Below, piece after piece: positions 1 through 64,000 of a stretch of 64,000 nt of DNA. The notes under the pieces were generated by a model, which saw only the letters and a program-made list of their open reading frames with translations, was not told the origin of the DNA and did not search any database. The translations under genes were made by a program, and so were the position numbers. The number at the start of each line of letters is the position of its first letter. Positions within the stretch are counted from its first letter, which is position 1. Source of the DNA: a virus. The stretch is from the IMG/VR virus record IMGVR_UViG_3300042453_005404, positions 124,001 through 188,000 of that record. One strand, given 5' to 3'.

Positions 1-1
1 T

Positions 2-178
2 CTTGTAACGCTACCTACCGAAGCTGTTTATGGTTTTATCAAGGAGCTTCGTGGTAAGACTAAGATCAACTCTGATAGGGAGCGAGTGGCACGAAGTTTG
101 CTTGTAGCGATTGATACAGGCCCTTGGACAGAACAAGAGTTTCTTCATATCTGTGAAGCTTCTCCCGGCAGCTACTGA
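2..178 (+). CDS. C-terminal end of a gene cut by the window edge
   Basis: An open frame enters from the left edge and stops at TGA 176-178, giving 58 residues with no start inside the window. The frame is compact, charged and uninterrupted, ending in EASPGSY. A good Shine-Dalgarno for the next gene (GAGGA at 177-181) overlaps this stop codon, which is how genes are packed across this block, so I treat it as a real gene end. The product is not recognisable from this fragment. Confidence 0.6.
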   Translation, partial: LVTLPTEAVYGFIKELRGKTKINSDRERVARSLLVAIDTGPWTEQEFLHICEASPGSY

Positions 179-188
179 GGATAGAATC

Positions 189-389
189 ATGAAAACGTTT
201 ACGATTCGTTATGAGTTGAATGTAGATCTAACCGAGAATGAGCTTTATCCAGATGGAACGGATGGAGTTGGAGAGGTTACACCGAAAAAGGTAGCTGCTC
301 TTATTCAGAGTTCTGGAGGGATGAAGGAAGTTCTGAAAGAATGGGATCTATATCCTTATGGTGTTCTAACTGTTACAGAGAAGAAATGA
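189..389 (+). CDS. Small hypothetical protein
   Basis: 66 residues starting MKTFTIRYEL. An in-frame ATG exists upstream at 111, but it lies inside the preceding gene, while ATG 189 sits 7 bases after GAGGA (177-181), so 189 is preferred. The product is acidic with alternating polar and hydrophobic residues and no known motif. It is the second gene in a tight plus-strand run; the next gene begins 4 bases after its stop. Function unknown. Confidence 0.6.
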   Translation: MKTFTIRYELNVDLTENELYPDGTDGVGEVTPKKVAALIQSSGGMKEVLKEWDLYPYGVLTVTEKK

Positions 390-393
390 TATC

Positions 394-648
394 ATGAAAA
401 AGATGGACATTTATCACTTCGTTGATGAAGTTTCTAGTCTCGCAAGAGACTTCGCTCATTATGAGCAAGACACATATCCAGCAGAAGATGTTCGTATGAC
501 CTTCGCTGAGTGGCTTCCATTGCTTTTGAAGTTTATGGATGAACAGGTTGAAGATGCTGGTGGACTAACCGCTACTTCTCCAGAGTTCAAGGAGTTTCTA
601 AAGACTGTGAAGCCTTGGAATGGACGTATGCCGGGAGGGTGGCGATGA
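394..648 (+). CDS. Small hypothetical protein
   Basis: 84 residues, acidic, probably helical. AGAAGAAA upstream is a weak ribosome site. The stop (TGA 646-648) overlaps the next start by four bases (ATGA), which suggests translational coupling. No recognised domain. Its setting among short host-takeover-like genes is typical of early phage genes, but nothing in the sequence gives a function. Confidence 0.6.
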   Translation: MKKMDIYHFVDEVSSLARDFAHYEQDTYPAEDVRMTFAEWLPLLLKFMDEQVEDAGGLTATSPEFKEFLKTVKPWNGRMPGGWR

Positions 649-890
649 AGCGTTATTTATTGATTGCTGGATATTATTATTATCCTAAAGGTGGAACAGC
701 CGATTGGGTTGGTTGTTTTGAAACCTGTGAAGAGGCAGAAGCAAAAGTTGTAAGAACTCAAGAACATGAGTTATTTAGCCGTGGGCCTCGTAAGGGACAG
801 ATTAAATCAACCAGCGAATATTATTCTGTTGACGGTAGTAAGCGTGATTGGTATGAAGTGATTGATCTGATGGAATGGATGGAACGGTAG
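645..890 (+). CDS. Small hypothetical protein
   Basis: 81 residues from ATG 645, inside the ATGA overlap with the previous gene. An alternative ATG at 615 would lie deep in that gene, and the purine-rich GGGAGGGTGGCG just before 645 supports the shorter form. The protein starts MKRYLLIAGYYYYPKGG and carries several aromatic residues; it may be a small beta-rich fold. No family recognised. Confidence 0.6.
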   Translation: MKRYLLIAGYYYYPKGGTADWVGCFETCEEAEAKVVRTQEHELFSRGPRKGQIKSTSEYYSVDGSKRDWYEVIDLMEWMER

Positions 891-894
891 TCTA

Positions 895-963
895 ATGTTC
901 AACACATCAAAAGACGAGTTTTACACTCTTATTATCAACGAAGAAGACTTCAAAAACCCCTAA
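895..963 (+). CDS. Possible 22-residue peptide
   Basis: ATG 895 to TAA 961-963 encodes MFNTSKDEFYTLIINEEDFK followed by NP. It begins 4 bases after the stop of the 645-890 gene and fills the space up to the next promoter. There is no clear ribosome site, so this may be chance. It could be a genuine micro-peptide or a remnant of a longer gene. Confidence 0.2.
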   Translation: MFNTSKDEFYTLIINEEDFKNP

Positions 964-984
964 ATATCCAGCAAAAAGAATATC

Positions 985-1013
985 TTTACTTCTCTGGGGC
1001 AGGGTGATATACT
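985..1013 (+). promoter_or_regulatory. Leaderless-type promoter of the 1020 gene
   Basis: -35 TTTACT (985-990), 17-bp spacer, -10 TATACT (1008-1013), then exactly 6 bases (GTTTCC) and ATG 1020. A sigma70-type start site would fall on or beside the A of ATG. The same geometry recurs before at least 12 other genes in the window. Confidence 0.75.
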
Positions 1014-1019
1014 GTTTCC

Positions 1020-1199
1020 ATGAAGAACGAAGAAGTGGATCTTCTGTTGGAGTCCATTCGTAAGAATCTGGAAGAGATTGCTATGGTTGAGCCTGACCTG
1101 CGTTCTTATCGGGATTGGAAGACTCGTTTGGAGTGTCTTGCTGAGTCCTTGGATAGGGATCTGCGGCAAGCAAAGCGTTGGGCGTCTTTCAAGGAATAA
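1020..1199 (+). CDS. Small acidic hypothetical protein, leaderless
   Basis: 59 residues, MKNEEVDLLLESIRKNLEEI onward, strongly helical with heptad-like leucines, so a small coiled coil is likely. There is no Shine-Dalgarno; instead a consensus promoter ends 6 bases before the ATG. Transcription from it would give an mRNA beginning at the start codon. No family recognised. Confidence 0.65.
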   Translation: MKNEEVDLLLESIRKNLEEIAMVEPDLRSYRDWKTRLECLAESLDRDLRQAKRWASFKE

Positions 1200-1203
1200 T
1201 CCC

Positions 1204-1232
1204 TTTACTTCTCTTCTCCAGTAAGATAGAGT
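1204..1232 (+). promoter_or_regulatory. Leaderless-type promoter of the 1239 gene
   Basis: -35 TTTACT (1204-1209), 17-bp spacer, -10 TAGAGT (1227-1232), 6 bases, ATG 1239. It lies immediately after the stop of the preceding gene. Confidence 0.75.
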
Positions 1233-1238
1233 AGAAAC

Positions 1239-1733
1239 ATGACTAACATTGACACTCTGTTCTCGTTTGCCTTGAACAAGCTTACGGCAGACCGTGAGCG
1301 GCTCAATAGCCTTCTTGAAAAGCAGAAGGGGACCGATATCGGTCGTTTCATGGAGAGGGCTCTGGAATGGCGTACAGAGGCTTCCAAGATGCAACTTCTG
1401 TGGGAGCTCTTTCATGAAGTGATTGATATGTCTGATCTTGGGTTTATTGGGAGTTTTGTGAAGTTTGTAGTAAACGACCTTCTCGACGACGGTGCCTTTA
1501 GGGTTGAGTGGCGCAAGGCTTTTCTTGACGAAAACAAGCGTCTTGTTTGGCTTGGTGGGGATTTCAAGACTGTTTTGACGGACAAGGATGATCCCAAGGC
1601 TGAACCTGTTGTTGTTTACGATGTTGACGAGGGAACGCAGGATGTTGCTTTGTTGATGGAGGCTATGGATCACAAGGAGTGGGAAGTTTTGCAGCGGCAA
1701 GAACTTGAAGCTTCTTGCCAAGATGCGGAATAA
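1239..1733 (+). CDS. Hypothetical protein, leaderless
   Basis: 164 residues, acidic, mostly helical in the first 60 residues, then a mixed segment with WLGGDF near the middle. It begins 6 bases after a -10 element and has no ribosome site. The reverse strand has a long open frame over the same DNA, but that frame has no promoter and reads across three separate plus-strand promoters, so it is a shadow. Function unknown. Confidence 0.65.
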   Translation: MTNIDTLFSFALNKLTADRERLNSLLEKQKGTDIGRFMERALEWRTEASKMQLLWELFHEVIDMSDLGFIGSFVKFVVNDLLDDGAFRVEWRKAFLDENKRLVWLGGDFKTVLTDKDDPKAEPVVVYDVDEGTQDVALLMEAMDHKEWEVLQRQELEASCQDAE

Positions 1734-1737
1734 TCTT

Positions 1738-1766
1738 TTTACTTCCAAGTGATGTTGTGGTAGAGT
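1738..1766 (+). promoter_or_regulatory. Leaderless-type promoter of the 1773 gene
   Basis: -35 TTTACT (1738-1743), 17-bp spacer, -10 TAGAGT (1761-1766), 6 bases, ATG 1773. Confidence 0.75.
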
Positions 1767-1772
1767 AAAACC

Positions 1773-1973
1773 ATGAACCACAACGAGATGCAGAACTTCG
1801 CAACGAACAACGGTCTTGGTACGATCCATTTTGAGACTCGTATTGCTCTCAACACGGGTCGTCCCATCGAGGTTGGATATGTCTGGGTGAACGGGCATCG
1901 TGAGCTCTTTTGCAAGCGTAGCCAGAACACCGAGTTTCACCTCTGCAACGACTACAGGAAACTCGCAGAATAA
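1773..1973 (+). CDS. Small hypothetical protein, leaderless
   Basis: 66 residues with the beta-like stretch IEVGYVWVNGHRELF in the middle, suggesting a small sheet-rich fold. Two cysteines (in LFCK and HLCND) are spaced too far for a clear zinc site. It starts 6 bases after the -10 of its own promoter, without a ribosome site. Unknown function. Confidence 0.6.
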   Translation: MNHNEMQNFATNNGLGTIHFETRIALNTGRPIEVGYVWVNGHRELFCKRSQNTEFHLCNDYRKLAE

Positions 1974-1976
1974 TCC

Positions 1977-2005
1977 TTTACTCTTCCAGAACGCTCTGAT
2001 AGGAT
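1977..2005 (+). promoter_or_regulatory. Leaderless-type promoter of the 2012 gene
   Basis: -35 TTTACT (1977-1982), 17-bp spacer, -10 TAGGAT (2000-2005), 6 bases, ATG 2012. The -35 begins 4 bases after the preceding stop codon. Confidence 0.75.
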
Positions 2006-2011
2006 TGAACC

Positions 2012-2227
2012 ATGAACATCACGATCAAGTTTGAGAATGAAAAAGCTGCTCTCCACTTTGCTCATTGGCTTTGTGGCCAAGGTGAACAAGATTATAGGAT
2101 TTGGATGGAATGCCGAGAACAAGAGGAAGCTGGCAGCATTTCAGCTACGGAGTTTGTGTATCACAAGAATAACGAGTTTGTTCCCGATGGAGAGATCAAG
2201 GTGGTTCTTGGTAGGTTCTCAGAATAA
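2012..2227 (+). CDS. Small hypothetical protein, leaderless
   Basis: 71 residues, MNITIKFENEKAALHFAHWL onward. The opening strand-helix pattern (ITIKFENEKAALHFAHWL) resembles small ferredoxin-like phage proteins, but no family can be named. It has its own leaderless-type promoter and no ribosome site. An overlapping frame at 2031 lacks any start signal and is rejected. Confidence 0.6.
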   Translation: MNITIKFENEKAALHFAHWLCGQGEQDYRIWMECREQEEAGSISATEFVYHKNNEFVPDGEIKVVLGRFSE

Positions 2228-2231
2228 TCCC

Positions 2232-2260
2232 TTGACTTTTCCAGAACGATCTGGTATACT
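2232..2260 (+). promoter_or_regulatory. Leaderless-type promoter of the cREC-like gene
   Basis: -35 TTGACT (2232-2237), 17-bp spacer, -10 TATACT (2255-2260), 6 bases (GTTTCC), ATG 2267. This is the closest to the sigma70 consensus of the set. Confidence 0.8.
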
Positions 2261-2266
2261 GTTTCC

Positions 2267-2629
2267 ATGAAGACGGTAGAGAACAACATGATGACGTTCA
2301 ACCAAAACTACATTCTGTTCCTTGACGACGAGCGCACGATTGAAATGGTTGACAGAAGTGCATGGCCCGATGGGATGCATATTCTGATCGCACGCTCGTC
2401 TGATGATGCCAAGAACATTGTCTATCGTTGCGGTGACCCTGCGTTTTGTTCGTTTGATCACGACCTTGGGGGCACCGACACTGCGATGGTTTTTCTCAAG
2501 TGGTATGCCAACGTGCATAGCGACGAGAACACCGTGATTCCTTCTTTCGTTGTTCATAGTGCCAATCCTGTTGGTGCGAAGAACATCATTGCCTTTATGG
2601 ATTCTTGGAAGCGGTCGCAAACTCTCTGA
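2267..2629 (+). CDS. Cyclic-phosphate-processing receiver-like (cREC) protein
   Basis: 120 residues. LFLDDERT (about 17-24) followed by a helix, SFDHDLGG (about 63-70) and VVHSANPVGAKN (about 98-109) match the layout of the cREC branch of receiver domains, which is known from domain analyses to occur with RNA-repair and cyclic-phosphate systems. The acidic cluster (D20, D21, E22) and the D-H-D of the second motif would form the metal or phosphate site. It is the only domain in the protein. The substrate is unknown; a role with 2',3'-cyclic phosphate RNA ends would fit the RNA ligase at 29894-30964, but that link is inference. Confidence 0.7.
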   Translation: MKTVENNMMTFNQNYILFLDDERTIEMVDRSAWPDGMHILIARSSDDAKNIVYRCGDPAFCSFDHDLGGTDTAMVFLKWYANVHSDENTVIPSFVVHSANPVGAKNIIAFMDSWKRSQTL

Positions 2630-2642
2630 TAGGATTAGTAGT

Positions 2643-2972
2643 ATGGAACACGTTTTGAGCACAAAAAGCGTAAGTCACCAACTCAAGATTGGTGGGTTGC
2701 ACCAAGTCAATAGAAATATCTGGGTTATGTATGCTTCATATTCTGAAGCAGAGAATGCTTCAATCGCAACGATTGACCCAAAAGCTTTTGCTGCTTTCTC
2801 TTCTATTCTTAAAGGAAACATTCGCTATCTTAAGCCAAACGAAAGATTTGTTGCGTTGGAAGATACAAACCATATTGTAAAGCTTCTTTCAGAAGATGGT
2901 GAAGTAAGATATATTTCCGTGGCCAGCGAACGATATCTCAATAACTCGATTTCCTTTGTAAAGGTTCGATAA
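2643..2972 (+). CDS. SH3-like small protein, divergent member of the local family
   Basis: 109 residues from ATG 2643; the same frame is open further upstream, but that part overlaps the cREC gene. A TAGGAT box (2630-2635) stands 7 bases before the ATG with a poor -35, a weaker version of the leaderless promoter. The C-terminal half (LKPNERFVALED, then VKLLSEDGEVRYISV) has the same strand pattern as the paralogues at 4149-7202 (NTCVVLLE, then LLDSNGNIGWIYC), so I place it in that family. Function unknown. Confidence 0.6.
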   Translation: MEHVLSTKSVSHQLKIGGLHQVNRNIWVMYASYSEAENASIATIDPKAFAAFSSILKGNIRYLKPNERFVALEDTNHIVKLLSEDGEVRYISVASERYLNNSISFVKVR

Positions 2973-2975
2973 GCC

Positions 2976-3620
2976 ATGCGTGTTGCTCATGCCTCCGATC
3001 TTCACAGCAACGTTCTTGTGTTGAAAAATATCGACACAACGAAGATTGATGCTTTTATTCTCACTGGTGACTTCTTTCCCAACACTACCCGTGGAAATGT
3101 TGAAAAAGAAATCAACTTCCAAACCGATTGGTTCAAGAGGAAGCGAGAACCAATCTTTCGTGCTCTTGGAGATAAACCCGTGATCACTGTTGATGGCAAC
3201 CATGACTTTATCTCTCTGGGAGATATGCTCAAGCATTACGCTTATGCTGGAGAGGTTCACCAAATCAGTGAGCATGAGATTGTGGAGTTTGGTGGATTAA
3301 AGTTCGCTGGTCACGGTTATATTCCTTGGATTGAAGGAGAATGGCGTGGAGAGCTCAGAACACCAGAAATGATGCAGGTTGTTGACAGGGTGTGGGATCA
3401 CGGGAACGCAGATATTCTTGTTACCCATGCTGCTCCTGCTGGTATTCTTGCTGGCCAATGGGGATGTAATGTGTTGTCAAACCGTTTGATGTATGGAGAT
3501 CATACATTTACGCATCACTTCTTTGGACACGTTCACGTTCATATTCCGCAAGAGGAAACGGTAAACGGAACCAAGTTTTACAACTCAGCAACGTGCTGTC
3601 AGATCGTGGAGATTTTCTAG
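2976..3620 (+). CDS. Calcineurin-like metallophosphoesterase
   Basis: 214 residues with all metal-binding motifs of the calcineurin-like superfamily in order: ASDLH (5-9), TGDFFPN (near 30), VDGNHDF (near 72), ILVTHAAP (about 150) and FFGHVHVH (near 188). The length fits a stand-alone catalytic domain. It starts 3 bases after the previous stop and ends 1 base before the next gene. The substrate could be nucleotide, nucleic acid or phosphoprotein; the genomic position next to the cREC-like gene hints at RNA or cyclic nucleotide work but does not prove it. Confidence 0.85.
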   Translation: MRVAHASDLHSNVLVLKNIDTTKIDAFILTGDFFPNTTRGNVEKEINFQTDWFKRKREPIFRALGDKPVITVDGNHDFISLGDMLKHYAYAGEVHQISEHEIVEFGGLKFAGHGYIPWIEGEWRGELRTPEMMQVVDRVWDHGNADILVTHAAPAGILAGQWGCNVLSNRLMYGDHTFTHHFFGHVHVHIPQEETVNGTKFYNSATCCQIVEIF

Positions 3621-3621
3621 T

Positions 3622-3879
3622 ATGAAACACAACCACTGGGATATTGTTGAATGTTCTTATTGCAGAGAACAAGAAGCGCCAACCGACGAAGGCTTACACT
3701 CTGAATATGTGCAGCTACAAGGTGCCGTAGAAGAGCTATTAGCCTCATTAGAGGCACGCAAACAGTTGGATGAAGGATTCCGTGGTATGGGACACAACAT
3801 CCTTGTAGAGCGTGCTAGTGGTTTTAATGGCCATATTAGAACGTTAAAAAGACTTGTGAGTTGGAAAGAAAGTAAATAA
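3622..3879 (+). CDS. Small hypothetical protein
   Basis: 85 residues; CSYCREQE near the start gives one CxxC pair but no second pair, so a zinc ribbon is incomplete. The middle is helical and acidic. The stop overlaps the next ATG by one base (TAATG). Unknown function. Confidence 0.55.
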   Translation: MKHNHWDIVECSYCREQEAPTDEGLHSEYVQLQGAVEELLASLEARKQLDEGFRGMGHNILVERASGFNGHIRTLKRLVSWKESK

Positions 3880-4109
3880 TGGTTGGTGCTTTAGCTTTTT
3901 GCAGATCGGTTATCGATTTGTTGAGTATGTTTCAATGGTACAGAAAGCTTCGTGGTGGACATTGGGAGCTTTGGTGGATTGATGCACCCGTATCTTCCCA
4001 TGTGTGGCTACAGAAAGATCATTATGACAAACGTCCCGGTTTGGGTATATCCTGCGACAACTGTGAAGATTACTCTTCAAGATATTCCAGCAAAAATCCT
4101 TACAGATAA
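3879..4109 (+). CDS. Small Trp/Tyr-rich hypothetical protein
   Basis: 76 residues from the overlapping start at 3879; an internal ATG at 3927 would remove a hydrophobic opening and leave WYRKLRGGHWELWWIDAP as the start. The core is rich in Trp and includes VWLQK and a CDNC pair. It ends 39 bases before the next ATG, leaving room for the promoter of the SH3-like series. Function unknown; which start is used is unsure. Confidence 0.5.
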   Translation: MVGALAFCRSVIDLLSMFQWYRKLRGGHWELWWIDAPVSSHVWLQKDHYDKRPGLGISCDNCEDYSSRYSSKNPYR

Positions 4110-4113
4110 TACC

Positions 4114-4142
4114 TTTATACAAACATTTTGGTGTGATATTCT
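4114..4142 (+). promoter_or_regulatory. Leaderless-type promoter of the 4149 gene
   Basis: -35 TTTATA (4114-4119), 17-bp spacer, -10 TATTCT (4137-4142), 6 bases (ATTGAT), ATG 4149. Confidence 0.7.
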
Positions 4143-4148
4143 ATTGAT

Positions 4149-4430
4149 ATGAAATATTTTAAAATCGGTAAGCTTTATACTTTAAATCTTCCGGGTACTC
4201 GACATTTGGGAGCTGCTCTATTTGCATTTCGTGATCCGCAAAAAGATCATATGGGAAATCTGACCGGCGAAGATATTGCGAAAAATGATGTTTTCGTTTT
4301 GTTGGAGTATTGCAACTTTCCTTACTCGGTTCAACAACACAGACTTCATGTCCTCACCAAAAACGGAACAACAGGTTGGTTAACACTATCAAACGTTTTG
4401 ACTGATTATATGGTTCCAGCTAGTATGTAA
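4149..4430 (+). CDS. SH3-like small protein (tandem family, member 1)
   Basis: 93 residues. The opening FKIGKLYTL, the middle NDVFVLLEY and the end HVLTKNGTTGWLTL define a small barrel pattern repeated in the genes that follow: a first strand with G-K-(L/M/I)-Y, a strand ending in VLL(E/D), and a hairpin NG-x-x-GW(L/I). Starts 6 bases after its promoter. These features suggest an SH3-like domain; the ligand is unknown. Followed by a second member 2 bases downstream. Confidence 0.6.
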   Translation: MKYFKIGKLYTLNLPGTRHLGAALFAFRDPQKDHMGNLTGEDIAKNDVFVLLEYCNFPYSVQQHRLHVLTKNGTTGWLTLSNVLTDYMVPASM

Positions 4431-4432
4431 TC

Positions 4433-4717
4433 ATGAAAATCACCGAGCTAAAGATTGGTAAAATCTACACGTACAGAGGAGATCCTAACCTTGCTGTGTA
4501 TGCAACACCAGAATTGTTCAACACCAAAAAAGTTGGTAGAATATATCCAATGGATAACATTGTGGTGCTAGCAACAATAAAGGAGTTTGCGTATTGTTGG
4601 ATTCAAGTGCTTTCCGCAAACGGGATTGTTGGTTGGTTTGTCTGGAACATAGACGGACGAGCACCACAAGATGTTGATCGTTACTTTATTGAGGAGATAA
4701 CATCACAGTATGCATGA
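4433..4717 (+). CDS. SH3-like small protein (member 2)
   Basis: 94 residues with KIGKIYTYRG at the start and VLSANGIVGWFVW near the end, the same signature as the gene before it. The central part contains DNIVVLATI in place of VLLE. It lies 2 bases after the previous stop and its end overlaps the next start by 8 bases, so the two are probably translated from one mRNA. No ligand can be inferred. Confidence 0.6.
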   Translation: MKITELKIGKIYTYRGDPNLAVYATPELFNTKKVGRIYPMDNIVVLATIKEFAYCWIQVLSANGIVGWFVWNIDGRAPQDVDRYFIEEITSQYA

Positions 4718-4958
4718 AACAATCTATTCAATCGATATCGGTAAGCTGTACAGAACCCCACTTTACAACAAAGTGGCACTCACAATCTCTAGCGAAGAAG
4801 ACTCCGCAGAATGCGGCTTCTTGCATCCAGATGAATGGTTTGTGCTGCTCGATAAAAACGTTTCAAGGCATTCAGCAAAAATCCTAACACCTAACGGCGA
4901 GGTGGGCTGGGTACAATGGTACAGTGGCACACGGTTCGAACAACCAGATGAAGAATAA
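4710..4958 (+). CDS. SH3-like small protein (member 3)
   Basis: 82 residues; DIGKLYRTPLY, EWFVLLDKN and ILTPNGEVGWVQWYSG keep the family pattern. GAGGAGAT at about 4691-4698, 12 bases upstream, may serve as the ribosome site, which lies inside the preceding gene. Function unknown. Confidence 0.6.
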   Translation: MHETIYSIDIGKLYRTPLYNKVALTISSEEDSAECGFLHPDEWFVLLDKNVSRHSAKILTPNGEVGWVQWYSGTRFEQPDEE

Positions 4959-4962
4959 TCTC

Positions 4963-5223
4963 ATGACAAACCTAAACAAATATATTGGCAAAATCTGCGA
5001 ATGCAATGTGCGGCTTCCGTATGTATGGGACATGATAGCTGACAGCAATATGGAAATCTTGCCAAGCAACACATGGTTTGTTATAATCAAGGTAGAAGAA
5101 CTAGTTGGCGTCGAAGAAGGGTATTATGACGTTTACCTTTTAACCAAAGAAGGTGAACTACGCCTGACAACCGTTCATCGTGAGGAACTAGACAACATTC
5201 GAATGGTGACACATGAACCATAA
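4963..5223 (+). CDS. SH3-like small protein (member 4, divergent)
   Basis: 86 residues from ATG 4963, chosen because it follows the previous stop by 4 bases; ATGs at 4924 and 4948 lie inside the upstream gene. YIGKICECNV, NTWFVIIKVEE and VYLLTKEGELRL echo the family, but the GW hairpin is lost. Overlaps the next gene by 11 bases. Confidence 0.55.
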   Translation: MTNLNKYIGKICECNVRLPYVWDMIADSNMEILPSNTWFVIIKVEELVGVEEGYYDVYLLTKEGELRLTTVHREELDNIRMVTHEP

Positions 5224-5437
5224 ACAACTCTATGTCCTCCTAGACTCAGATCACGATATCGTTGAAACATTCCCAGAAAACTCAAGCTTCGATTATATGT
5301 TCCAACGTAAACAAGCTGTCTGCCCATATGGAACTCTACATATAGCAACTCTTGTTCTCGGTCCAGAACAACATGAACGTATCCAAACAAACAGTGAACC
5401 AACAAGAGCAGCTAAATCAGTAAAGGTATCACCATGA
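5213..5437 (+). CDS. Small hypothetical protein
   Basis: 74 residues, MNHKQLYVLLDSDHDIVETF onward. The first strand-turn-helix layout suggests a compact alpha/beta fold. Starts inside the end of the previous gene and overlaps the next by 4 bases (ATGA at 5434). No recognised family. Confidence 0.5.
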   Translation: MNHKQLYVLLDSDHDIVETFPENSSFDYMFQRKQAVCPYGTLHIATLVLGPEQHERIQTNSEPTRAAKSVKVSP

Positions 5438-5544
5438 CTTTACTCTCTCACTCCATAGCCTTCATCTACGGTTTCCTGTCATTCCCAATCGTGCTATACA
5501 TCGCCGCAAATATCAAAAAACACCTTGATTTCAAGCATAAATAA
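5434..5544 (+). CDS. 36-residue membrane peptide
   Basis: ATG 5434 to TAA 5542-5544. One hydrophobic segment (IAFIYGFLSFPIVLYIAANI, about residues 8-27) followed by a basic tail KKHLDFKHK, i.e. a single-pass inner-membrane peptide with the C-terminus likely inside. Coupled to the previous gene by an ATGA overlap. Such mini-proteins are common in phage early regions; function unknown. Confidence 0.5.
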   Translation: MTLLSHSIAFIYGFLSFPIVLYIAANIKKHLDFKHK

Positions 5545-5559
5545 AAAAAGAAATATTCC

Positions 5560-5588
5560 TTTAGATATTCACGTTCTTTTGCTATTCT
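5560..5588 (+). promoter_or_regulatory. Leaderless-type promoter of the 5595 gene
   Basis: -35 TTTAGA (5560-5565), 17-bp spacer, -10 TATTCT (5583-5588), 6 bases (AATATC), ATG 5595. Confidence 0.75.
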
Positions 5589-5594
5589 AATATC

Positions 5595-5966
5595 ATGAAG
5601 AACGAAGCAAACAGCTCCTCTCGCTACTGGAACCACAATCATCCCCGTGCCTTTGAAGGCATGAAGATGCGTGCTCCAGAGCGCAATCTCACTCTCCCGT
5701 GTCCCATCTGCAAAGGTCACGGTGCCTTCCATCTCTCGCATAACGACACTAACAACGGGTGTTATCCCTACTTCGATGCCTCTTGTGGACAGTGCAACGG
5801 TTGGGGTTACGTCAATCCCAACTCCATCGATGCTACCTGCATCCATGAATGGAAGGGGCTTACCTACGAGGAATCAAAGGCTCGTAACCTGTACACCGCT
5901 CGCAGCTTCTCTAACTGCGTCTGCATCCACTGCAACACCGTGATGGGTGTGGACTCCAGCGATTGA
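5595..5966 (+). CDS. DnaJ-type zinc-finger-like protein
   Basis: 123 residues. CPICKGHG (about 36-43) and CGQCNGWG (about 64-71) are two CxxCxGxG-type repeats as in the DnaJ cysteine-rich domain, and would bind one zinc. A second set of cysteines near the end (CIHEW, then CVCIHC) may bind another. There is no J domain, so it is not a full DnaJ. Has its own leaderless-type promoter. Such isolated zinc domains often bind protein or nucleic acid; no target can be inferred. Confidence 0.65.
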   Translation: MKNEANSSSRYWNHNHPRAFEGMKMRAPERNLTLPCPICKGHGAFHLSHNDTNNGCYPYFDASCGQCNGWGYVNPNSIDATCIHEWKGLTYEESKARNLYTARSFSNCVCIHCNTVMGVDSSD

Positions 5967-5986
5967 TTTCAGAAAGAGAGAAAGAG

Positions 5987-6205
5987 ATGCACCACATCAT
6001 GCACCACAACGACTTCTTTCGGATCTATGATGGAAACATCATCGATGCGGAAAGCTTCTATACGAGCATGGCTTGTGACCATGCCGATAGGATCGCCGCT
6101 CACAACGGCGAGCCTCGCATCGTTCTTGTCACCGAAAACGGCGAGGTTGAAACCTCGCTCCCTATCAATGGCAAGAACCATACATGCAACCGGTCTTGCC
6201 GATAA
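5987..6205 (+). CDS. Small His-rich hypothetical protein
   Basis: 72 residues from ATG 5987, preceded by a purine-rich GAGAGAAAGAG. A TTG at 5963 would extend it but overlaps the previous stop. Begins MHHIMHHND and ends with KNHTCNRSCR, with a central beta-like IVLVTENGEVET. The NGEVE turn is reminiscent of the SH3-like family but too short to assign. Ends 1 base before the next ATG. Confidence 0.5.
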   Translation: MHHIMHHNDFFRIYDGNIIDAESFYTSMACDHADRIAAHNGEPRIVLVTENGEVETSLPINGKNHTCNRSCR

Positions 6206-6206
6206 T

Positions 6207-6524
6207 ATGAACAATCTTCAAATCGGTAAGATGTACTTGGTTAAAGAGTGGTTTTGGCTTCTGTTTCCAACGAAAAAAGTGGCGGGGGAGGCCGTGGACC
6301 CGGAGGCGGACGAAGCTGCCGACAACAGTTTGGTGGAAGCGAGGCGTGATGCAAAATGGATAAGCAAAGATTATAACTGCAACGTTGTTGTTGTTGAAGA
6401 AAACACTTGCTTTGTCTTGCTTGAACAAGATGAAGTATATTTCAAGGTTCTTGACTCAAACGGTAACATTGGTTGGATTTATTGCTCTGATTTCTCTTGC
6501 TATTTCAAGATTGTGAAGGAATAA
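6207..6524 (+). CDS. SH3-like small protein with variable segment (member 5)
   Basis: 105 residues from ATG 6207. Conserved arms: LQIGKMYLVKEWFWLLFPTK at the start and ENTCFVLLEQ with VLDSNGNIGWIYC at the end. Between them, right after PTK, is a GC-rich segment (about 6280-6345) with codon choice unlike the rest of the gene. The next two genes carry different GC-rich segments in the same place. An open frame extends upstream, but it overlaps the preceding gene. Function unknown; the arrangement suggests a diversified ligand-binding loop. Confidence 0.65.
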   Translation: MNNLQIGKMYLVKEWFWLLFPTKKVAGEAVDPEADEAADNSLVEARRDAKWISKDYNCNVVVVEENTCFVLLEQDEVYFKVLDSNGNIGWIYCSDFSCYFKIVKE

Positions 6525-6530
6525 AGAACA

Positions 6531-6866
6531 ATGAACAATCTTCAACTCGGTAAGATGTACTGCATGAAACAGTATTTCCGGCTTCTGTTTCCAACGAAAG
6601 AACTGCTGGTGGCCTACGACGTGCTCAACGACGTGCTGGTTCGTCGGGCCGGGCGGGAAGGCGCTGGGGCGGCTCATGCATTGGCAACACGGTTAAGCGA
6701 ACATTACAACTGCAACGTTTCTTTTGTTGAACCAAACACTTGCGTTGTTTTGCTTGAAGTAGATGAAGATGAACGTTGCTATAAACTGCTTGACTCAAAC
6801 GGTAACATTGGTTGGATTTATTGTTGTGATGATTTCTCCAACTATTTCGAACTTGTAAAGGGATAA
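6531..6866 (+). CDS. SH3-like small protein with variable segment (member 6)
   Basis: 111 residues. LQLGKMYCMKQYF, LLFPTK and NTCVVLLEVDED with LLDSNGNIGWIYCC align closely to the flanking genes, while the stretch after PTK (about 6604-6675) is GC-rich and unrelated to theirs. It starts 6 bases after the previous stop. The strong identity at DNA level in the arms points to recent tandem duplication. Confidence 0.65.
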   Translation: MNNLQLGKMYCMKQYFRLLFPTKELLVAYDVLNDVLVRRAGREGAGAAHALATRLSEHYNCNVSFVEPNTCVVLLEVDEDERCYKLLDSNGNIGWIYCCDDFSNYFELVKG

Positions 6867-6872
6867 AAAGCA

Positions 6873-7202
6873 ATGCAACTCGGCAAAATGTATTTGGTTA
6901 AAGAGTGGTTTTGGTTTCTTTATCCAACAAAAGAAATGGTGGCCGAGGCGTACACCTGCGCCGTGATCAACGTGCCCAACAGCACCCACATTTCCGTTTA
7001 CGCCCATGGAAAAGCAAAAACAATCGGTACAACCAAAAGTTGCAACGTTTATGTCGCTGAACCAAAAACTTGCGTTGTTCTTCTCGATCAACAAAAAACA
7101 GAACTAGGAAAGGTTTACCAAATCCTTAACTCAAACGGTAACATCGGTTGGATTCGTTGCCACGGCGCTTTCACAGACTATTTCGAAATAATCAACCAAT
7201 AA
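6873..7202 (+). CDS. SH3-like small protein with variable segment (member 7)
   Basis: 109 residues; LGKMYLVKEWFWFLYPTK, then a GC-rich segment (about 6938-6990) encoding VAEAYTCAVINVPNST, then KTCVVLLDQ and LNSNGNIGWIRC. It starts 6 bases after the preceding stop (taaaaagcaATG), the same spacing as between members 5 and 6. Ligand unknown. Confidence 0.65.
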   Translation: MQLGKMYLVKEWFWFLYPTKEMVAEAYTCAVINVPNSTHISVYAHGKAKTIGTTKSCNVYVAEPKTCVVLLDQQKTELGKVYQILNSNGNIGWIRCHGAFTDYFEIINQ

Positions 7203-7214
7203 ACTCAAAAACAT

Positions 7215-7490
7215 ATGCTAACAATCGCAATCAACGAAATCTCGTTCAATATCCCAGATAACTACGTCGAGTGGAATATCAGTTATAACATCCCAAACGC
7301 AGATAAACTTGCTACAAATCTAACACTTGCCCTAATCAATGCCATCGCCGCCCCCAACAATAACCAAGCATCCTATATCATGAACAAAGCCTTGAACAAT
7401 ACCAACGCCTCAAAACAAACTTGCGATACCGCTAAACATTACCTCAATATCGCTCGTAACCATAACTTTAACTTCAATATCAATATATAA
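7215..7490 (+). CDS. Asn-rich small hypothetical protein
   Basis: 91 residues, unusually rich in Asn, Ala and Ile (ending ARNHNFNFNINI). The A/C-rich codon use differs from the neighbours. It begins 12 bases after the last SH3-like gene with no clear ribosome site. Could be a structural or regulatory peptide; no family recognised. Confidence 0.45.
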   Translation: MLTIAINEISFNIPDNYVEWNISYNIPNADKLATNLTLALINAIAAPNNNQASYIMNKALNNTNASKQTCDTAKHYLNIARNHNFNFNINI

Positions 7491-7710
7491 TCACCAAAAT
7501 TGCCCCTCAGAATATCGCTATTCACATGGCTGATGCAAACTGCCTCTGCCAGCTTGTGTGCGCCAGTTTTCCGAAAACCCTTATTTACATAGGTAAATCA
7601 ATAGTTTTCTACAACAACCAACACCAACAAATAGGTAAATATTCACAACCAAAATCTTCTACCAAAATAAAATCAAAAAAAACATAGTGTCATACCATAT
7701 ATCGTCAATC

Positions 7711-7780
7711 ATTGCTAACCATGAGAAACCATAGGAAACCATAGGATATTATAAGAAACCATGGGAAACCATAGCAAACC
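7711..7780 (+). repeat. Seven helically phased decamer repeats
   Basis: Consecutive 10-base units in perfect register: ATTGCTAACC, ATGAGAAACC, ATAGGAAACC, ATAGGATATT, ATAAGAAACC, ATGGGAAACC, ATAGCAAACC. The consensus is AT(A/G)NGAAACC. A period equal to one helical turn puts the A tracts on one face, so the DNA may be intrinsically bent or may bind a protein in tandem, as in iteron origins. No such protein can be named here. Confidence 0.6.
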
Positions 7781-7969
7781 ATATGGGGGATTAAGCCCCT
7801 GTTCTATAACCCATTGATTCGTTCTACGGTTCGCAACGCTTTGCGTGACTTTCTGGCGGGCGATGGGGGAGCCGTGTTCGCTATGAGCAACATGGGCAAT
7901 CCTTGGCATTAAAGTTGATTGTCTCAAAACCCCTTTAAATCCAGCGTTTTAAGAAAAAAGAAAATAATC

Positions 7970-7998
7970 TTTAGAAAATCAGCAACAGGTGATATTCT
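7970..7998 (+). promoter_or_regulatory. Leaderless-type promoter of the 8005 gene
   Basis: -35 TTTAGA (7970-7975), 17-bp spacer, -10 TATTCT (7993-7998), 6 bases (AAGAGC), ATG 8005. The upstream 50 bases are nearly the same as those before the 8534 promoter. Confidence 0.75.
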
Positions 7999-8004
7999 AA
8001 GAGC

Positions 8005-8169
8005 ATGAAGAACGACGAGATTCAAATGGTGATGGTTCTCATTGTGGCTACGATTGCGGTTGCTATGATCGTGGTCGTGGCGACCGGACTCAACGAGTGC
8101 GGTGCAGGTCAGAGGGCTGTGACGGGGGTAATGAACGGTCACTACGTTTCTCTTTGCATCGACAAGTAA
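8005..8169 (+). CDS. 54-residue single-pass membrane protein
   Basis: MKNDEIQ followed by a long hydrophobic helix (VMVLIVATIAVAMIVVVATG, about 8-28) and a short tail with two cysteines (NECGAGQ and SLCIDK). Inner-membrane location is likely. Starts 6 bases after its own -10. The tail cysteines would face the periplasm if the acidic N-terminus stays inside, so a disulfide is possible. Function unknown. Confidence 0.6.
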   Translation: MKNDEIQMVMVLIVATIAVAMIVVVATGLNECGAGQRAVTGVMNGHYVSLCIDK

Positions 8170-8177
8170 AAAAGTGT

Positions 8178-8206
8178 TTTACTTTTCGATCTCGACCTGA
8201 TAGAGT
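8178..8206 (+). promoter_or_regulatory. Promoter with a normal 5' leader
   Basis: -35 TTTACT (8178-8183), 17-bp spacer, -10 TAGAGT (8201-8206). Unlike the others, the next ATG is at 8235, so the mRNA would have a leader of about 22 bases containing AGAGAGAGAGG as a ribosome site. Confidence 0.7.
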
Positions 8207-8234
8207 AGTCTTCAGAAAGAGAGAGAGGCAAACG

Positions 8235-8399
8235 ATGATGAATCCTGATCTCACTGTCGCTGCGGAAGGTGAACTCTACGAGGACGCCCTCCCGTTGGCT
8301 CTCCGTTGCAAGAACGAGAAGGTGAACGAAAACGAAGACGACGAGAATGACCGGGACGTTGATGAGATGGCGCACTTTCGCTGTATGCTTTCCTATTGA
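8235..8399 (+). CDS. Small acidic hypothetical protein
   Basis: 54 residues from ATG 8235 (a second ATG follows at 8238). The middle is strongly acidic (NENEDDENDRDVDEM). A purine-rich ribosome site stands 6-10 bases upstream. The longer frame from 8097 would run across the promoter and is not used. A DNA-mimic role is imaginable from the charge but unsupported. Confidence 0.5.
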   Translation: MMNPDLTVAAEGELYEDALPLALRCKNEKVNENEDDENDRDVDEMAHFRCMLSY

Positions 8400-8498
8400 T
8401 CTGGAATGGAGGGGAGCGCATTCCACAATAACGCTCAATTCTTCTCAAACTCACCAAAACCCTGTAAATCTAGGCTTTTAAGAAAAAAGAAAATAATC

Positions 8499-8527
8499 TT
8501 TAGAATATTGCCTTTGGGTGATATTCT
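8499..8527 (+). promoter_or_regulatory. Leaderless-type promoter of the RadA-like gene
   Basis: -35 TTTAGA (8499-8504), 17-bp spacer, -10 TATTCT (8522-8527), 6 bases (AAGAGC), ATG 8534. Confidence 0.75.
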
Positions 8528-8533
8528 AAGAGC

Positions 8534-9397
8534 ATGAAGAAGACGACGAACAAGGCTGCTGTGAAGACCACCACCAAGAAGACCACTGTGAAGAAGGCTG
8601 CTGTGAAGAAGACCACGAAGAAGACTGAAAACTCTGGCAATCATCGTTTGGCTCAAACCGTCGAGGCTGGCCGTTTCTCGGATATCAAGATCCCTGATGC
8701 GCTGCGTACCACGCTCAAGACTGGTTGGGAGTATATCGATGCTCTCTTCACTGGTGAGGGCATTCGTCCTTCGACCTGCTGCATGGTGACCGGTCTGCCC
8801 GGTGGCGGCAAGACCACGATCTCTCTCCAGCTTGCTAACAGCCTTGCAGAGCAGGGTCATGTGGTGCTCTACAATAGCTGCGAGGAGAGTGGTGCGCAGA
8901 TCAAGATGAAGCTTGAGAAGATGGAGTTTAACGCTCTTCTGGAGAGCAACAACGCTTACTTCTCCAGCTTCTACGATATCTCGGATATCCTTGATTTTGC
9001 CAACAAGGTTCGCAAGCAGCACAAGCTTGAGGCTGGTAAGGGTTTCTTCCTGTTCGTTGACTCGCTTCAGACGATTGAGCGTGCTTCGAAGGGTGCCGGT
9101 CGTCCTGCTGGCCCTGCGCAGCAGCAGTGCGATGCGATGTGGGACGTTGCTGGTTGGTGTAAGGAAAGCATGGCCGTTGCAATGATCATCGGTCAGGTTA
9201 CCAAGGATGGTACCTTCGCTGGCAAGCAGGAAGTCAAGCACGCCGTTGACTGTCACCTGCACCTTGCGATGGATACCGACAAGAAGTCGGAAACCTATCG
9301 TCAGCGTGTTGCCGAAATGCAGAAGAATCGGTTTGGGACAAGTGGCCTCTTCTTCCCCTACGATATCTCTAGCAAGGGTATCGAGTTCCAGCAGTAA
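8534..9397 (+). CDS. RadA/RecA-fold ATPase with lysine-rich tail
   Basis: 287 residues. Residues 2-33 are a Lys/Thr/Ala tail of KKTT-type repeats like histone H1 or bacterial H1-like proteins, expected to bind DNA. The ATPase core has Walker A GLPGGGKTT (87-95), Walker B FFLFVDSLQT (near 175) and QKNRFG (near 271), a motif typical of RadA/Sms. There is no Lon-like domain and no N-terminal zinc finger, so it is only the RadA ATPase domain. A probable role is recombination or replication-fork processing. A paralogue without the tail is at 41562-42317. A leaderless-type promoter precedes it and a hairpin terminator follows. Confidence 0.8.
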   Translation: MKKTTNKAAVKTTTKKTTVKKAAVKKTTKKTENSGNHRLAQTVEAGRFSDIKIPDALRTTLKTGWEYIDALFTGEGIRPSTCCMVTGLPGGGKTTISLQLANSLAEQGHVVLYNSCEESGAQIKMKLEKMEFNALLESNNAYFSSFYDISDILDFANKVRKQHKLEAGKGFFLFVDSLQTIERASKGAGRPAGPAQQQCDAMWDVAGWCKESMAVAMIIGQVTKDGTFAGKQEVKHAVDCHLHLAMDTDKKSETYRQRVAEMQKNRFGTSGLFFPYDISSKGIEFQQ

Positions 9398-9904
9398 AAC
9401 AAAACGTGCCCTGCAATGCAGGATGACAGAACGAGCTCCTAGAGGTGAAAGCTTCTAGGAGCTTTTTCTTTTTGACGTTACTACTTATCCTGTGATTGCT
9501 TTGTCTCATCTCTAAGTACTAACGGCGCTGTATGCTAGATATGAGTGACGAGAGGGATAAAGAAATCAAACCAGTCTAGGAGTTACAGTGAGCCCAACGG
9601 ATGTATATGCCCGAGGGCTATATGTGTTTGTTTGCCCCGCCAGCAATCCCTTATGGCCCCCCTATATCTACCCACCCTAGGGTATTATGTGATACCCCCA
9701 TAGGCCCCCCTTATTCAGATAGACCCCCCTTACCCCATAGGCCCCCACGTTTGACCCCCGGCCCCCGTAGGCCATGATATGCTAGGGTACGAGCACGACG
9801 AGGGGCTTAGCCCACGCATCTCGCACAAGATTTATTTTTTAAAACTCTTTAAGGGTTTCAAAATTTTTTTTCTGGGAAAAAATTTTTGGGGAATTTTTTT
9901 GGTA
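9398..9904. other. 507-base gene-free region with C/G tracts between convergent genes
   Basis: After the terminator there is no credible gene. From about 9634 to 9773 the plus strand has at least eight runs of five or six C, spaced by AT-rich bits such as TTATTCAGATAGA; the minus strand therefore has multiple G runs able to form G-quadruplexes. From 9826 to 9903 come T and A runs including TTTTTTTTCTGGG, which lie just beyond the end of the minus-strand gene at 9905 and may act in termination. Confidence 0.55.
9434..9473 (+). terminator. Rho-independent terminator after the RadA-like gene
   Basis: A perfect 10-bp stem AGCTCCTAGA (9434-9443) / TCTAGGAGCT (9454-9463) with a 10-base loop, followed by TTTTCTTTTT. 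It ends the plus-strand block that starts at the left edge. Confidence 0.85.
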
Positions 9905-10576
9905 TCAAGTTGTTGAGCCAACGAAAGCATTTATTGTGATAAATGGGTTTTGGTTATCAAGGTAATCAAACACTGACTTAAAGAAGTCTGGGTTATCTAA
10001 ATCATTGAGTTTTAAGTTTATTGATTTAATTATTTTTTTTAGGAAGCTGTTGAACACACGATTGTTGCCACCAATTATGTCATAACCGTTTTGATCTTTT
10101 CTTTTGAGAAGGATAACGGGTTCTGTGGAAGAAGTGTTGCTTGACAAAATACGTTCAACTTTGTCGAGGTATCCATGTTTATCTTTTGATCTAGCGGCAA
10201 AGTGTGGATTAAGGCCAAGATATTTTTTAACAAAGAATTCTTTTTTTATGGAAGACAAGTCATTCCAATGAAGTTTGATTTGTTTGGCTTGTTTACTTTC
10301 CCAAGAAGTGTTGATCCATTCAGATTCTCTTTGTTGTTCGAACTCACGAATTTTTTTGATTGCATCTTCAAGGGATGGATTTTTTAGCAACACATTATTT
10401 GTTAGTTCTTGAACTTGTTGACCTATGTTTGGATCAAATATTATTTCGTGTTGTTTTTCTTGGGAGTACATATCACGAAAAACGTGATCAGGTAAATGAT
10501 TATAAACTTGACGCATTACTTTTTCAAATGCTTTGGTTCTTGATTCTGATATAAATAAAATATTATAAAGTTTCAT
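9905..10576 (-). CDS. Putative packaged protein with ParB-like C-terminal region
   Basis: 223 residues. It opens with MKLYNILFISES, the short N-terminal peptide shared by many genes here. The middle is helical and charged. Near residues 160-180, PVILLKRK, then NGYDIIGGNNRVFNSF, resembles the core of ParB/sulfiredoxin-like domains (a strand, then GG-x-x-R and a helix). If correct it may be a nuclease or a nucleotide-using enzyme, but the match is weak. Single minus-strand gene; a 138-base spacer separates it from the GNAT-like gene upstream. Confidence 0.6.
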   Translation of the reverse strand: MKLYNILFISESRTKAFEKVMRQVYNHLPDHVFRDMYSQEKQHEIIFDPNIGQQVQELTNNVLLKNPSLEDAIKKIREFEQQRESEWINTSWESKQAKQIKLHWNDLSSIKKEFFVKKYLGLNPHFAARSKDKHGYLDKVERILSSNTSSTEPVILLKRKDQNGYDIIGGNNRVFNSFLKKIIKSINLKLNDLDNPDFFKSVFDYLDNQNPFITINAFVGSTT

Positions 10577-10714
10577 TTTTTATGTTATTACTAAGATAAC
10601 TAGCTGTTACAGCAACTTATTTAGACCCCCCGCAACTCGCAAAGACTTTTTTTCTTGGAAGTGTTTGTTTGGGTTTGAAAAATTTTGGGGAGAAAAAAAT
10701 TTCTGGGAAAGTTT

Positions 10715-11353
10715 TTAGTCTTGATCTTTTAGGGCTTGTCTTAGTGCTGCACTTCTTGGTTGTTTATATTTTTCACGTTGTTCCCAGCCATGCAAACGAC
10801 GAGCCCGTAGTTTAATGTTTGAGATGTTACCGCCCCAGAAAGCGGACCCAATGTGTTTTATTTCTGGATGTTTGGTTAATGATTTCCAAACGTTTTTAGC
10901 TAGTGTAGATGTTTCTCCTCCCCAAGCTTGGTTGTTAACAACGATTCCTTTATAGTTGGTTGCGATATATTTGAGAAGGTGTAGGTACATAGCTTTGCCC
11001 AATCCTTCTCCACGAAATCTGCGATCACTACCGGACATATTTATTCCCCAAGCAGTTACTTCGTCTGGTTTGTTGGATATTTGTTTACGTAGTTTATCGA
11101 AATCATTCCAAGCATTTGGAGAAAGCAGATAGTAAGCTTCCCTCCCGTAGAGGACTGCATCGATTTCCTCGTCGCCGGATGGACGGGTTGTGTTGAGACT
11201 ATCTGCGTTCAAACTGGCCACATTACCGAGTTGGGGATGGTTTGCATAAACCCAAACTTGTTTTCTATTTTCACCGAGCGAGGTATCTTCGCTGATGGAA
11301 AACTCGATATCTTCGATTGAGTGTTCTTCAAATAGCAGAGTGTATAGTTTCAT
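10715..11353 (-). CDS. GNAT-like acetyltransferase with packaging-type N-terminus
   Basis: 212 residues. MKLYTLLFEEHS is the shared N-terminal peptide, with LFE-E as a possible cleavage point. Residues about 110-125 (RFRGEGLGKAMYLHLLKYI) match GNAT motif A (R/Q-x-x-G-x-G/A), followed by a strand and a helix with LAKNVWKSL as expected for motif B. Closely related to the next gene upstream on the same strand (11397-12056). Substrate unknown; a host protein target after delivery is a reasonable guess only. Confidence 0.7.
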   Translation of the reverse strand: MKLYTLLFEEHSIEDIEFSISEDTSLGENRKQVWVYANHPQLGNVASLNADSLNTTRPSGDEEIDAVLYGREAYYLLSPNAWNDFDKLRKQISNKPDEVTAWGINMSGSDRRFRGEGLGKAMYLHLLKYIATNYKGIVVNNQAWGGETSTLAKNVWKSLTKHPEIKHIGSAFWGGNISNIKLRARRLHGWEQREKYKQPRSAALRQALKDQD

Positions 11354-11396
11354 GGGGTGTTATGAAGCTAATTAGTTTTGTTTTTCTGGAAAGTTT

Positions 11397-12056
11397 TTAG
11401 TCTTGATCTTTCAGAGCTTGTCTTAGTGCAGCACTTCTTGGTTGTTTATATTTTTGTCGTCGTTCCCAGCCATGCAAACGTTTGGCACGTAGGTTAATAT
11501 TTGAGATACTACCGCCCCAGAAAGCATATCCTACATGTTTTACTTCTGGATGTTTGGTTAAGGACTTCCAAACGTTTTTAGCTAAGATTGAGGTTGCACC
11601 TTCGCCGCCCCAAGCTTGGTTGCTAACAAGAATACCGTTATAGGTATTGGCGAGATATTTGAGAAGGTGGAGGTACATAGCTTTACCCAATCCTTCATCA
11701 CGGAAACGTTGAGAGTTCCAAGAATGTTGGACGCCCCAAAGTGTTACATTGTTTGGTTTGTTAGATATTTGTTTACGTAGTTTATCGAAGTCATTCCAAG
11801 CATTTGGTTCAAGGGTTAAAGCATCGTCGTCATTGTTGAAGTAGTTTGGGTTATAGAGAGCTTGTGTATCATCTACTTCGTGTGGGTGTTTTGTACTGAG
11901 AGGAATAGCGCATACGAATCCCACTTCACCTAGCTCTGGGTGATTGGCTGTAATCCAAACTTGTTTTTGGTTTTCACCGAGCGAGGTATCTTCTTTGGTG
12001 GAGATATCGATATCTTCAACTGAATGTTCTTCAAATATCAGAGCATATAGTTTCAT
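11397..12056 (-). CDS. GNAT-like acetyltransferase, paralogue of 10715-11353
   Basis: 219 residues, MKLYALIFEEHSVED at the start. It aligns over the full length to its neighbour, with RFRDEGLGKAMYLHLLKYL as the acetyl-CoA loop; here the second position of R-x-x-G-x-G is D-E instead of G-E, still compatible. The last 20 residues (PRSAALRQALKDQD) are the same in both, and the DNA just beyond their stop codons is similar too, showing a recent tandem duplication. A 30-base gap separates it from the divergent Nudix gene. Confidence 0.7.
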   Translation of the reverse strand: MKLYALIFEEHSVEDIDISTKEDTSLGENQKQVWITANHPELGEVGFVCAIPLSTKHPHEVDDTQALYNPNYFNNDDDALTLEPNAWNDFDKLRKQISNKPNNVTLWGVQHSWNSQRFRDEGLGKAMYLHLLKYLANTYNGILVSNQAWGGEGATSILAKNVWKSLTKHPEVKHVGYAFWGGSISNINLRAKRLHGWERRQKYKQPRSAALRQALKDQD

Positions 12057-12086
12057 GAGATGTTGGTTGTAATTATACCATGTAGC

Positions 12087-12518
12087 ATGAAACTATACCA
12101 TTTGATATACGAACAAACGGACAAACGCAAAGTATCGCTTGCTGTGTTAACGTATCAAGGCAAGGTATTGATTGTAAAGCGTTCTAAAGATTCTTATTCT
12201 CATGCTGGGAAGTGGGGATTTCCCGGTGGAGGCATAGACCGTGGTGAAACGGCTTTAAAAGCCGTTATACGGGAGTGTGAAGAAGAGATAGGGGTAAGAC
12301 CTATAAGAGTTAAAAAGCTGGCACAGAATGAACGTATAACATGGTTTGTTGGCGAGTTGCCATATGATCCGTTGGAGTGTATTGATTTAGATTATAGCGA
12401 GCATGATGAATGGATGTTGGTTGATGAGGTGAGTATGAATGAATATGAGATGGTTGAGGGGATGATGGAGATAATAGTTAAGGTATTGAGTGGAGAAGAA
12501 GAAGATGAAGTTAAGTGA
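12087..12518 (+). CDS. Nudix hydrolase with packaging-type N-terminus
   Basis: 143 residues. The complete Nudix box lies at 48-70: G48, E54, R62-E63, E66-E67 and G69, i.e. G-x5-E-x7-RE-x2-EE-x-G. WGFPGGG precedes it as usual. Nudix enzymes cleave nucleoside diphosphates linked to X (NADH, ADP-ribose, capped RNA, mutagenic nucleotides). The start MKLYHLIYEQ carries the shared peptide, so the enzyme may be carried in the virion; ATG 12087 is chosen over an upstream ATG at 12060 for that reason. A TATACC box stands 7 bases before it. Confidence 0.85.
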   Translation: MKLYHLIYEQTDKRKVSLAVLTYQGKVLIVKRSKDSYSHAGKWGFPGGGIDRGETALKAVIRECEEEIGVRPIRVKKLAQNERITWFVGELPYDPLECIDLDYSEHDEWMLVDEVSMNEYEMVEGMMEIIVKVLSGEEEDEVK

Positions 12519-12957
12519 GATATTGTTTGAGGTTGAGCAGCCACCAAAACCAAAACAAGAGGATATGCAGGATGCTTTGGAGATGGTACGAGAGAGTTAT
12601 CCAGAAGAGATGGAAGATAAAGAGTTAGAAGATTTTGATTTAGAATACCTTGGATTGCTTTCTGTTGCCGATATAGGGCATTATGCGGATTTATCTTCAT
12701 GGATGGAAGAGTTTGATGAAGACGACGTAGAAGGCATGAAAAGTTTTAGGGGCGAGGAGTGGTTTAATCGTATGGAGAATTTTGCTAAGAACGACACTAT
12801 TCCACTGGAGAATTTTGCTAAGAACGACACTATTCCACCGATTATTGTTGTTGAGGGTAAAACTTTTACTGATGTTGGAGATGGCCGAGGCAGAGTAACA
12901 TATGCCAACTGGAAAAATATTCCATTGCATGTATACAAGCTAAAGGTAAAGCAATGA
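12505..12957 (+). CDS. Putative packaged protein with ParB-like end and internal duplication
   Basis: 150 residues from ATG 12505 (MKLSEILFEVEQ, shared peptide), overlapping the Nudix gene by 14 bases. Residues 15-90 are acidic and helical. ENFAKNDTIP occurs twice in a row from a perfect 31-base match repeated every 33 bases (12775-12840). The end, PPIIVVEGKTFTDVGDGRGR and then VTYANWKNIPLHVYKL, has the strand-loop-(D/N)G-x-x-R-helix pattern of ParB-like domains. Overlaps the next start by ATGA. Confidence 0.6.
   Translation: MKLSEILFEVEQPPKPKQEDMQDALEMVRESYPEEMEDKELEDFDLEYLGLLSVADIGHYADLSSWMEEFDEDDVEGMKSFRGEEWFNRMENFAKNDTIPLENFAKNDTIPPIIVVEGKTFTDVGDGRGRVTYANWKNIPLHVYKLKVKQ
12775..12840 (+). 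repeat. 33-base tandem duplication inside a gene
   Basis: Two copies of a 33-base unit (12775-12807 and 12808-12840) starting GAGAATTTTGCTAAGAACGA; the copies differ only in the penultimate codon region (CTG versus CCG). The frame is kept, adding 11 residues to the product. Confidence 0.85.
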
Positions 12958-13964
12958 AGTTGTTTGAGATATTGTTTGAAACAGCGGAAGAGTATTATCA
13001 ATCTAGTTTGAGAACTTCTGGCAGATTAAACAAAGAGTTAGCCGCACAAGATTTTTCTCGTTATAAACGTCGAGGAGTTCAATATGTTGAATATAACCCT
13101 GAGACATTTACCAAAGAAGGTGTATCGGAAACAAGTGATCCAAACGATATTGGTGGTATCGACAAAGTTTCTTCTCCAGCATATTCAAAACAAAAAGTTA
13201 TCATAGATTTAAAAAACAACATTATTCTTATGAGGTCTGGATTACCTGAGCATGATCCTTTAATAACGTTTCAGTTGCGAGAACTTTTAAGTGCGATTCC
13301 AGAACTTGCAACATATCAAGTAAAAAGATTTGTTCCAACCAAAGATCCTTTTGCTTCTGACAAAGAACTTTCATATGGAATGACGGTTCAAGACTTTTTA
13401 AGTGGCAAGCAAGAGAAGTCTGGGAGATACCCTCGTTATAAGAAGGGCGAGGAGTTATATGATGAATTCAAGTTTGAAGTCTTTAAGGATTTAACAGAGT
13501 TTGATTGGTATCATGCAACGAGAAAGTCAAGTTATGAAAAAATTAAGGCTGAAGGATTTTTAAGACCATCGAAAGATTTTGGAGCTGGGCAGCAGCAACG
13601 GCATGGATGGACTCAGTTTAACTTTGACTTACAGAATGCTGTTTATTTAACTCATGACATTGAAAGAGCTAGAGATATAGCGAACGTGTTGGTTGATAGA
13701 TATGAAGAGGATGCAGTTGTTTTAAAAGTTTCTGGTAAGGCATTAAGTGATGTATCCAAGGTTGTGGTTGATGAGGATATATTGAGGGATGAATATACAG
13801 ATGAGATTTATCCCAGAGAAGCACAAGGTATACCAGAATATGTTATTTCAATAACAAGTGAGAAGATAGCAGGGCTGGGTTACAAGTCAAGAATATCTAA
13901 AGAATTTATTGATGTGGCAGAAACAATAAAGTTTGAGAAGCCAGAGGAAGATAATGAGTCATGA
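12954..13964 (+). CDS. Putative ADP-ribosyltransferase-like effector
   Basis: 336 residues starting MKLFEILFETAEE. The C-terminal part has FDWYHATRKSSYEKIKAEGF (about 182-201), then NAVYLTHDIERARDIA and VVLKVSGKAL. This order (Y-H-x-T, helix, E-G, later VYLT and a strand) is what KptA/DarT/PARP-type ADP-ribosyltransferase domains show, where the H and Y bind NAD. A catalytic Glu cannot be fixed by eye. T4 packages the ADP-ribosyltransferase Alt, so a packaged transferase would have precedent. ATGA overlaps on both sides place it in a four-gene plus-strand operon. Confidence 0.6.
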   Translation: MKLFEILFETAEEYYQSSLRTSGRLNKELAAQDFSRYKRRGVQYVEYNPETFTKEGVSETSDPNDIGGIDKVSSPAYSKQKVIIDLKNNIILMRSGLPEHDPLITFQLRELLSAIPELATYQVKRFVPTKDPFASDKELSYGMTVQDFLSGKQEKSGRYPRYKKGEELYDEFKFEVFKDLTEFDWYHATRKSSYEKIKAEGFLRPSKDFGAGQQQRHGWTQFNFDLQNAVYLTHDIERARDIANVLVDRYEEDAVVLKVSGKALSDVSKVVVDEDILRDEYTDEIYPREAQGIPEYVISITSEKIAGLGYKSRISKEFIDVAETIKFEKPEEDNES

Positions 13965-14572
13965 AGTTAAGTGAGATATTGTTTAACGAGGTTGCTGTTC
14001 CTTTTTCTGAGATAGGAAAAAGTGAGATGGCATTAAAGTTAATCAAAAACGATGACATGATTTTGTTCATACTATATCGTCCTTCGGTGTTAACGAAATA
14101 TTTTCAAGATTGGGAATCAACTGATGGATTAACTGTTGGAATGATGAACATTGTTCTTTCTGAGGATAGCAACAAGATTTACGAGGTTAAAGCAGCGGCA
14201 GCGGAACAAGGTTATGGACCAACGTTGTATGACATTGTTATGAGTTATATTTCTCCAAAGTATCTTATGGCAGACCGGAAAGAAGTTTCTGATGCAGCAA
14301 GAAATGTTTGGAGATTTATGTATGACAACCGCAAAGCAGAATATGATATGTTAACAGTTCCAGAAGAAGGTAAATGGAAAACAAGGGATGGGGAAGACAT
14401 ACCTTTTTTAAACCATGCTTATCGTCTTAAGAAAAAGTTATCGATATATTCCACATTGGTTTTAAGGGACAAACAGTTTTTTGCTAACGAGAGTGATAGG
14501 AACAAGCGAGAACAAATGTTAACAACACTGGAAGAAGATGCTTGGACATATTTCAGAGACAGGATGCAATGA
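13961..14572 (+). CDS. Putative packaged GNAT-like protein
   Basis: 203 residues, MKLSEILFNEVAV at the start. EVKAAAAEQGYGPTLYDIVM (about 67-86) fits the acetyl-CoA loop of GNAT folds (Q-x-x-x-G-x-G/P-x-x-L-Y), followed by LMADRKEVSDAARNVWRFM. The same layout occurs in the three tandem paralogues at 15231-17676 (TSDR, then S-x-x-A-x-x-x-W). Last gene of the 12087-14572 operon; it converges on the minus-strand gene two bases away. Confidence 0.55.
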   Translation: MKLSEILFNEVAVPFSEIGKSEMALKLIKNDDMILFILYRPSVLTKYFQDWESTDGLTVGMMNIVLSEDSNKIYEVKAAAAEQGYGPTLYDIVMSYISPKYLMADRKEVSDAARNVWRFMYDNRKAEYDMLTVPEEGKWKTRDGEDIPFLNHAYRLKKKLSIYSTLVLRDKQFFANESDRNKREQMLTTLEEDAWTYFRDRMQ

Positions 14573-14574
14573 GC

Positions 14575-15234
14575 TTATAATCCCATTATCTCTGCGCCAG
14601 CTTCTGACAGTTCTAGAACGTCACCAGCTTCACCGATTGTACCAACGAAAAGCATTGTGAGTGGTTTTAAGCTCCATTCTTCATGAGTTTTTGCTGCGTC
14701 TGGAACGCAACCTTGAAACTGTTGTTTGATATCTGGGGCTAGTGCAGATGGAGGAAAATTATGACCGAATCCACGTTTTTCAAGTCTTGGTATTTCTTGT
14801 GGATGATTTTTCTTGAGCCACTTTTGCATATTGAACTTGACGCCGTATTTTTTTGGTGGATTTTTTGGACAGTTTGGTAGATTGTCTTTTACTGGTTTTA
14901 TTTCTTTTTCTTTTTTTTCTTTTGTTGCATAGATGTAGTAGTAAGTGTCACCATAATCTCTGATGGCATCTCTTGCATCTTCTATATCTGCAGCAAGAGA
15001 TATTCTTTCGGTAAAGTCATCTTCGATTGTGTTTCCATCTTTATCGATAAATGGTGCTGATGGAACTCTTGGGGTGAACTTAAACGTTTTGCCGAGATAT
15101 CCACGAGATAGATGGAAATGAGCAAAGTGTTGTTGCAGTTCATCTATTGTAGTTTTTTTACCAGTAAGATTTGGTTGCCGAAATCTTAAATCTAATGCAT
15201 TTTCGAATATTATGCTGTATAGTTTCAAGTTCAA
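14575..15234 (-). CDS. Putative packaged protein, unknown catalytic fold
   Basis: 219 residues, MNLKLYSIIFENALD start (shared peptide with IFE-N). The middle region (FAHFHLSRGYLGKTFKFTPR, then ISLAADIEDARDAI and YYYIYATK) faintly resembles ADP-ribosyltransferase-like domains in having H-x-x-x-G, SLA and a later Y-x-Y-A strand. I cannot find a convincing catalytic set. C-terminus ends in a hydrophobic-acidic stretch GEAGDVLELSEAGAEIMGL. Overlaps the upstream gene by 4 bases. Confidence 0.5.
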   Translation of the reverse strand: MNLKLYSIIFENALDLRFRQPNLTGKKTTIDELQQHFAHFHLSRGYLGKTFKFTPRVPSAPFIDKDGNTIEDDFTERISLAADIEDARDAIRDYGDTYYYIYATKEKKEKEIKPVKDNLPNCPKNPPKKYGVKFNMQKWLKKNHPQEIPRLEKRGFGHNFPPSALAPDIKQQFQGCVPDAAKTHEEWSLKPLTMLFVGTIGEAGDVLELSEAGAEIMGL

Positions 15235-16010
15235 CCTTCGATTCCTTTGTATTGAGATCTGTACAGTTTAAAAGCTTGTGATTTTATTTTTTCTTTAAGT
15301 TCTTCTCTGCTGGCTCCGTTGTTTGTGCCTATTGAATTCAGGATTTCGTCACCATGGTCGAGCAATGGTCCAGCTTTAAAGGGACCATGATACAACCAAG
15401 CATTTGCTGTGCCGAGGACAGCATTGACTGGTTCTCCTGACGAAACAGGCAATCTACAATCGTCGCTTTCATCTTCTGGGGTTAATGGCTTTAAAGGTTG
15501 TCCATTTTCGTCTTCATTTTTACCTGTGCGGTTGGGCCATGATCCATCAAACCGAAACCAATATTTTGGGTAACGAGTATTGTGTTGATAATAGTTGTCT
15601 AACTCAACTTTGGTCCAATCGCTGCCATTTTCGATTTTTGCCCAAGCTTTTTTAGCTGAGTTGCTTGTTGAGCTTAGTCTATCGCTTGTGATAGGTTTTT
15701 GGTAATAATCAGAAATCAACGCATACATCACGCTTCCTGCGCCGGGAAACTGTGGACTTCTTACTATGTAATTGGTTTCAACAGCTTTTTTGCAATCATT
15801 TTCATGCACAGTCTTAACACCACAATATGCACACAACCAATCATTAGGGCTACCCATTAATCCGTTCTCAACCCAAGCTTTGAAATTTTCTACATGCAGT
15901 AAAGCGAACCCTTTTTCGGTTTCACCTTGCCAATCAACCATTGCATATTCTGGTGGTTGATAGCTATTGAATTTTTCTTCGAACAAGATCGAATACAGTT
16001 TCATGTTCAA
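15231..16010 (-). CDS. GNAT-like putative packaged protein (triplet member A)
   Basis: 259 residues, MNMKLYSILFEEKFNS start; an internal ATG two codons later also gives the shared peptide. YIVRSPQFPGAGSVMYALIS (about 80-100) looks like the R/Q-x-x-G-x-G/A acetyl-CoA loop, followed by TSDRLSSTSNSAKKAWAKIE as the next conserved helix. The same blocks occur in the next two genes. Cysteines CAYCG upstream of it are not conserved in all three. Substrate unknown. Confidence 0.6.
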   Translation of the reverse strand: MNMKLYSILFEEKFNSYQPPEYAMVDWQGETEKGFALLHVENFKAWVENGLMGSPNDWLCAYCGVKTVHENDCKKAVETNYIVRSPQFPGAGSVMYALISDYYQKPITSDRLSSTSNSAKKAWAKIENGSDWTKVELDNYYQHNTRYPKYWFRFDGSWPNRTGKNEDENGQPLKPLTPEDESDDCRLPVSSGEPVNAVLGTANAWLYHGPFKAGPLLDHGDEILNSIGTNNGASREELKEKIKSQAFKLYRSQYKGIEG

Positions 16011-16861
16011 CCTTCGATTCCTTTATAATATTTGGTAAACAAATTGTTGGATTTGTTTTTGATTTCTTGTTCAAGTTGATACCGTTCTAGTCCAGACTCG
16101 TTTGCTATTGCTATCAAAACTTCTTGGCCATGGGATAACAATTCTTCTGCGTTAAGCGGGCCGTTATAAATCCAAGCGTTTGCTGAACCAAGTTTTTTGT
16201 TGATCAAAGAAGGGATGGAATCTGGCAACACGCAATCGTCTTGTTTGTTGTTGGGTGTTTTTGGTTCTGTTGTAGGAGACACTAACCTGTTTGGCCACAG
16301 TCCTTTGATGTCGAAATATTTTTTGTGTCCAGAATGATGGCCATACGGGCCGCTCGCACCGTAGTTGTCACCGTAGTTGTCTAACTCGACTTTAGTCCAA
16401 TCACTGCTTGATTCAATTTTTGCCCAAGCTTTTTTAGCTGAGTTGCTTGTTGAGCTTTGTCTGTCGCTTGTGATTGGTGCTTTGTAGTAATCGGAAATCA
16501 AGGCATACATGGCAGCTCCTGCGCCGGGAAACTGTGGACTTCTTACCATGTAACTAACTTCTACTGCTCCACCACAATCCCTTGAATGACGTTCATTTGA
16601 TCCAGCATATGCACAAATCCAACTTTCGAAAGGCAGCATTCCTTCAGCAGCCCATTTTCGAAAATGTCCAACATGGAACAAAGCGAACCCTTGTTCTCTG
16701 TCATTCCACCAATCAATCATTGCAAAAGCTGGAGGACGATATTCTTTGACTGTTCCCACGACTGAAATATGTTTGAAAGCACTTTCTGGTGCTTTCATTT
16801 CTTCTGGACTTAACAGTTTGAGTTGTTCTTCTTGTTCAAACAAGATCTTGTAAAGTTTCAT
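16007..16861 (-). CDS. GNAT-like putative packaged protein (triplet member B)
   Basis: 284 residues from ATG 16861 (MKLYKILFEQEEQ); a longer frame from 16897 overlaps the upstream gene and would hide the shared peptide. SYMVRSPQFPGAGAAMYALI and TSDRQSSTSNSAKKAWAKIE match member A almost exactly, while the first 70 and last 100 residues differ more. Four-base overlaps on both sides. It shares the FALFHV and IDWW/DWQ blocks with member A. Confidence 0.6.
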   Translation of the reverse strand: MKLYKILFEQEEQLKLLSPEEMKAPESAFKHISVVGTVKEYRPPAFAMIDWWNDREQGFALFHVGHFRKWAAEGMLPFESWICAYAGSNERHSRDCGGAVEVSYMVRSPQFPGAGAAMYALISDYYKAPITSDRQSSTSNSAKKAWAKIESSSDWTKVELDNYGDNYGASGPYGHHSGHKKYFDIKGLWPNRLVSPTTEPKTPNNKQDDCVLPDSIPSLINKKLGSANAWIYNGPLNAEELLSHGQEVLIAIANESGLERYQLEQEIKNKSNNLFTKYYKGIEG

Positions 16862-17676
16862 CTTGGGGTATCCGATCCTTTGTAGCGTGCGTTCCAAAGT
16901 CTGTCAGCTATATCAATCAAAAGGTTTTTTACATCTGTATTTTCTGGATTATTCATTGGATCTTTGGCTTTTATCATTATGTCTTCTGCTTGTTTAATCA
17001 ATGGTGCAGCTTTTAATGGACCTTTATATCGATATGCATCTGCGGTGCCAACGATTTTAGCCATTTCTTCTGGTTCAGAAATGCTTCCACCTTTTGCTGG
17101 CAATGGGCAGTCATCTATTTCTTGTGGAGTTTTTGGTTCTGTTTCATTTTTGATTCTGCTTATAATGTTACCAAAGAAACCACCACTTTGTTTTCTGCGT
17201 GGTTTAGCTATGCGTTTTGGATATGTGCCTTGAATATCCATATATATTTTGCCTTTATCCGTAGCTGCATAGTTGTCCAAGCCTTCTCCAACTTTTACCC
17301 AATCTGTGCTTTGTTCTATTTTGGACCAAGTTTCTCTTGCTGCAACAGAGCTACTATGATAACGATCACTTGTTAGCGGAGCTCCAAAGTAATCGCTTGT
17401 TAGAGCATAAAGTGTCAAACCTGCTCCTCTCCATTCTTTGTTTCCTAAAGCCATTGAAACTTGCATTGCTTCAAGGCAATCTTTTTCACTTTCTGAACAT
17501 GTGATCATGCTAGCCACAACTTTAGAGCTATCATTTTTATCATTCAAAAATCTTAACAAAGAATCGGTGTGAGCTAAAATCAAAGTTTTATCAAACACAA
17601 ACAAAGCAAACTCTGGTGCTGTGTATGATATAAAGCTTTTTTCTTCTTTTTCGAACAATAACGGATATAGCTTCAT
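16858..17676 (-). CDS. GNAT-like putative packaged protein (triplet member C)
   Basis: 272 residues, MKLYPLLFEKEEKSF start. EWRGAGLTLYALTSDYF (about 83-99) is the best-kept acetyl-CoA-type loop of the triplet (R-G-A-G), followed by TSDRYHSSSVAARETWSKIE. The lower similarity to A and B suggests it is the oldest copy. Coupled to the kinase-like gene upstream by a 4-base overlap. Confidence 0.6.
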   Translation of the reverse strand: MKLYPLLFEKEEKSFISYTAPEFALFVFDKTLILAHTDSLLRFLNDKNDSSKVVASMITCSESEKDCLEAMQVSMALGNKEWRGAGLTLYALTSDYFGAPLTSDRYHSSSVAARETWSKIEQSTDWVKVGEGLDNYAATDKGKIYMDIQGTYPKRIAKPRRKQSGGFFGNIISRIKNETEPKTPQEIDDCPLPAKGGSISEPEEMAKIVGTADAYRYKGPLKAAPLIKQAEDIMIKAKDPMNNPENTDVKNLLIDIADRLWNARYKGSDTPR

Positions 17677-18527
17677 GGTTTCTTCATGGTTTCTTCAATA
17701 AAGTCTGTACTGTTTTTGATTGTTTCAAAACGTTTTATCAACATGGGTTTGATTGTGTTGTTAACCAAACTTTTCCATTCCTCAATTTCGGCATTTTCAA
17801 TTTTAGCATTTTCCTTCATTGTTTTGGCAACTTCTTCTCTAGCAGCGTCAACCGTTTTAATTAAAGAGTCAACACTTTCTACTTCGTTGAATTGATCCAC
17901 AGCTTTTTGTAAGCTATCGAGGCTATAAGTTTGTGCAGCTGGGGATGAACCCTTGCCGGGATACATACTTCTAAGTTCTCCCACTTTGCTGTTAAATTGT
18001 TGATCTGTTTTTCGGGCACCTTGAGCACGAAAAATCAAAGAACCACCGGGATCAATACGTACAACACCGTTATCTGTTGCTAATAGGTTGGAAGTGTTTC
18101 CAATATCCCAGTTTGCCAACAGCATGTCAACAAACATTCCTTGGGTTAAGTTATTTCTTGAGCCCAAAGAACTTCTAGAAAATCGATAACCTTTTACTTT
18201 TTTAGTTGCCAACCCAATTCTTTTTCTTTCTTCGCTTCCAACAACCTGAATATCTTCTGGTATTGATATACCAAACAGCTTGTAAATTTGATATGCCAAA
18301 TATTCAACTCCTATTTGAAGATTAAATTCTTGTTGTTCTAAGTTAGATTCATTCCCCCATCCTCCATATTTCAAGTAATAACTTCCATTCTTGAACTTGC
18401 AAGTTTGTAATGAATGGGATGATGCAGAGCTACAAACCTCTAGGTCTTGTAGCTCTGTTTCGCTAATCCCTTCTAAAATTTGTTGCTTGACAATTGTTTT
18501 TAATGCGTTAAAAAGTTTTGTTCTCAC
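17673..18527 (-). CDS. HipA / actin-fragmin-kinase-like putative protein kinase
   Basis: 284 residues. N-terminus MRTKLFNALKTIVKQQILEG is a longer, amphipathic version of the shared peptide with ILE-G as possible cut site. Residues about 50-80 carry YYLKYGG and a helix with E and AYQIYKLFG (N-lobe Lys and Glu). LLANWDIGNTSNLL (about 133-147) and VVRIDPGGSLIFRA (about 153-166) match the catalytic D-x-x-x-x-N and metal-binding D-x-G of HipA-like and actin-fragmin-type kinases. Likely phosphorylates protein; target unknown. First gene of the 14575-18527 minus-strand operon. Confidence 0.65.
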   Translation of the reverse strand: MRTKLFNALKTIVKQQILEGISETELQDLEVCSSASSHSLQTCKFKNGSYYLKYGGWGNESNLEQQEFNLQIGVEYLAYQIYKLFGISIPEDIQVVGSEERKRIGLATKKVKGYRFSRSSLGSRNNLTQGMFVDMLLANWDIGNTSNLLATDNGVVRIDPGGSLIFRAQGARKTDQQFNSKVGELRSMYPGKGSSPAAQTYSLDSLQKAVDQFNEVESVDSLIKTVDAAREEVAKTMKENAKIENAEIEEWKSLVNNTIKPMLIKRFETIKNSTDFIEETMKKP

Positions 18528-18965
18528 TTTAAATCACCTTACAAAGTAAATAGTTGAATTAATCAAAAAGGTGGACCATTTGGGTTCCGCCCCCAAGTCC
18601 TAAAAAGTATAACTTTTGATATGCTACGTGACCTATCTTGCTTAATACGACCACAATCTTTCAAGCAAACATTGTGGAAGTTTTATCGTGTATCTTGGTT
18701 GTTTTACTCGATATCCTTGAACAACCTTGTCTGATTAATCACACCCAATAAATCGTCCAGACGTAACAGTTTATAAGATGCTGTTTCAAGCTGCTAGGCT
18801 GAGAACAGGTTGTGCGTTATCGTTTGCACTTACGTTTTTGTTAGTTTTTATAGTGTATCCAACTACACTGTCACGCAATCAAACTTTATCCTTCTTAGTC
18901 GAATCTGTATATGGCCCGTAAATCAAAAGACAATCTTCTGATTTCTTATATTTACTATTACATAT
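18528..18965. other. 438-base divergent spacer, no gene seen
   Basis: Lies between divergent packaged-protein genes. No open frame of interest. It contains short inverted repeats (for example GGTTGTT at 18697-18703 with AACAACC at 18719-18725) and could hold promoters for both sides or a small RNA, but no consensus promoter of the leaderless type is present. Confidence 0.4.
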
Positions 18966-19709
18966 ATGAAAAAACATTTAAAGGCAATCATACGTTCTCT
19001 TGTTTTAGAAGCTATGAGAGAGCTAGCTCCCGGTCAAAAACCCAAGATGATCTTTCTTGCCGGTGGTTCTGGAAGCGGTAAATCCACTACCTTAAGAGCT
19101 TTAGACGTTCGAAGCCGTGGATTTCAAGTTATCGACCCCGACGAAGCCTTTGAAGAAGGCTTGCGCCAACATAATCTTGGTTTAGACATTGCAAAAGCTG
19201 AAAAAGAGTTTTTTGATATCAACAACAGATATAAAGCTGCACAAGAAGCTGGTGATAGAAAAGCAATGAAAGAACTGCAACCTGAGTATTATCGGTTGCG
19301 TGCGAATTCTAAACTTCGTGGTCGTTTGTTTATGTCAGCTTTGCATGGAGCGAAAGAAAAAGCGTTAGGTTTGGCACAAGAGCAACATGATTTCATTGTT
19401 GATGGTACAGGTGGCAACTACAACAAAATTGCAACCTTAAAAAAAGAGTATGAAGAACTTGGTTATGTCACCGCAATGATTTTTGTTCATGTTGAGCTAG
19501 ATACCAGTTTGAAACGAAACCGTGAACGTGGGGAAAGTGGTGGCAGAAAATTGCGTCGCAGCACAGTAAAACAAAGCTGGGAAAACGTTCACAAAAACGA
19601 ACAACCTTTTAGAAAACTGTTTGGTGAAAACTTTTTTTACATTGATGCAGAAAACTTGGAGCAATCGTTACGTGAAGTTTCTGGTAAGATTACCAGTTTC
19701 ATGAGGTAG
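18966..19709 (+). CDS. P-loop kinase of zeta-toxin type, putative packaged effector
   Basis: 247 residues. MKKHLKAIIRSLVLEAMREL is a long-form N-terminal peptide. Walker A AGGSGSGKST (32-41), then IDPDEAFEEGL, IVDGTGGNYNK (about 143-153), and RNRERGESGGRKLRRSTV as an arginine-rich lid. This is the layout of zeta-toxin and related AAA_33 kinases, which phosphorylate UDP-GlcNAc or other small molecules or RNA ends. The substrate here is unknown. A toxin carried in the head would be a striking use; a DNA/RNA kinase role is an alternative. Confidence 0.7.
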   Translation: MKKHLKAIIRSLVLEAMRELAPGQKPKMIFLAGGSGSGKSTTLRALDVRSRGFQVIDPDEAFEEGLRQHNLGLDIAKAEKEFFDINNRYKAAQEAGDRKAMKELQPEYYRLRANSKLRGRLFMSALHGAKEKALGLAQEQHDFIVDGTGGNYNKIATLKKEYEELGYVTAMIFVHVELDTSLKRNRERGESGGRKLRRSTVKQSWENVHKNEQPFRKLFGENFFYIDAENLEQSLREVSGKITSFMR

Positions 19710-19718
19710 TAAGTTTGA

Positions 19719-20282
19719 TTATATCTCACCTAGACGCTTTGCACGGTTAGCTTTGTAGTTGTCAACCAAGTCACCAACATCGGTTGTCATGACACGTTTG
19801 AATGTGTCCCAGCTTGTTTCATTTTCTGGTTGTTCACCGCAATGTTTGGCTATAAGACGTTTGCGTGCGGCATTCTGTGCGTTGCGTGGAAGCTGCAACA
19901 CAAACTTTTCAATTGTTGCTGGATCGCATGGATCTCTTGGGCTTATGCTTTCAATTTCTTTTTCTACTGCTTGCTGAATGCTTTGTTCTATAGCACCTTT
20001 TGGTTCTAATTTTTTGTATCGATCACGATTGAAATATAAAGCTTGGCTCAATACCGCTTTTCGAAGTTTGGCAAACTGTGAATTAGATTTTATGTCATTG
20101 TCCGCACCCGCAAATGCATCAACTAGTTTTTCTTCAGAACGTAGATTTCCGTAGGGTGTTATAATGTTTTTTTCTACCCAACGTTTTAGTTTTCGATCTT
20201 TTGGATCATTGCGATTTAGATTATCTATAATTGTGCGTACTTCCAAATTTGCTGTTTCAAAAAGTATGTTGTAAAGTTTCAT
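19719..20282 (-). CDS. Putative packaged protein, unknown
   Basis: 187 residues with the shared start MKLYNILFETANLE (LFE-T). The rest is helical, basic and charged, including KLRKAVLSQALYFNRDRYKK and two cysteines (PCDP, AKHCGEQ). No catalytic motif seen. It converges on the kinase-like gene 9 bases away. Confidence 0.55.
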   Translation of the reverse strand: MKLYNILFETANLEVRTIIDNLNRNDPKDRKLKRWVEKNIITPYGNLRSEEKLVDAFAGADNDIKSNSQFAKLRKAVLSQALYFNRDRYKKLEPKGAIEQSIQQAVEKEIESISPRDPCDPATIEKFVLQLPRNAQNAARKRLIAKHCGEQPENETSWDTFKRVMTTDVGDLVDNYKANRAKRLGEI

Positions 20283-20337
20283 AATAATTTTAAATATCTC
20301 ATATTATTAAAAATTTCCATGATGCATAACTATACAC

Positions 20338-21261
20338 ATGAATTCATCACTTAAATCTCTTAAAACAATCATTCATTCTGTCTTACTTGAAGGTCAACTT
20401 GAAAAAGAAAAGCTTACAATACAAGATATTGTCAACAAGCTTAAGAATCGTGTGCTTATATTTTTTGATACCGAAACAACAGGATTCAGTTCAAAAACTC
20501 CTTATTCATTGATTACAGAAATCGGCGCAATCGCAATCGATACAAGCACAGGTGAAGAGCTTGGCCGATATTCGATGAAAAGCAAGTTAACACAATCGGT
20601 TGAAGATCGTAGAAAAAAACAACGTGAAGAAATTGCAGCCGGAACAAGAAAATCTAATAGTATGACTATTGATGACATTTTGAAAATGACTGCTTACGAA
20701 GAAGGTGACATTCCTTTCGAAGAAGAAGGAAAAGTTTTGGCTGGGTTTTCTGAGTTCGTCAGTCAGTACCGATCTCTAGGTCCAATCATGGTTGCACACA
20801 ACGCACGCTTTGATATGCGGCAAATAAACGACGCTTTAAAACTTCGTCACGAAATGCCGTTTCTTCCTAAATACAGTGTGTTGGATACCAAAGTACTTGT
20901 TGAAAAATATTTGCAATCATTGCTTATTGGTTTGGAAAATCTTAGAGGAACTGATCCAGAAGTTGATCGACTGTTTAATGAGCTACGTTCTACAAATCGC
21001 TTTACTAGCAGACTTGGCTCATTGGGCACTGCATTCGAAGTTGAAACAAAGCATTGGCACAGTGCAATAGCAGATACACTGCAACTGTCTGGTATCTTAG
21101 CTAAAATCCTTGATTTCTTTGAACGCCGAGGAGACGAGCCTTACAATATTGGCAGAGATATTCGTAGTGGCCTTGCAAAACGTTTACCATCAGGTGAGAT
21201 TGAATACAAAAAAACAAGACAGAAAAAGGGAGCAATTAAGCCACCTGTCAATCAACCTTAG
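20338..21261 (+). CDS. DEDDh 3'-5' exonuclease with packaging-type N-terminus
   Basis: 307 residues. Exo I FFDTETTGF (42-50, D44 and E46), Exo II AHNARFDMRQI (about 152-162) and Exo III HSAIADT (about 240-246, H and D five apart) are all present, so it should be an active DnaQ-family exonuclease. The N-terminal MNSSLKSLKTIIHSVLLEGQ is the long form of the shared peptide with LLE-G. It could be a proofreading subunit for the polymerase at 23080-26763, but the N-terminus points to packaging instead. Confidence 0.85.
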   Translation: MNSSLKSLKTIIHSVLLEGQLEKEKLTIQDIVNKLKNRVLIFFDTETTGFSSKTPYSLITEIGAIAIDTSTGEELGRYSMKSKLTQSVEDRRKKQREEIAAGTRKSNSMTIDDILKMTAYEEGDIPFEEEGKVLAGFSEFVSQYRSLGPIMVAHNARFDMRQINDALKLRHEMPFLPKYSVLDTKVLVEKYLQSLLIGLENLRGTDPEVDRLFNELRSTNRFTSRLGSLGTAFEVETKHWHSAIADTLQLSGILAKILDFFERRGDEPYNIGRDIRSGLAKRLPSGEIEYKKTRQKKGAIKPPVNQP

Positions 21262-21264
21262 TTT

Positions 21265-23061
21265 TCAGTTGATTTGTTTTGTCAACTTACTCAACAACTT
21301 ATTCCAAATCAAAGCTTCGGTCATCATGTTTTTCAAATGCATTATAGCTTGTGATTTAACTGTTGAATTTTTGTCCTTTGCCAATGTCTGAACAATCTCT
21401 TTGGTTATATTCGGATTCTGTAAAAGATATAACTTCAACGAGTAGTTGGGTGATTTAGTAAAAGTCTTTAGAATTGCAGGTGGAGTTTCTTGATTTCGAA
21501 CAATTGATTTTTGCACATCTTCGTCTGGATCTTGTGCAAGTTTAGTAAAAAGTTCTAATGTAAGTTTAGGATTTAGTGCAACTGATTTTCGTATCATGTA
21601 GTCTTTGTGGTTTGAGTAAACATTCAAAATATTCAATGGTGTATTTTGATTTTTACCAATCTCCATTCTAACTTCTTGGTTTTTTGTAGCTTTAGCTATA
21701 AATGCTATTGTCTCTGGTAAAGTATTTCGATTCTTTGCGATTGCAAGATGAATATATTGTGCGGAGGAAGCAGGAACTTTCTTTCTTGCAAGTCTGTCTA
21801 ACACTTCGCTTGGAGCATTTGGATTATTCGCAATACCAGTCATAAAAGCTGGATCTTCTTTGTTGACAAGAGTCATTACCAGTTCGGGTGATATACTTGG
21901 ATTCCTTGCTGCGGAATGTCGGATACCAGCATCTGGATCGTTCAAAAGCTTTTCCAGCTCGGCTGCTGGTAGTTTTTCATTTTCTGCTGCTTGTCTTCTA
22001 ACATTTAAATCTTTATCGTGAACTAAAACAGTCACAGCTTCTGGTGACATATCAAATCTCAAAGCTGATCTAATAAATTTTTGCCGCAGATTCTGACCGT
22101 TTTCATCATCAGCGAAACTATTAATTTTTGTTTCGAAAGCTTTTGCGTTTTGAACTAGTCTTATAAACTCTTCTTTTGCAGGATGTTGACCTTCTAAGCT
22201 TTCTGCTTTTTCCTGCATTATTCCAAGAAACTTATTTGCCAAATCTTTTCCAACAACTTGCTCAAACTTTTTCTTGGTAAAGCCTTCGTTGTCCGCATTA
22301 ACAGTAATATTCCCAGAACCTAGATCGAATCTTGGTTCGCCATTAATAAAACCAACACTCATTTTAGCATATGGGTCTTCGTTAGCGTTTACACCTTTCT
22401 TAACAACATAAAACAAAATAGTGTCTTGATCTGGATCATTAACATATTGAAGAAATAGGTTAGATTCATCGGGTCTGGTAGTACACCATACAGTATCTCT
22501 TCTGCCACCTGTTTTGCCAATCTCGCAGCTGGCTTCAGTTGTATGTGGCATATAAACAACCCAACCATTTTCTTCCGCAAGCTTACCAAATTTCTCTTCT
22601 GAACCAGCCATTTCCTCAGAAGAAACTTTTTGGTTAAGTTGTTGGTTTAGCTGTTCAATATTTTCTAACTTGTCAAGAAAGTTTGGCTCAAAGTTTTCTT
22701 TGTTTTTTTGCAAAGAAAGAAGAGGTGCAATATAATCTTCAAGAACTTGTCGAAAGCTCAGATCTAGCCGACGAAGTTGTTTTGTTAACCATTGAATATA
22801 TGGAGCTTTTAAGTTTTTACTTTTGGCTATTTCAACAGATTTGTAGAGAGCTTCTAGTTGTGGAAAAGAAAGCTTGGTTAAATCCTTTGCTTCTGGATGT
22901 AACAAGGCATTGTATTTCGTTGTCAAATCTTTGAAATACTGCTCTGCTTGTGTCTTTTGCTCGTCTGTTATGTCTGTGTTTTTACTTTTCCAAACATCGA
23001 TTGGAGCTTCGGTGAGAAGTATTTGTTTGATTATAGCCTTAAGAATTTGTCTTTGATTCAT
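21265..23061 (-). CDS. LRV-repeat protein with packaging-type N-terminus
   Basis: 598 residues. MNQRQILKAIIKQILLTEAP is a long-form N-terminal peptide with LTE-A. Residues about 165-270 hold a domain with TVWCTTRP, then NLFLQY and ILFYVVKK, a pattern seen in other phage proteins of unknown role. From about 330 to the end run 8 or more repeats of the type VR..A.N...P...L..L..D, i.e. leucine-rich-repeat-variant/HEAT-like helices, for protein binding. It ends 3 bases after the exonuclease gene on the other strand. Unknown target. Confidence 0.7.
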   Translation of the reverse strand: MNQRQILKAIIKQILLTEAPIDVWKSKNTDITDEQKTQAEQYFKDLTTKYNALLHPEAKDLTKLSFPQLEALYKSVEIAKSKNLKAPYIQWLTKQLRRLDLSFRQVLEDYIAPLLSLQKNKENFEPNFLDKLENIEQLNQQLNQKVSSEEMAGSEEKFGKLAEENGWVVYMPHTTEASCEIGKTGGRRDTVWCTTRPDESNLFLQYVNDPDQDTILFYVVKKGVNANEDPYAKMSVGFINGEPRFDLGSGNITVNADNEGFTKKKFEQVVGKDLANKFLGIMQEKAESLEGQHPAKEEFIRLVQNAKAFETKINSFADDENGQNLRQKFIRSALRFDMSPEAVTVLVHDKDLNVRRQAAENEKLPAAELEKLLNDPDAGIRHSAARNPSISPELVMTLVNKEDPAFMTGIANNPNAPSEVLDRLARKKVPASSAQYIHLAIAKNRNTLPETIAFIAKATKNQEVRMEIGKNQNTPLNILNVYSNHKDYMIRKSVALNPKLTLELFTKLAQDPDEDVQKSIVRNQETPPAILKTFTKSPNYSLKLYLLQNPNITKEIVQTLAKDKNSTVKSQAIMHLKNMMTEALIWNKLLSKLTKQIN

Positions 23062-23079
23062 AAAGCTAAGTATATATTT

Positions 23080-26000
23080 CTAATCGATTTTGTAAATCTT
23101 GTTTTGATAAGCAGAGAATCCAAAATCCGATTTATCAAAAAGTCCAACCACAACGTCGTTCTGAATTAGATTCACTTCACCTCTCCAACCCCAAATAAAA
23201 CAAGTAACCTCTTTATTCGCTTCAGCAAACAAACGAAGCTTCATATACGTCTTACCTGTCTTAGTCTTAGCCAATCCAGCAGAAGCTACAATAGCCCAGT
23301 AATTACCCTTCTCACTCCAGTTATCGATAGACTCAAAACCAAGCTCATCAAGCTTTACCCGAGCTTCCTTCGACAACAGAAGATCGAAATCAACTGAACC
23401 AGCTAGCTCCTTGGTAAACTCCATCTTCTCTGCCTTGGTCCAATCCTCCATACCTTGAACCTCTGCAATAGCAGCTTCAAGAGGTTGAGTGATATCGTTG
23501 TTCTTCTTGCGTGAAGTAATACGCTTAAACTCATCATATCGATCAACAAGCACAGCATGGACTTGCTTGTAGTTCTTGAACAACTTACCATCACCAACGA
23601 TATCCATCGAGCCCAACGCTTCAAGCTTCACAAGAGCTGATAGAGCACTCTTGTTGAACTTGCTGTGTCTCCATGAACCATCTTGGTTAATCAGCAAGTC
23701 CCGCACAGAGTTATATGGACGGAACTGTTGAATCTCGCTTACAGCAGTTTTGCCAACGTGCTTGAGCGAACTAAAGCTTGGCACAAGAGTTTTGTTGAAA
23801 GTAGGATGTGAGATAACCTCATATTCAGACACGTTAATGTCTGGCTTGGTCAACTCATATCCAAGAGCCTTGGCTTCTTTAATGGCAATAGCCTTTGGAT
23901 CTTCCTTGCCTGTTACCTTACCCTTAGAGATTGCACAGTAATCAATATACGTAGCAATCCATTCATCTGGATAATAGGTGAGGAACCAAGCACATTGCCA
24001 TGTTGTGATTGCATAGCATACAGCGTGTGATTTGTTGAAGCTATAAGCGACGAGTTTTTCCATTTCATCAAAGATATCGCCGCAATCTTCTGCGTCGATA
24101 TTGTTGGCCTTTGCGCAAGCATCAATAAAGCTCTGACGAAGCTTGTTACGTTCTGCTTGTGCCTTTTCCTTGTTGTTGATTTCTTTCTTGGTAAATGCCT
24201 TACGGATACCATCTGTATCTTCAAGGGGAACCCCAGCAAGCTTATGATAAATCATTTGAAGCTGCTCTTGGAACACAAGGAGTCCAGAGGTTTCAGCAAA
24301 TACTTCCTTGAGAAGTGGATGCTTGTATACAACTGAATCTGGGTTTGCACGGTTATTCAAGAAGCGTTGATCTACCTTAAGAGATAGAGGACCGGGACGA
24401 AAGATAGACGTAGCCACAGCAATATCTGTGATAGACTTTGGCTTCATTTGACGCATGAAGTTTTGAGTCTTGTCGTTGATGAACTGGAAAATACCAGTGT
24501 AGTTACCCTTCCAGAAAACGTTCTCATAAACCTTTGGATCAGTCAATGGGTTGTTGTCGGGATGTAGATTATCCCAGAACCATTGCTTGATTTGCTTGAA
24601 CGTTGGATGCTTGATGCCTTGCTTTTGCAAGATACGTCGCACACAGTTCTCAAACATACGAAGTGTACCAAGACCAAGAATATCGAACTTGAGTAGACCA
24701 AACTCTTCAAGGTGACGAAAGTTTACACCTTCTGGCCATGGAGTTTGTAGCTCGCCGCCAGCCTTGATAAGAGGCATACCTTCACGGCTGTTCTCGGTAA
24801 TAATCACTCCTCCAGCGTGACGAGACAAACCACGCATTTGCTTGAATAGCACCTTAATGGTTGTTTGGAACTCTGGATAAGTTTCCATGAGTTGTTGGAA
24901 AGTAGGAGAATCATTCATTGCGGCTTCAAAGGTCATAACCCATGTGCCACGATCAAAGCCTTCTACTTGCTTGGCAACATCAAGCACTTCCTTTTCAATC
25001 TTACCCGTTGCTGCGTTAATCTCTTCGAAGGGAAGATTGTGCAAGCGAGCAACATCCTTGATAAGAGAACGAAGTTGCAACTGAGCGAAGTTGGTTACAG
25101 GAATAACGTTTTCTGAACCAAAGAACTCGATAAGAAGTTTTACTGCACGATCCCGGTCAGAGAAGTCAGAGTCAATATCTGGGAATGATTTTTTAGACTT
25201 AACCAAAAATCTAGCGAACAGAAGACCGAAACGAATCGGATCAACTTGTGTTATGTTCAACACATATGACAGAAGAGATCCAGCAGCAGAACCTCTGCCG
25301 TTACCGATAAGCATTTCCTTACCAACAATGTCCATGATCTTGTGATATGTGAGGAAATACTTAGCAAAGCGAAGATGCTTAATAGTATCAAGCTCATTCT
25401 TAAGACGCTTGATATAAACATCATCATGATTACGTCCTACGTTACGTAGACCATTAATCGCAAGCTGCACAAGTTGCTTGAAGGCTACGTCATCCTCAGA
25501 CATGCCCGCAGAAGCCTCTAGGAGTTTATCTAGAGCATTCTTCTCGATTAGACGACCAATGCCGGGAAGCTTTACAGAACGGTCAATAAAAACGTCTCCA
25601 ATAAGATCGTGAGCGATATCGTGAGTACGTTCAATAGCATCGCAAATAAGTTGATCGTCGGTGTACAGTTCTGGGTATGCTGCCTTTTGCTCAAGGTAGG
25701 TATTCCAAACTTGTTCTGCGTTCTTTGGATAAAGCTCGCACTTAAGCTCTTCAACCTTTTGTGGTAGAGTGTTTGGATCAATGGTACCCTTGGTTTTCGA
25801 AGCCCAAGCCATAGCCTTGTAGACTTCACGTTCCTTCCAATGGTTAGGATTGGAATAGTGAGAGTCAACAGTAACAACAAGCTTAAGACCTGTTTCCTTG
25901 GCAAGCTCCATGAGATAGAAGTTAACAAGGTGTTGAGCCGTTAGACGGTTCATCTGGAGTTCAAGGTAGTAGTTCTCCGGTCCACCAAGAGCATCAACAA

Positions 26001-26763
26001 ACTTATTGGTGATTGACCTAAGTTCTGTCATAATCCTGTCATAGTTGTGACGGTTTACACCCCAATCCTTCCAATCAACGGTTTGATCTTGATTGTCGAA
26101 GATCGTGCGAGCAAGACGACCACCAATACATGCAGAAGAGGCAATAACGTTACCTTTGGCATGACGCTTGAGCATATCAAAGTCCATGCGAGGATATCGG
26201 TAAAAGCCATCGATATAACTCTCGGAAACCATTTGAAAGATGCTCTTCAGCCCAGCATTGTTCTTTGGTAGAACAACAAGATGGTTACGTTGAGCGATAG
26301 GATCAGAAAACTTATTGTTCTTGGTTTCTGCTTCAATCTCTACAACGGTGCCACCTTCCTCTTCTTCCGAGGTTTCCTTGCCATGCTTGGCATCCATATC
26401 AGCTTCAGTATCAGCAAGTTCATTGCCAATAGATTCATTGCTGGCAAGCGCCTTGGCCAACGCCTTGTTGGCTTTTTGCATCTTGACAAGCTTATTCCAT
26501 TCAACAAATGAATCAATGAAATAAGCTTCAACACCGGGAATGGCCTTGAACTTTACACCTTTGTCTTTTAGCTTCTTTGCATGGATTTGTTGGTGAGAGA
26601 TACCTGCCATGCTACCATGATCGGTTAGAGCAAGCCCGTCCATACCATTTGAAATGGTAAAATCGATATGTTCTTGAGGTAGACCAATCGCATCCCCCAC
26701 GCTCCCAACTGTTGAATGTGCGTGAAGACCTACGAAACGAGATGGTTTGATTTGTGTAGTCAT
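23080..26763 (-). CDS. dnaE: DNA polymerase III alpha subunit
   Basis: 1227 residues, close to bacterial DnaE length (about 1160). PHP domain: GLHAHST near residue 13, LALTDHGSMAG (about 50), PGVEAYF (about 75). A Glu-rich insertion (residues about 113-145) interrupts it. Palm: PDIDSDFSDRD near 530 gives the catalytic Asp set, and FNKSHAVCYA follows in the fingers. An OB-like stretch lies at the end (YWAIVASAGLAKTKTGKTYM). PHP metal ligands appear kept, so built-in exonuclease activity is possible. A gene-specific leaderless-type promoter precedes it. Its presence means the phage makes its own C-family replicase. Confidence 0.93.
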   Translation of the reverse strand: MTTQIKPSRFVGLHAHSTVGSVGDAIGLPQEHIDFTISNGMDGLALTDHGSMAGISHQQIHAKKLKDKGVKFKAIPGVEAYFIDSFVEWNKLVKMQKANKALAKALASNESIGNELADTEADMDAKHGKETSEEEEGGTVVEIEAETKNNKFSDPIAQRNHLVVLPKNNAGLKSIFQMVSESYIDGFYRYPRMDFDMLKRHAKGNVIASSACIGGRLARTIFDNQDQTVDWKDWGVNRHNYDRIMTELRSITNKFVDALGGPENYYLELQMNRLTAQHLVNFYLMELAKETGLKLVVTVDSHYSNPNHWKEREVYKAMAWASKTKGTIDPNTLPQKVEELKCELYPKNAEQVWNTYLEQKAAYPELYTDDQLICDAIERTHDIAHDLIGDVFIDRSVKLPGIGRLIEKNALDKLLEASAGMSEDDVAFKQLVQLAINGLRNVGRNHDDVYIKRLKNELDTIKHLRFAKYFLTYHKIMDIVGKEMLIGNGRGSAAGSLLSYVLNITQVDPIRFGLLFARFLVKSKKSFPDIDSDFSDRDRAVKLLIEFFGSENVIPVTNFAQLQLRSLIKDVARLHNLPFEEINAATGKIEKEVLDVAKQVEGFDRGTWVMTFEAAMNDSPTFQQLMETYPEFQTTIKVLFKQMRGLSRHAGGVIITENSREGMPLIKAGGELQTPWPEGVNFRHLEEFGLLKFDILGLGTLRMFENCVRRILQKQGIKHPTFKQIKQWFWDNLHPDNNPLTDPKVYENVFWKGNYTGIFQFINDKTQNFMRQMKPKSITDIAVATSIFRPGPLSLKVDQRFLNNRANPDSVVYKHPLLKEVFAETSGLLVFQEQLQMIYHKLAGVPLEDTDGIRKAFTKKEINNKEKAQAERNKLRQSFIDACAKANNIDAEDCGDIFDEMEKLVAYSFNKSHAVCYAITTWQCAWFLTYYPDEWIATYIDYCAISKGKVTGKEDPKAIAIKEAKALGYELTKPDINVSEYEVISHPTFNKTLVPSFSSLKHVGKTAVSEIQQFRPYNSVRDLLINQDGSWRHSKFNKSALSALVKLEALGSMDIVGDGKLFKNYKQVHAVLVDRYDEFKRITSRKKNNDITQPLEAAIAEVQGMEDWTKAEKMEFTKELAGSVDFDLLLSKEARVKLDELGFESIDNWSEKGNYWAIVASAGLAKTKTGKTYMKLRLFAEANKEVTCFIWGWRGEVNLIQNDVVVGLFDKSDFGFSAYQNKIYKID

Positions 26764-26769
26764 AGTGCT

Positions 26770-26798
26770 ATAATACCAGCTATTAATCAGATTCTAAA
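26770..26798 (-). promoter_or_regulatory. Leaderless-type promoter of the polymerase III alpha gene
   Basis: On the minus strand: -35 TTTAGA (26798-26793), 17-bp spacer, -10 TATTAT (26775-26770), 6 bases (AGCACT), ATG at 26763. No ribosome site. Confidence 0.75.
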
Positions 26799-26811
26799 GA
26801 ATATTTACACA

Positions 26812-26836
26812 GTGGAACATAACCAATAGAAGAGAG
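26812..26836 (+). repeat. Dispersed 24-base motif, copy 1
   Basis: GTGGAACATAACCAATAGAAGA followed by GAG. Near-identical copies stand at 35986-36010 and 56612-56636. This copy lies between the divergent polymerase and 26840 genes and supplies AGAAGAGAG as the ribosome site of the latter. Confidence 0.6.
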
Positions 26837-26839
26837 TGA

Positions 26840-27517
26840 ATGAACAACATAAAGCTTGGTGATGGTTGGATTATAATCGGTGTTGATCATGAACACCCTA
26901 TATCACTCAAAGATAAAGACTTAGATAAAGTTCTTGAGGTATTTAGCACCAACAAGAACGTATGGATTGAAGGTATGGAACCAGAGTTTGTGGTTGCAGA
27001 CTTCATTGAAGTGCATTTACCAAATGCTCGCATACGTTCATGGGAACCAACCAAGCCTTTGTCTAAGATGACGGCATTGATTCTTAGTTTGTTTGGAGGA
27101 GAAACAGATGCTATCGTGCGTCAAGTTTCCGATGATTCCAGCTTTGATCCAACAAAGAATATTCTGGATAACTTGATTGCAACACAAGCATCATGGTATG
27201 AAGGTCCAGCAATAACCAAGCAAGATATACAAAAGCTTTTGAGTTTACAGCAAATGGAATCAGATGGTATGAAATCATTTGATGCCTTTGAAAGCTTTCA
27301 CCGAAAAGGATTTGATTTGACTTGGGAATCTGGAGAAACTGCTTTTAGCAAGTTGGCAAACATGGCTAACGAAGCCAGAGTTGAGAACATCAAGCGATTA
27401 ATGACAAATGCTGGCGGGGTGTTTTTTGCTGGCTACAGCCACTTGGATGTAATCAATGAAGCTGTTAAGCTATGGTTTCTCAAACAGATTGTTGTGGAGT
27501 GTTTTTCGAAGCGTTAG
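26840..27517 (+). CDS. Hypothetical protein, possibly TraB/EreA-like
   Basis: 225 residues. VWIEGMEPEFVV (about 42-53) and GGVFFAGYSHLDVI (about 193-206) are a strand with E-G and a final G-x-x-H-x-x-x-x, which vaguely recall TraB/Tiki-type hydrolases. No firm match. It is the only plus-strand gene between the polymerase and 31261. AGAAGAGAG ribosome site 3-11 bases before ATG. Confidence 0.5.
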   Translation: MNNIKLGDGWIIIGVDHEHPISLKDKDLDKVLEVFSTNKNVWIEGMEPEFVVADFIEVHLPNARIRSWEPTKPLSKMTALILSLFGGETDAIVRQVSDDSSFDPTKNILDNLIATQASWYEGPAITKQDIQKLLSLQQMESDGMKSFDAFESFHRKGFDLTWESGETAFSKLANMANEARVENIKRLMTNAGGVFFAGYSHLDVINEAVKLWFLKQIVVECFSKR

Positions 27518-27540
27518 TTTGGTTATTTAGTTGTTATGTT

Positions 27541-28230
27541 TTATTTTTTTATTTCTAAAATAGCAAGTAAAAGCTTGCTTTTTATTTCGTCTGGTTTGTT
27601 TGGGTCAGCGATGAAATAAATTCCTTTATCATATTTGACAGAGCCAATCGAAAATGTTTCTTTTTCGTGCTTAAAGTCTTCGTCAGCAGTTCCAACAAGT
27701 CGATTTGGATTTCCAAAAAAATTGTTGTTTTTTTTCAAGCTGGCTTTCAATATAACGTAAACTGGTTTACGTTCGCTTGATTCTGTTTTGATAATGGTAG
27801 GAAACATGGATGGGTCAGTGGTCCAACCTTGAATTTCAGAATTCATTGTTGGTTCAATTACTCCTGCTGGCAATTTGCCAGTTGGTTTGGATAAATCAAT
27901 GTTAAAAGTTGATTTTCCTGTTTCAGCATCTAAAAACAATAAACGATATACATTTATTCTGTCACCCTTAAAAGGATCAAGCATGGCACTATACATGTTT
28001 TTTTGTTTTAACGAAAACAAACTTGGAGCAATTTTGCTCAAGTCTGATTTGTCGTTAAAAGAAGCATAACGTGCCAAAGCTTCAAAAGCTTCTTCTTCTT
28101 CGAGTGTTGGTTCTTCTTTGTTGTTTTTCTTTATATCATTGCGTTGATAGTCAAACATATACTTGCCAAACAAAGCGTCTTTGCCTTGTTCTGGTTCTTC
28201 AAACAAAATAGAGCATAATGTTATTTTCAT
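27541..28230 (-). CDS. Putative R-S-E type ADP-ribosyltransferase, packaging-type N-terminus
   Basis: 229 residues, MKITLCSILFEEPEQ start (LFE-E). VYRLLFLD (about 94-101) supplies the R; IQGWTTDPSMFPTI (about 131-144) resembles the S-T-x motif that binds NAD; FKHEKETFSIG (about 189-199) gives a late E-x-E. This order is that of arginine-type mono-ADP-ribosyltransferases (VIP2, Alt). T4 Alt is packaged and modifies host RNA polymerase, so the combination with the N-terminal peptide is suggestive. Assignment is by motif only. Confidence 0.55.
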   Translation of the reverse strand: MKITLCSILFEEPEQGKDALFGKYMFDYQRNDIKKNNKEEPTLEEEEAFEALARYASFNDKSDLSKIAPSLFSLKQKNMYSAMLDPFKGDRINVYRLLFLDAETGKSTFNIDLSKPTGKLPAGVIEPTMNSEIQGWTTDPSMFPTIIKTESSERKPVYVILKASLKKNNNFFGNPNRLVGTADEDFKHEKETFSIGSVKYDKGIYFIADPNKPDEIKSKLLLAILEIKK

Positions 28231-28252
28231 TGAAAATAACTATGTTGATAGA

Positions 28253-28405
28253 TTAAACCTTTGGGGCTGTTTGATTTACGATTTGTTTTTTTAGATCCTT
28301 GATTTCATTTTCAAGGTTTTTGACTTTGGTTGCTAGCGCACGAACTTCATCAAGAATAACTTTGAGATATTCGTTTTGTTGTTTGTCGTTGCGTGTCATG
28401 GACAT
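28253..28405 (-). CDS. 50-residue coiled-coil protein
   Basis: MSMTRNDKQQNEYLKVILDE followed by heptads (VRALATKVKNLENEIKDLKK). A continuous coiled coil of about 30 residues. It starts 6 bases after the stop of the AT-hook protein gene on the same strand. A second ATG two codons in is equally possible. It may oligomerise, alone or with its neighbour. Confidence 0.6.
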   Translation of the reverse strand: MSMTRNDKQQNEYLKVILDEVRALATKVKNLENEIKDLKKQIVNQTAPKV

Positions 28406-28411
28406 TGTTGT

Positions 28412-28966
28412 TTATTCTTCCTTTTTGCGACCTTTAGTAAAAACCTTGGCATAGGTTTTTTTGACGATCAACTTCAATGCAAGCTTGGCTGCATACTGTG
28501 AGCTTCCATCATCCCAGTTTACACGAATAAAAGCTGATTGCACATCGTCTTTGCCAACAGTTCCTTTTTCTGTTTTTCCGTCATGACGTTTAAACTTGTA
28601 TTCAACACGTTGACCGGGAAGAAACACCGGCCATGGTGGTATCCAGTTTGGGTCATGTACGTTCGATTCATCTACCGACATAGAACTTGTCACAACAGGC
28701 AACGAACCCGATGCTACAGATTTTTGTCGCTCTAACAGTTCCTTTCGAAAAGCAATATCAGCTTCTTTCTGAATCCGAGCTTTTTCAGCTAGTTCAGCAT
28801 TGGAAGGTCTACCACGCTTCTTAGGTTCAACCTTTTCCTTGCCTTTAGCTTTAGACTTATCCTTCTTTGTTTTGTCTTTTGTCTTTGGTTGTTTTGGCTG
28901 CTGTTCAGTTTTTACTTTTGGTTCTTTGTTGGAAGTTACAGCGAAAATACTTTTAAACGTTTTCAT
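28412..28966 (-). CDS. AT-hook protein with SH3/Tudor-like C-terminus
   Basis: 184 residues. A Lys-rich linker (about 16-50), then KKRGRPSNAE (about 48-57), a classic AT-hook for the minor groove of AT-rich DNA, a helix, and a C-terminal barrel-like part PGQRVEYKF, then FIRVNWDDGSSQYAAKLAL. MKTFKSIF at the start is like the shared peptide but lacks the Glu. Probably DNA-associated, perhaps condensed with the genome in the head. AAAGGT ribosome site at normal distance. Confidence 0.65.
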   Translation of the reverse strand: MKTFKSIFAVTSNKEPKVKTEQQPKQPKTKDKTKKDKSKAKGKEKVEPKKRGRPSNAELAEKARIQKEADIAFRKELLERQKSVASGSLPVVTSSMSVDESNVHDPNWIPPWPVFLPGQRVEYKFKRHDGKTEKGTVGKDDVQSAFIRVNWDDGSSQYAAKLALKLIVKKTYAKVFTKGRKKEE

Positions 28967-28975
28967 GATTTACCT

Positions 28976-29200
28976 TTATAGGTCGGTACATTTTTCGGTA
29001 ATGAACTCGGCCAAGCTTTTATAACCTCGACCACCATCAACTTCACCATAATTGGCTATAGCACCATTTTTATCGGATGGAAATACAAGCACCTCGGGGC
29101 CGCTATGGGCCACATCAGCAAACGATGCAACGTAGTATGCATCGTTATTTCTAACGATTGCTTTGTCCATATTTAGAAACTTTACTAGCTTGTATCGCAT
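28976..29200 (-). CDS. Small hypothetical protein
   Basis: 74 residues with a good ribosome site (AAAGGAGAT). Sheet-like start (YKLVKFLNMDKAIVRN) and a helical end (SLAEFITEKC). No known motif. Confidence 0.6.
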   Translation of the reverse strand: MRYKLVKFLNMDKAIVRNNDAYYVASFADVAHSGPEVLVFPSDKNGAIANYGEVDGGRGYKSLAEFITEKCTDL

Positions 29201-29297
29201 ATCGTATCTCCTTTCTTTATGTTAACACATTAACAATAACAAATAAAACTATATATGACATTGAAAGCTAAAACACTGAAGGGTTTAAAAAATTGAG

Positions 29298-29513
29298 TTA
29301 TTCTTCTTTTCTATCAAAGGCACCACAGTTACAAGCGTGCCAATCTTGCCACCAAGCACAATCATCAGTATGTAGTTCTGCTTCTTGCTCTAAAGCAACT
29401 TGAGCATCGACTACCGCTTGTTCTAACTGAGCAACATCAACTTCATGATATTGAACAGCAGCCCAAGGTCCGACATGTACTAAACGTTTTGGAACCCATA
29501 CATTTTCATTCAT
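29298..29513 (-). CDS. Small Trp/Cys-containing hypothetical protein
   Basis: 71 residues; the end DDCAWWQDWHACNCGAFDRK has three Cys and several Trp and could bind a metal. Overlaps the upstream gene by 8 bases. Unknown function. Confidence 0.55.
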   Translation of the reverse strand: MNENVWVPKRLVHVGPWAAVQYHEVDVAQLEQAVVDAQVALEQEAELHTDDCAWWQDWHACNCGAFDRKEE

Positions 29514-29721
29514 TGTTTTTTTCCTTTGCTGGTTGAACTACTTTTAGATCTAACATGTGCAGATGAACAAATCGATCTTCGACAAATACTCTCCATATGT
29601 TTGGAGAACTTTTGGCATATATGTTTTCAATAACAATACCCAGTTTACCACAGAAAGAACGTTCATATAAACTTTGATCGGGTGCTTGTATGATTTCAAC
29701 CAAATCTCCGGGTTTAATCAT
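29506..29721 (-). CDS. Small SH3-like protein
   Basis: 71 residues from ATG 29721, which forms an ATGA overlap with the upstream stop; longer forms from 29748 would intrude on that gene. MIKPGDLVEIIQ, GKLGIVIENI and WRVFVEDRFVHLH have the strand order of KOW/SH3-like phage proteins. Function unknown. Confidence 0.6.
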   Translation of the reverse strand: MIKPGDLVEIIQAPDQSLYERSFCGKLGIVIENIYAKSSPNIWRVFVEDRFVHLHMLDLKVVQPAKEKNNE

Positions 29722-29876
29722 CGAGCTTTTTTTGCCCATTCTCCCCAAAGTTTAAGCAACTCTTCAGCCTTGGTTCGATGCTCCACATAAGCTTCCCACA
29801 CAGCATCAGCTTGCTCTTTGCTGGTAATACCGTTGCCTTCTAGCTGCAACTCATCTAAATCTAGTTTTACTTTCAT
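29718..29876 (-). CDS. Small helical hypothetical protein
   Basis: 52 residues from ATG 29876, chosen because AAGGAG stands 9 bases upstream; ATG 29906 would overlap the RNA ligase end. Acidic helix-rich (AYVEHRTKAEELLKLWGEWA). Coupled to the next gene by ATGA. Confidence 0.6.
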   Translation of the reverse strand: MKVKLDLDELQLEGNGITSKEQADAVWEAYVEHRTKAEELLKLWGEWAKKAR

Positions 29877-29893
29877 GTTGTTAGCTCCTTTTA

Positions 29894-30964
29894 TCACTTC
29901 ATACAAAGATATCTGTCAGATACGTACTTCAAAGCAACTCGTCCATGCCGAGAATCAAATCGTTCGCCACGCTCTAGTTTCACAACAATACCTTCACGAA
30001 CCTTTTGCTTTGGAAAACAACTGTCTTCTTCAGCAAGTTTTTCTAGCATCGATGCATCAAGAGCTCCACGATAGAGAACAGGAACAGTTTCACAAATACC
30101 CGCACAGTAAACAGGATTGTCAAACATATCAGCGTTATCGACCCAACGGCCATGATCCAAAATGTCAAATGCCGCAAAGCCATATTGGCCTTGAACTTTT
30201 CCATAATGGAAATCTGATCCTTGAATGCTTGGCCCATATACTTCTCCGTATATAGCCATGCTTGGATGGTTCTTACACCATTCTTCAATCCAAGGATTTT
30301 GCTCAAGTGCAGTCCACCACACACAATCTGGAGCCGTAATGGTCTTTGTTACTTCGATACCATTTTCATCAATCCATGTAACGTCCTTTACATGAGTTCC
30401 CGGCTTCATCTTCCATGTTGTTCTGGAACCACAAAACATTTCACCGTTATGAAATACATAACGTGCGTTTGTGCCATGAATCTTTTCGGTAAGAATCACA
30501 CGTTCCCCCTCATTAAAGAGTTTGTGATACTTTTTGAATGATTCTAGATCATAGTGTGGCACTGGAATATCTGGACCCTTTGCTTGCACTCCAGAAGCCA
30601 TCCCAAAGCCTTTTGGAGCGGGTGGTTCGTACCGTTCTACCCCAAGTTGCTCCATAACGTTATCGCCCTCTACAGAGCCTTCTGGGGCCGGGATAAGCAG
30701 TCCGTATGAAGGTTCACCACGGAACCGACGCATGGTAATACGCAGACGAGGTTTGCCCTTGCCATCATCAAGGAACTTGAACTCGTTACGATCAAGAGGA
30801 ACAGTGTAATCTGGCTCGATATAAGCCATAAGATCATCAACTTTGTGTGCTCCTTTACGGATAACACATTGATATCCCCAAACGTTTGTGAGTTCTAGAG
30901 AATCAGCGTTGGGATGCTGGAGAATAGATTCGATGCGAATAACTTTGACTTCGTGTGTGCTCAT
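29894..30964 (-). CDS. RNA ligase with N-terminal OB domain
   Basis: 356 residues. Nucleotidyl-transfer motif I EKIHGTN with the reactive Lys at 161, motif III-like FAAFDIL, motif IV REGIVVK and motif V ALKYVS near the end. Residues 1-100 are an OB-like region (EVKVIRIESILQHPNADSLE). This layout, OB first then ligase, resembles the Deinococcus-type RNA ligase (Rnl5) rather than T4 Rnl1. It would seal RNA nicks, for example in tRNA cut by host defence; the tRNA cluster starts about 320 bases away. Leaderless-type promoter. Confidence 0.85.
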   Translation of the reverse strand: MSTHEVKVIRIESILQHPNADSLELTNVWGYQCVIRKGAHKVDDLMAYIEPDYTVPLDRNEFKFLDDGKGKPRLRITMRRFRGEPSYGLLIPAPEGSVEGDNVMEQLGVERYEPPAPKGFGMASGVQAKGPDIPVPHYDLESFKKYHKLFNEGERVILTEKIHGTNARYVFHNGEMFCGSRTTWKMKPGTHVKDVTWIDENGIEVTKTITAPDCVWWTALEQNPWIEEWCKNHPSMAIYGEVYGPSIQGSDFHYGKVQGQYGFAAFDILDHGRWVDNADMFDNPVYCAGICETVPVLYRGALDASMLEKLAEEDSCFPKQKVREGIVVKLERGERFDSRHGRVALKYVSDRYLCMK

Positions 30965-30970
30965 AGCATT

Positions 30971-30999
30971 ACTTTACCACAAGCGGTAAAACAACTAAA
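30971..30999 (-). promoter_or_regulatory. Leaderless-type promoter of the RNA ligase gene
   Basis: Minus strand: -35 TTTAGT (30999-30994), 17-bp spacer, -10 TAAAGT (30976-30971), 6 bases (AATGCT), ATG at 30964. Confidence 0.7.
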
Positions 31000-31003
31000 G
31001 ATA

Positions 31004-31261
31004 TTAGTTGACGCTTTCGCTTGGATACTTGTTTCGGATATAGTTGTTAAAGTGTTGATCGATTGAACTTGCTTGAGCGAGTTGGTTATAGACGTACAAT
31101 GGAACGTTGTAATAGTGAGATGTTCGATTATCGATCTCAACGGTTAGAGTTGCTTGCTTGCGATTGTATGTTGCCTTGGTAAGCATTGAAGTATCCTTTC
31201 GATTCGAAACGGTTGATTCATCATCACCACAAAGATTACGAATAACAGATGCATTTTTCAT
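31004..31261 (-). CDS. KTSC-domain protein
   Basis: 85 residues. From about residue 30: a strand pair with LTVEIDNRTSHYYNVPLYVY, then a helix and FNNYIRNKYPSE. This is the KTSC-domain pattern (KxY-type C-terminal module also found at the end of some lysyl-tRNA synthetases). A second KTSC protein is at 35860-36114. Such domains are thought to bind RNA or protein; the role in phages is unknown. Begins just after the Asn tRNA. Confidence 0.65.
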   Translation of the reverse strand: MKNASVIRNLCGDDESTVSNRKDTSMLTKATYNRKQATLTVEIDNRTSHYYNVPLYVYNQLAQASSIDQHFNNYIRNKYPSESVN

Positions 31262-31284
31262 GTTGCAACCTTGCGTTTGGTATA

Positions 31285-31360
31285 TGGCTCCGCAAGTAGG
31301 GCTCGAACCTACAACCTAGCGGTTAACAGCCGCTCGCTACTGCCATTGAGCTATTGCGGA
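31285..31360 (-). tRNA. tRNA-Asn (GTT)
   Basis: Acceptor TCCGCAA/TTGCGGA, anticodon stem AGCGG/CCGCT with loop CTGTTAA, T arm GTAGG-TTCGAGC-CCTAC. The 3' CCA is encoded (discriminator G, then CCA). The D stem has only three pairs. Confidence 0.9.
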
Positions 31361-31379
31361 ATACGTATTTCTACGTAGT

Positions 31380-31452
31380 GGGTTGTGAGGGGGTCGAACC
31401 CTCGACCAAAAGGTTAAAAGCCTTCTGCTCGTACCAACTGAGCTAACAACCC
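31380..31452 (-). tRNA. tRNA-Lys (TTT)
   Basis: Acceptor GGGTTGT/ACAACCC, D arm GCTC/GAGC, anticodon loop CTTTTAA. CCA is not encoded. Confidence 0.92.
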
Positions 31453-31463
31453 GTATTTTTAGT

Positions 31464-31536
31464 AGGCATGTCGGGGCTTGAACCCGAAACCTTTCGATTA
31501 TAAGTCGAATGCTCTAACCAGTTGAGCTACACGCCC
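31464..31536 (-). tRNA. tRNA-Ile (TAT)
   Basis: Acceptor GGGCGTG/CATGCCT with two G-T pairs, D arm GCTC/GAGC, anticodon stem TTCGA/TCGAA with loop CTTATAA. It reads AUA directly, a codon common in AT-rich phages and rare in many hosts. CCA not encoded. Confidence 0.9.
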
Positions 31537-31596
31537 GTTTCGTCTTTACCCTACTCTTATAATCTACCATCCTATATTATGATTCTCAAACTATTT

Positions 31597-31767
31597 TTAC
31601 TTTTTCTCGTTTGCCGCATCTTCTAGTATCTTTGCGGCATGATAACACAAGAATAGTAGATCTTGGGAAAAGTGTTTACCTAAACCTTCAGCGATTTGCT
31701 GTTGATTGTGCCCATACCGTATACGAGCTCTTATTGCTTTAATGCATTCATCAATGTCAGTATTCAT
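31597..31767 (-). CDS. Small helical hypothetical protein within the tRNA cluster
   Basis: 56 residues from ATG 31767; the frame continues upstream only through the Val tRNA. MNTDIDECIKAIRARIRYGH, then QQQIAEGLGKHF, looks like a small helix-turn-helix-like fold. Function unknown. Confidence 0.5.
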   Translation of the reverse strand: MNTDIDECIKAIRARIRYGHNQQQIAEGLGKHFSQDLLFLCYHAAKILEDAANEKK

Positions 31768-31770
31768 AGT

Positions 31771-31841
31771 ACAAGCAACAGGATTTGAACCTGTGACCTT
31801 CACCTTGTAAGGGTGACACTCTACCGCTGAGTTATGCTTGT
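31771..31841 (-). tRNA. tRNA-Val (TAC)
   Basis: Acceptor ACAAGCA/TGCTTGT, D arm ACTC/GAGT, anticodon stem with loop CTTACAA, T arm CACAG-GTTCAAATC-CTGT type. CCA not encoded. Confidence 0.9.
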
Positions 31842-31861
31842 AAATAAAACAAGTTCGGGAA

Positions 31862-32251
31862 CTAAACTTGATAGGTTATAACTTCATCCGGTAATACCAG
31901 TTTTTCCATTTCTGGAAACGAGCTCACAATCAGCCGCACGTCAACCAGTATATTTTTGGGTTCTACTGTTGCTACCTTGACATATATTGGTGGGCCTTCA
32001 AAAAAGCTGTCGATTACCATTTTCCAATCTGGCAGCCATGACAAAAGTTGTTTTTGTGGTTCTGATTCGATATTTTGAACATATCGAAATAGCGTTTTTG
32101 GTTTACTGGGTCTATATGCTTCAAGCTCTTTGATAACTGCCGGAGGTGGCAATCCTCTTGGTGCGTACTCCGTCCAATGTTGTAGCCATTTTTTAGTTTC
32201 TTCCGATAACGGGTTATCTTGTACGTCAAACAATATGGATTCTAACAGCAT
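31862..32251 (-). CDS. Putative small ADP-ribosyltransferase-like protein
   Basis: 129 residues from ATG 32251 (MLLESILFDVQDN), preceded by a CTATATATAG box; longer starts enter the Glu tRNA. TLFRYVQN (about 55-62) gives an R, LLSWLPDWKM (about 73-82) an S-W motif, and EMEKLVLPDEVITYQV at the end an E-x-E plus the terminal strand common in mono-ADP-ribosyltransferases. The start resembles the shared packaging peptide (SILF) but with D for E. Assignment tentative. Confidence 0.5.
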   Translation of the reverse strand: MLLESILFDVQDNPLSEETKKWLQHWTEYAPRGLPPPAVIKELEAYRPSKPKTLFRYVQNIESEPQKQLLSWLPDWKMVIDSFFEGPPIYVKVATVEPKNILVDVRLIVSSFPEMEKLVLPDEVITYQV

Positions 32252-32306
32252 ACAGCTATATATAGTATCTGTAATATACATTACAAACGAAATTCGAAAA
32301 AGAAGC

Positions 32307-32377
32307 GATCCCAACGGGGTTCGAACCCGTATGACAAGATTGAAAATCTTGTATCCTAACCGTTAGATGATGGGACC
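32307..32377 (-). tRNA. tRNA-Glu (TTC)
   Basis: Acceptor GGTCCCA/TGGGATC, anticodon stem around loop TTTTCAA, T arm ACGGG-TTCGAAC-CCCGT. CCA not encoded. Confidence 0.9.
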
Positions 32378-32382
32378 AGAGT

Positions 32383-32464
32383 GGGCAGTGAAGGATTTGC
32401 ACCTACGAAGCCCGAAGGCAACAGATTTACAGTCTGCTCTCGTTGACTACTTGAGTAACTGCCC
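32383..32464 (-). tRNA. tRNA-Tyr (GTA)
   Basis: Acceptor GGGCAGT/ACTGCCC, anticodon stem CAGA/TCTG with loop CTGTAAA, and a long class II variable arm (GCCTTCGGGC hairpin). CCA not encoded. Confidence 0.9.
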
Positions 32465-32473
32465 AGAAACAGA

Positions 32474-32557
32474 GGAGAGTGTGAGATTCGAACTCACGGA
32501 CGGTTTCCCGCCTTCAGTTTTCAAGACTGACGTAATAGACCGCTCTACCAACTCTCC
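32474..32557 (-). tRNA. tRNA-Ser (TGA)
   Basis: Acceptor GGAGAGT/ACTCTCC, anticodon loop CTTGAAA, long variable arm (GGCGGGAAACCGTC region), T arm GTGAG-TTCGAAT-CTCAC. CCA not encoded. Confidence 0.9.
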
Positions 32558-32592
32558 AAAACTATTCTATTGTCACAGAATCAATCGTTAGT

Positions 32593-32665
32593 CGGGGTAA
32601 AAGGATTCAAACCTTTGACCCTTCGCTCCCAAAGCGAATGCTCTATCAGACTGAGCTACACCCCG
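32593..32665 (-). tRNA. tRNA-Pro (TGG)
   Basis: Acceptor CGGGGTG/TACCCCG, D arm GCTC/GAGC, anticodon stem TTCGC/GCGAA with loop TTTGGGA. CCA not encoded. Its 5' end overlaps the end of the small gene at 32656 by 10 bases. Confidence 0.9.
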
Positions 32666-32862
32666 TTGTTTATCCGACCAAGTGATATGTTGTTTTGTAT
32701 CCTACTCGTTTTATTGTTCAATGTCCAAATCTCACCATTATTCATTGCACATACATACAACAAATCATGTTCTTGTGAGTAATCGATAACTAAAAAAGCG
32801 TATCCTTTCATTTGATCTGATACACGGATTATTGGTATCGTTGGATTTAGTTGAAGCATCAT
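32656..32862 (-). CDS. Small conserved phage protein (DYSQEH family)
   Basis: 68 residues; FLVIDYSQEHDLLYVCAMNN, then GEIWTLNN and RIQNNISLGR. I recognise this from many large phages: a short protein with DYSQEH followed by GEIW and a final N-x-S-x-GR. No function is known to me. It sits between Pro and Leu tRNAs. Confidence 0.7.
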   Translation of the reverse strand: MMLQLNPTIPIIRVSDQMKGYAFLVIDYSQEHDLLYVCAMNNGEIWTLNNKTSRIQNNISLGRINNGV

Positions 32863-32867
32863 TTAGT

Positions 32868-32947
32868 GCAAGCGACGGGACTTGAACCCGTATGCCCGAA
32901 GGCGAGAGATTTTAAGTCTCCTGTGTATGCCATTCCACCACGCTTGC
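32868..32947 (-). tRNA. tRNA-Leu (TAA)
   Basis: Acceptor GCAAGCG/CGCTTGC, anticodon stem GAGA/TCTC with loop CTTAAAA, long variable arm (CGCCTTCGGGC region). CCA not encoded. Confidence 0.9.
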
Positions 32948-32952
32948 AGAGT

Positions 32953-33034
32953 GCCCTCGACCAGACTTGAACTGGTACGCTCGTAAGAGCGGGAGATTTT
33001 GAGTCTCCTATGTCTGCCATTCCACCACAAGGGC
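32953..33034 (-). tRNA. tRNA-Leu (CAA)
   Basis: Acceptor GCCCTTG/CGAGGGC, anticodon loop CTCAAAA, long variable arm (CGCTCTTACGAGCG). CCA not encoded. The close match to the preceding Leu gene in the D and anticodon arms suggests duplication. Confidence 0.9.
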
Positions 33035-33085
33035 TCTGTCGTTGTCTATGTTCTTAGTCTAGCAGTCTCTTATTCGTTTGTAAAG

Positions 33086-33214
33086 CTATTTCAGATTTTT
33101 TAGGAAGTCTTCTGGATCGTAGAGTTTTTTATTGCTAACGTCATAGATTTTTTCAAGTTTTACGTCTTCTATCGATTTAAGATTTGGTTTAGGAGTTGTT
33201 GTTCTCTTGCCCAA
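33086..33214 (-). CDS. Possible small gene with TTG start
   Basis: A 42-residue frame (from TTG 33214, ending FLKNLK) overlaps the end of the lipoprotein gene in another frame. It contains SIEDVKLEKIYDVSNKKLYD, a plausible protein sequence, but has no ATG and no clear ribosome site. An overlapping two-gene arrangement recalls spanin pairs, yet no membrane segment is seen. Weak call. Confidence 0.2.
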   Translation of the reverse strand: MGKRTTTPKPNLKSIEDVKLEKIYDVSNKKLYDPEDFLKNLK

Positions 33215-33552
33215 CTATAGTTTTCGCAAACAGTTTCTGGTTTAAGCCATTCGCCGTTTGAATCTCTTGCTTCAGTTCTAATCCAAAGCGATATATCACC
33301 ATTTCTGTTGTAATCGATCAGCACAACATCTCTTGATGTTGGTGTTTCATTGTTTGCAGCAACGATGTGTCCAAGATGGGTTGGTCTTGTAAAGATTCTC
33401 CAGCCTAAAACAGTTAGTCTTTGTTGCAAATATGAATGTACGAACTCATATGATCCGACCATTGGATAAGTTGAAACATATCTTGTTTGGTTCATACAAC
33501 CATTCACCATAATCATCAAACAAAAAAACAATATTTTGATTTGTTTGATCAT
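33169..33552 (-). CDS. Putative lipoprotein
   Basis: 127 residues. MIKQIKILFFCLMIMVNGCM is a lipoprotein signal peptide with lipobox V-N-G-C (Cys 19). The mature part is about 109 residues, mixed alpha/beta, with VVLIDYNRNGDISLWIRTEA. Expected in the outer membrane of a Gram-negative host or anchored to the membrane. Possible roles are superinfection exclusion or lysis; no direct evidence. The presence of a lipobox gene suits a bacterial host with lipoprotein export. Confidence 0.65.
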   Translation of the reverse strand: MIKQIKILFFCLMIMVNGCMNQTRYVSTYPMVGSYEFVHSYLQQRLTVLGWRIFTRPTHLGHIVAANNETPTSRDVVLIDYNRNGDISLWIRTEARDSNGEWLKPETVCENYSWAREQQLLNQILNR

Positions 33553-33565
33553 TTACTTAACTAGC

Positions 33566-33639
33566 GCCCCCAGCAGGATTCGAACCTGCATAATCCAGTT
33601 ACGGTACTACTGTTTAGAAGACAGAGCCGGTATAAGGGC
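33566..33639 (-). tRNA. tRNA-like sequence, tentative Arg (TCT), atypical D arm
   Basis: 74 bases with a good acceptor (GCCCTTA/TGGGGGC, with G-T pairs) and T arm (GCAGG-TTCGAAT-CCTGC). A hairpin CTGT-CTTCTAA-ACAG looks like an Arg TCT anticodon arm but stands too close to the 5' end, leaving no room for a D arm, and about 20 bases follow before the T arm. CCGG (10-13) can pair with CTGG (42-45) around it. It may be a degenerate or rearranged tRNA. Confidence 0.45.
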
Positions 33640-33691
33640 TTCGTTTATGTTCTTAGTATTCCAGAAATATATTCAAGCGTAAAGGTATTAA

Positions 33692-33769
33692 TCATTTTTC
33701 TTTTCCAAGCGAAAAGAATAGGGCAATCGATAGAACAATGTTAACAATCAACAACTGAATCCAGCTCAT
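33692..33769 (-). CDS. 25-residue membrane peptide
   Basis: MSWIQLLIVNIVLSIALFFS followed by LGKEK: one hydrophobic helix with a basic tail. ATG 33769, TGA 33692-33694, lying between the tRNA-like gene and the metallopeptidase. Real but tiny phage membrane peptides look like this; a chance frame is possible. Confidence 0.4.
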   Translation of the reverse strand: MSWIQLLIVNIVLSIALFFSLGKEK

Positions 33770-33777
33770 ATTCTTAG

Positions 33778-34614
33778 TTAGTTTAGCTTGAGATATTCCC
33801 AAGCAGTAGCTGCACGTTTCATCAAGCGTTTTTTGTTTTCTGGTGTCAATCGTTTTTGAACTTGTGGTCTGAGATATATTGTTAAAAGCTTATCTACAAA
33901 CTCTTGTGGAGTTTCTCCAACGTTATCATTCCATTCTTCGGTAGTTTCTGTTTTTAAAAGATCGTTATATAGTTCGCTCATTGCTTGTTGGTAGTAAGCA
34001 TTGAGTTCCAAAGGATCATTAGCATACTTGTCACGATCTCTTACTTTTCCAGCTTCTTTTTCTGATATTTTTCGTTTTGCTCTAGCGACAAGATATTCTG
34101 GATTTATTCTTCTGAAGTCTAGGGTATGAGTAAACTCATGAACAAAAGAAGAGCGGTAGTTGGAGCTTTCAAGTAGATCAGCCAAGTTGTTAGCAAACCA
34201 TTTATTGTAGGCTTTTACAGGCTTATTAGCTGCTTGTGGAGCATCGATGTATAGTTTGATGCGTAGCTGAGTTATCTTGCCTGTATTTGGCTCTATATTC
34301 CGATCAGCACTTGCTTTGATTGTTGGTTTGACATTGTTAAGTTCATGGTCAAGAAACTCGATATACAAATCGGATATTTCTGGAATTTGTTGTTTTTTTG
34401 GCAAGTTTGTTTCCATATGGAAACCTATAAATCTTCCATCGTTATCTGTGTAAAACTTTTCCGCAAACTTGCTTGGATCTTTTTTCAGCTTACGAATAAA
34501 CGCTTCAATGTTTTCGAATGCTTCATTTGCGATATGGAGTTTATCCATATCTTCTTCTCTGGATTCTGCAAGCTTGAGAAAAAGCTTTGCTTCTAACAAG
34601 TCTTGCAGTTTCAT
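33778..34614 (-). CDS. HExxH metallopeptidase-like putative packaged protein
   Basis: 278 residues, MKLQDLLEAKL start (LLE-A). SSFVHEFTHTLDF (about 154-166) is a zincin motif with both His and the catalytic Glu. A downstream acidic helix (PLELNAYYQQAMSELY) could give the third ligand. No signal peptide. If packaged, it might cut host or virion proteins after entry. Ends 8 bases before the membrane peptide gene start. Confidence 0.65.
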   Translation of the reverse strand: MKLQDLLEAKLFLKLAESREEDMDKLHIANEAFENIEAFIRKLKKDPSKFAEKFYTDNDGRFIGFHMETNLPKKQQIPEISDLYIEFLDHELNNVKPTIKASADRNIEPNTGKITQLRIKLYIDAPQAANKPVKAYNKWFANNLADLLESSNYRSSFVHEFTHTLDFRRINPEYLVARAKRKISEKEAGKVRDRDKYANDPLELNAYYQQAMSELYNDLLKTETTEEWNDNVGETPQEFVDKLLTIYLRPQVQKRLTPENKKRLMKRAATAWEYLKLN

Positions 34615-34615
34615 T

Positions 34616-35845
34616 TCACTTCTTTTCGGACTTAGCTAGTTTAGCTAGTTTTTCGAACAGTTTAGTAACAATGATTATGTCGATGTGGCTGCGGTCATAG
34701 CTGTATGGAACGTAGCTTTGTTCTGGTTCAAGAGGCTTGTGTTTTTTTAGCTCACGATCTTCACGGGGGAAAGGATAAGCTTTCATGATTTGACCCATGC
34801 CATTGCCATATGTTTCATCTGGCATTTTCTTGTCAAGATCTTTTGGAACGTAGTCTTCTAACTCACGTTTGGTTTCTTTTTTTGCCATTGTTTTAGGTTC
34901 CTTTGCTTCTCCCAATGAATAACCGGGATTGCCTTTCTTATAGATATTCACGTTGCCGGGAACGTGCTTAACAGGATGAGCAACAACTCCTTGACTGCCA
35001 GCATGAATCGGTACATCATCATCTGAATCCAAATCTTTTACATAATCTTGTTGACCAAACTCTTTTTTAATCCAATCAACAGGTTTAACAAGGTGATTAA
35101 ACACTTCATCTCTATTGGTATGTCCTTTATCAACTTGTGTTGTTTCTTTCCAACGATTAAGTGTTTGATTACGTTTTTTTGTAAGGTTTAACTCATTACC
35201 TTCGGGTTCTGTTGGACTATACATGCTGGCTTGTACACCAATGTCTCCCGGTTCAAGTGTTAGCATTCCTTCGCCGGGAGTGTTAACAGGTCCATGTCCA
35301 AAGGGTATACCACGCTCGCCTTCTCTTGGGGAAGGAAGAAGATGTGGAATATTGTAACGTTCTTCTTCGGGTTCTTCTCGGTCTAAATCTTCATCTTCTG
35401 GGACATGTTCAACAGGATCAGACAAAGTATTCATCGCCGGGAATCCCGGCATGTCACGATAGAGAATCGCTGCCGCATCACGTTCGTTTACGAAGTCTTG
35501 ATATTCTGGGTTATAAAAGTACGAAGGTTCAAGGTCTTTTTCTCGATCCAAGATTTCGTCTCTAACAGTATCCTCTCCGGGCAATAAATGAGGACGGCTA
35601 TCGTAAACTTCAGAACTTTCAAGGGATTCATATTCGCTATCTTTTGGATCACGTTGAGCATCTATAGCAGGTCTAAAAGAAGGGTTTGGAGGTAAGTCTG
35701 CATCTGGGTCTTGTAATCCCGGCCATACTTGTGAGTTGGCTAGTTGATATCGATTACCGAAACCGTAAGGGCCACCTTGAAACGTTCCTGCTCCAGAAAA
35801 ATCTCCAGTGTTTTCATTTGCAAAAAGTATGTTTTTAAGCTTCAT
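34616..35845 (-). CDS. Acidic low-complexity putative packaged protein
   Basis: 409 residues, MKLKNILFANENTG start. Residues about 20-330 are disordered, rich in Asp, Glu, Pro and Gly, with loosely repeated PHLLPGED / PHLLPSPREG elements. The last 30 residues form a helix (IIIVTKLFEKLAKLAK). No enzyme motif. A scaffold-like or space-filling head protein fits. Stop is 1 base before the metallopeptidase start. Confidence 0.6.
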   Translation of the reverse strand: MKLKNILFANENTGDFSGAGTFQGGPYGFGNRYQLANSQVWPGLQDPDADLPPNPSFRPAIDAQRDPKDSEYESLESSEVYDSRPHLLPGEDTVRDEILDREKDLEPSYFYNPEYQDFVNERDAAAILYRDMPGFPAMNTLSDPVEHVPEDEDLDREEPEEERYNIPHLLPSPREGERGIPFGHGPVNTPGEGMLTLEPGDIGVQASMYSPTEPEGNELNLTKKRNQTLNRWKETTQVDKGHTNRDEVFNHLVKPVDWIKKEFGQQDYVKDLDSDDDVPIHAGSQGVVAHPVKHVPGNVNIYKKGNPGYSLGEAKEPKTMAKKETKRELEDYVPKDLDKKMPDETYGNGMGQIMKAYPFPREDRELKKHKPLEPEQSYVPYSYDRSHIDIIIVTKLFEKLAKLAKSEKK

Positions 35846-35859
35846 TTGTGAATAAGTAG

Positions 35860-36114
35860 CTACTTGAGCCTAACAAACTTATACTTGCGCAATATCTTGC
35901 TGAAATAACTTCCAGCAGAAGGTGCAGATATTAGTTCTTCATAAGTGGTTGAATCTACACCAGAATATTCATACTCGGTACCGTTGTGGAAGATAACCAA
36001 TAGAAGAGAGAGAACAGTATCATATTTGCAATATGCTAGTGTTTTACTTTGTTTGAATGTGTGAGAAAGATATCTGTTGTTACCGATAAAAGCTTTTGAT
36101 TCAAGTGTTTCCAT
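35860..36114 (-). CDS. KTSC-domain protein (second)
   Basis: 84 residues. LVIFHNGTEYEYSGVDSTTY, then EELISAPSAGSYFSKILRK and FVRL, is a clear KTSC pattern. The segment LLLVIFHNG is encoded by copy 2 of the dispersed 24-base motif. A CTATATA box (minus strand, 36126-36119) stands just upstream of ATG 36114. Confidence 0.75.
   Translation of the reverse strand: METLESKAFIGNNRYLSHTFKQSKTLAYCKYDTVLSLLLVIFHNGTEYEYSGVDSTTYEELISAPSAGSYFSKILRKYKFVRLK
35986..36010 (+). repeat. Dispersed 24-base motif, copy 2
   Basis: GTGGAAGATAACCAATAGAA followed by GAGAG. Lies within the KTSC gene on the other strand, coding LLLVIFH. Confidence 0.6.
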
Positions 36115-36166
36115 ATTAGTATATAGTTAGCCTTAGCTACGTAGAAAACAAGGAGCTTATATATCA

Positions 36167-36502
36167 ATGCGTATTGGTTCTTTATGTCATATCAAAAGCA
36201 AGAAAAATGCGTTGCAAACATTTGTTGTTGTATATCCAGATATTGATTTTGTGCTTGAACAAAGAAATAAAAAGAATAGTTGGTTGCCTTGCATACTAAC
36301 AAGTTCACTTTGCAAACCCCCTCAATCATCATCAAAACTTAAATCAACAAACGAATCATTTGTGTTGTTAAACAAAATGCAAGACGAGCATGGCAGTTTT
36401 TACTATCAATGCTTATATAGTGATATGTTCGGTTGGATTATTGGTAGTAAAAAACTGTTTGATATCATTGAAGAGGATAACCAAAGATTATGTCAAGTGT
36501 AA
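36167..36502 (+). CDS. SH3-like small protein (remote family member)
   Basis: 111 residues; MRIGSLCHIKSK, NESFVLLNKM and YSDMFGWIIGSKKLF follow the strand pattern of the 4149-7202 family (R-I-G-x-L, F-V-L-L, G-W-I). AAGGAG lies 11 bases before the ATG. Overlaps the next start by 13 bases. Confidence 0.55.
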   Translation: MRIGSLCHIKSKKNALQTFVVVYPDIDFVLEQRNKKNSWLPCILTSSLCKPPQSSSKLKSTNESFVLLNKMQDEHGSFYYQCLYSDMFGWIIGSKKLFDIIEEDNQRLCQV

Positions 36503-36660
36503 GAACGCTTTCTAGATTGATTGATAGATTAGAAGAGTTTATGGATGAATATAAAACGCTTTTGGAAGCTGATGAAATGGCAACCGTGGACGATGTTGTA
36601 TCAATCGTTGATAAAGTTCGAACTGAACTTGAGTCAGAAGATGAATCCAGCGACGACTAA
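36490..36660 (+). CDS. Small acidic coiled-coil protein
   Basis: 56 residues from ATG 36490: MSSVRTLSRLIDRLEEFMDE onward, ending ESEDESSDD. Long amphipathic helix with an acidic tail. It converges on, and overlaps by 3 bases, the minus-strand gene ending at 36657. Confidence 0.55.
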   Translation: MSSVRTLSRLIDRLEEFMDEYKTLLEADEMATVDDVVSIVDKVRTELESEDESSDD

Positions 36661-37331
36661 CGCTTGCTTTTTAAAACCGTAAACGTTCGACTTGTGTTTA
36701 AACGAACTTGATGACCGGTACTACCGTTCAACATCGTTATTTTCTTTCTTGTCCAGCTACATGTTATCCAAAACTTGTTGCGTTTCAATGTTTTGATTTT
36801 GGTTACTAGTGCTTGCGTTTTCTTAAACACCAACATATCTCCAACTCCAACACTTTCATACGCTTCAACTATCTCGGCATCAATCAAATGCTTTGGATGG
36901 TAAAACCATTGTATTGTTGATATGTTGGTTGCTTGCCACGATTCTCCCAAAGTTTTTGTTGCAAGATCGTAGCTATGATATATCGCTACGCCAACAGCTC
37001 TTATACTGTAACGTCTTTTGCTTGCGATAATCTTTTTTGCTTGTTCGGCGTTGTATACAAATTGATATCTGCCTTGATGAAAAATAACAAATGAGTTAAC
37101 TGCTGCAATATACGTGTTGATATCAAGTTCATTAAACAAACTGTTGATTGATACACCGTAAGTGCTTTCAATCGTATCACGTTTATAAGATTTGGAGTTG
37201 GCATTGAGAACAATAACCTTTTTCCACCAATCTCCTGCATCAACATCTTTATTGCAAAGCAAAAAAGCTTCAACAAGTACTTTTGGTTTAACTAATTTTC
37301 CAAAGTCTTCCAAAGTAATCTTGTTGCTCAT
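36657..37331 (-). CDS. Hypothetical protein
   Basis: 224 residues from ATG 37331 (MSNKITLEDFGKLV); a longer frame from 37367 adds a Cys/Phe-rich stretch and enters the terminator hairpin, so it is not used. Mixed alpha/beta with a basic beta-rich end (FWITCSWTRKKITMLNG, then FTVLKSKR) that may be an SH3-like nucleic-acid-binding part. No family recognised. Confidence 0.55.
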   Translation of the reverse strand: MSNKITLEDFGKLVKPKVLVEAFLLCNKDVDAGDWWKKVIVLNANSKSYKRDTIESTYGVSINSLFNELDINTYIAAVNSFVIFHQGRYQFVYNAEQAKKIIASKRRYSIRAVGVAIYHSYDLATKTLGESWQATNISTIQWFYHPKHLIDAEIVEAYESVGVGDMLVFKKTQALVTKIKTLKRNKFWITCSWTRKKITMLNGSTGHQVRLNTSRTFTVLKSKR

Positions 37332-37359
37332 GAACTTAAATAGGTTGTAACAAAAACAA

Positions 37360-37389
37360 AAAGGCAAGCTATTTTAGTAGCTTGCCTTT
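37360..37389 (-). terminator. Terminator after the 37420-37704 gene
   Basis: 12-bp stem AAAGGCAAGCTA (37360-37371) / TAGCTTGCCTTT (37378-37389) with a 6-base loop; on the minus strand it is followed by TTGTTTTTG, so it should stop minus-strand transcription entering from 37420. Confidence 0.8.
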
Positions 37390-37419
37390 CTATCGCTATA
37401 TTTTAGATTGTTTAGCTAA

Positions 37420-37704
37420 TCATTCACTATCACGTTCGGCGTAAAACTTTGAAAGTGTTTCGTAAAGCTTACGAGCTTGTGTACCATTGAGTGTGAAGCA
37501 AGCAGTACGACGTGAACGAGTCTTTGACCGTGAGATTGGAACGATTACTTCCATTGTCATGGCTTTCTTGCTTGCTGGTTGCTCAACACTTACACCAATC
37601 TCAGTTGATTTGGTTGGAGTAAAACGAAGAGCGTTGCGTGGGTTTGAACCGGTACCGATGCGAGCAAGTGAATCGTATGAGGTGTTGGTTGTTTCGTATG
37701 ACAT
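37420..37704 (-). CDS. Small conserved phage-type protein
   Basis: 94 residues; a middle basic stretch (SRSKTRSRRTACFTLNG) then TQARKLYETLSKFYAERD. The end (L-x-G-x-QAR-x-L-Y-E-x-L) is a pattern I have seen in small phage proteins with unknown role. AAAGGTAG ribosome site. It is a single-gene unit with its own terminator, which suggests strong or regulated expression. Confidence 0.6.
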   Translation of the reverse strand: MSYETTNTSYDSLARIGTGSNPRNALRFTPTKSTEIGVSVEQPASKKAMTMEVIVPISRSKTRSRRTACFTLNGTQARKLYETLSKFYAERDSE

Positions 37705-37811
37705 AATGTTTCTACCTTTCAGTTTTTAGCTACGGGGTTGTTTTGTTGCCGCAGCGCCTTTCGGTAGACTTAGAATCTCATACTAAAAACAAAGTCTAAA
37801 CGTATTTCTTT

Positions 37812-37994
37812 TCAGTTCATATCATCGTATTCGTCGCTATCATCATATTCATTAATTTCTTGATTGGTTTCTTCTAACTCCGAGCTTGAAGAAACTGGTT
37901 GCATTCTTAGATATTGAGACTTGTTGAATGTCTCTCGCTTGTACGGATCATTGCGTGGACGAAGACGTTTTTCTTTTTGATGACGAGAACTCAT
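37812..37994 (-). CDS. Small charged hypothetical protein
   Basis: 60 residues from ATG 37994 (MSSRHQKEKRLRPRNDPYKR), ending in a Glu/Asp/Tyr tail (EYDDSDEYDDMN). The longer frame upstream of 37994 is a shadow of the next gene. Starts 4 bases after that gene's stop. Basic start and acidic end suggest a binding linker; function unknown. Confidence 0.55.
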   Translation of the reverse strand: MSSRHQKEKRLRPRNDPYKRETFNKSQYLRMQPVSSSSELEETNQEINEYDDSDEYDDMN

Positions 37995-37998
37995 TGTA

Positions 37999-38433
37999 TT
38001 ACCTAGACTTTTTTCTTTCTTTGAATGAATGAGATGAAACCAAAGAAACCTCTTCAACTGGTTGAACAGGTTCCTCTGGAACTGAAACAACAGGTTCTTC
38101 AACCGTGAAGACTTCTTGTTGTTCAACAACTGGTTCTTCTGGGGGTGGTGACACAACCACCGGCTCCGAAATGATTGCAATCGTTTGAACTGCAACTTCG
38201 GGTGCTTCAACAACAACCACAGATGGCACAAAAACAGGCTTTAAAAGCTCGAAAACAAAGTTTTGGAACTCTGAGCTTATGTTCCATTTGTTTGAGCTTA
38301 TAAGGCTTTTAAAAGCTTCTGGAGATGTGATTTGATTTGCTGTCAACCATTTGTTTAATGGGTAACGTTTGCGAACCAGAAAGCTTTCTAAATCTGGAAG
38401 ATTATGGTTTTCAGTTATTTTGCCGCCGGGCAT
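37999..38433 (-). CDS. Pro/Val/Glu-rich hypothetical protein
   Basis: 144 residues from ATG 38433, with GAGGA about 9 bases upstream; the TTG at 38457 is less likely. Residues 1-60 are globular (LESFLVRKRYPLNKWL), residues 65-135 are a low-complexity run of V, P and E (EEPVVEQQEVFTVEEPVVSV). Starts inside the end of the small HTH-like gene. Unknown role in the sigma operon. Confidence 0.5.
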   Translation of the reverse strand: MPGGKITENHNLPDLESFLVRKRYPLNKWLTANQITSPEAFKSLISSNKWNISSEFQNFVFELLKPVFVPSVVVVEAPEVAVQTIAIISEPVVVSPPPEEPVVEQQEVFTVEEPVVSVPEEPVQPVEEVSLVSSHSFKERKKSR

Positions 38434-38696
38434 GATGTTGATTCCTCTGTTATGCAAAGAGGAAGAATATCTCCTAAAACTTCATGAATGTCTTGTCGCA
38501 TTACCAACGTATCACATTCTTCATCAGTAAGAGGCTTACCAAGTGATTCCGACATATTCATTATAAACTTACGCATCCCAGATAACAATATGTTTCTTGC
38601 CGTTGCATGATTCATTTTGTATCCTACTGCCGTCATCTTGGTTGCTATAGTGCGATAGTCTTCGCCTTCTTCGATAGTTATATACTTCTGATTCAT
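38415..38696 (-). CDS. Possible separate sigma region 4 / HTH protein
   Basis: 93 residues. YRTIATKMTAVGYKMNHATA, then RNILLSGMRKFI (about 14-45), has the layout of sigma region 4.2: helix, turn, recognition helix, then a final helix with K/R. It begins in an ATGA overlap at the exact point where the sigma factor upstream runs out in region 4. Two readings: a split sigma factor like SigO-RsoA, or a gene broken by a frameshift. I favour a genuine two-gene system because both have clean starts and stops. Confidence 0.5.
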   Translation of the reverse strand: MNQKYITIEEGEDYRTIATKMTAVGYKMNHATARNILLSGMRKFIMNMSESLGKPLTDEECDTLVMRQDIHEVLGDILPLCITEESTSCPAAK

Positions 38697-39421
38697 TTAT
38701 CACCTTCCTTTGACAAAATTTCTCCGCAATCAACTCCATAACGTTCCAACAATACACATTTTTCCCTTAAGTTCAATTTGAGAAAAGCTTGCTTTGCTGC
38801 CGTTAAAATACGCTTGTTGTCAACGCTTACCGACATGTCAACATTGTTGCTCGGTATAACGTCTTTCAGCGTTTTATCCATGCTGGAACTTAGTTGCTCG
38901 TCAATCGATTGACAAAACCATGATTTAGTCTTGACAGCAGCCGTGACCGAAGCAAACATCTTTTCTGTCATGCCAAGCTCATCAAGCATGTCTTTGCCAA
39001 TATCCTTAAACGCTGTTGAACGTTCTTTGGCAAGATTAAACAACTTGTTGCGTGCTGTGCGAATATGAGATGGAATATGCAGCATTGGCTCTTGATCTAA
39101 AAGATAAGAGTTTACACTCTGTCGAATCCACCATGTAGCATATGTGCTGAACTTAAATCCTAGTTCTGGTTTAAATCCATCAATCGCATCAAACAATCCA
39201 AGATGACCTTCTTGAAGCAAGTCACTACGTAGCTCTTTGTGCTTTTGCTTTTTGCTGTAAAACTTGTTGATAACAAACGTTACAAGTTTAGCATTTCGTT
39301 GCGCAAGATCGTTGCGTAGAGTTATGTCTGCTTTTACTATCTTTCCATTTTCATCCAAAATCTTGGTTGTTTGATACTTTTTGAATAGTTCTAGGTCTTC
39401 TTCGTTTGCTTTAGGTGTCAT
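38693..39421 (-). CDS. Sigma70-family factor ending within region 4
   Basis: 242 residues from ATG 39421 (ATGA overlap with the peptidase gene). Region 2 is clear: LRSDLLQEGHLGLFDAIDGF (about 64-83) and FSTYATWWIRQSVNSYL (about 91-107). Region 3 follows. LNLREKCVLLERYGVDCGEI (about 215-234) is region 4.1, but the protein stops eight residues later, before the helix-turn-helix that reads the -35. It should still bind core polymerase and a -10. The next gene may supply the rest. It is a candidate to direct late or middle transcription. Confidence 0.85.
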   Translation of the reverse strand: MTPKANEEDLELFKKYQTTKILDENGKIVKADITLRNDLAQRNAKLVTFVINKFYSKKQKHKELRSDLLQEGHLGLFDAIDGFKPELGFKFSTYATWWIRQSVNSYLLDQEPMLHIPSHIRTARNKLFNLAKERSTAFKDIGKDMLDELGMTEKMFASVTAAVKTKSWFCQSIDEQLSSSMDKTLKDVIPSNNVDMSVSVDNKRILTAAKQAFLKLNLREKCVLLERYGVDCGEILSKEGDK

Positions 39422-39846
39422 TGGTTTGTCCTTTTCTTTGATGCTATCGAATCCACATATGTTTTCAAACATTTTGATTTCAAAACTTGATAAGTCTTGT
39501 CGATTGGAATGTCAAGTCGCTCGGCAATATCTTCTCCTATGTGCCATGCCACAACTTCTTCTTCAAGAGTTAGCATTTTCTTTGAAAGGTTGCGAGGAAC
39601 ATGTTCGGCATTAAGACATGCAAACTTCTTTGCAAGTTTCGGGCTTTTTATAACCTTATGATGGCCCAGTTCGTGCAGCAAAATATATGCTTGGCTTTTT
39701 GGTGTGCGTCTTTTGTTGATTTCAATCGTTTGATTGTCAACATCGTATGCATCGTCACATCCACGCACAAACATAACGTTAACATTTTGGTTGCGTGAAT
39801 ATTCAACAAGATTTTGTAAATGGGTATGCCAGTTAGTATCACTCAT
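39418..39846 (-). CDS. ImmA/IrrE-like metallopeptidase
   Basis: 142 residues with LLHELGHHKVI (56-66) as the HExxH motif and EEEVVAWHIGEDIAERL (about 95-111) as the downstream acidic helix, as in ImmA/IrrE (DUF955). Such peptidases cleave repressors and similar regulators. It is the first gene of the sigma operon and overlaps the sigma gene by 4 bases, so a regulatory role on sigma or on a host repressor is likely. A TATAGT box 4 bases before ATG and TTGACT further up form a near-leaderless promoter with a 20-base spacer. Confidence 0.75.
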   Translation of the reverse strand: MSDTNWHTHLQNLVEYSRNQNVNVMFVRGCDDAYDVDNQTIEINKRRTPKSQAYILLHELGHHKVIKSPKLAKKFACLNAEHVPRNLSKKMLTLEEEVVAWHIGEDIAERLDIPIDKTYQVLKSKCLKTYVDSIASKKRTNQ

Positions 39847-39956
39847 ACCTACTATACTGTCACATCACATTTCAAAAGTCAAAATTTATCGAAATACAAC
39901 GCTTAAAACCTGACTATATATGTATTGATAACCAGAATTCATAAAAGGTAATCTTT

Positions 39957-41531
39957 ATGGCTAAAATTACTCTCAATCTTAATCCAAAAAACGATCAACT
40001 TGTTCCTGTTGAAGCTTTGGTAGGCTGGTCAAATATGTATTTGGATACAAGGGCAGAAGAAAAATCATGGATGGATGTTTTTAAAAAAAATAAGCAAAAA
40101 ACAGAAAAAATTGGTGAAATCAATAACGTTATTCTGAATCTTAAAGGTAAAGGTGGCAGAGCTTGGTTTCAAAAAGTCTTTTTACAACCTTTTGGTGGCA
40201 CAGCCACAAAAGAAGCAAAAGAAATATTTGATGAATTAGCCAAAAATGATGCCTTTAAAGATCTTGAAGAAGAAACAGCAAAGTATAATGAAAAGATTAG
40301 ACCAAAAATAAATGCAGCTGCACAAGCTGCACAAGCTTTAACAAATGTAATTTCAAACGATACAAACGGTTTATCGCTACTAATAGGAAATTTTAGTAGA
40401 GCGTTCATGGCTGGACCGGGTAAAACAACAACAGCACCACCAGCACCAAGTTTAGAAAAAGTAAAAAACGCTTTAAAAGCAAATCCTACATTGATGGGTG
40501 CTTTAGCAATAACAGACCCTGATCAAATTGATCCCATGACATGGGAAGGAGAGGATGGACTAAGAAATAGAATTATTTATGGGTTAAAATCAGAGATTTT
40601 CAAGACTATAACTCAGCAATTCCTAAAAGCAAATGGAATCACAGTCACAGATCCGAAAAACCCTGAAACATTATTAGCAAGTCTTGCTGAATCTAAGATT
40701 AGAAGTCTAAAGCTACAAAAGAAACTTTATAAGCTTGGCTTTGTTACAGAGAATGAACATCTTGCAAAGCTTGTAGAAATTAGAAATATTCTAAAAGAAC
40801 AAGCAGCATCATCACCGGAAATAGAATCTATAAAAGCAGCAATTAGTAGTATAATAGGTGTAAAGGGTGATGGTACTGATGGAGCTTTGGCTGTATTGTT
40901 AAAAACTTCTTCCGAGTTACAACAAGGTTTAAATGAATATTCAAAAGGCATAATAACAGAACGCAAACTAACGTTCAAAGAGCAACAACTTGCAAAACTT
41001 CATATTAAAAAAGCTATTGTAAAAGAATATATAGAAACTGGTAAACTGCCAGAAAAACAAAACTTGAATGAATTTTTCTTTTTGGGTGCGTTACTTGGTG
41101 CAGCACTAGCTGCCGTGGCTGCATGGGCAATAGGAAAACTTAAAACTCATTATGTTGGTGCAGTAACTGGGGCAGCTCCGAGATATGCATTATCTGAAAT
41201 GCCACAAAATACAACCACGCAACTTATTCAATCTATGAATTCTGGGTTAAATGCGAATGGAGAACTTGTAGATGTTTCTGGTAAAAAAGTTGCAGACTTC
41301 AAAAATCAAATAAACGAATTTCAAAAAGCTTTAACTACTCCAGTAGCAAACATTAAAGCAGCTTATTCCGATATCACGAATGCTTTTAATGCGCTTAAAT
41401 CCGCCGCAGCGAGCCCGGTAGATCCAAGTACTCAAACTGCTTTTGATGCTTTGAAGCCGTTTGCATCAAGTCCACGAGATGAAGTGAACGCATTGAACTA
41501 TGTGCTTCAAGCATTGTCAGATATCATCTAA
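39957..41531 (+). CDS. Large virion-like protein with one membrane segment
   Basis: 524 residues. Helical and Ala-rich; FFLGALLGAALAAVAAWAIG (about 375-395) is a Gly/Ala-zipper membrane helix. The rest is soluble with few Cys or Trp. This looks like phage ejection/internal proteins or a membrane-puncturing factor. AAAAGG ribosome site, and a CTATATAT box 36-43 bases upstream. No family recognised. Confidence 0.6.
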   Translation: MAKITLNLNPKNDQLVPVEALVGWSNMYLDTRAEEKSWMDVFKKNKQKTEKIGEINNVILNLKGKGGRAWFQKVFLQPFGGTATKEAKEIFDELAKNDAFKDLEEETAKYNEKIRPKINAAAQAAQALTNVISNDTNGLSLLIGNFSRAFMAGPGKTTTAPPAPSLEKVKNALKANPTLMGALAITDPDQIDPMTWEGEDGLRNRIIYGLKSEIFKTITQQFLKANGITVTDPKNPETLLASLAESKIRSLKLQKKLYKLGFVTENEHLAKLVEIRNILKEQAASSPEIESIKAAISSIIGVKGDGTDGALAVLLKTSSELQQGLNEYSKGIITERKLTFKEQQLAKLHIKKAIVKEYIETGKLPEKQNLNEFFFLGALLGAALAAVAAWAIGKLKTHYVGAVTGAAPRYALSEMPQNTTTQLIQSMNSGLNANGELVDVSGKKVADFKNQINEFQKALTTPVANIKAAYSDITNAFNALKSAAASPVDPSTQTAFDALKPFASSPRDEVNALNYVLQALSDII

Positions 41532-41561
41532 TCAATATATATGCCAGAGGGCACCTTTTGT

Positions 41562-42317
41562 TTAGTCTTTGAACTGAATTCCTCTGCTGGTGACCTCGTA
41601 GGGGAAATAAAGACCTCCGCTGCCAAAGCGATTCTTTTCAACTTGGGCGACTCTATCACCATATGTTTCGCTTCTACGGTCTGTGTCTAGGTGAAGTGAG
41701 ATATGCATATCAACAGCGTGTTTCACTTCTTGTTTACCTGCGAAGGTTCCATCTTTTGTTACTTGACCAATGATGATTGCATTGGTGTAGTTCTTCTTTG
41801 CCCATTCAGCAAGTCTCCAAGCTGATTGAATGGTTTGAGCTTGCTGGGAGTAAACCTTGCCTGTTTTTGAGTCAATCTCATTACACTCAACTGTTTGTAG
41901 TGAGTCAATAAACAAGAATAGTTGTTTGCCGGGGTTCTCTGCACGAATAGAGTCAGCATGTTTTAGGATATCATTTACATCATTATGATATGATGGAATA
42001 AAGCCATGTTTTAGATCCATACGTTTTGCTGTGCGACGTACTTGATAAATGCTTTCTTCACAAGTGTTATAAAGAGCAAGGTTTCCTGTTCTAGTGATAT
42101 TATCTGCTAGTTGAATAGCGAAGGTTGTTTTACCAGAGCCGGGAAGACCTGTTAGAATAGCTACAGTTGATGGAATCATTCCGTCACCGGCACAAAGAGC
42201 ATCAAAGTGTTCCCAGCCGGTTGATACTGCATTTTCTAGTTCTGTTGGAAGGCCAATGTCTAAGATGTTTGTTTTGGTTGTAACTTCTGGGTTACCTACA
42301 TTGATTTTATTTGCCAT
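41562..42317 (-). CDS. RadA/RecA-fold ATPase (second copy)
   Basis: 251 residues. Walker A GLPGSGKTT (57-65), Walker B LFLFIDSLQT, VKHAVDMHISLHLDTDRRSE and VEKNRFGSGG. Similar over its full length to the ATPase at 8534-9397 but without the Lys-rich tail. AGGAGAA ribosome site 7 bases before ATG, thus a conventional start. Likely a recombination or helicase-loading partner. Confidence 0.8.
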   Translation of the reverse strand: MANKINVGNPEVTTKTNILDIGLPTELENAVSTGWEHFDALCAGDGMIPSTVAILTGLPGSGKTTFAIQLADNITRTGNLALYNTCEESIYQVRRTAKRMDLKHGFIPSYHNDVNDILKHADSIRAENPGKQLFLFIDSLQTVECNEIDSKTGKVYSQQAQTIQSAWRLAEWAKKNYTNAIIIGQVTKDGTFAGKQEVKHAVDMHISLHLDTDRRSETYGDRVAQVEKNRFGSGGLYFPYEVTSRGIQFKD

Positions 42318-42377
42318 GATAATAGTTCTCCTATGTTTTAGTTTAGAGTGGCTTATGAAGGATCTAAAACGTATAGA

Positions 42378-44027
42378 TTAATACAGCCACCAAAACTCTT
42401 TACGAAACTCTACTTCGTTTCTGATTGTGTCAGGATTGACTCCTGCTGGAACGATTTTACCTTGAACTTTTTGTTTAACGTCACGGTAACCTCTGCTCAT
42501 TCCAGCGAGTAAAGCGTTTGATATTGTTTTATTAACTTCTAACGATCCAAGATAACCTTGTTCGTGGGCCATTGGAGTAAAGATTTGTAATCCAATAGCC
42601 ATTGCCATGATAAGATCATCATGACGTTTCTTTAGAGCTTGACCACGCTTACCGTTCCACACAAACGTTTCCATTTGTGAAACAAAGCGTAAAGAGTAGA
42701 TTTTGAGTTGATGATTACGAATAACTTGCTCTAGGTTTTCTAGAATCTTTTCACGGTTATTTGGTTTGATTGTAAATCCCGGTAGCACGTCTTTCTTTTC
42801 GTCGGGAGTCATGCCAATCATTTTTTCTGCAAGATCTGAATCGTAATACAAGTTAGGATATTCAGCATCTCTTAGTTTGATTGCTGTGGCGATACCTACT
42901 GTGTTCTTTTCATTCACAATAAGAGCGTCGTTATATCTTTTACCAATTTCTATAAGCCATTCTCCAAATCTATCTGGAGGAATCTTGCCCATGTATTCAG
43001 CCACAACTTCACTATCATTTATATCGAACACATGAAAGGTTGAATAGTCTTCCGCATCACCTCTTGCAACGTCTGCTGCAATAACATATTTGTGATCGGG
43101 AACAGCTGTTTTCCATATGTGTAAGTCTTGACCTTTGTTGTTGGGTCCAGTGTATCCAATCGGAGTTTGAGACATGTTTCTAACATAATCGATACTGTTT
43201 TGATCAAAAAATGTTGAAGCTGAACCTTCGAAACCGCACAAAAGTTCTTGCGCAATACCTCTTGCATCCATTGGCTTGGCTTGATCTTCAAACCATTGTT
43301 CATCTCTTTCTGGGTGAACATACCAAGGAAGTTTGATGCCGTGGAACTTATTCTTTCCGACACCTTTGCAGTGCAAGCCTACTTTACCTTCTTCATATTC
43401 TCCTGTGTCTGCTCCTGCCCACAACTGGTAGAAGAAGTTTTTGCCGTTAGGAGTTGAGAAGATGATAGCTCTACCACCAGTTGATAGAGTAGGATATAGA
43501 CCAAGCCATAGTTCTTCTAATACATCAACGTGTGCAGCTTCGTCAACAACAAGCAAGCTAAGAGCCTCACCACGACCAGCGTCAGCTGATGTTGGAATAG
43601 CTGCAATCTTTGATCCGTTATTGAACTTGATGTATTTAACAGATTCTGCTTCTGGTTCTTTTAAGTCAAGTATGTTAAGCATCCAAGATGGAAGCATTTT
43701 GAATGTTGTGCGAATCTTTTGAATCATGTTTTTGCTGGATTCCAGCTTTGTTGCCATGATCATGATGTTCGCATCTTGACGAAACATTGCCATCCAAAGA
43801 CAATAAGCAGAGGTTGTTGTTGACAAACCCAATTGACGAGACTTTAGAACGATATTGAACTTATAGTCCAAGAAGCCTTGAATGCATTCTTCTTGGAATG
43901 GATATAGTTCGAACGGAAGTCTACCTTTTACTGGATGTTGAATATACAAATATTTTTTAATGAAGTAGCAAGGATCTTGCCCACACTTCATTATTTCATC
44001 AACTTGTTCTTTTTTTGTTAATGCCAT
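42378..44027 (-). CDS. terL: Terminase large subunit (T4 gp17-like)
   Basis: 549 residues. ATPase: LKSRQLGLSTTT (61-72), the deviant P-loop form with the Lys at its start as in many terminases; LLVVDEAAHVDVLEE as Walker B with catalytic Glu; then a coupling motif FSTPNG. Nuclease: IAADVARGDAED, IVNEKNT and RHDDLIMAMAIGL give the RNaseH-like Asp set. It cuts and packages concatemeric DNA through the portal (62295 onward). Usual length for the family is 500-610. Confidence 0.93.
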   Translation of the reverse strand: MALTKKEQVDEIMKCGQDPCYFIKKYLYIQHPVKGRLPFELYPFQEECIQGFLDYKFNIVLKSRQLGLSTTTSAYCLWMAMFRQDANIMIMATKLESSKNMIQKIRTTFKMLPSWMLNILDLKEPEAESVKYIKFNNGSKIAAIPTSADAGRGEALSLLVVDEAAHVDVLEELWLGLYPTLSTGGRAIIFSTPNGKNFFYQLWAGADTGEYEEGKVGLHCKGVGKNKFHGIKLPWYVHPERDEQWFEDQAKPMDARGIAQELLCGFEGSASTFFDQNSIDYVRNMSQTPIGYTGPNNKGQDLHIWKTAVPDHKYVIAADVARGDAEDYSTFHVFDINDSEVVAEYMGKIPPDRFGEWLIEIGKRYNDALIVNEKNTVGIATAIKLRDAEYPNLYYDSDLAEKMIGMTPDEKKDVLPGFTIKPNNREKILENLEQVIRNHQLKIYSLRFVSQMETFVWNGKRGQALKKRHDDLIMAMAIGLQIFTPMAHEQGYLGSLEVNKTISNALLAGMSRGYRDVKQKVQGKIVPAGVNPDTIRNEVEFRKEFWWLY

Positions 44028-44040
44028 TTACACAGAAATA

Positions 44041-44499
44041 TCATGCCACACTTACAACACAATGTAAGTGATATATGCATGTTTTGTTATTGCGGTAAGC
44101 ACTCATAGAAACGTGTTCAAGCCATTCTTGAATCGAGTGATTGTCTACAGCTAGCTTTACAGATTTTTCTGGAGGAGTTTCGTGTGGTTGTTTACGGTAT
44201 GAGAGCAACGTTTCATCTGTAGCAGCTTCTACAGCACGTTTATATTCTTCTGTGATACGTTCTAAACGTTTACCAATGATTTCTAGTAACTCTTCACGAA
44301 AACGTTTACGGCTTTCGATATAAGCATTTGCTGACCCTCCAAGGTTAACAAGTATTTGTGCTTTAACTTGAATAGTGTTTTCAAGTGGCATAGTCATTTT
44401 GACAAAGTGGTTTGGATAAGCACGCTCAGATGATTTGCCAAAAGAAGTATCTAAAAGATTGGTTAGCAACCTATAGCGAGCACGTTGTTGAATAGGCAT
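44041..44499 (-). CDS. Hypothetical protein next to the terminase
   Basis: 152 residues; starts 458 bases upstream of the terminase in the same direction with 13 bases between. FREELLEIIGKRLERITEEY (about 67-86) is a long charged helix. The position is where a small terminase subunit (gp16-like) often lies, but no DNA-binding motif is evident, so the call is by position only. A neck or connector role is also possible. Confidence 0.5.
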   Translation of the reverse strand: MPIQQRARYRLLTNLLDTSFGKSSERAYPNHFVKMTMPLENTIQVKAQILVNLGGSANAYIESRKRFREELLEIIGKRLERITEEYKRAVEAATDETLLSYRKQPHETPPEKSVKLAVDNHSIQEWLEHVSMSAYRNNKTCIYHLHCVVSVA

Positions 44500-44523
44500 A
44501 GTTTATCCTTTAGGGATAAGTAT

Positions 44524-44817
44524 TCATTTGAACTGTATTTGTGGAAGGAAAGCCATATGCCTACGTTCCATATAGCTCTTCCAACGTTCGCTTTGTTTGT
44601 CTGGCACAGTGTTGCTGCTTCTCCAGTATAAGTGACACATATAACAAGCTTGTGTTTCACGGTAACTGTTGGCGTCGTCTGCTGTTTTCATTGGATATTC
44701 ACACAATGGACAGTGGAACGGAACAATGACTTTGTTGTGGTCTATTGGGGCCACAACAACCACTTTACCGTTGTGTAGCAGGGTTATTTGTTTGTTGTCA
44801 TGAGTTAGAGATTGCAT
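44524..44817 (-). CDS. Small zinc-ribbon-like protein
   Basis: 97 residues with CPLCEYPM (about 36-43) and CYMCHLYW (about 58-65), two CxxC pairs 20 residues apart, i.e. a zinc ribbon. N-terminal part is sheet-like (ITLLHNGKVVVVAPID). TATAGT lies 7 bases before the ATG, with a weak -35. May bind nucleic acid. Confidence 0.6.
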   Translation of the reverse strand: MQSLTHDNKQITLLHNGKVVVVAPIDHNKVIVPFHCPLCEYPMKTADDANSYRETQACYMCHLYWRSSNTVPDKQSERWKSYMERRHMAFLPQIQFK

Positions 44818-44860
44818 ATAAGTTACTATATATTAGTATAACGGTTTTAAGGTGTATTTC

Positions 44861-46384
44861 ATGAAAAAAAATAGAGCTCATGAGTTTCTCAATTATTTAC
44901 TTGAGACAGCAGCTAGCGATGAATACGAACAAACAGTTTTAGATGCGCTAAAAGCGGCTGGTATTCAAGGCAACATAAAAGCCGTCGCTGGATCGAGTGC
45001 AACCGAACCAGATTCAGATTTCTTTGTACCGGTAGGAAACAAAGGCCCACATATCATGGAAATCAAGATGGATTGGGGAGCTCAACTTGGAGGAGGCTCT
45101 TGGACCATTACTGAAAAAGAGGGTAAGATCAAGTATAAATGGACAGGAAAAATTAAAGCCATTGACATGGAAACCGATGAAGAACTCAGGTCTTCAACAG
45201 CTGCAATGAAAAGTGCGCTAACTAAATGGCTTGGGACAAACGGAGCATTGGCAGCATGGAGAAGACATGTTCAAAAGGTAAGATCTGGAATGAAAATAAC
45301 CGTTATAAAAGACGGTAAAAAATATCAGCTCAGAGAAACAGCCTCGGGACAACGTATAAACCAAGAAGGAAAAGGTTTGTCATGTTCAAAATTTGCTTGG
45401 GAACATGCAAAAAGAGCAGGTCTTTTGCAAAAGTTGCAAATAAACGTTAATTCTTCAGTAAAGTTCATGGAAAAACATTACGAATCCAAAGGTGCTCGTT
45501 ATATTCAACTTGGTGGTCCTAATGGTGGATTTTATCGTTTTGGTGACGATTCAACTGCCGCAAATTTTAAACAATATGTGCCAGATGTTCCTGAGTTTGG
45601 ACGTGGACCTACTTTTGCTCCAATTCCTTTCAAAATAGAAATGCGTGCAACTCGTGCCGGTGCGCAGGGAGAAAAGTGTGCTTTATCAATCCGAGCTCAA
45701 GGTAGACAAAAAATTAAAAAAGAAAGTTTTGAAAAATCCCCATATAGAATGGATGAAGTTGCTAGCATTCGAAAATTGATGACAACATATAATAACAATT
45801 TTTTAAGTGCTCAGGAGACTGCTACACCCACAAGCAGTACATCTAGAACTAGAACCGGTAAACGTAAAAGCTCCCGTGCTGCCAACGAAGCTCTGAACGA
45901 AGAACTTTCTTTGGGTCTTGCAGGAGGTGGTTCTGGCCGTAGAACAGATTTTGACTTAACAGGATTATCCAATATTGACGAGCCAACAATGTCATTTCGA
46001 AACTTGTATGATATGCCAGAAAATATTGCACCAGTTAAACCAGAAGACTTCTTTGAATTAGTAGAATCAAAAAATAATTTCGAGTATGATTTTGGTGGCT
46101 TTAAATCAACTACCGAAAGCCTAACAGACTATGATTATGATTTCGATATCGGTGACGAAGAAGAAGAACGAGATAACTTAATCAGCACACAAGAAGAAGA
46201 TCAGAGAAGCTGGAATATGAGTAACGGCGTTATTGGTATGAGCAACGAAAGGTTCGACGAACTTGTAAACGACGGTTATGAATTTCAAGAAATCACTGAT
46301 GATGAAAATAAAACTGAAGAGCCTAGAGAACTTGTTGCAACTGTCAAAGAATCAAAAGTAAGTCTCAAATCGATTTTGTTTTGA
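44861..46384 (+). CDS. PD-(D/E)xK-like nuclease, putative packaged effector
   Basis: 507 residues from ATG 44861 with AAGG 8 bases upstream. MKKNRAHEFLNYLLETAASD is a long-form shared N-terminus (LLE-T). Residues about 45-75 read ATEPDSDFFVPVGNKGPHIM then EIKMDWGAQLGGGSW: D53, E67 and K69 form the D-x(n)-E-x-K site of restriction-like nucleases. The middle third is basic; the last 120 residues are acidic and disordered and end in VSLKSILF, close to the shared SILF motif. Substrate could be host DNA. A CTATATAT box lies at 44826-44833. Confidence 0.65.
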   Translation: MKKNRAHEFLNYLLETAASDEYEQTVLDALKAAGIQGNIKAVAGSSATEPDSDFFVPVGNKGPHIMEIKMDWGAQLGGGSWTITEKEGKIKYKWTGKIKAIDMETDEELRSSTAAMKSALTKWLGTNGALAAWRRHVQKVRSGMKITVIKDGKKYQLRETASGQRINQEGKGLSCSKFAWEHAKRAGLLQKLQINVNSSVKFMEKHYESKGARYIQLGGPNGGFYRFGDDSTAANFKQYVPDVPEFGRGPTFAPIPFKIEMRATRAGAQGEKCALSIRAQGRQKIKKESFEKSPYRMDEVASIRKLMTTYNNNFLSAQETATPTSSTSRTRTGKRKSSRAANEALNEELSLGLAGGGSGRRTDFDLTGLSNIDEPTMSFRNLYDMPENIAPVKPEDFFELVESKNNFEYDFGGFKSTTESLTDYDYDFDIGDEEEERDNLISTQEEDQRSWNMSNGVIGMSNERFDELVNDGYEFQEITDDENKTEEPRELVATVKESKVSLKSILF

Positions 46385-47303
46385 TAAACTTTTTGAGCTT
46401 TCCAACGGCCAAGTTCTTCATCTTGGCTTCCACATCAATATCTACAACATCCCTTACAACCCCATCACGCTGACAATCTGGAATATAGTGAATATAATCA
46501 CTGTGCTTGCGTCTGTCTGTAAAGTTACCGTTCTCCAATCCCGGCGTAGTGTTAGACAAATGCTGCAAAGGTTTAACTCCAGTATTCTTCCAAGTGTATA
46601 CAGCCAAACCATATGCGTCATCTAGTGATAAGTTAGCGTCGTTAAACGTGTGATGGTGGCTATCCCATACAACAGGAACACCTGTAGCTGTATGCACTTG
46701 CAATAGATCTACAAGGTTGTATGCACTTTCATCGTTCTCAAACGTGAGTCGAGAACGCACGTTATCTGGTAGATTGCGAACAACTTGAATAAGTTGAGCC
46801 AACCGATCAGACTTGCCACCGTGAATATTGATGGCAGCATAAGGTGTAGCGGGTAGATGCATCTTGTCAAATACCCAAGCATGATGCGACAGTTCCTTGA
46901 TGGCATTGTTAACCGTTACAGGATTATCTGAGCTTAGTACAACAAACTGATCGGGATGTGTAGTTACACGAATCCCAGCGTCAGTAAAAGCCTTACCAAG
47001 CTTGGTAAGCAGCAAACTAACTTGCTCGTCATTGTCAATAATATCACGGTTGTATTCTGCAAGAGAAAACAAACCACTAGACATACGAAACAACTTGATG
47101 TTGTTTGCTACAAGTTTTGGAACAAGTTTGATAATCTCATTGATGTTGTTGAGATAAACTTCACGGATTGTAGACTTGGTATACAAACCTTTTTGAAAGC
47201 GACCTAGTTGCAAGGTACGCTCGTTGATAGAGTTTTCGTAGACTACAGAACCATCACGCTTGGTGCGTGGTTCCAACCATTGACAGCAAACACCTAGACT
47301 CAT
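46365..47303 (-). CDS. uvsE: UV damage endonuclease (UvsE/UvdE)
   Basis: 312 residues from ATG 47303, 6 bases after a -10 element; a TTG at 47318 is an alternative. LFRMSSGLFSLAEYN, VTTHPDQFVVLSS, INIHGGKSDR, LTFENDES, VVWDSHHHTFN and HSDYIHY are in the right order for the TIM-barrel UvdE family; these carry the metal-binding His, Glu and Asp. It nicks 5' to UV photoproducts and so repairs phage DNA without host excision repair. It suggests exposure to sunlight. Its end overlaps the end of the nuclease gene on the other strand by 20 bases. Confidence 0.92.
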   Translation of the reverse strand: MSLGVCCQWLEPRTKRDGSVVYENSINERTLQLGRFQKGLYTKSTIREVYLNNINEIIKLVPKLVANNIKLFRMSSGLFSLAEYNRDIIDNDEQVSLLLTKLGKAFTDAGIRVTTHPDQFVVLSSDNPVTVNNAIKELSHHAWVFDKMHLPATPYAAINIHGGKSDRLAQLIQVVRNLPDNVRSRLTFENDESAYNLVDLLQVHTATGVPVVWDSHHHTFNDANLSLDDAYGLAVYTWKNTGVKPLQHLSNTTPGLENGNFTDRRKHSDYIHYIPDCQRDGVVRDVVDIDVEAKMKNLAVGKLKKFIKTKSI

Positions 47304-47309
47304 ACCTTT

Positions 47310-47338
47310 ATCATACAATATGATAAAGATTATCTAAA
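47310..47338 (-). promoter_or_regulatory. Leaderless-type promoter of the UV endonuclease gene
   Basis: Minus strand: -35 TTTAGA (47338-47333), 17-bp spacer, -10 TATGAT (47315-47310), 6 bases (AAAGGT), ATG at 47303. Confidence 0.7.
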
Positions 47339-47344
47339 GGTATT

Positions 47345-47833
47345 TTACATTGTTCTGCAAGTTGTTGGAGCAATATTGCAAAGTCTGGTTGTGTTGATAT
47401 TATGGGAGTTTTGTGCGAGTGAACGCAAACGATTTGCAACACTTATTGCTCTTCTGGAGTATGGTAATCCAACCATTGTGTTGCGGCACAAACCGGTTCT
47501 GAATCTACGGGCAGCACCTTCCCATGTTCCACATACTTCATATGAGTGCCACAATATCGCCGCAGCTTGCATAGGTGTTCCTGCAACATGTCTTCTTGTT
47601 GGGGAAATAGGAGCACCCCAGTTACCACCCTCGCCTTGATCACATCCAAGGTGTGTTTCCATAAATCCAACTGCTGTAAGAACTTCGGTAGGCATCTCTG
47701 GATATTGTCTCTGAGCCTCAACAAGAACTTGCTCAATCTGTGTTCTGTGCTCAATAATGCATTGTCGGTTATTTCCTGACATGTATGGAAACAAAGCTAA
47801 GATTGCGGTTACCGCTTCTACTGGTGAAATCAT
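47345..47833 (-). CDS. Lytic transglycosylase / lysozyme-like protein
   Basis: 162 residues. LTAVGFMETHLGCDQGEGGN (about 51-70) has the catalytic-Glu helix of SLT-type enzymes, followed by GNWGAPIS and, later, AAILWHSYEV and YSRRAISVANRL, the usual C-terminal helices. No signal peptide. It could be part of the lysis or virion peptidoglycan machinery. AAAGGAAAAG ribosome site. Confidence 0.65.
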   Translation of the reverse strand: MISPVEAVTAILALFPYMSGNNRQCIIEHRTQIEQVLVEAQRQYPEMPTEVLTAVGFMETHLGCDQGEGGNWGAPISPTRRHVAGTPMQAAAILWHSYEVCGTWEGAARRFRTGLCRNTMVGLPYSRRAISVANRLRSLAQNSHNINTTRLCNIAPTTCRTM

Positions 47834-48042
47834 CGTTCTTTTCCTTTGTTTGTCGATTTCTAGCGTAACATACGCTTTTTTGAATCGAAAGCCATATTGG
47901 CTACACTATATATAGTGCTCTCAAAATCAAAATTCTTTTTGACTCTCAGACCATTTTTCTGAAGATTTCTGAAAATTGGTGGGAGGGGGCTTCTATATAT
48001 TGTTATTGGGTAAAGTAGAATCCCAGAACAAGGAGAAAGTTT

Positions 48043-48549
48043 ATGAGATTAACATTAGGACAACTAAAAAGAATCATTAAAGAAGCGATAATAAAAGAAC
48101 AATGTGAAAAAATTGGTGGAACAGAGGTTTTGGTCTTTACGTATGATGGAAAAATTCGTGGAGTGTTTTCCAGCGAGGCCGAAGCTAAGACAGAGGTACA
48201 AAAGGTAAGATCGAGCCTTAAAGGTATAGATATGAAAAAAGGGAAGTTCCACAGGATGATTGTGGACGGCCCACAAAAAAAGATTGAGGACGGCCTGCCA
48301 CAAAATGATTCAAGTTTATGTGACAATGACGGCAAACAGGTTTGGGTTTTATCGGATAATAGTGGAAAAATTCATGGAGTGTTTTCCAGCATAGAGTACG
48401 CTATGAAAGAGGAAAAAGAGAAAGGTATAGAATTGCATATAGACAAATGGTCTGTGAACTACCCGCCACAAAAAAAGATTGATTCAAGTTTAATAAGTGG
48501 CATCGATCCCGACGCTTCCGATACCGCTCCTAGTAGATATAACTGGTGA
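48043..48549 (+). CDS. Duplicated-domain putative packaged protein
   Basis: 168 residues, MRLTLGQLKRIIKEAIIKEQ start, the long form of the shared peptide (IKE-A). Two related units follow: EVLVFTYDGKIRGVFSSEAE (about 28-47) and QVWVLSDNSGKIHGVFSSIE (about 100-119), each ended by a PQKKI block. The repeated GK-I-x-GVFSS is a strand-turn-strand. Function unknown. AAGGAG ribosome site; CTATATAT box at 47993-48000. Confidence 0.6.
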   Translation: MRLTLGQLKRIIKEAIIKEQCEKIGGTEVLVFTYDGKIRGVFSSEAEAKTEVQKVRSSLKGIDMKKGKFHRMIVDGPQKKIEDGLPQNDSSLCDNDGKQVWVLSDNSGKIHGVFSSIEYAMKEEKEKGIELHIDKWSVNYPPQKKIDSSLISGIDPDASDTAPSRYNW

Positions 48550-48680
48550 GAAAGTGTATGTTTTGCATCGCCCAGACACACACTCAATTTTGCTACCCAT
48601 CACTAGAAATGATCTCTAAACGTGCCAAAAACCTTGCCTATGGTGGTGGTTGATCAATAATCCAAAACAAACAAAATCAT

Positions 48681-48712
48681 AAAGGCACCAAGGTTATCCC
48701 TTTGGTGCCTTT
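48681..48712 (+). terminator. Terminator hairpin between the 48043 gene and the Thr tRNA
   Basis: AAAGGCACCA (48681-48690) / TGGTGCCTTT (48703-48712), extended inward by AGG/CCT, followed by TATGTTATTT on the plus strand. The T tract is short, so termination from the other strand (AAAGG side followed by ATGATTTTG) is as likely. Confidence 0.65.
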
Positions 48713-48721
48713 TATGTTATT

Positions 48722-48798
48722 TGGAGCCCATTGTCGGATTTGAACCAACGACATCAACTTTACAAAAGTTGCGCTCTAGCCAACTGAGCTAAACGGGC
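48722..48798 (-). tRNA. tRNA-Thr (TGT)
   Basis: Acceptor GCCCGTT/AATGGGC, D arm GCTC/GAGC, anticodon stem CAACT/AGTTG with loop TTTGTAA. CCA is encoded. Outside the main cluster, 15 kb away. Confidence 0.92.
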
Positions 48799-48888
48799 TT
48801 ATATCACTCAAAGGATTTTCACCTTTATCTTTCCTCTAACAAAGAGGGGCTTTGAAAGTTAAGCTAGAGTGATTATAATATCTATCTA

Positions 48889-49089
48889 CTAACGTTTCTG
48901 AACAAACTCGTAGAGGCTTTCAGCGGTACGCTTGATATCCTCAATCGTTGGGCATGGAAGCATAACTGGCGAACGATTCTCACGTTCTGCGCTAATACGC
49001 TCGATTTCCATTTCTGTGTGCCAACGCTCAAAAAGCATTTCCTTGCTTTCATTTAGCAAGGCATGACGAATCTCATAACCTGTTGACAT
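48889..49089 (-). CDS. Small conserved phage protein
   Basis: 66 residues; GYEIRHALLNESKEMLFERW (about 4-23) and MLPCPTIEDIKRTAESLYEFV. I recognise this two-helix pattern (GY-IR--LL, then PT-EDI---AE-LY-FV) from T4-like and marine phages as a conserved protein without known function. GGAGAAG ribosome site. Confidence 0.65.
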   Translation of the reverse strand: MSTGYEIRHALLNESKEMLFERWHTEMEIERISAERENRSPVMLPCPTIEDIKRTAESLYEFVQKR

Positions 49090-49136
49090 ATAACTTCTCC
49101 TGTGTGTATGTGTGTGAAATCACTCGACTATTCGAG

Positions 49137-49210
49137 TGGTGGACCGTGGCAGAGTCGAACTGCCGAAAACTGGATGCAAACCAGCTATTTTCCCACTAAA
49201 TTAACGGCCC
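49137..49210 (-). tRNA. tRNA-Ala (TGC)
   Basis: Acceptor GGGCCGT/ACGGTCC, anticodon stem CTGG/CCAG with loop TTTGCAT, T arm GGCAG-TTCGACT-CTGCC. CCA is encoded. The D arm is AT-rich (TTAATTTAGTGGGAAAATA). Confidence 0.88.
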
Positions 49211-49263
49211 GAACCGGGGAAGTGTTTTAAGCTTCCCCATTATGTATCATCTAAGTAGTATGA

Positions 49264-49551
49264 TCAGAATGATTCTACACGTTCTTGAATACGTTGTGTA
49301 ATCGATTCAACTGCATGATTAAGAGTTGCTTCATCGTTTAGGATGCGAACATCTCCCCAACCTTCCATTAGGTTACGATGCTCTGACGGAGTAAGAAGGG
49401 GACTGATCTCACGAAGCAGACCAACAGCCTCTACATCATTTGCATGTGTAAGATTTTCCCAACTTGAATGCCGAGCACGAACACAAAACTTACCAAGTGT
49501 TTCAAGAAGAAATCGATCTGACTCTGATAGACGAACTGTACGCTTTGCCAT
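49264..49551 (-). CDS. Small helical hypothetical protein
   Basis: 95 residues, all-helical pattern, basic start (MAKRTVRLSESDRFLLETL). It lies just downstream in sequence of the Ala tRNA. No motif known; a DNA-binding role would be guesswork. Confidence 0.55.
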   Translation of the reverse strand: MAKRTVRLSESDRFLLETLGKFCVRARHSSWENLTHANDVEAVGLLREISPLLTPSEHRNLMEGWGDVRILNDEATLNHAVESITQRIQERVESF

Positions 49552-49680
49552 GTGATATATTCTCTTTTGTTAACGTTGAAGATTCTGTAGCTCTTATTCG
49601 CTACATACATAGAATAGCATGGATATATTCTCAGCTAAAACTATTTATGAACGATCTAGTCAAAAAAGGAATCATACACA

Positions 49681-50220
49681 ATGCGTATTACTGTAAAACA
49701 ACTCAAACGTTTAATCAAAGAAGCTTTAAGAGAGTTACCACCAAAAATCGATCCAAGCACATACAAACCTAATAAATCAGAGCCGGTATGTGGATTGCTT
49801 GTGAATGGGGTATCTCGAAGCTCGTACACAACTCTAAAACAAGCAGAAGAAGTGGCAAAAGTTCTAATACAATCTGGTTACGATGTAGAGATTGTTGATT
49901 TTAAAGGACAGGGTACAGCGTCGGGTGGCTGGGAGGATTTTAGTGTTAGAGGAGCTGATGCGTACCTCACGAATCGAAGTGCAGAGGAGATAATGGAGAT
50001 CGTGGACGAGGAGGAGCGCATCGTCGGCCAGCCACGTCGTCGTGTACGAGCCGCCAGCACCCCCGCCCGCCCGCACCCCGACGACCTCGGTCCCTACCCC
50101 GGCGCTGGGCGGTACCGCAGCGCCGGGGAGATCTCCACGGGGTATATACCGGGGTACAACCCGCCGCCGCCGAGAAGGCAGATGGGTGTGAATGAAGGAC
50201 GATATCGCCGCAATAAATAA
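49681..50220 (+). CDS. Putative packaged protein with GC-rich basic tail
   Basis: 179 residues, MRITVKQLKRLIKEALRELP start (IKE-A). The first two thirds are ordinary AT-rich coding, with VCGLLVNGVSRSSYTTLKQA and GYDVEIVDFKG. From about 50000 to 50190 the DNA becomes strongly GC-rich (codons GCC, CGC, CCC, GAC), encoding QPRRRVRAASTPARPHPDD and a Pro/Arg tail. This segment has clearly different composition from the rest of the gene. Confidence 0.6.
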   Translation: MRITVKQLKRLIKEALRELPPKIDPSTYKPNKSEPVCGLLVNGVSRSSYTTLKQAEEVAKVLIQSGYDVEIVDFKGQGTASGGWEDFSVRGADAYLTNRSAEEIMEIVDEEERIVGQPRRRVRAASTPARPHPDDLGPYPGAGRYRSAGEISTGYIPGYNPPPPRRQMGVNEGRYRRNK

Positions 50221-50263
50221 AAAAAGATACTAGATATATATCAAGGATAGCAAGGAGCATACA

Positions 50264-50716
50264 ATGCGTATTACTGTAAAACAACTCAAACAACTTATTC
50301 GTGAAACTGTAGAAGATATCGATCCAATGGATTTAGAACGTCAAGCAGGAAATCTTCCATCAACAAAGGAAGATTTGTTTCAACTTTACAGCGATATGTA
50401 CAAAGAGATGTACGGCATTCGTCCACATTGGCTTAGAATGGATGAAGTGTCTGAAGATGAGCTGCGTGCGATGATCGAGCACTTAGAGCAACGTTACGAA
50501 AGAGAAATCGAAGCAAGAAAACGAGAAGCTGAAGAAGAAGAAAAATTCTATAAAAAACTTCGAATAGAACGTGAAAAAGCGGATAAGGAAAGAGCTGAAC
50601 TTGCTGCGATGGGTTATGAGGGCATGGAAGATCTAGAAAACCTCCCAAGCAGAAGTGGTATGGGTAGACGCCTTGCAGAGTCAATCAAAAAAGCTGTTCG
50701 TGATTCACTTAAATAA
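50264..50716 (+). CDS. Putative packaged coiled-coil protein
   Basis: 150 residues, MRITVKQLKQLIRETVEDID start (IRE-T); the first 20 residues and the ribosome region match the previous gene nearly base for base. Residues about 70-115 form a highly charged helix (EQRYEREIEARKREAEEEEK). End is basic (SIKKAVRDSLK). Ribosome site AAGGAG. No enzyme motif. Confidence 0.6.
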   Translation: MRITVKQLKQLIRETVEDIDPMDLERQAGNLPSTKEDLFQLYSDMYKEMYGIRPHWLRMDEVSEDELRAMIEHLEQRYEREIEARKREAEEEEKFYKKLRIEREKADKERAELAAMGYEGMEDLENLPSRSGMGRRLAESIKKAVRDSLK

Positions 50717-50727
50717 ATACCTTAAAA

Positions 50728-51795
50728 ATGAATCTGCACCTTCTTAGACTAATTTTCAAAGAAACCGTAGCTAGTATATTGGCTGAAGGAGGCTGGGATA
50801 CAACAGTCACACAGTCTACAGTCATTCGTCCATCTACAGTTAAACAAGCTCTTGTTGTAGCCAATAAACTTATCGATGGCTTCAATTCTTTTTTGGACGA
50901 AAAAGGAATACCACACGTTAGAATAGGAACACCTCTTGGTAGTTCCGCTTATCACGAAATAGATCCAGAAGACAAAATCTATGGAGATATTGATTTACAA
51001 CTTGTTGTGCCAGAACTTCCAGAACATGAAAAACTAACAATTAGTCAAATTCAAGGATACTGGGGTGATTTAATAAAAGAATATACTACCGAAGCAAATC
51101 TTAATTTTGTTCATGAAGATTCAGAATCTGGGCATCCGATTTTAAAAATCGGAGAAAATAAATGGGTTCAAGTAGACATGATTATTCATCAAGAGTCTGT
51201 AGAGCATTGGGGTAGATATCGTGCAACCCCAGAAAGAGGAGTTAAAGGATTGCTTATGGGCAATATGTTTTCTACTCTTGGTTCTTTGCTTGACATGAGT
51301 ATTCAACATTCGGGTGTTCAATATAAGCTTGGTATAAAGGATAAAACAAGAAAACCTTATTCAACAACACGCAGAGATTTTTCTATGGTAACTGTTACTA
51401 CAGACCCAGAAACTTTTGTTAAAGATATTTTTGATCATGAATATTCAATGATTACTGGCAAAGATCCAAGAAGAGCTAAAATCGATAAACTTCTTTCTCA
51501 ATATCAGGGTGTTAATGTTGACAACATTAAAGTTGAAACTTTAGTTAAGGCTGTAAAAGGTTTGGCTGCAAGCTTTGCTATGAACAATATGTACGGCAAA
51601 GGTTCTCTTGCCAAATACAGTTCACCAGAACAGTTTTTGTCTGAATTTATGCGGGTTTATGAAGGTAAAGCTGAGAAAGATATTAACTCAGCTAAGAGAG
51701 ACAAAGCAACAACTCCAGAAGCTATTGCCAGAGCAGCGAGTGACAGAGAAAAGGTTCGTTCGGGTCTTGAAATGGTTAAACAATTGTTTGGCTGA
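50728..51795 (+). CDS. Nucleotidyltransferase-fold putative packaged protein
   Basis: 355 residues, MNLHLLRLIFKETVASILAEGG start (LAE-G). IGTPLGSSAYHEIDP (67-81) and IYGDIDLQLVVP (84-95) give the G-S-x(n)-D-x-D site of polymerase-beta-type nucleotidyltransferases (D87, D89); VQVDMIIH may provide the third Asp. CCA-adding, OAS- and CD-NTase-like enzymes share this. The product made is unknown. No ATG-coupled partner. Confidence 0.65.
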   Translation: MNLHLLRLIFKETVASILAEGGWDTTVTQSTVIRPSTVKQALVVANKLIDGFNSFLDEKGIPHVRIGTPLGSSAYHEIDPEDKIYGDIDLQLVVPELPEHEKLTISQIQGYWGDLIKEYTTEANLNFVHEDSESGHPILKIGENKWVQVDMIIHQESVEHWGRYRATPERGVKGLLMGNMFSTLGSLLDMSIQHSGVQYKLGIKDKTRKPYSTTRRDFSMVTVTTDPETFVKDIFDHEYSMITGKDPRRAKIDKLLSQYQGVNVDNIKVETLVKAVKGLAASFAMNNMYGKGSLAKYSSPEQFLSEFMRVYEGKAEKDINSAKRDKATTPEAIARAASDREKVRSGLEMVKQLFG

Positions 51796-51810
51796 TCTAT
51801 TTATTGAAAG

Positions 51811-52017
51811 ATACACAGAGAATTTAAAATAGATGAATTAAAGGAATTGATTGTTGAAGCATTTAATGAGCTAATGGAAAAGAAAAAGCTCAAAGGCAAA
51901 CAAAAAAATCTTGATGTTGCACCACCCTTTGATGAACTCAACAAATATGATTTTCAAAAACTTCGTGCAATAAACAAATCTAAGACAAGCAAGAAAAAAC
52001 CAAAAAAAGAAGACTGA
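51811..52017 (+). CDS. Putative packaged small basic protein lacking an ATG start
   Basis: In-frame from TGA 51805-51807 to TGA 52015-52017. It reads IHREFKIDELKELIVEAFNE onward, i.e. the long-form shared peptide (IVE-A), but the codon where ATG is expected is ATA (51811). The rest is Lys-rich (ending KTSKKKPKKED). Either a rare start is used, the gene has been inactivated, or only the internal ATG in the NELMEKK stretch is used, which would delete the peptide. Confidence 0.4.
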   Translation: MHREFKIDELKELIVEAFNELMEKKKLKGKQKNLDVAPPFDELNKYDFQKLRAINKSKTSKKKPKKED

Positions 52018-52040
52018 AAGCTATCAACGTTGATGTAAAA

Positions 52041-52069
52041 AAACCCGTGGGTGATAAGCCCACGGGTTT
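52041..52069. terminator. Bidirectional terminator
   Basis: Perfect 11-bp stem AAACCCGTGGG (52041-52051) / CCCACGGGTTT (52059-52069) with a 7-base loop, flanked by A and T rich bases, between convergent genes. Confidence 0.85.
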
Positions 52070-52075
52070 CTCATT

Positions 52076-55000
52076 TCAGCAGTTCACACTACTTTCATTC
52101 CCGTTGTCATAAATTGTAATCATACTATTTGCCACCTCTTTTACTGCATCGATATGTGAGATGACAATCATACTTTTGAACCTAGTTTTGATACTTTGTA
52201 GTAACTCCAAAACTTTACCAACGTTATTTGCGTCAAGAACTCCCCAACCTTCATCGATGATAAAGATATCAGGCTTTGGAAGGCTTGAAAGGCTTATTAG
52301 AGCCACACGAATAGCTAGAGATGCAATCATCTTCTCCATGCCGCTAGCAAGCTCTATAACCCTTCTAGAGTCTTTATCTTCGATAAAGACATCCAGAGTA
52401 TTGCTTCCTACTTCTGTTTCTAGAAAGATACGGAAAGAAACAATACCAGCAAGAATGTTGTTTAGCTCGGCATTAATCTCTGGAAGTTTGTTCTTCAACA
52501 CATAAGCTGGGATACCGTTCTTGGAGAACGCTTGCACGATGGAATCATATACCTTTTGTTCTTCAATAATCTTTGCCGCTTCTTCTGCTTCTTTTGACAA
52601 TTGTTCAAGCTTGTTGGTATAACCTCCAAGTTTGACATAAAGCTGCTGAAGCTTGGTTTCCATGTCACGGATTGTGGTAGCAAGCACTCGTTCTTCTTCG
52701 ATACTTGAACCTAGATCTTCTTGCTTGTTTAGTTCCTCAACAAGAGCTACATGTTCTGTTTTAGCAGCTTCAAGTTCTTGCTGGAGAGAAGCTATGGTTT
52801 CAATACAACCTTTCATCAAGGTTTCGGAAAATGAAAGCTTTTGTTCGTTGCTTTCTAGTTCTTTCTCCCAGCGACGATATACTTTGATTTGCTCTTCAAT
52901 TTTTTCCTGTTGCAGAGCGTCAAAGTCTGCTTTCACAGTTTCATACGTTGCAAGAATATCTTCAACAAGCTTCTTTTGAGCTTCGTGGGTAGCCTTGTCT
53001 GCATGACTATCTTTAATGTAGTGACAAGTTGGGAAGCTATCACCACATGGTACCATATCAAGTTTCTTGATACTCTTTACTTGAACAGCTAGTTTTTGCT
53101 GTTCTTGTGATACTTCAACCTTAAGGTCGTTGTAGCTTTCACCGAGCTTCTTAAGCTTTCCAGCTTTCTCTTCAAGTTCCGCAAGCTGCATATTTGCTAG
53201 TTGCTGCTTGATTTCTTGTAGCTTTTCACGCAAGTTATTACAGCTGTCATTATGACCGTCAAGTTCTACTTGACGGTTTGCAAGCTTACCTTGAATGCGT
53301 TCGCACTTATTAGATGCTTCTGCAACCTTGCGACGAAGATCGGCTTGCTTGTCCGCACCATGACGTTGCAACCAACCACGAAGCTTTTCAAGCCTTTCTT
53401 TTTTGTTATCAACATCTTGTTTTGCTGCAAAGATATCTTGATTGCAAGAATCGATTGAAGCTTGGCATTCACTCTTTGCTTCGTTCCAGTTTACGTTACG
53501 GAACTTGCTACTAAGAGTGTTGAACTTTTGGAGTTCTTCATTTGCCATCTTGTAAAGCTTTTCAAAGATATCCAAGTCAAGGAATCGATTAAGGATAGCT
53601 TTGCGTTGTGTGGCACCCTCATCGATAAAGCGATTCATACCACCTTGATTTGAAAAGGCAGTAAGCAAGAAATCTTGTGATGTACCAATAAGCTTACGAA
53701 CAACTTTGTCGGTATCTGTTCTGGATTCACTGTTCTCGGAAACAAGTTCTACTTCTGTTCCATCACTTTCCAGACGAGACAAACAAAGCTTGGTTGCAGC
53801 CTTTTCATCATCATATCTACCACCACGCTTTGATGCCTTGGCAACAGAACGTTCAACAACATAATCGGTTCCAGATACGTTGATAGTTACTCTTGCGTAA
53901 CCTTCACGCTTATTCTTGTTGATGATATAAGAGCTCTTTACCGGTCCTCGGTCTGTTGTGTTGAATAGACCAAACATAAGAGAACCAACAATAGAACTCT
54001 TTCCTACCTTGTTTGGACCAAAGATACCTGTGATACCATTGAGATTAGAAAAATCAATGCGATTTCCTTCTCCGTAACGATATAGATTGGAAAACTCCAT
54101 GTCTTTAATAGACCACACAACATCTCTGGCAACATCATCTTCCAGTTGCCGCACCTTTTCCAGAGACTTCTGAACATATGCCTTTGCTTCATCTTTTTGC
54201 GTAGATGACAAAGCGATCTTGTAATCTTTCTCTACAAAGGAATCATAGAGCTCACAAAGTAGTTCTGGAGAGTTACGAAGGCTGGTGGCCTTTTGGTGCG
54301 TATCTTCGTCAGATCCACTCTCGCTAATGTTCTCGTTCTTCCCAGCCTTGAATACTACTTCACTGGCTTTGTGCTTGTTCTTTAGCTCGTCATACAGTTC
54401 TTTCATTTGAAGATGAAACACTGTTTGATCTGACACAATACGAACACGCTTATGCTGCAAGGTTTTACCTGCAACCTTGAGAGCTTCTGATACAGTAGAT
54501 GCTACATCACCTTTCCAATCCACTGTGATGAACTGGTAATCGTTTGCTACTTGATGAAAGGTTACATCCCAATCATCAGCAGAACGAATATCCCAAACGT
54601 GATAACCTTTAACAACATCTTCACCATAGTTCTGTTGAATAAGAGAACCGGGATAACCAATCCAAGGCTTCATTGGCAGGTCATCTTCGTCAATTTCAAT
54701 AATTTCATTTCCTTCGCACGTTCGCTCACTTAAAAATTGACTATGGTGAATATCTCCCAGAAGCGCAAAGTCAAAACGTTCAAACATAGAGATTTCAGCT
54801 TCTCCATGAGACATAACCCAATCCGAATCTGTTTTGCAGCCTCTTACAGAGCCGTGAAACATAGCAACGTTGATTAGGTCTTCGTCGGTTTGAACGTTAT
54901 TCCATCCAGCTTCATCAAAGCAAGACAACACGCATAGGTTGATGTTTGTGTTGGGAATAATCCAGTTGCCGCTTTTCTTGAACAAAACGATTCTTGGATT

Positions 55001-55312
55001 GTTGATAGCGGCAACAATAGGAGAAATGGTATCTTGACGATTATCGTTGGTTAGATTGCCGTCATGGTTTCCAAGAATAGAATACACAGGAGCAATAAGA
55101 GCAAGCTCGTTAAACATCCATGTGATTTTTTCAATCACTTCTGGTGTAATATTTTGAGTTTTAGTGTGAAAGATATCTCCCCCACAAAGAATATAGTCAG
55201 GCTTTACTTCTTCTCGCAGTTGACGAAAAAGTTCAGTAAAAACTTGTGTATATTCATCATGTCGAGTGATACCTCTCCAATGCACATCCGACACAAACGC
55301 TAACTTAGGCAT
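52076..55312 (-). CDS. Fused Mre11-Rad50 (SbcD-SbcC) protein
   Basis: 1078 residues. 1-260: Mre11-type phosphoesterase with FVSDVHW (6-12), GGDIFH (about 43-48), ILGNHD (about 77-82), MFHGSVRG and LLGDIHH. From about 400: Rad50-type ATPase with GPNKVGKSS (near 430), Q-loop, two long coiled-coil arms, and a hook region PCGDSFPTC (near 760) whose two Cys could bind zinc across a dimer. End: ELASGMEKMIASLAIR as ABC signature and IFIIDEGWGVLD (near 1015) as Walker B. Normally two proteins (T4 gp47 and gp46). Role in end processing and recombination-dependent replication. Confidence 0.93.
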   Translation of the reverse strand: MPKLAFVSDVHWRGITRHDEYTQVFTELFRQLREEVKPDYILCGGDIFHTKTQNITPEVIEKITWMFNELALIAPVYSILGNHDGNLTNDNRQDTISPIVAAINNPRIVLFKKSGNWIIPNTNINLCVLSCFDEAGWNNVQTDEDLINVAMFHGSVRGCKTDSDWVMSHGEAEISMFERFDFALLGDIHHSQFLSERTCEGNEIIEIDEDDLPMKPWIGYPGSLIQQNYGEDVVKGYHVWDIRSADDWDVTFHQVANDYQFITVDWKGDVASTVSEALKVAGKTLQHKRVRIVSDQTVFHLQMKELYDELKNKHKASEVVFKAGKNENISESGSDEDTHQKATSLRNSPELLCELYDSFVEKDYKIALSSTQKDEAKAYVQKSLEKVRQLEDDVARDVVWSIKDMEFSNLYRYGEGNRIDFSNLNGITGIFGPNKVGKSSIVGSLMFGLFNTTDRGPVKSSYIINKNKREGYARVTINVSGTDYVVERSVAKASKRGGRYDDEKAATKLCLSRLESDGTEVELVSENSESRTDTDKVVRKLIGTSQDFLLTAFSNQGGMNRFIDEGATQRKAILNRFLDLDIFEKLYKMANEELQKFNTLSSKFRNVNWNEAKSECQASIDSCNQDIFAAKQDVDNKKERLEKLRGWLQRHGADKQADLRRKVAEASNKCERIQGKLANRQVELDGHNDSCNNLREKLQEIKQQLANMQLAELEEKAGKLKKLGESYNDLKVEVSQEQQKLAVQVKSIKKLDMVPCGDSFPTCHYIKDSHADKATHEAQKKLVEDILATYETVKADFDALQQEKIEEQIKVYRRWEKELESNEQKLSFSETLMKGCIETIASLQQELEAAKTEHVALVEELNKQEDLGSSIEEERVLATTIRDMETKLQQLYVKLGGYTNKLEQLSKEAEEAAKIIEEQKVYDSIVQAFSKNGIPAYVLKNKLPEINAELNNILAGIVSFRIFLETEVGSNTLDVFIEDKDSRRVIELASGMEKMIASLAIRVALISLSSLPKPDIFIIDEGWGVLDANNVGKVLELLQSIKTRFKSMIVISHIDAVKEVANSMITIYDNGNESSVNC

Positions 55313-55340
55313 AAGTTTATTTCTCCAGTTACAGTGTATA

Positions 55341-56300
55341 CTACTTGATAATGTTTCTCAAGTAATACATTTCATCGAACTCTACCGTGTTGGTTTCACG
55401 TAACTCTAAAAAACGATCTTTGGATATTTCACCGGGATCTTTTATTTCTTCCGGCAACTCCAAAATCCTTACATCAATATTGTAGTCATAAAGCAGCTTG
55501 GCTGTGTCTAGTGTTGCTCTCATGGCATCATTATCTAAACAAAGCAACACTGGCGTTGCGTGAGTGACAATAGCTTGAAACAAAGCACATTGTTTTGTTA
55601 GTTCTTTACCAAGCAAGCAAGTAGCATTATCGTTAACCTTAAACATATCGAATGGACCTTCAACGATTGTTAGTTCATCATCCCAATCGATATTGATTTC
55701 GTTAAACACAACAGTTTCTCTACGAAACCTTGGATTGAAATACTTTGGCTTGATAAAGCTTTTGTAAGTTCTTGCGGTAAAGAAGTTCAAGTTACCTTCT
55801 ATGTCATGAGAAGGAACAATAACACGATTCTTATATGATTTATCTAGTTCTGTTACACCAAACTTGAAATACCAAAAATCACGTTCTGTTAATCCACGTT
55901 GTTTAAGATACTTGATAGATTGACGAATATGTGCTGGAGGATCTTCGTTATCTAACCACTCAGCTAACAGTTGGAAACCTGTTGGTAGTTGAAGAACCTC
56001 TAGTTCCTTTTTAAATGCCTTTTCTTCGTCATCAAAGACAAGTGATGCACCATCGAACTGAGTAATAAACTCCTCGGCTTGTACGGGCTTATAACGCCTT
56101 AGAAGGCCATAAATGCTTCTTGCTTTGTAGCCACACTTCCAGCATTTAGTTAGAAAGTTATCTGTGCGAATAGCAAGTTTCTTTTTATCTGTGTCACCAC
56201 AAATAGGACAACAAACGTTTGCGTTGAGTCCAGCGTTGGTAAGTTTCGCTGGTCCAAAGCAGCGTTCTAGAAAATCGATAACCTGTCCTTGTGTGTGCAT
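55341..56300 (-). CDS. DnaG-type primase
   Basis: 319 residues. CPICGD and CWKCG (Cys 31, 34, 53, 56) form the N-terminal zinc ribbon, then the RNA-polymerase-like domain (KNRVIVPSHDIEGN), then TOPRIM: LTIVEGPFDMF (about 208-218) and LLCLDNDAM (about 250-258). There is no helicase domain at the end. It would lay down primers for the polymerase III alpha. Leaderless-type promoter 56307-56335; ends 29 bases upstream of the Mre11-Rad50 start. Confidence 0.9.
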   Translation of the reverse strand: MHTQGQVIDFLERCFGPAKLTNAGLNANVCCPICGDTDKKKLAIRTDNFLTKCWKCGYKARSIYGLLRRYKPVQAEEFITQFDGASLVFDDEEKAFKKELEVLQLPTGFQLLAEWLDNEDPPAHIRQSIKYLKQRGLTERDFWYFKFGVTELDKSYKNRVIVPSHDIEGNLNFFTARTYKSFIKPKYFNPRFRRETVVFNEINIDWDDELTIVEGPFDMFKVNDNATCLLGKELTKQCALFQAIVTHATPVLLCLDNDAMRATLDTAKLLYDYNIDVRILELPEEIKDPGEISKDRFLELRETNTVEFDEMYYLRNIIK

Positions 56301-56306
56301 GGTTGC

Positions 56307-56335
56307 AGGCTAAGAGATGTATAAGAAAAAGTCAA
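56307..56335 (-). promoter_or_regulatory. Leaderless-type promoter of the primase gene
   Basis: Minus strand: -35 TTGACT (56335-56330), 17-bp spacer, -10 TAGCCT (56312-56307), 6 bases (GCAACC), ATG at 56300. Confidence 0.7.
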
Positions 56336-56341
56336 GAGTTA

Positions 56342-56608
56342 TTACTTGATTCTCTTACAACCTTTACCTTGTTGTATGTGATATCTCATAGCTTCGTTAT
56401 GACTCATAGGAGAAACAGCAAGCAAAACCTTTTTGCTTTCAACTTCCATAATCAGTTGTTTTTTGTTGGTCTTAATCACAGGCCATATATCAACATAACC
56501 TGTGTATCCAGCTTCATAAACTTCAGATAACAGTTCTTCGGTAGCTTTTTGCAGTTGAAGCTTGAGCGTATACAAGGCTTTTTCGTGTTCGGTTATTGGT
56601 GGTAGCAT
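56342..56608 (-). CDS. Small hypothetical protein
   Basis: 88 residues from ATG 56608 (MLPPITEHEKALYTLKLQLQ), chosen because the longer frame from 56662 only translates the dispersed 24-base motif. First half helical; second half has a strand pattern (YTGYVDIWPVIK, KKVLLAVSPM). Unknown function. Confidence 0.5.
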   Translation of the reverse strand: MLPPITEHEKALYTLKLQLQKATEELLSEVYEAGYTGYVDIWPVIKTNKKQLIMEVESKKVLLAVSPMSHNEAMRYHIQQGKGCKRIK

Positions 56609-56611
56609 GGT

Positions 56612-56636
56612 GTGGAAGATAACCAATAGAAGAAAG
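56612..56636 (+). repeat. Dispersed 24-base motif, copy 3
   Basis: GTGGAAGATAACCAATAGAA followed by GAAAG. It lies 3 bases upstream (in minus-strand sense) of the start of the 56342-56608 gene. Confidence 0.6.
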
Positions 56637-56933
56637 CTAAGAGAACATGTAATACATCGCAATATGTCTTAGTGTTATTCCTGTCATAAGACACAGCATT
56701 ATTGTACTGATTCTTGTTTGTTTGTCAGATTTTTCCAAATATCTTCCTTCTTGATAAGAAGAAGCTTTGACATAAAACGAACCAACTAATAGCTGAAGGC
56801 ATAGCCATGTAGATTGATGTGATAATCCATATATGGAGATTATAAAATCAGCTACAACAAAAAGAACGATTGGAGCGTATTTGCAAGGCAAACAGTTTGT
56901 TAATGTTGGAGGTATTACTGATGTGTTTCTCAT
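56637..56933 (-). CDS. Small membrane protein
   Basis: 98 residues with hydrophobic segments at about 22-38 (IVLFVVADFIISIYGL), 42-58 (TWLCLQLLVGSFYV) and 75-95 (STIMLCLMTGITLRH). Probably three-pass in the inner membrane. Holin-like size, but no holin signature. A TATCAT box stands 8 bases before ATG 56933. Confidence 0.5.
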   Translation of the reverse strand: MRNTSVIPPTLTNCLPCKYAPIVLFVVADFIISIYGLSHQSTWLCLQLLVGSFYVKASSYQEGRYLEKSDKQTRISTIMLCLMTGITLRHIAMYYMFS

Positions 56934-56954
56934 AGAAATCTATGATAAACGATA

Positions 56955-57308
56955 TCAAGTAAGTTGACCATGAGTTAGATGCATATGATTTTGTTGAATA
57001 TATGCTTGTTTTTGGTAGTGTTCAAAGTATACAGGAAACAGCATTACGAAGTCTGAGCCACCAAAGCTTTTGGTGCTTTCATTCATACGTTCAACATATG
57101 AACGTTGCACTTTGATTGGGTCGCCAACGATTTTGGCAAGCGAGTTACCTTTTACACCACCTATAGGTCTTGGAAAAGCACAGCCGTTAATATCGCAACG
57201 TATTTCTCCGTAGCCATCTTTTTCTAGTTCATATACTGGAACGTTATCTGGGGCAATACCATGCACGGTGCTGCCATGTCCAACTCTTACAAAATCTCCT
57301 ACAGCCAT
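56955..57308 (-). CDS. Hypothetical protein next to GroEL
   Basis: 117 residues, MAVGDFVRVGHGSTVHGIAP onward: a KOW/SH3-like opening, a CAFPRPIGG segment, then a helix-rich half. GAAGGA ribosome site. It is 6 bases downstream of the chaperonin stop. I checked it against GroES, but the mobile-loop and size pattern do not fit. Confidence 0.55.
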   Translation of the reverse strand: MAVGDFVRVGHGSTVHGIAPDNVPVYELEKDGYGEIRCDINGCAFPRPIGGVKGNSLAKIVGDPIKVQRSYVERMNESTKSFGGSDFVMLFPVYFEHYQKQAYIQQNHMHLTHGQLT

Positions 57309-57314
57309 TGTTTT

Positions 57315-59057
57315 TTATCCTTCGTTGTTTATAACAACAACACAATTTGTTGTAAGTAGCAACCCAACAACTGAACAAGCGTGTTCGATTGCATAGCGTT
57401 CTACTTTGTGTGGATCGATAATACCTTGATCGATTAAGTCACAATATACATGACGGCTTGCATCGTAACCTTGACGCAAACGTTTATTTAACAAGCTTTC
57501 TGCTTTCTTTTCAACGAGATTTTCTGGACGGTTTGTATCACCAGCAATATCGTGTAGAAGATTTACAAGCTTTTCACTGTCATACGAACGCAGTTGGTTC
57601 ATGACAACATCTGAACTTTTTCCTGTGTTCTCAACAATAACTCTTAGTGGTTGACGGCAAGCTTCATAAATAACTTTTGCACCAGCAAGTTCATCCTCTG
57701 TCATGGTATGGCCTGCCATTTCTTTTTGTAGCCATTCTGAGGCATAGAAAAGAGCTGTACCACCACCGGGAAGGATTCCTTCTTGAACAGCCGCTATCGT
57801 GGCATTTAAAGCGTCTTCAACACGATCTTTTTTTTCAAAGATTTCTACTTCGGTGCTACCACCAACTTTGATAACAGCAATACCCCCAGCAAGTTTAGCA
57901 AGACGCTTTTTGGTATTCTCACGCTTCAAATCGTCTAAACCAACATTAGCAGCAAGCAATGTTCTTAGTTGATCAACACGTTCAGAGATTAAGTCTTTGC
58001 GTGAGCCAGCGTCATCACCAACAAGAGTTGTTGAGCTCTTAGTGATGATTGCTCGCTTACATTGTCCGAGATCTGATAGTGTTGCATTTTTGATTGACTT
58101 TTCTGAGCTGGCATCAAATACTTTGCCACCTGTTACAAGGGCGATATCAGAAAGAACATCAACACGATTTTCTCCGTAACTTGGAGCTTTGATTGCGCAA
58201 GTGAACAAAACACCTTTCATCTTGTTGACGATTAGAGTATGAAGAGCTTCACCTTCGATCTCATCACCAATGATTAACAAAGGCTTGTTAGCATTTGCAG
58301 CAAGTTCCAAAACCGGAAGAATTTCTTGTAGTGAAGATAGCTTTTTGTTAGTGATAAGAATGTAAGGATCATTGAGTTCTGCGGTCATCTTTTCTTGATT
58401 TGTAACAAAGTATGGACTTACAAATCCAGAATCAAACTGCATACCTTCTACAACATCCAAGCTTGTTTTAACACTTTTAGCTGGTTCGATGGTGATGATA
58501 CCATCTTGGCCAACTCTAGAAATAGCTTCGGAAAGAAGCACACCAATAGATCTATCGCCGTTAGCAGAGATTGTACCAATATTGATAATGTCTTCGTTGT
58601 TACGAACTGGGATAGCATGTTCTTTAAGCCACGAAATAACTTTTTCTGTTGCCCATTCCATTCCACGTTTGATTTCAATCGCAGAACGTCCTGTTGCAGT
58701 CATTTTGATACCTTGCTTAAGCATGGCATAACCAAGAACGGTGGCAGTGGAAGTGCCATCTCCAGCTTGTTCATTTGTTTTGCTGGCAATCTCTTTGATT
58801 AGTTCCGCTCCTAAACTTGGAAGCTTTGAACGTAGATTGATACTCTTGGCAACAGTAACACCATCTTTAGTGATTAATGGTGCTGTTTTACCATTGTCAA
58901 TAATAACATTGTGTCCACTTGGACCCATTGTGGATTTAACAGCTTTATAAAGGATTTCTGCACCTTCTAAAAGTTGGTTATGAGCTTCTTGACCGAAAGT
59001 AACTTCTTGTACAGAAGACTCGGTTGCAACCGGTTGATTTGTTTTGTTCATATGCAT
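57315..59057 (-). CDS. groEL: GroEL-like chaperonin
   Basis: 580 residues from ATG 59057 (a second start at 59051 is possible), slightly longer than E. coli GroEL (548). VKSTMGPSGHNVIIDN (about 40-55), ITKDGVTVAKSI, EQAGDGTSTATVL (96-108) and GGGTALFYAS in the C-terminal equatorial part are all kept, so ATP binding and hydrolysis should work. The usual GGM tail is missing. No GroES in the window, so it may use the host one or work alone as known for some jumbo-phage chaperonins. It lies in a virion gene operon, so folding of a head or tail protein is likely. Confidence 0.93.
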   Translation of the reverse strand: MHMNKTNQPVATESSVQEVTFGQEAHNQLLEGAEILYKAVKSTMGPSGHNVIIDNGKTAPLITKDGVTVAKSINLRSKLPSLGAELIKEIASKTNEQAGDGTSTATVLGYAMLKQGIKMTATGRSAIEIKRGMEWATEKVISWLKEHAIPVRNNEDIINIGTISANGDRSIGVLLSEAISRVGQDGIITIEPAKSVKTSLDVVEGMQFDSGFVSPYFVTNQEKMTAELNDPYILITNKKLSSLQEILPVLELAANANKPLLIIGDEIEGEALHTLIVNKMKGVLFTCAIKAPSYGENRVDVLSDIALVTGGKVFDASSEKSIKNATLSDLGQCKRAIITKSSTTLVGDDAGSRKDLISERVDQLRTLLAANVGLDDLKRENTKKRLAKLAGGIAVIKVGGSTEVEIFEKKDRVEDALNATIAAVQEGILPGGGTALFYASEWLQKEMAGHTMTEDELAGAKVIYEACRQPLRVIVENTGKSSDVVMNQLRSYDSEKLVNLLHDIAGDTNRPENLVEKKAESLLNKRLRQGYDASRHVYCDLIDQGIIDPHKVERYAIEHACSVVGLLLTTNCVVVINNEG

Positions 59058-59584
59058 CAAGTTGGAAGGTTAATAGAAATCTTACGGATTGTTCCATCGG
59101 AGTCAACGAATTCACGAGTGTTTAGTTCTGGATCACTTAATGCATTTCTTAGACCATTTAATCCGTTAACATGTTGCAAGGGCATCATTGGTTTTGCATA
59201 ACCGTTTATTTGCGGCGCTGCAACTTCGTTCATTAATGCTGCTGGATCTAGTTTTCCATTGCTTGTTGTTGAAGCTACCGATTTTTGGCTATTATGATAC
59301 CATTGATTTACACGTTCGTTTGTAGTGTTGCAAAGATCGTCAACAAAAGCAGTTAATCTAGAAATCAAAACGTTTCTTATTTCGTTTAAGTCTCCATATA
59401 CCTCACCATCAACTGTTGCAAGATCTACAACACGTTGTTTGCCTTGCGGGCCTATCGCAACACGGTAAGAAACCTTTTCTCCGTCAATGGATCGGTGATG
59501 AATCTCTTCTTGTACAATTCCCGGCAAAACTGTTTGAGTTTTGTCGCTAAGAACGTAAATCACTTGTCCAATAGCAAAGCTCAT
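59057..59584 (-). CDS. Hypothetical virion or assembly protein
   Basis: 175 residues. First 60 residues beta-rich (FAIGQVIYVLSDKTQTVLPG, then YRVAIGPQGKQRVVDLATVD), then a helix with RNVLISRLTAFVDDLC, then a disordered Ser/Asn/Pro part. Overlaps the chaperonin start by one base and the upstream gene by 4. I recognise its general layout from T4-like jumbo phages but cannot name it. Confidence 0.6.
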   Translation of the reverse strand: MSFAIGQVIYVLSDKTQTVLPGIVQEEIHHRSIDGEKVSYRVAIGPQGKQRVVDLATVDGEVYGDLNEIRNVLISRLTAFVDDLCNTTNERVNQWYHNSQKSVASTTSNGKLDPAALMNEVAAPQINGYAKPMMPLQHVNGLNGLRNALSDPELNTREFVDSDGTIRKISINLPT

Positions 59585-59991
59585 GGTGATCCTTGTAATG
59601 CTTTAGCGTAATCTTCCGTTAAAACAAGAATAGTTTCTCCTTGGTTAACGTTTAACTTGCGTTCGTAAGGAGTGAAATCCAAGTTAGAAATAGAAGCACG
59701 AAACTTTTGTTCGGTATCATAACCAGAGTACAAATCAAAAAAGTACATAATCTTTTCAAAAGCTTTTGGATGTAGTGCCATGGGAACAATTTGATTGGTA
59801 GACAAACCACGTTGATAAGCTTCCTTCATATAACGTTCAGCATCAACCAATACCATGTCTCTTCTATCCCCAGCATAAATCGCATAACGTTTTTGTGTTA
59901 ACACATCACGAAGTTTGCGTTCACTTGCATGACCACCAAAGTTGCGGCAGTTTAAAATAATGTCTTCGATAACACTTGCATGAAATCTCAT
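59581..59991 (-). CDS. Hypothetical protein
   Basis: 136 residues, mixed alpha/beta, with AERYMKEAYQRGLSTNQIVP and a final NVNQGETILVLTEDYAKAL. No Cys motif beyond one. ATGA overlaps on both sides. Likely structural or assembly by context. Confidence 0.6.
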   Translation of the reverse strand: MRFHASVIEDIILNCRNFGGHASERKLRDVLTQKRYAIYAGDRRDMVLVDAERYMKEAYQRGLSTNQIVPMALHPKAFEKIMYFFDLYSGYDTEQKFRASISNLDFTPYERKLNVNQGETILVLTEDYAKALQGSP

Positions 59992-60476
59992 TTTGATTGA
60001 TCCTCTTTCATATCTTTCTTAAGTTTGTTTTCGTATTCTGCTTTGCGTTCTTGTTGATTTTCAAATGCCGTTGCTGCGATATCATTTGCCTTGGCAACAA
60101 CTCTGTCAATAAGTTCGTTGCCATCCTTTCGTGCTTTGTCAAGAGGCTTCATTCCCAAGCCAACTCTGATCTTGTCAATAGCATCTCCTATGTGCAAGCT
60201 TGGAAACGTTTCGCATAGAACTTCTTCAAGATGTTTGAAGTCAATAAACATGTGAGGATGTGGTCCATCCATGATTTCTTCGGGCTTTCCAGTGTCACCA
60301 ACTTCAAACTCACCGGTTTGACTATAGCGCATAATGAAAAGACCTACAGGCATATCCTTGTCTTTTGGAATAATGACGTATGGAATAGGTGATACTTTTT
60401 CACCGGGATAACTTGGTGACTCGTAAAGAATCTCTGGTGGGGCATCTAGCTTGCGAACTTTTTTTACTGAGTTCAT
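59988..60476 (-). CDS. Hypothetical protein
   Basis: 162 residues. First 90 residues beta-rich (YVIIPKDKDMPVGLFIMRYS), last 55 a long charged helix (FENQQERKAEYENKLKKDMK). Overlaps both neighbours by 4 bases, so it is co-translated with them. Confidence 0.6.
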   Translation of the reverse strand: MNSVKKVRKLDAPPEILYESPSYPGEKVSPIPYVIIPKDKDMPVGLFIMRYSQTGEFEVGDTGKPEEIMDGPHPHMFIDFKHLEEVLCETFPSLHIGDAIDKIRVGLGMKPLDKARKDGNELIDRVVAKANDIAATAFENQQERKAEYENKLKKDMKEDQSK

Positions 60477-60754
60477 GGTTCATCTCTTTCTGGGTCGATA
60501 ATCTCAAGGAATAGGTCGAAGTAGTGCTTGTGTTGCACCTTCTTCTTGAGATCAACCAAGCGCAAAGCTAGTTTTAATGTTTTGGTATCAAGCTTTGATG
60601 CGTATTCGTCAACGAGGTCTTTCTTTGCTTCACGCAAAGTAGCTTCTTCGTTTTCTAAAGTACGCATTCTGTCAACAAACTCGTTAACGATTGGTTTGAG
60701 TTCAGAGAGATTCTCTGGCATCTCGTCTGGTTCAACTTGCTGCTTACGTCTCAT
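60473..60754 (-). CDS. Small helical protein, possibly DNA-binding
   Basis: 93 residues from ATG 60754; the upstream part of the frame is a shadow of the next gene. VNEFVDRMRTLENEEATLRE, then LVDEYASKLDTKTLKLALRL, then KKKVQHKHYFDLFLEII. The order (coiled coil, short linker, helix with K-x-L-x-x-A-x-R-L) recalls GapR/DUF2312 and T4 DsbA-type proteins, which bind DNA. That likeness is by eye only. Confidence 0.5.
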   Translation of the reverse strand: MRRKQQVEPDEMPENLSELKPIVNEFVDRMRTLENEEATLREAKKDLVDEYASKLDTKTLKLALRLVDLKKKVQHKHYFDLFLEIIDPERDEP

Positions 60755-60815
60755 GTTTATGCCTATCCTTGTGGATAAGCATATCATATTTGGAAGTAGA
60801 GATTTTTGTATAATC

Positions 60816-61898
60816 TTATTGTTTAGGTTGTTGAACGGGCCGGGTTGTTTGGGTAGTAACAGTTTGAGGTTGTGCGACTGATTGAGCAGGGTTTTGAGGC
60901 TGTTGAACGGGCTGTGCTGGTTGAGGTCGAGCAGGAACATCTGGCATACTCTTTATTTCTGCGGCCACAACTTTACTAGCTGCTTGCAAAGCAGCAGGAG
61001 ATGGTTTGACTTCGAACTTTTTGTTCTTGCCTTTCATTTTTTCGAACATTTCGGTTACAAATTTTTGAGCCATTGCTTTATATCTTTGAATCTCTTGCGG
61101 AGTTACTTGGCCAACTTGGCCTGACGATATAGCTTTGTGTAGGCTTTGCATAAATCTTCTCATAACTTTTGGTAAGTTTGTTGTACTCCATGCGTCCGCC
61201 GCTTTTACAATTTCTGGATTTTTTATAAGTTTATTTAGAACTTTTTTCTTTTTGTCGTTGCGGAGATCTTGAAATTTTGTTGTATTTGCTTGTGGTGTAT
61301 TTGCTTCAACATAGATATTGCCTCTTTCGCCGCTAATCAAATCATACGCTTTCTGTGCTCGCCCTCCACTAACCACGTTTAAAACCGAGAATGCAGTGTC
61401 TAAAGCTTTTCCTCCAACAGCAAGTCCAGCAATAGCGTTAATTGGAGAGGCAACAAAACCGATACCCCAAAAGTCGGTTTTAAACGTTTCCCAACCTCTG
61501 TTTAACTCTGCATCAGCTTCTCTGAACTGATTGTCCAAATCCCTCAAAGCTTCATTTTCCCAATTTTTTGAGTATCTGTAAATCTCTTTAAGAGTAGTAT
61601 CGTTAAATGGTAAAATTTGAAATATTGCAGCAACTATAATTTCCCAACCCATTTTAATTGCTTTAATACCAGCTTCTAAACCACGCTTAAACACGGCATT
61701 GCCGATACCTGTCCCGAGCCCCAAAAACATACCAAAAGTACTATCTTGAGGGTCAAGGAATCTTTTGACTCCTTGCTTCTCATCTTCAAGCAGCATCTGC
61801 TCGAAAGCCGTGTTAATTTCTTCTTCAATGATTTGAAGAAGAATTTCCATTCGTTTTTCGTTTAGTTTCCGCTTGTAGTAATCTTTCTTTGCCACCAT
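60816..61898 (-). CDS. Membrane-active virion-like protein with Pro/Gln tail
   Basis: 360 residues. N-terminal charged helix (KRMEILLQIIEEEINTAF). FGMFLGLGTGIGNAVFKRGL (about 55-74), WEIIVAAIFQILPF (about 85-98) and IGFVASPINAIAGLAVGGKA (about 147-166) are Gly-rich hydrophobic segments as in ejection or pore proteins. The last 50 residues are a P-Q-V repeat (QPQNPAQSVAQPQTV). Ends 61 bases before the start of the 60473 gene. Confidence 0.6.
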   Translation of the reverse strand: MVAKKDYYKRKLNEKRMEILLQIIEEEINTAFEQMLLEDEKQGVKRFLDPQDSTFGMFLGLGTGIGNAVFKRGLEAGIKAIKMGWEIIVAAIFQILPFNDTTLKEIYRYSKNWENEALRDLDNQFREADAELNRGWETFKTDFWGIGFVASPINAIAGLAVGGKALDTAFSVLNVVSGGRAQKAYDLISGERGNIYVEANTPQANTTKFQDLRNDKKKKVLNKLIKNPEIVKAADAWSTTNLPKVMRRFMQSLHKAISSGQVGQVTPQEIQRYKAMAQKFVTEMFEKMKGKNKKFEVKPSPAALQAASKVVAAEIKSMPDVPARPQPAQPVQQPQNPAQSVAQPQTVTTQTTRPVQQPKQ

Positions 61899-62226
61899 TT
61901 AAAGCCCATCCTTTTGGTCTACTAACCCAAGTTGGATCATGTAGTCTACTTGGATCGATCCAAAGCTTAACACCTGTAATTAGTTCCCAATACGCTATCA
62001 CTTCAAGATCCATATCATTTAATATCATTTTCTTGGTACTGCGATGCCGTTTAGACAATCCTACAGACTTACGATGCTGCCCCGGTATTGCTTGCAGTAT
62101 TATTCTTTTCAAACGAAACCAATCAGTTTCGTTGCCTTGCACGTAAGATGCTACATACTCTACTCGCTCTTTAATGTAATCTGGCAATGGCATATCGATA
62201 AATATAATAGAACGTAACGTTGACAT
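61825..62226 (-). CDS. Hypothetical protein upstream of the virion-like gene
   Basis: 133 residues; MSTLRSIIFIDMPLPDYIKE onward (a second ATG at 62193). Its end overlaps the next gene by 74 bases, a long overlap but both frames look protein-like. Basic middle (KSVGLSKRHRSTKKMILND), then YWELITGVKLWIDP. It lies divergent to the portal with 68 bases between. Unknown role. Confidence 0.55.
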   Translation of the reverse strand: MSTLRSIIFIDMPLPDYIKERVEYVASYVQGNETDWFRLKRIILQAIPGQHRKSVGLSKRHRSTKKMILNDMDLEVIAYWELITGVKLWIDPSRLHDPTWVSRPKGWALNGGKERLLQAETKRKTNGNSSSNH

Positions 62227-62294
62227 TTTTCATTTTGAACTAGAATACTTAATCTTTGTTATCTTTTTCTAGAAAAGACACTCAAGGTTAAGCA

Positions 62295-64000
62295 ATGGCT
62301 AAAAAAGAAAAGAGCTTCTATCAGCGGCTAACACGATTGTTTCGCAGCGGTCCTGCGATTCGTAGAAAAGTTCGTGGTCAAGACTACAAAAACTTCTATG
62401 ACAACCAAGTAGTTCAAAACAATCTTGGCTACTACGGTGCTGCTGGATTCAAGCGTGAAGCATCTCCGTTTTCTGTAATGGGAGCCTATGGCATCCTTGA
62501 TCGTATGTCCAGATATGCAGAGTTTGCCGAAATGGAAAATACGGCAGATATAGCTACAGCATTAAACGTTTATGCTGATGAATCTTGTGCTTCAGATGAA
62601 AACGGTAGAACGTTTCACATCTATAGCGATGTTCCACAAATCCAACGTGCATTAGAAGAACTCTTTTATGACGTAGTGAATATTGAGTTTAATGCTCGTC
62701 GTATGGTTCGTAACCTTGTTAAAAACGGTGACTACTTCATGTATGTTGAAGTTGTTCCTGATTATGGTGTTATCAACGTAGAACCTCTTCCAGTAAACGA
62801 AGTTGAACGTGAAGAAGGTTTTGATAAGCATGACCCTTACGCTGTTAGATTTAGACTTATAACAAGAGGCGGCAAGTATCTTGAAAACTGGCAGATGCTA
62901 CACTTCCGTATTCTTGGTAACGATCTATTCCTTCCATATGGTACAAGCTTCCTAGAGTCAGCCAGAAGACCTTGGAGACAGTTAACCATGATGGAAGACT
63001 CCATGTTGGTATATCGTCTTGTAAGATCTCCAGAACGCAGAGTGTTTTACGTAGACGTAAGTGCCGTTCATCCAAATGATATTCCAAGTTATATGGAAGC
63101 TGTTAAAGAATCCATGCGTGGAGCAAGCGTTATCGAGCAACAAACGGGACGCCAAGACTTCCGTTATAATCCTCTTGCTATCGATGAAGACTACTTCCTG
63201 CCAACCAGACCAAACAATCAAACCAAGATTGAATCATTGGCTGGTGGACAAAACGCAACAGCTATCGAAGATGTTGAATATATTCACAAGAAGCTTATTG
63301 CAGCACTCATGGTACCAAAAGCTTATCTGACTTATGATGAAGCTATTAGTTCCAAAGCAACTCTTGCGCAAGAAGACATTCGTTTTTCCAGAACAGTTGG
63401 TCAGTTGCAAAAGATTTTGATTGCAGAGCTTAACAAGCTTGCAATGATTCATCTTTATGCGCTCGGTTTTTCTGGAGATGATTTGTTGAACTTTGATATC
63501 AAGTTTTCAAATCCATCAACTGTTGCCGTGCAGCAAAAGCTTGCTCTTATTTCAAGCAAACTTGAGATTGCAGCAAAAGCTTTGGAGTTAGGCAAAGAAA
63601 CCGGTTTGTTAAGCTTCAACTACATTCAACGAGAAATTCTTGGCTTGCGCCCAGAACAAATAAACATAATCAAACAAGAAGCTCGTCAAGATCAAGTTAC
63701 AATGGCCGAGCTTAAGAAAATCGCAGAGAATCCTCCGTTTGATAAAAGCATCGATTCAAACGTTGATATATTCGACAAAAGCAACTATGAAGTTCCTACT
63801 TCACCATATGCCCCAGACAAAAAAGAACTTCGCAAAGTTGAGATTCAAAATCAAGAAGAAGAGCAAGAGTATCAAGCCAAGCGAGCAAAAGAGCGTGAAG
63901 AAAAATCTGGAAATAACAGTGGTGCTCCTATTAGATTCAGTCCAACACCAAATCTTGATAAAAGCTTTAGAAAGTCTAGAAGAAGCAAAGCGTTTACAGG
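62295..64000 (+). CDS. Portal protein (T4 gp20-like), cut by the window edge
   Basis: 568 complete codons, no stop before the edge. MAKKEKSFYQRLTRLF start; AEFAEMENTADIATALNVYA (about 76-95) and DESCASDENG follow as in the gp20 wing region; TKIESLAGGQNATAIEDVEY (about 313-332) followed by IHKKLIAALMVPKAYL is the conserved gp20 block (L-GG-N---I-DVEY...KL---L-VP). The tail is charged and disordered (EEEQEYQAKRAKEREE). Forms the dodecameric ring that the terminase docks on. AAGG ribosome site 7 bases before ATG. gp20 is about 520 residues, so this one is longer. Confidence 0.92.
   Translation, partial: MAKKEKSFYQRLTRLFRSGPAIRRKVRGQDYKNFYDNQVVQNNLGYYGAAGFKREASPFSVMGAYGILDRMSRYAEFAEMENTADIATALNVYADESCASDENGRTFHIYSDVPQIQRALEELFYDVVNIEFNARRMVRNLVKNGDYFMYVEVVPDYGVINVEPLPVNEVEREEGFDKHDPYAVRFRLITRGGKYLENWQMLHFRILGNDLFLPYGTSFLESARRPWRQLTMMEDSMLVYRLVRSPERRVFYVDVSAVHPNDIPSYMEAVKESMRGASVIEQQTGRQDFRYNPLAIDEDYFLPTRPNNQTKIESLAGGQNATAIEDVEYIHKKLIAALMVPKAYLTYDEAISSKATLAQEDIRFSRTVGQLQKILIAELNKLAMIHLYALGFSGDDLLNFDIKFSNPSTVAVQQKLALISSKLEIAAKALELGKETGLLSFNYIQREILGLRPEQINIIKQEARQDQVTMAELKKIAENPPFDKSIDSNVDIFDKSNYEVPTSPYAPDKKELRKVEIQNQEEEQEYQAKRAKEREEKSGNNSGAPIRFSPTPNLDKSFRKSRRSKAFT

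Follow-up and report, generated by a model that had tools for sequence, protein, structure and literature searches.

Why do dozens of otherwise unrelated phage proteins begin with one of two short N-terminal peptides? The question is raised by the 64,000-nucleotide stretch analyzed here (the window), which covers positions 124,001 to 188,000 of the 260-kb IMG/VR phage record IMGVR_UViG_3300042453_005404, in which about 302 genes were called. One peptide type, class A, has the form MKLYxILFE, and the other, class B, is an LKxIIKEA-type helix. A preliminary description had placed about 25 peptide-bearing genes between positions 9905 and 52017. The ORFs that it named are present at their coordinates, and our recount for the window gave 15–16 class A or class A-like genes and 9 class B genes, with an estimated total of about 50 carriers in the whole record. 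Judging from sequence, we consider it about 75% probable that the two classes are T4-type capsid-targeting propeptides, and that the products of these ~50 genes are docked on the prohead core and cut by an S77 protease, with the payload then being injected.

The class A carriers start at 9905..10576 (-), whose 223-aa product opens with MKLYNILFISE^S (the caret marks the end of the candidate peptide) and has no confident family. It is followed by two paralogues of 212 and 219 aa at 10715..11353 (-) and 11397..12056 (-), with MKLYTLLFE^E and MKLYALIFE^E, and by a Nudix hydrolase (E 1.4e-18) at 12087..12518 (+), in which the MutT homology starts about 10 residues in, directly behind the peptide MKLYHLIYE^Q. 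Next are a 150-aa protein at 12505..12957 (+; MKLSEILFE^V), a 336-aa protein at 12954..13964 (+; MKLFEILFE^T), a 203-aa protein at 13961..14572 (+; MKLSEILFNE^V) with 51% identity to a homologue in genome G003, and a 217-aa protein with a TTG start at 14575..15228 (-; MKLYSIIFE^N). Three paralogues lie at 15231..16004 (-; 257 aa, MKLYSILFE^E), 16007..16861 (-; MKLYKILFE^Q), and 16858..17676 (-; MKLYPLLFE^K). Further along are proteins of 187 aa at 19719..20282 (-; MKLYNILFE^T), 229 aa at 27541..28230 (-; MKITLCSILFE^E), and 409 aa at 34616..35845 (-; MKLKNILFANE^N), as well as a class A-like 278-aa protein with an HEFTH motif at 33778..34614 (-; MKLQDLLE^A). The gene at 28412..28966 (-) is a doubtful member, as its N-terminus MKTFKSIFAVTSN is weakly class A-like and has no clear [IL]xE.

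The class B carriers include a 284-aa protein with a GTG start at 17673..18527 (-; MRTKLFNALKTIVKQQILE^G), a zeta-toxin/AAA_33-type P-loop kinase (E 5e-15) at 18966..19709 (+; MKKHLKAIIRSLVLE^A), an RNase_T/DEDDh 3'-5' exonuclease (E 7e-9; PADLOC 4e-13) whose domain begins at residue 41 at 20338..21261 (+; MNSSLKSLKTIIHSVLLE^G), and an LRV/HEAT-repeat protein (E 6e-16) at 21265..23061 (-; MNQRQILKAIIKQILLTE^A). The others encode a 507-aa class B-like protein at 44861..46384 (+; MKKNRAHEFLNYLLE^T) and proteins of 168 aa at 48043..48549 (+; MRLTLGQLKRIIKE^A), 179 aa at 49681..50220 (+; MRITVKQLKRLIKE^A), 150 aa at 50264..50716 (+; MRITVKQLKQLIRE^T), and 355 aa at 50728..51795 (+; MNLHLLRLIFKETVASILAE^G). 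The 360-aa product of 60816..61898 (-) also has a class B-like helix, MEILLQIIEEE, close to its N-terminus. A 549-aa protein at 42378..44027 (-), read by sequence as the large terminase subunit, carries no targeting peptide.

The earlier statement that the payloads have unrelated folds was borne out in part. The Nudix, P-loop (zeta-type) kinase, DEDDh exonuclease, and LRV assignments have profile matches, while the GNAT, ADP-ribosyltransferase, HipA-like kinase, PD-(D/E)xK, and nucleotidyltransferase assignments received no profile support. The GNAT reading of 10715..11353 has no Pfam support, and no GNAT match appeared in the profile search of the record. The HipA-like reading of 17673..18527 and the nucleotidyltransferase-like motif of 50728..51795 were seen by eye only, as was the ADP-ribosyltransferase likeness of 12954..13964, for which Pfam, PDB-sequence, and PADLOC searches gave no match for that fold and no relatives were found in the viral contigs searched. 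The AlphaFold models of this protein (pLDDT 38) and of the 15231–17676 paralogue family, at pLDDT 38–39 overall, were too poor to use and were discarded.

The sharing of the peptides is confined to the protein starts. A class A pattern, K[LIT][YFSKTNDC]x[ILF][ILM][FY], scanned over the ~302 called genes, gave 24 matches, every one starting at residues 2–13, and none elsewhere in 73,900 residues; the binomial p for this confinement (~1e-26) is only indicative, as the pattern was derived from the same proteins and some of the matches are paralogous. An objective rule, which asks for a hydrophobic N-terminus with [ILVFM]xE as its end at residues 8–24, was satisfied by 60/302 N-termini versus 6.2% of internal segments, an excess of about 41. 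This excess, together with carriers that the rule overlooks (the MKLYPIIYLNE array, g170, g189, and g227), leads to the estimate of about 50 for the record. Little excess was seen under the same rule in genomes G002 and G003. High-scoring pairs between unrelated payload families (score of at least 30) numbered 78 for N-terminal segments versus 24 for internal and 31 for C-terminal ones; single-linkage clusters at a score of 26 were too loose and were left unused. The peptide strings themselves had no match in the literature searched, and a tblastn search of the short peptide against cultured phages gave no matches, perhaps owing to the low-complexity filter.

Both synonymous codons and upstream sequences vary between peptide copies, and the variation in codons indicates that selection acts on the protein. 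A repeated DNA element as the source of the peptides was ruled out by these same differences. One could still suppose that the peptides are by-products of recombination or duplication at gene starts (5' ends and ribosome-binding regions) and play no role in targeting, as some of the carriers are tandem paralogues (g007–g012 and g168–g170). This is highly improbable, given that codons and upstream sequences are unlike between copies, that the peptide is kept across phages with unrelated payloads, and that sequence variation is tolerated in the linker that follows it: in the three paralogues at 15231–17676, MKLY..LFE is invariant and the domain is conserved, while the linker is variable.

Orthologous payloads were found to exchange class A for class B, with the payload being kept. 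The orthologue of 60816..61898 in G003 begins with the class A-like MAEILFVNE, and g269, a homologue of 44861..46384 in the same record, has the class A-like MIFLEELLFE^E. Because of such exchanges the two classes look functionally equivalent, and the proposal of two peptide classes held, as both are real. Homologues of 27541..28230 in G002 and G003 bear other N-terminal peptides, and the homologue of 18966..19709 in G005 bears that genome's own peptide version. For 34616..35845, the first 46 residues are conserved with G001 and G002. The payload repertoire turns over between relatives.

The helix is followed by [ILVF]xE in 86% of the 77 class B proteins compared, versus 29% of control segments. 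The site occurs in two discrete registers, at residue 27 in peptides with a 5-residue insertion and at residue 22 otherwise; class B similarity stops at this (I/L)xE, and the sequences beyond are unrelated. Most class A peptides end in LFE, IFE, or LYE. The claim that the peptides end at (I/L)xE is thus statistically real, although a minority does not fit: MKLYQIIYTNE ends in TNE, and more than one candidate Glu is present in several peptides of class B. The MCP propeptides contain the candidate sites MLNE^N/S, VLRE^A, IVSE^A, and LISE^A, which align with T4 FLTE^A, so that the same cut motif ([LIV]xE^[ASN]) may be usable there.

A search of the rest of the genome for a gp21-like prohead protease, put forward as a check in the preliminary description, identified an S77 (gp21-family) enzyme at record positions 189282–189764, 1.25 kb beyond the window end (PF03420, E 2.7e-29; phrog_207, E 7.5e-49). 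Together with the protease gene, those for portal, core, scaffold, and MCP are located beyond the window (record 187003–196005), and the head module is T4-like. The strongest evidence comes from the small gene directly after the protease, which starts with LK.[LIV][IV][KR]EC[LIV].E[IV]L.EG in 28 distinct distant relatives; this is the same class B helix (LKxIVKECLVEILxEG). Since the class B helix is also the start of a conserved head-operon protein, it is independently tied to the prohead core, and this identity is a strong hint that the peptide has affinity for the core or scaffold. A profile trained only on this core gene (threshold of 10 bits) matched accessory N-termini in 5 of the 6 genomes examined, with 39 non-core matches of at least 10 bits versus 8/8,840 internal segments (p ~2e-26); G003 showed little class B signal above the threshold. 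Contigs retrieved by the accessory peptide DNA pattern alone encoded S77 in 12/15 cases (12/12 among those >110 kb), versus 1/13 in a random contig sample (p 0.0002), and the core gene was present in 7/7 class B contigs retrieved in this way and examined. No late promoter common with the structural genes was found, as the search upstream of these genes gave no usable signal.

The class B peptide is a basic amphipathic helix that could in principle bind membranes, and it occurs on accessory proteins of many functions, so that the N-terminal helices might be membrane- or phage-compartment-targeting signals rather than head-targeting ones. We consider this decidedly unlikely: a gene with a constant place next to the prohead protease starts with class B, a five-residue shift of the site still leaves the block ending at a protease-type [IL]xE, and two classes unlike in sequence replace each other. 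In another reading, the peptides do lead to the prohead core, yet their carriers are not injected effectors but chiefly components of the core or of assembly, or stay trapped in the head. The clearest peptide carrier is indeed the head-operon protein itself, and the small class B proteins g227 and g233 adjoin head genes and lack an enzyme domain. However, many payloads are recognizable enzymes useless for assembly (Nudix, kinase, and DEDDh nuclease), the repertoire differs between relatives, and injection is known for the internal proteins and Alt of T4 (PMC9026906, PMC12373910); mere core membership is thus unlikely.

The earlier interpretation as targeting peptides is, overall, supported by these comparisons. 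As the label matches that of a protein encoded beside the head-maturation protease, packaging of the carriers in the head and their injection along with the DNA are probable. During head building, the N-terminal helix would dock the protein on the prohead core, made up of the scaffold (g229) and the small core protein (g227) whose gene adjoins that of the protease. The S77 enzyme of gp21 type would then cut after the Glu of (I/L/V)-x-E at the peptide end, and the payload, now loose in the head, would enter the host together with the DNA. About 50 genes of this phage, mostly for accessory enzymes and proteins of unknown function, bear this putative address, and relatives bear their own lineage versions of it. 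We infer docking, cleavage, packaging, injection, and a putative anti-host or anti-defense role of the carriers from these patterns.

We conclude that this predicted expansion of T4-type capsid-targeting propeptides is huge and clade-wide. No such expansion was found in the part of the literature naming the capsid targeting sequence that was available. It is fairly likely that modular loading operates in a whole clade of aquatic jumbo phages whose heads are T4-like, with two interchangeable N-terminal addresses, one of them common with a prohead-core protein, placing dozens of different enzymes in each virion for injection. The address would be readable from sequence and would allow injected phage effectors to be catalogued in general. 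If so, the head cargo of uncultured jumbo phages would be predictable from the first 10–25 residues, many unknown phage genes would become candidate injected anti-defense or host-takeover proteins, new delivery peptides beyond those of T4 and P1 would be available, and it could be directly tested whether one head can carry dozens of effectors. Decades passed before the T4 internal proteins were linked to type IV restriction enzymes as their targets. The candidate list for target testing is much larger here.

A close parallel is provided by T4 IPI-III and Alt, which also combine a short N-terminal capsid-targeting sequence (CTS), an S77/gp21 protease in the head operon, an (I/L)xE site, and unrelated payloads. 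Several marks of a T4-type CTS were found in this phage: a short N-terminal peptide common to otherwise unrelated proteins, a peptide end at (I/L)xE in all but a minority, candidate sites of the same motif in the MCP propeptides, and a gene for a gp21/S77 prohead protease. Class A resembles the T4 IPII/IPIII start MKTYQEFIAEA, but the likeness is short and the Tyr-to-Glu spacing is 5 here versus 6 in T4. In the T4 CTS, targeting depends on residues 4 and 7 and processing on residues 8 and 10 (PMC9026906). Across T-even phages, the reported number of internal proteins is at least 10 (PMC12373910). Unlike T4, with three internal proteins and Alt, this phage has ~50 carriers and two peptide classes, one common with a core protein, and its payloads include recognizable enzymes. 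In phiKZ and SPN3US, many head-packaged, injected proteins, the inner-body or ejection proteins, are cut after Glu by an S77-like protease (PMC5694885, PMC13282480), as is predicted here. Their propeptides, however, are mostly long, with no single shared address and with AxE/SxE cleavage motifs, whereas the MCP, portal, and protease of this phage are T4-type and the motif is [ILV]xE. In phage P1, the N-terminal signal of DarB, a protein that counters restriction, suffices for the entry of a foreign protein into the head (PMC9024508), but P1 has one or few cargoes, no separate scaffold, and no peptide common to dozens of proteins. The Flavobacterium phage vB_FspM_immuto is a cultured relative (MCP 43% identity, homologous prohead protease), for which no packaging study was found in the literature searched. 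Its genome is smaller (160 kb), with about nine carriers and a different peptide wording, but, like the phage studied here, it has several repeated N-terminal peptides (MENFDLKKFLVENKLT.. and MKKSQLRQIIKEAL).

The preliminary description had proposed that many genes in the window begin with one shared peptide, and this peptide is real. The predicted proteome, 73,900 residues in all, contains the class A pattern (MKLYxILFE-type) 24 times; every occurrence starts at residues 2-13, and none lies elsewhere. As this pattern was derived from the same data and some of the proteins bearing the peptide are paralogous, pattern-independent rules were added. A hydrophobic start ending in hydrophobic-x-Glu was found in 60 of 302 N-termini, compared with 6.2% of internal segments. 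Between protein families that are unrelated past residue 25, 78 high-scoring pairs were counted at the N-terminus, versus 24 internally and 31 at the C-terminus. Two related phage genomes (G001 and G005) had an N-terminal excess in both tests; in two others (G002 and G003), the excess was small by the general rule. The same peptide residues are encoded by different codons between copies, with all six leucine codons in use, and the upstream sequences of these genes also differ, so selection acts on the peptide. It is absent from the replication and core enzymes of the window, namely the DNA polymerase (23080-26763), the terminase (42378-44027), and a GroEL-like chaperonin (57315-59060, minus strand), all assigned by eye.

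The window also encodes two paralogous RecA/KaiC-like P-loop ATPases (8534-9397, plus strand; 41562-42317, minus strand), a UV-damage endonuclease-like protein recognized by eye (46365-47318, minus strand), and 13 tRNA genes in two clusters (31285-33034 and 48722-49210), including two adjoining tRNA-Thr(TGT) genes. An expanded family of more than 20 small ORFs, found at 4149-7202 and in many further copies at record ~50.8-53.7 kb and 107-131 kb, shares the pattern IGK(L/M)Y...VLL...KVLDSNGNIGW; this is apparently a separate gene-family expansion without a targeting peptide.

The whole IMG/VR virus record has 260,466 bases, of which the window covers 124001-188000; ~300 genes were called in it with a simple codon-based caller. 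The gp21-like prohead protease that had been proposed as a target for a search of the rest of the genome is present past the window as an S77 protease (record 189255-189866). This protease, the portal (record 187003-188319, extending just past the window), and the major capsid protein (record 194053-196005) match T4-type PHROG families; the head module also encodes a 174-aa protein (record 190466-190990) and, past the window, a scaffold-like protein of 752 aa. By capsid protein, the nearest cultured relatives are Microcystis phage Mel-JY01, Flavobacterium phage immuto, and Rhodothermus phage RM378.

The most telling result for a head address came from 65 loci encoding protease relatives. Directly after the protease, a small core gene encodes an N-terminal helix that hardly varies, LK-x-[LIV][IV][KR]EC[LIV]xE[IV]LxEG (28 distinct versions, in phages whose proteases are only ~50% identical), and this helix is the class B peptide (LKxIIKEA-type). 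Six phage genomes were examined with a scoring profile built solely from the core gene of distant relatives, with zero accessory proteins in training. All but G003 gave matches to accessory N-termini at ≥10 bits; there were 39 non-core matches, compared with 8 of 8,840 internal segments. In the reverse test, contigs were picked solely by matching their DNA to a pattern for either the accessory peptide or class A. The S77 protease was encoded by 12/15 of these contigs (12/12 above 110 kb) versus 1/13 random contigs of ≥55 kb, a small control in which only 3/13 exceed 110 kb. Reading the protease region of seven class B contigs showed the core gene, with this helix, in every one.

Orthologue comparison suggests that the two classes are equivalent. 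Protein g031 has the class B start MNKLYLKRLILE|S (the bar marks the predicted cut point) and its G003 orthologue the class A-like NLSELLFE|S, with payloads, i.e., the parts behind the peptide, 54% identical. Similarly, a class B-like start on the 507-aa protein (44861-46384) contrasts with MIFLEELLFE|E on g269, its homologue within the record, and the 360-aa protein at 60816-61898 starts with MEILLQIIEEE here but, in G003, with MAEILFVNE. A distant phage, G005, encodes a homologue of the 18966-19709 kinase, with the peptide in its G005 form (MITLRKYIRNLILE|M). Label and payload can be separated, since the homologous HAD domains of G005 and G007 lack such a peptide. In three paralogues (15231-17676), MKLY..LFE is invariant and the domain conserved, with a linker varying in length and sequence; in the Nudix protein, MutT homology begins ~10 residues in, right behind the peptide.

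Of the unrelated payload folds claimed, Nudix, zeta-toxin/AAA_33-type kinase, DEDDh exonuclease, and LRV repeats were confirmed by profiles. The GNAT, ADP-ribosyltransferase, HipA-like, PD-(D/E)xK, and nucleotidyltransferase readings, which may be correct, found no support in the profile and sequence searches run, and structure prediction gave nothing usable for them because relatives are lacking. Payloads outside the window include a protein with a weak match to HAD and one resembling a metallopeptidase.

Conservation in class B, judged from 77 distinct proteins of many phages, reaches hydrophobic-x-Glu and then ends; [ILVF]xE lies within residues 15-30 in 86% of these proteins, versus 29% of control segments. 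The Glu is at residue 22, or at 27 with a five-residue insertion (e.g., KRRGL), so the site shifts yet is kept. Capsid-protein propeptides of the clade end in similar candidate sites (SMLNE^N/S, VLRE^A, IVSE^A, LISE^A), beside which the T4 site FLTE^A aligns; in T4, cleavage occurs after (I/L)xE and the gp23 propeptide has 65 residues (PMC9026906). We infer that the peptide is cleaved in this phage. Six tandem paralogues of ~260 aa outside the window (record 4325-9095) start with MKLYP(I/L)IYxNE, a peptide ending in LNE/TNE and longer than that of the LFE carriers in the window.

By analogy with T4, the peptide probably docks its protein onto the prohead core while the core is growing; it would then be cut off by the S77 protease, and the payload would probably enter the host together with the DNA. 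In T4, the ten-residue capsid targeting sequence (CTS) alone packages foreign proteins, and the internal proteins IPI-III, once injected, inhibit type IV restriction enzymes (PMC9026906, PMC12373910). That class B copies the core-protein N-terminus suggests that cargo docks by mimicking a core subunit. Class A may be modelled on the scaffold N-terminus (MSTPLYQEALIEAKKL), which shows a short likeness to the T4 CTS (TYQEFIAEA).

In the cultured Flavobacterium phage immuto 2-6A, ~9 proteins bear repeated N-terminal peptides peculiar to that phage, which makes the idea testable now: MENFDLKKFLVENKLTxNSKLL-type on four proteins and MKKQILSEQFxRMQxLAGIITES on two, with a MKKSQLRQIIKEAL-type peptide on further proteins. 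A literature search of partial coverage found no paper naming these peptides or describing such an expansion. The principle is already known from the T4 CTS, P1 DarB, and the phiKZ and SPN3US ejection proteins. The scale is new, with ~50 carriers in one phage, whereas reports on T-even phages as a whole give at least 10 internal proteins (PMC12373910). Also new are the distribution across a clade of aquatic jumbo phages, the presence of two classes that can replace each other, and an address held in common with a core protein.

Follow-up and report, generated by a model that had tools for sequence, protein, structure and literature searches.

Two overlapping phage genes that probably encode one sigma factor divided inside region 4

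Whether a phage sigma gene that stops partway through region 4 is complete, damaged, or one half of a factor whose missing part is encoded next door is the question raised by a locus in a 64,000-nucleotide stretch of DNA (the window, meaning the whole stretch analysed), which comes from a virus record of 260,466 bases belonging to a large uncultured phage. Three minus-strand genes, encoding a metallopeptidase, a sigma-70 protein (subunit A) and a 93-amino-acid protein (subunit B), are joined there by ATGA overlaps, with a conserved gene downstream. In window coordinates, the features are:

39418-39846, minus strand: metallopeptidase similar to M78 (ImmA/IrrE), with which the operon begins (HELGHH; ATGA overlap with subunit A)
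38693-39421, minus strand: subunit A, sigma-70 regions 2, 3 and 4.1, 242 amino acids, ending before region 4.2 (PF04542, PHROG 351, RpoD_Cterm)
38694-38711, minus strand: coupled start of subunit B, a Shine-Dalgarno-like GGAAGGTGAT within the end of subunit A followed by ATGA (ATGA in 8 of 8 close relatives)
38415-38696, minus strand: subunit B, putative region-4.2-like helix-turn-helix protein of 93 amino acids (genomic context, ATGA shared with subunit A, conserved motif)
38544-38657, minus strand: helix-turn-helix predicted in subunit B (helices 14-23 and 30-51), with the invariant MNH[AS][ST]ARN inside it (AF2 model, invariant columns)
37999-38433, minus strand: conserved next gene (MPGGKIT...FLVRKRYPLNKWL), unassigned, overlapping the end of subunit B (same place and motif in close relatives and in the contig L171)

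Subunit A matches Sigma70_r2 (PF04542) with an E value of 5e-12, above the cut-off, so the region 2 core-binding/-10 domain is present, and it also matches the sigma family PHROG 351 (E 4e-38). The NCBIfam model RpoD_Cterm aligns to it over model positions 2-193 of 238, leaving the final 45 positions, which correspond to region 4.2, missing, and a family profile search returned no region 4 domain match in this protein. The point at which this alignment ends bears out the original prediction, made from the letters of the DNA, that the gene carries regions 2 and 3 and the start of region 4 and then stops. An alternative in-frame ATG lies upstream of the subunit A start at 39472, and the ATG at 39421 shares its ATGA with the peptidase stop. 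In pairwise comparisons of close relatives, dN is far below dS for both subunits (for subunit B, dN of 0.08-0.29 against dS of 0.68-1.7, with dN/dS of about 0.11-0.27). Judged by these substitution patterns, subunit A is under purifying selection, a truncated gene and not a broken one.

The same split is seen in 72 distinct A/B pairs, which form 31 clusters at 70% and 16 clusters at 50% identity of subunit B; the order is always A then B, and the spacing between the two ranges from -25 to 998 nt. A profile of subunit B detects its relatives directly after truncated sigmas, even where sigma identity has fallen to about 30%. The original prediction had the second gene beginning within the ATGA of the sigma gene, and had called for a sequencing frameshift to be excluded and for related phages to be searched for the same split. 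The truncation and the ATGA junction are kept in all eight close relatives (among L002-L014 and L170), and a frameshift or assembly error in the window is ruled out because the split and its junction recur in relatives under purifying selection. Nothing beyond the split itself speaks for an error or for a decaying sigma gene, an explanation whose probability the 72 pairs, with selection acting on both parts, reduce to a negligible level. A programmed frameshift joining A and B was also considered and rejected: the ATGA lacks good slippery pairing, and the halves are 2-998 nt apart in other lineages.

Subunit B has its ATG in the same ATGA as the subunit A stop, preceded by a good Shine-Dalgarno sequence, GGAAGGTGATAAATGA, and its family carries the conserved motif YIT..EG.D[YF]R.IA..MT..GYKMNHATARN. 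Family, PDB-sequence and profile-profile searches with the protein on its own yielded no significant match to region 4.2. The best E value of Sigma70_r4_2 against the subunit B family is 0.044, seen in 1 of 15 members, and hhalign of subunit B against region 4.2 gives an E value of 0.36; two mixed alignments (A4 and A5), in which sigma tails had been placed over subunit B, were discarded. A tblastn search of INPHARED (50,697 phage records) with four B queries yielded no convincing relative, and the three weak matches in one such search (E 1-8) were all to phage RNA polymerase genes. The AF2 model of subunit B comprises four helices, including the helix-turn-helix pair 14-23 and 30-51, with a pLDDT of 84 overall and about 92-95 in the pair; a PDB fold search with this isolated model gave no match. 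The proposal that the second gene encodes a helix-turn-helix like that of region 4.2 therefore stands in part: the helix-turn-helix appears in the AF2 model, but subunit B alone has no significant match to 4.2, and the case for calling it region 4.2 is built on context, a natural fusion and a joint structure model.

Regarding context, a scan of viral contigs with subunit B alone produced 224 relatives, 80 of which were retained. A truncated sigma is encoded directly upstream on the same strand at 79 of these 80 loci, the exception being a 39-kb fragment (L153). Conversely, subunit B is absent beside 39 of 39 distinct intact phage sigmas, gathered with a query chosen without regard to B (a fortieth, cut by a contig end, was left out of the count), and it is also absent beside the canonical-4.2 sigmas of another sigma comparison set. 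Searches of whole records recovered one subunit B copy in each of 11 split-sigma records and in the L153 fragment, and none in three whole intact-sigma records. Sigmas truncated after 4.1 have subunit B beside them, with the lone exception of the 167-kb record L048, which encodes such a sigma and has no recognisable subunit B anywhere in the record. In these surveys intact region 4.2 and subunit B exclude each other, and this exclusion, together with the adjacency, displays what characterizes a two-part sigma, namely functions divided between two co-occurring proteins. No cultured phage with this split was found.

These surveys also bear on the reading that subunit B is a separate regulator, either an anti-sigma or a DNA-binding repressor, encoded in the same operon as a truncated A that is already a complete late sigma. 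Sigma and anti-sigma genes are often neighbours, and in other lineages A and B are separated by other genes, including GIY-YIG ORFs, as that reading would allow. However, the mutual exclusion of B and intact 4.2 counts against it, because an anti-sigma should turn up next to intact sigmas as well, and the existence of a natural fusion argues in the same direction; a regulator of this kind is accordingly judged very unlikely.

The fusion is carried by L171, a phage-like contig of 158 kb that had been placed in the bin of a Flavobacteriales genome, where A and B lie in one 357-amino-acid ORF that is matched by the sigma profile (E 1e-49) and by the subunit B profile (E 1e-23), in the same gene order as in the window (peptidase, sigma, conserved next gene). 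In a tblastn comparison with intact phage sigmas, the L171 protein aligns up to residue 287, 25 residues inside its B part, and the sigma70-ECF model reaches residue 282, 20 residues inside the B part; no other direct sequence alignment of B with canonical 4.2 was obtained. A relative with a single intact gene had been named at the outset as a case that would speak against a split factor. Exactly one such relative, L171, came to light, and it is taken as supporting the two-part idea because it shows both ORFs as parts of one sigma. This fusion is known from a single metagenomic contig, in which an A-run lies at the join (near L171 positions 4990-5000) and an error of one base there could bring the frames together, and no further fused relatives were found in viral contigs.

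In a tree of regions 2-4.1 from which long-branch rows had been removed, the split and fused sequences are set apart from 33 intact ones by one branch (SH-aLRT 83); a fuller tree that includes the long-branch rows requires two changes. Both trees place L171 with the window subclade (98-100). The simplest reading of these trees, not a proven one, would be a split of single origin with later rejoining in L171.

Structure prediction of the 4.1 plus B region of L171 with AF2 gave a model with a pLDDT of 79.5 and a pTM of 0.70 (the other four models scored 66-72, and the 4.1 part had no aligned homologues). All seven PDB matches listed for this joint model with a probability >0.5 are sigma region-4 domains or sigma factors (Foldseek E 0.7-3.2), among them a SigA region 4-flap chimera, SigL region 4, AlgU, and sigma-E region 4 on -35 DNA, with a target TM of 0.76. 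Such matches lend specific but not conclusive support to a predicted region-4 fold that is completed by the second chain.

Taken together, the exclusion with intact sigmas, the strict adjacency, the natural fusion and the region-4-like joint model back the original proposal of a two-part sigma, and it is probable that the two genes constitute one sigma factor for host RNA polymerase with a region-4 module assembled from two chains. The search for domains in the whole record found one sigma region 2 domain and, in a record that may be incomplete, no second sigma, no RpoB (RNA polymerase beta) domain and no member of the gp33 family; with no beta domain of its own, the phage presumably uses the host core polymerase. 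Subunit A (regions 2-3-4.1) would bind that polymerase and the -10 region, while subunit B would provide the missing region 4.2 by docking onto the 4.1 helices of subunit A. The resulting two-chain module would hold the tip of the beta flap and would probably touch upstream DNA, overlapping translation may supply A and B in matched amounts, and both would be required for the phage to redirect host RNA polymerase to its own promoters. The physical assembly of A with B, the contact with -35 DNA and the promoter class are elements of this scheme that we infer.

The main rival to a region 4 shared between two chains is an arrangement like that of gp55/gp33 in phage T4, in which A alone would read -10-only promoters and B would be a flap-binding coactivator that does not read DNA and is not a true 4.2. 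In T4, the two proteins are well established as a split sigma (PMC2988020), the terminase of the window phage is T4-type, and subunit B lacks a direct sequence match to 4.2. The promoter evidence also fits a coactivator of this kind. In a motif search of the regions upstream of 134 genes, CTATATAT is enriched just ahead of genes, with 12 of its 19 genome matches being intergenic with a gene start downstream (one example lies in the upstream region of window 39956 on the plus strand); it is a candidate phage promoter box, -10-like in its sequence, and the search found no -35 partner or element for it. The T4 late promoter TATAAATA occurs once, against 2.7 copies expected. On the other hand, subunit A retains region 4.1, which to our knowledge T4 gp55 does not have. 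The motif around the recognition helix of B is invariant, and A and B share one operon and are naturally fused in L171. Furthermore, gp33 (PF16805) is absent from the window genome and from three other split genomes, while the control cyanophage S-CREM2 gives a match with an E value of 1.8e-28, and the joint model resembles sigma region 4, to which gp33 is reported to be structurally unrelated (PMC7892883). In view of the retained 4.1, the fusion, the fold matches and the lack of the gp33 family, a gp33-like coactivator is considered unlikely.

A further part of the original prediction concerned the peptidase. An HELGHH peptidase ORF is indeed present upstream in the same operon, with the ATGA overlap noted above, and its residues H58, E59, H62, E96 and E97 (HExxH plus downstream Glu) are invariant in 12 aligned sequences; PF06114 (M78) scores 18.8 bits against the window protein (cut-off 22), and 8 of the 12 aligned members match it, with a best E value of 2.6e-6. 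It had been suggested that this enzyme controls the two-part sigma, an addition to the favoured explanation in which the peptidase would cleave a subunit or a host inhibitor and thereby switch the sigma on. The shared operon, the ATGA coupling, the conserved catalytic ligands and the adjacency in most members of the window subclade would agree with such control. However, the peptidase adjoins the pair only in that subclade, lies about 3 kb downstream of it in L157 and L169, evolves faster than the A/B pair and has no known cleavage target, and no homologue is present in six whole split-sigma records (L024, L152, L033, L015, L098 and L164, of 340, 320, 241, 235, 187 and 145 kb). This absence rules out the peptidase as an integral part of the system in general; the suggestion of protease control is not upheld and is given a low probability, the enzyme being accessory at most, with a role that it may have within the window subclade.

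Other genes are found between the halves in other lineages. GIY-YIG endonuclease-like ORFs occupy this position in L016 (7090-7716) and L018 (about 6650-7370, where the insertion seems to lie close to the start of subunit B), which indicates that strict abutment of A and B is not essential. A sister lineage encodes, between A and B, a small protein that has a single predicted membrane span and the tail motif DLNxRLxxLQxxxFSxxM (L..RL..LQ...FS), and 57 of 57 matches of this family sit between sigma halves (some loci overlap). Examples are:

L121, 3721-3963: membrane-span protein between the halves
L111, 3738-3959: membrane-span protein between the halves
L145, 3737-3958: membrane-span protein between the halves

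A broader scenario, in which a sigma of large uncultured phages, probably split once and with a two-chain region 4, persists as a three-gene and possibly membrane-gated form in one branch and with its halves joined (again) in another, is offered tentatively, as a possibility that falls somewhat short of an even chance. If true, the branch with the membrane protein and the joined branch would be natural experiments on why a sigma is kept in two parts.

Compared with known systems, the intact sigma-70 factors of Vibrio phage 2.275.O and Synechococcus phage S-CREM2 are homologous to the split form over regions 2-4.1 but have 4.2 in the same ORF and no adjacent subunit B. Phage SPO1 has a late pair made up of gp34 and gp33. 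A sigma-like protein and a small partner jointly drive late transcription there (PMC3601020). T4 gp55/gp33 likewise form a phage split sigma on host polymerase, with a small second protein at the sigma4 position (PMC2988020), but T4 gp33 is unrelated to sigma4 in both sequence and structure and reads no DNA, its gene lies far from that of gp55, and a fused T4 form is not known, whereas the present genes overlap, A keeps 4.1, one natural fusion exists and the gp33 family is not matched. In Bacillus SigO-RsoA, the sigma domains are shared out between two proteins, and promoter activity requires both (PMC8103513, PMC10028694); in terms of domain layout, the cut there falls between sigma2 (RsoA) and sigma4 (SigO) and leaves region 4 whole, whereas in the phage-borne pair region 4 itself is divided, with the break between 4.1 and 4.2. 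None of the known two-part sigmas in the literature compared is cut inside region 4, and the available part of a jumbo-phage survey, which describes phage sigmas of both minimal and complete form as well as orthologues of gp33, does not mention a split after 4.1. Among two-part sigmas, of which few are known, the division inside region 4 thus looks like a variant that is widespread and has not been described before. A review of T4 late transcription asked why its two sigma-like parts remain separate proteins and why a fused form is not seen in nature (PMC2988020); a recognisable sigma that is split in dozens of phages, stable over great divergence and fused once makes this question directly testable. 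Two small sigma proteins that depend on each other would, in addition, form a natural AND gate, and the gene for subunit B is a marker of a large uncultured phage lineage.

Several other genes in the window deserve mention. More than 15 otherwise different proteins share the N-termini MKLYxxLFE or MRITVKQLKxLIKE, which resemble the T4 capsid-targeting leaders cut by prohead protease and possibly mark a large set of head-packaged proteins. Examples of these ORFs, in window coordinates, are:

9905-10576, 10715-11353, 11397-12056, 13961-14572, 27541-28230: shared-N-terminus ORFs
33778-34614, 34616-35845, 48043-48549, 49681-50220, 50264-50716: further shared-N-terminus ORFs

A DnaE-type DNA polymerase III alpha with a PHP domain is encoded at 23080-26763 (minus strand); no beta-clamp domain was found in the window record, and PF02916 (the T4-type clamp) matches neither the window genome nor the control. 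A 1078-amino-acid ORF at 52076-55312 (minus strand) fuses an Mre11/SbcD-like phosphoesterase to a Rad50/SbcC-like ATPase (Metallophos, SMC_N, SbcC_Walker_B), functions that T4 encodes in two genes. The phage also encodes a GroEL-type chaperonin at 57315-59060 (minus strand; Cpn60, E 1.7e-61), a UvdE UV endonuclease at 46365-47318 (minus strand; E 2.9e-55), with a similar gene near the sigma pair in L121, and two KaiC/RecA-like ATPase paralogues at 8534-9397 (plus strand) and 41562-42317 (minus strand).
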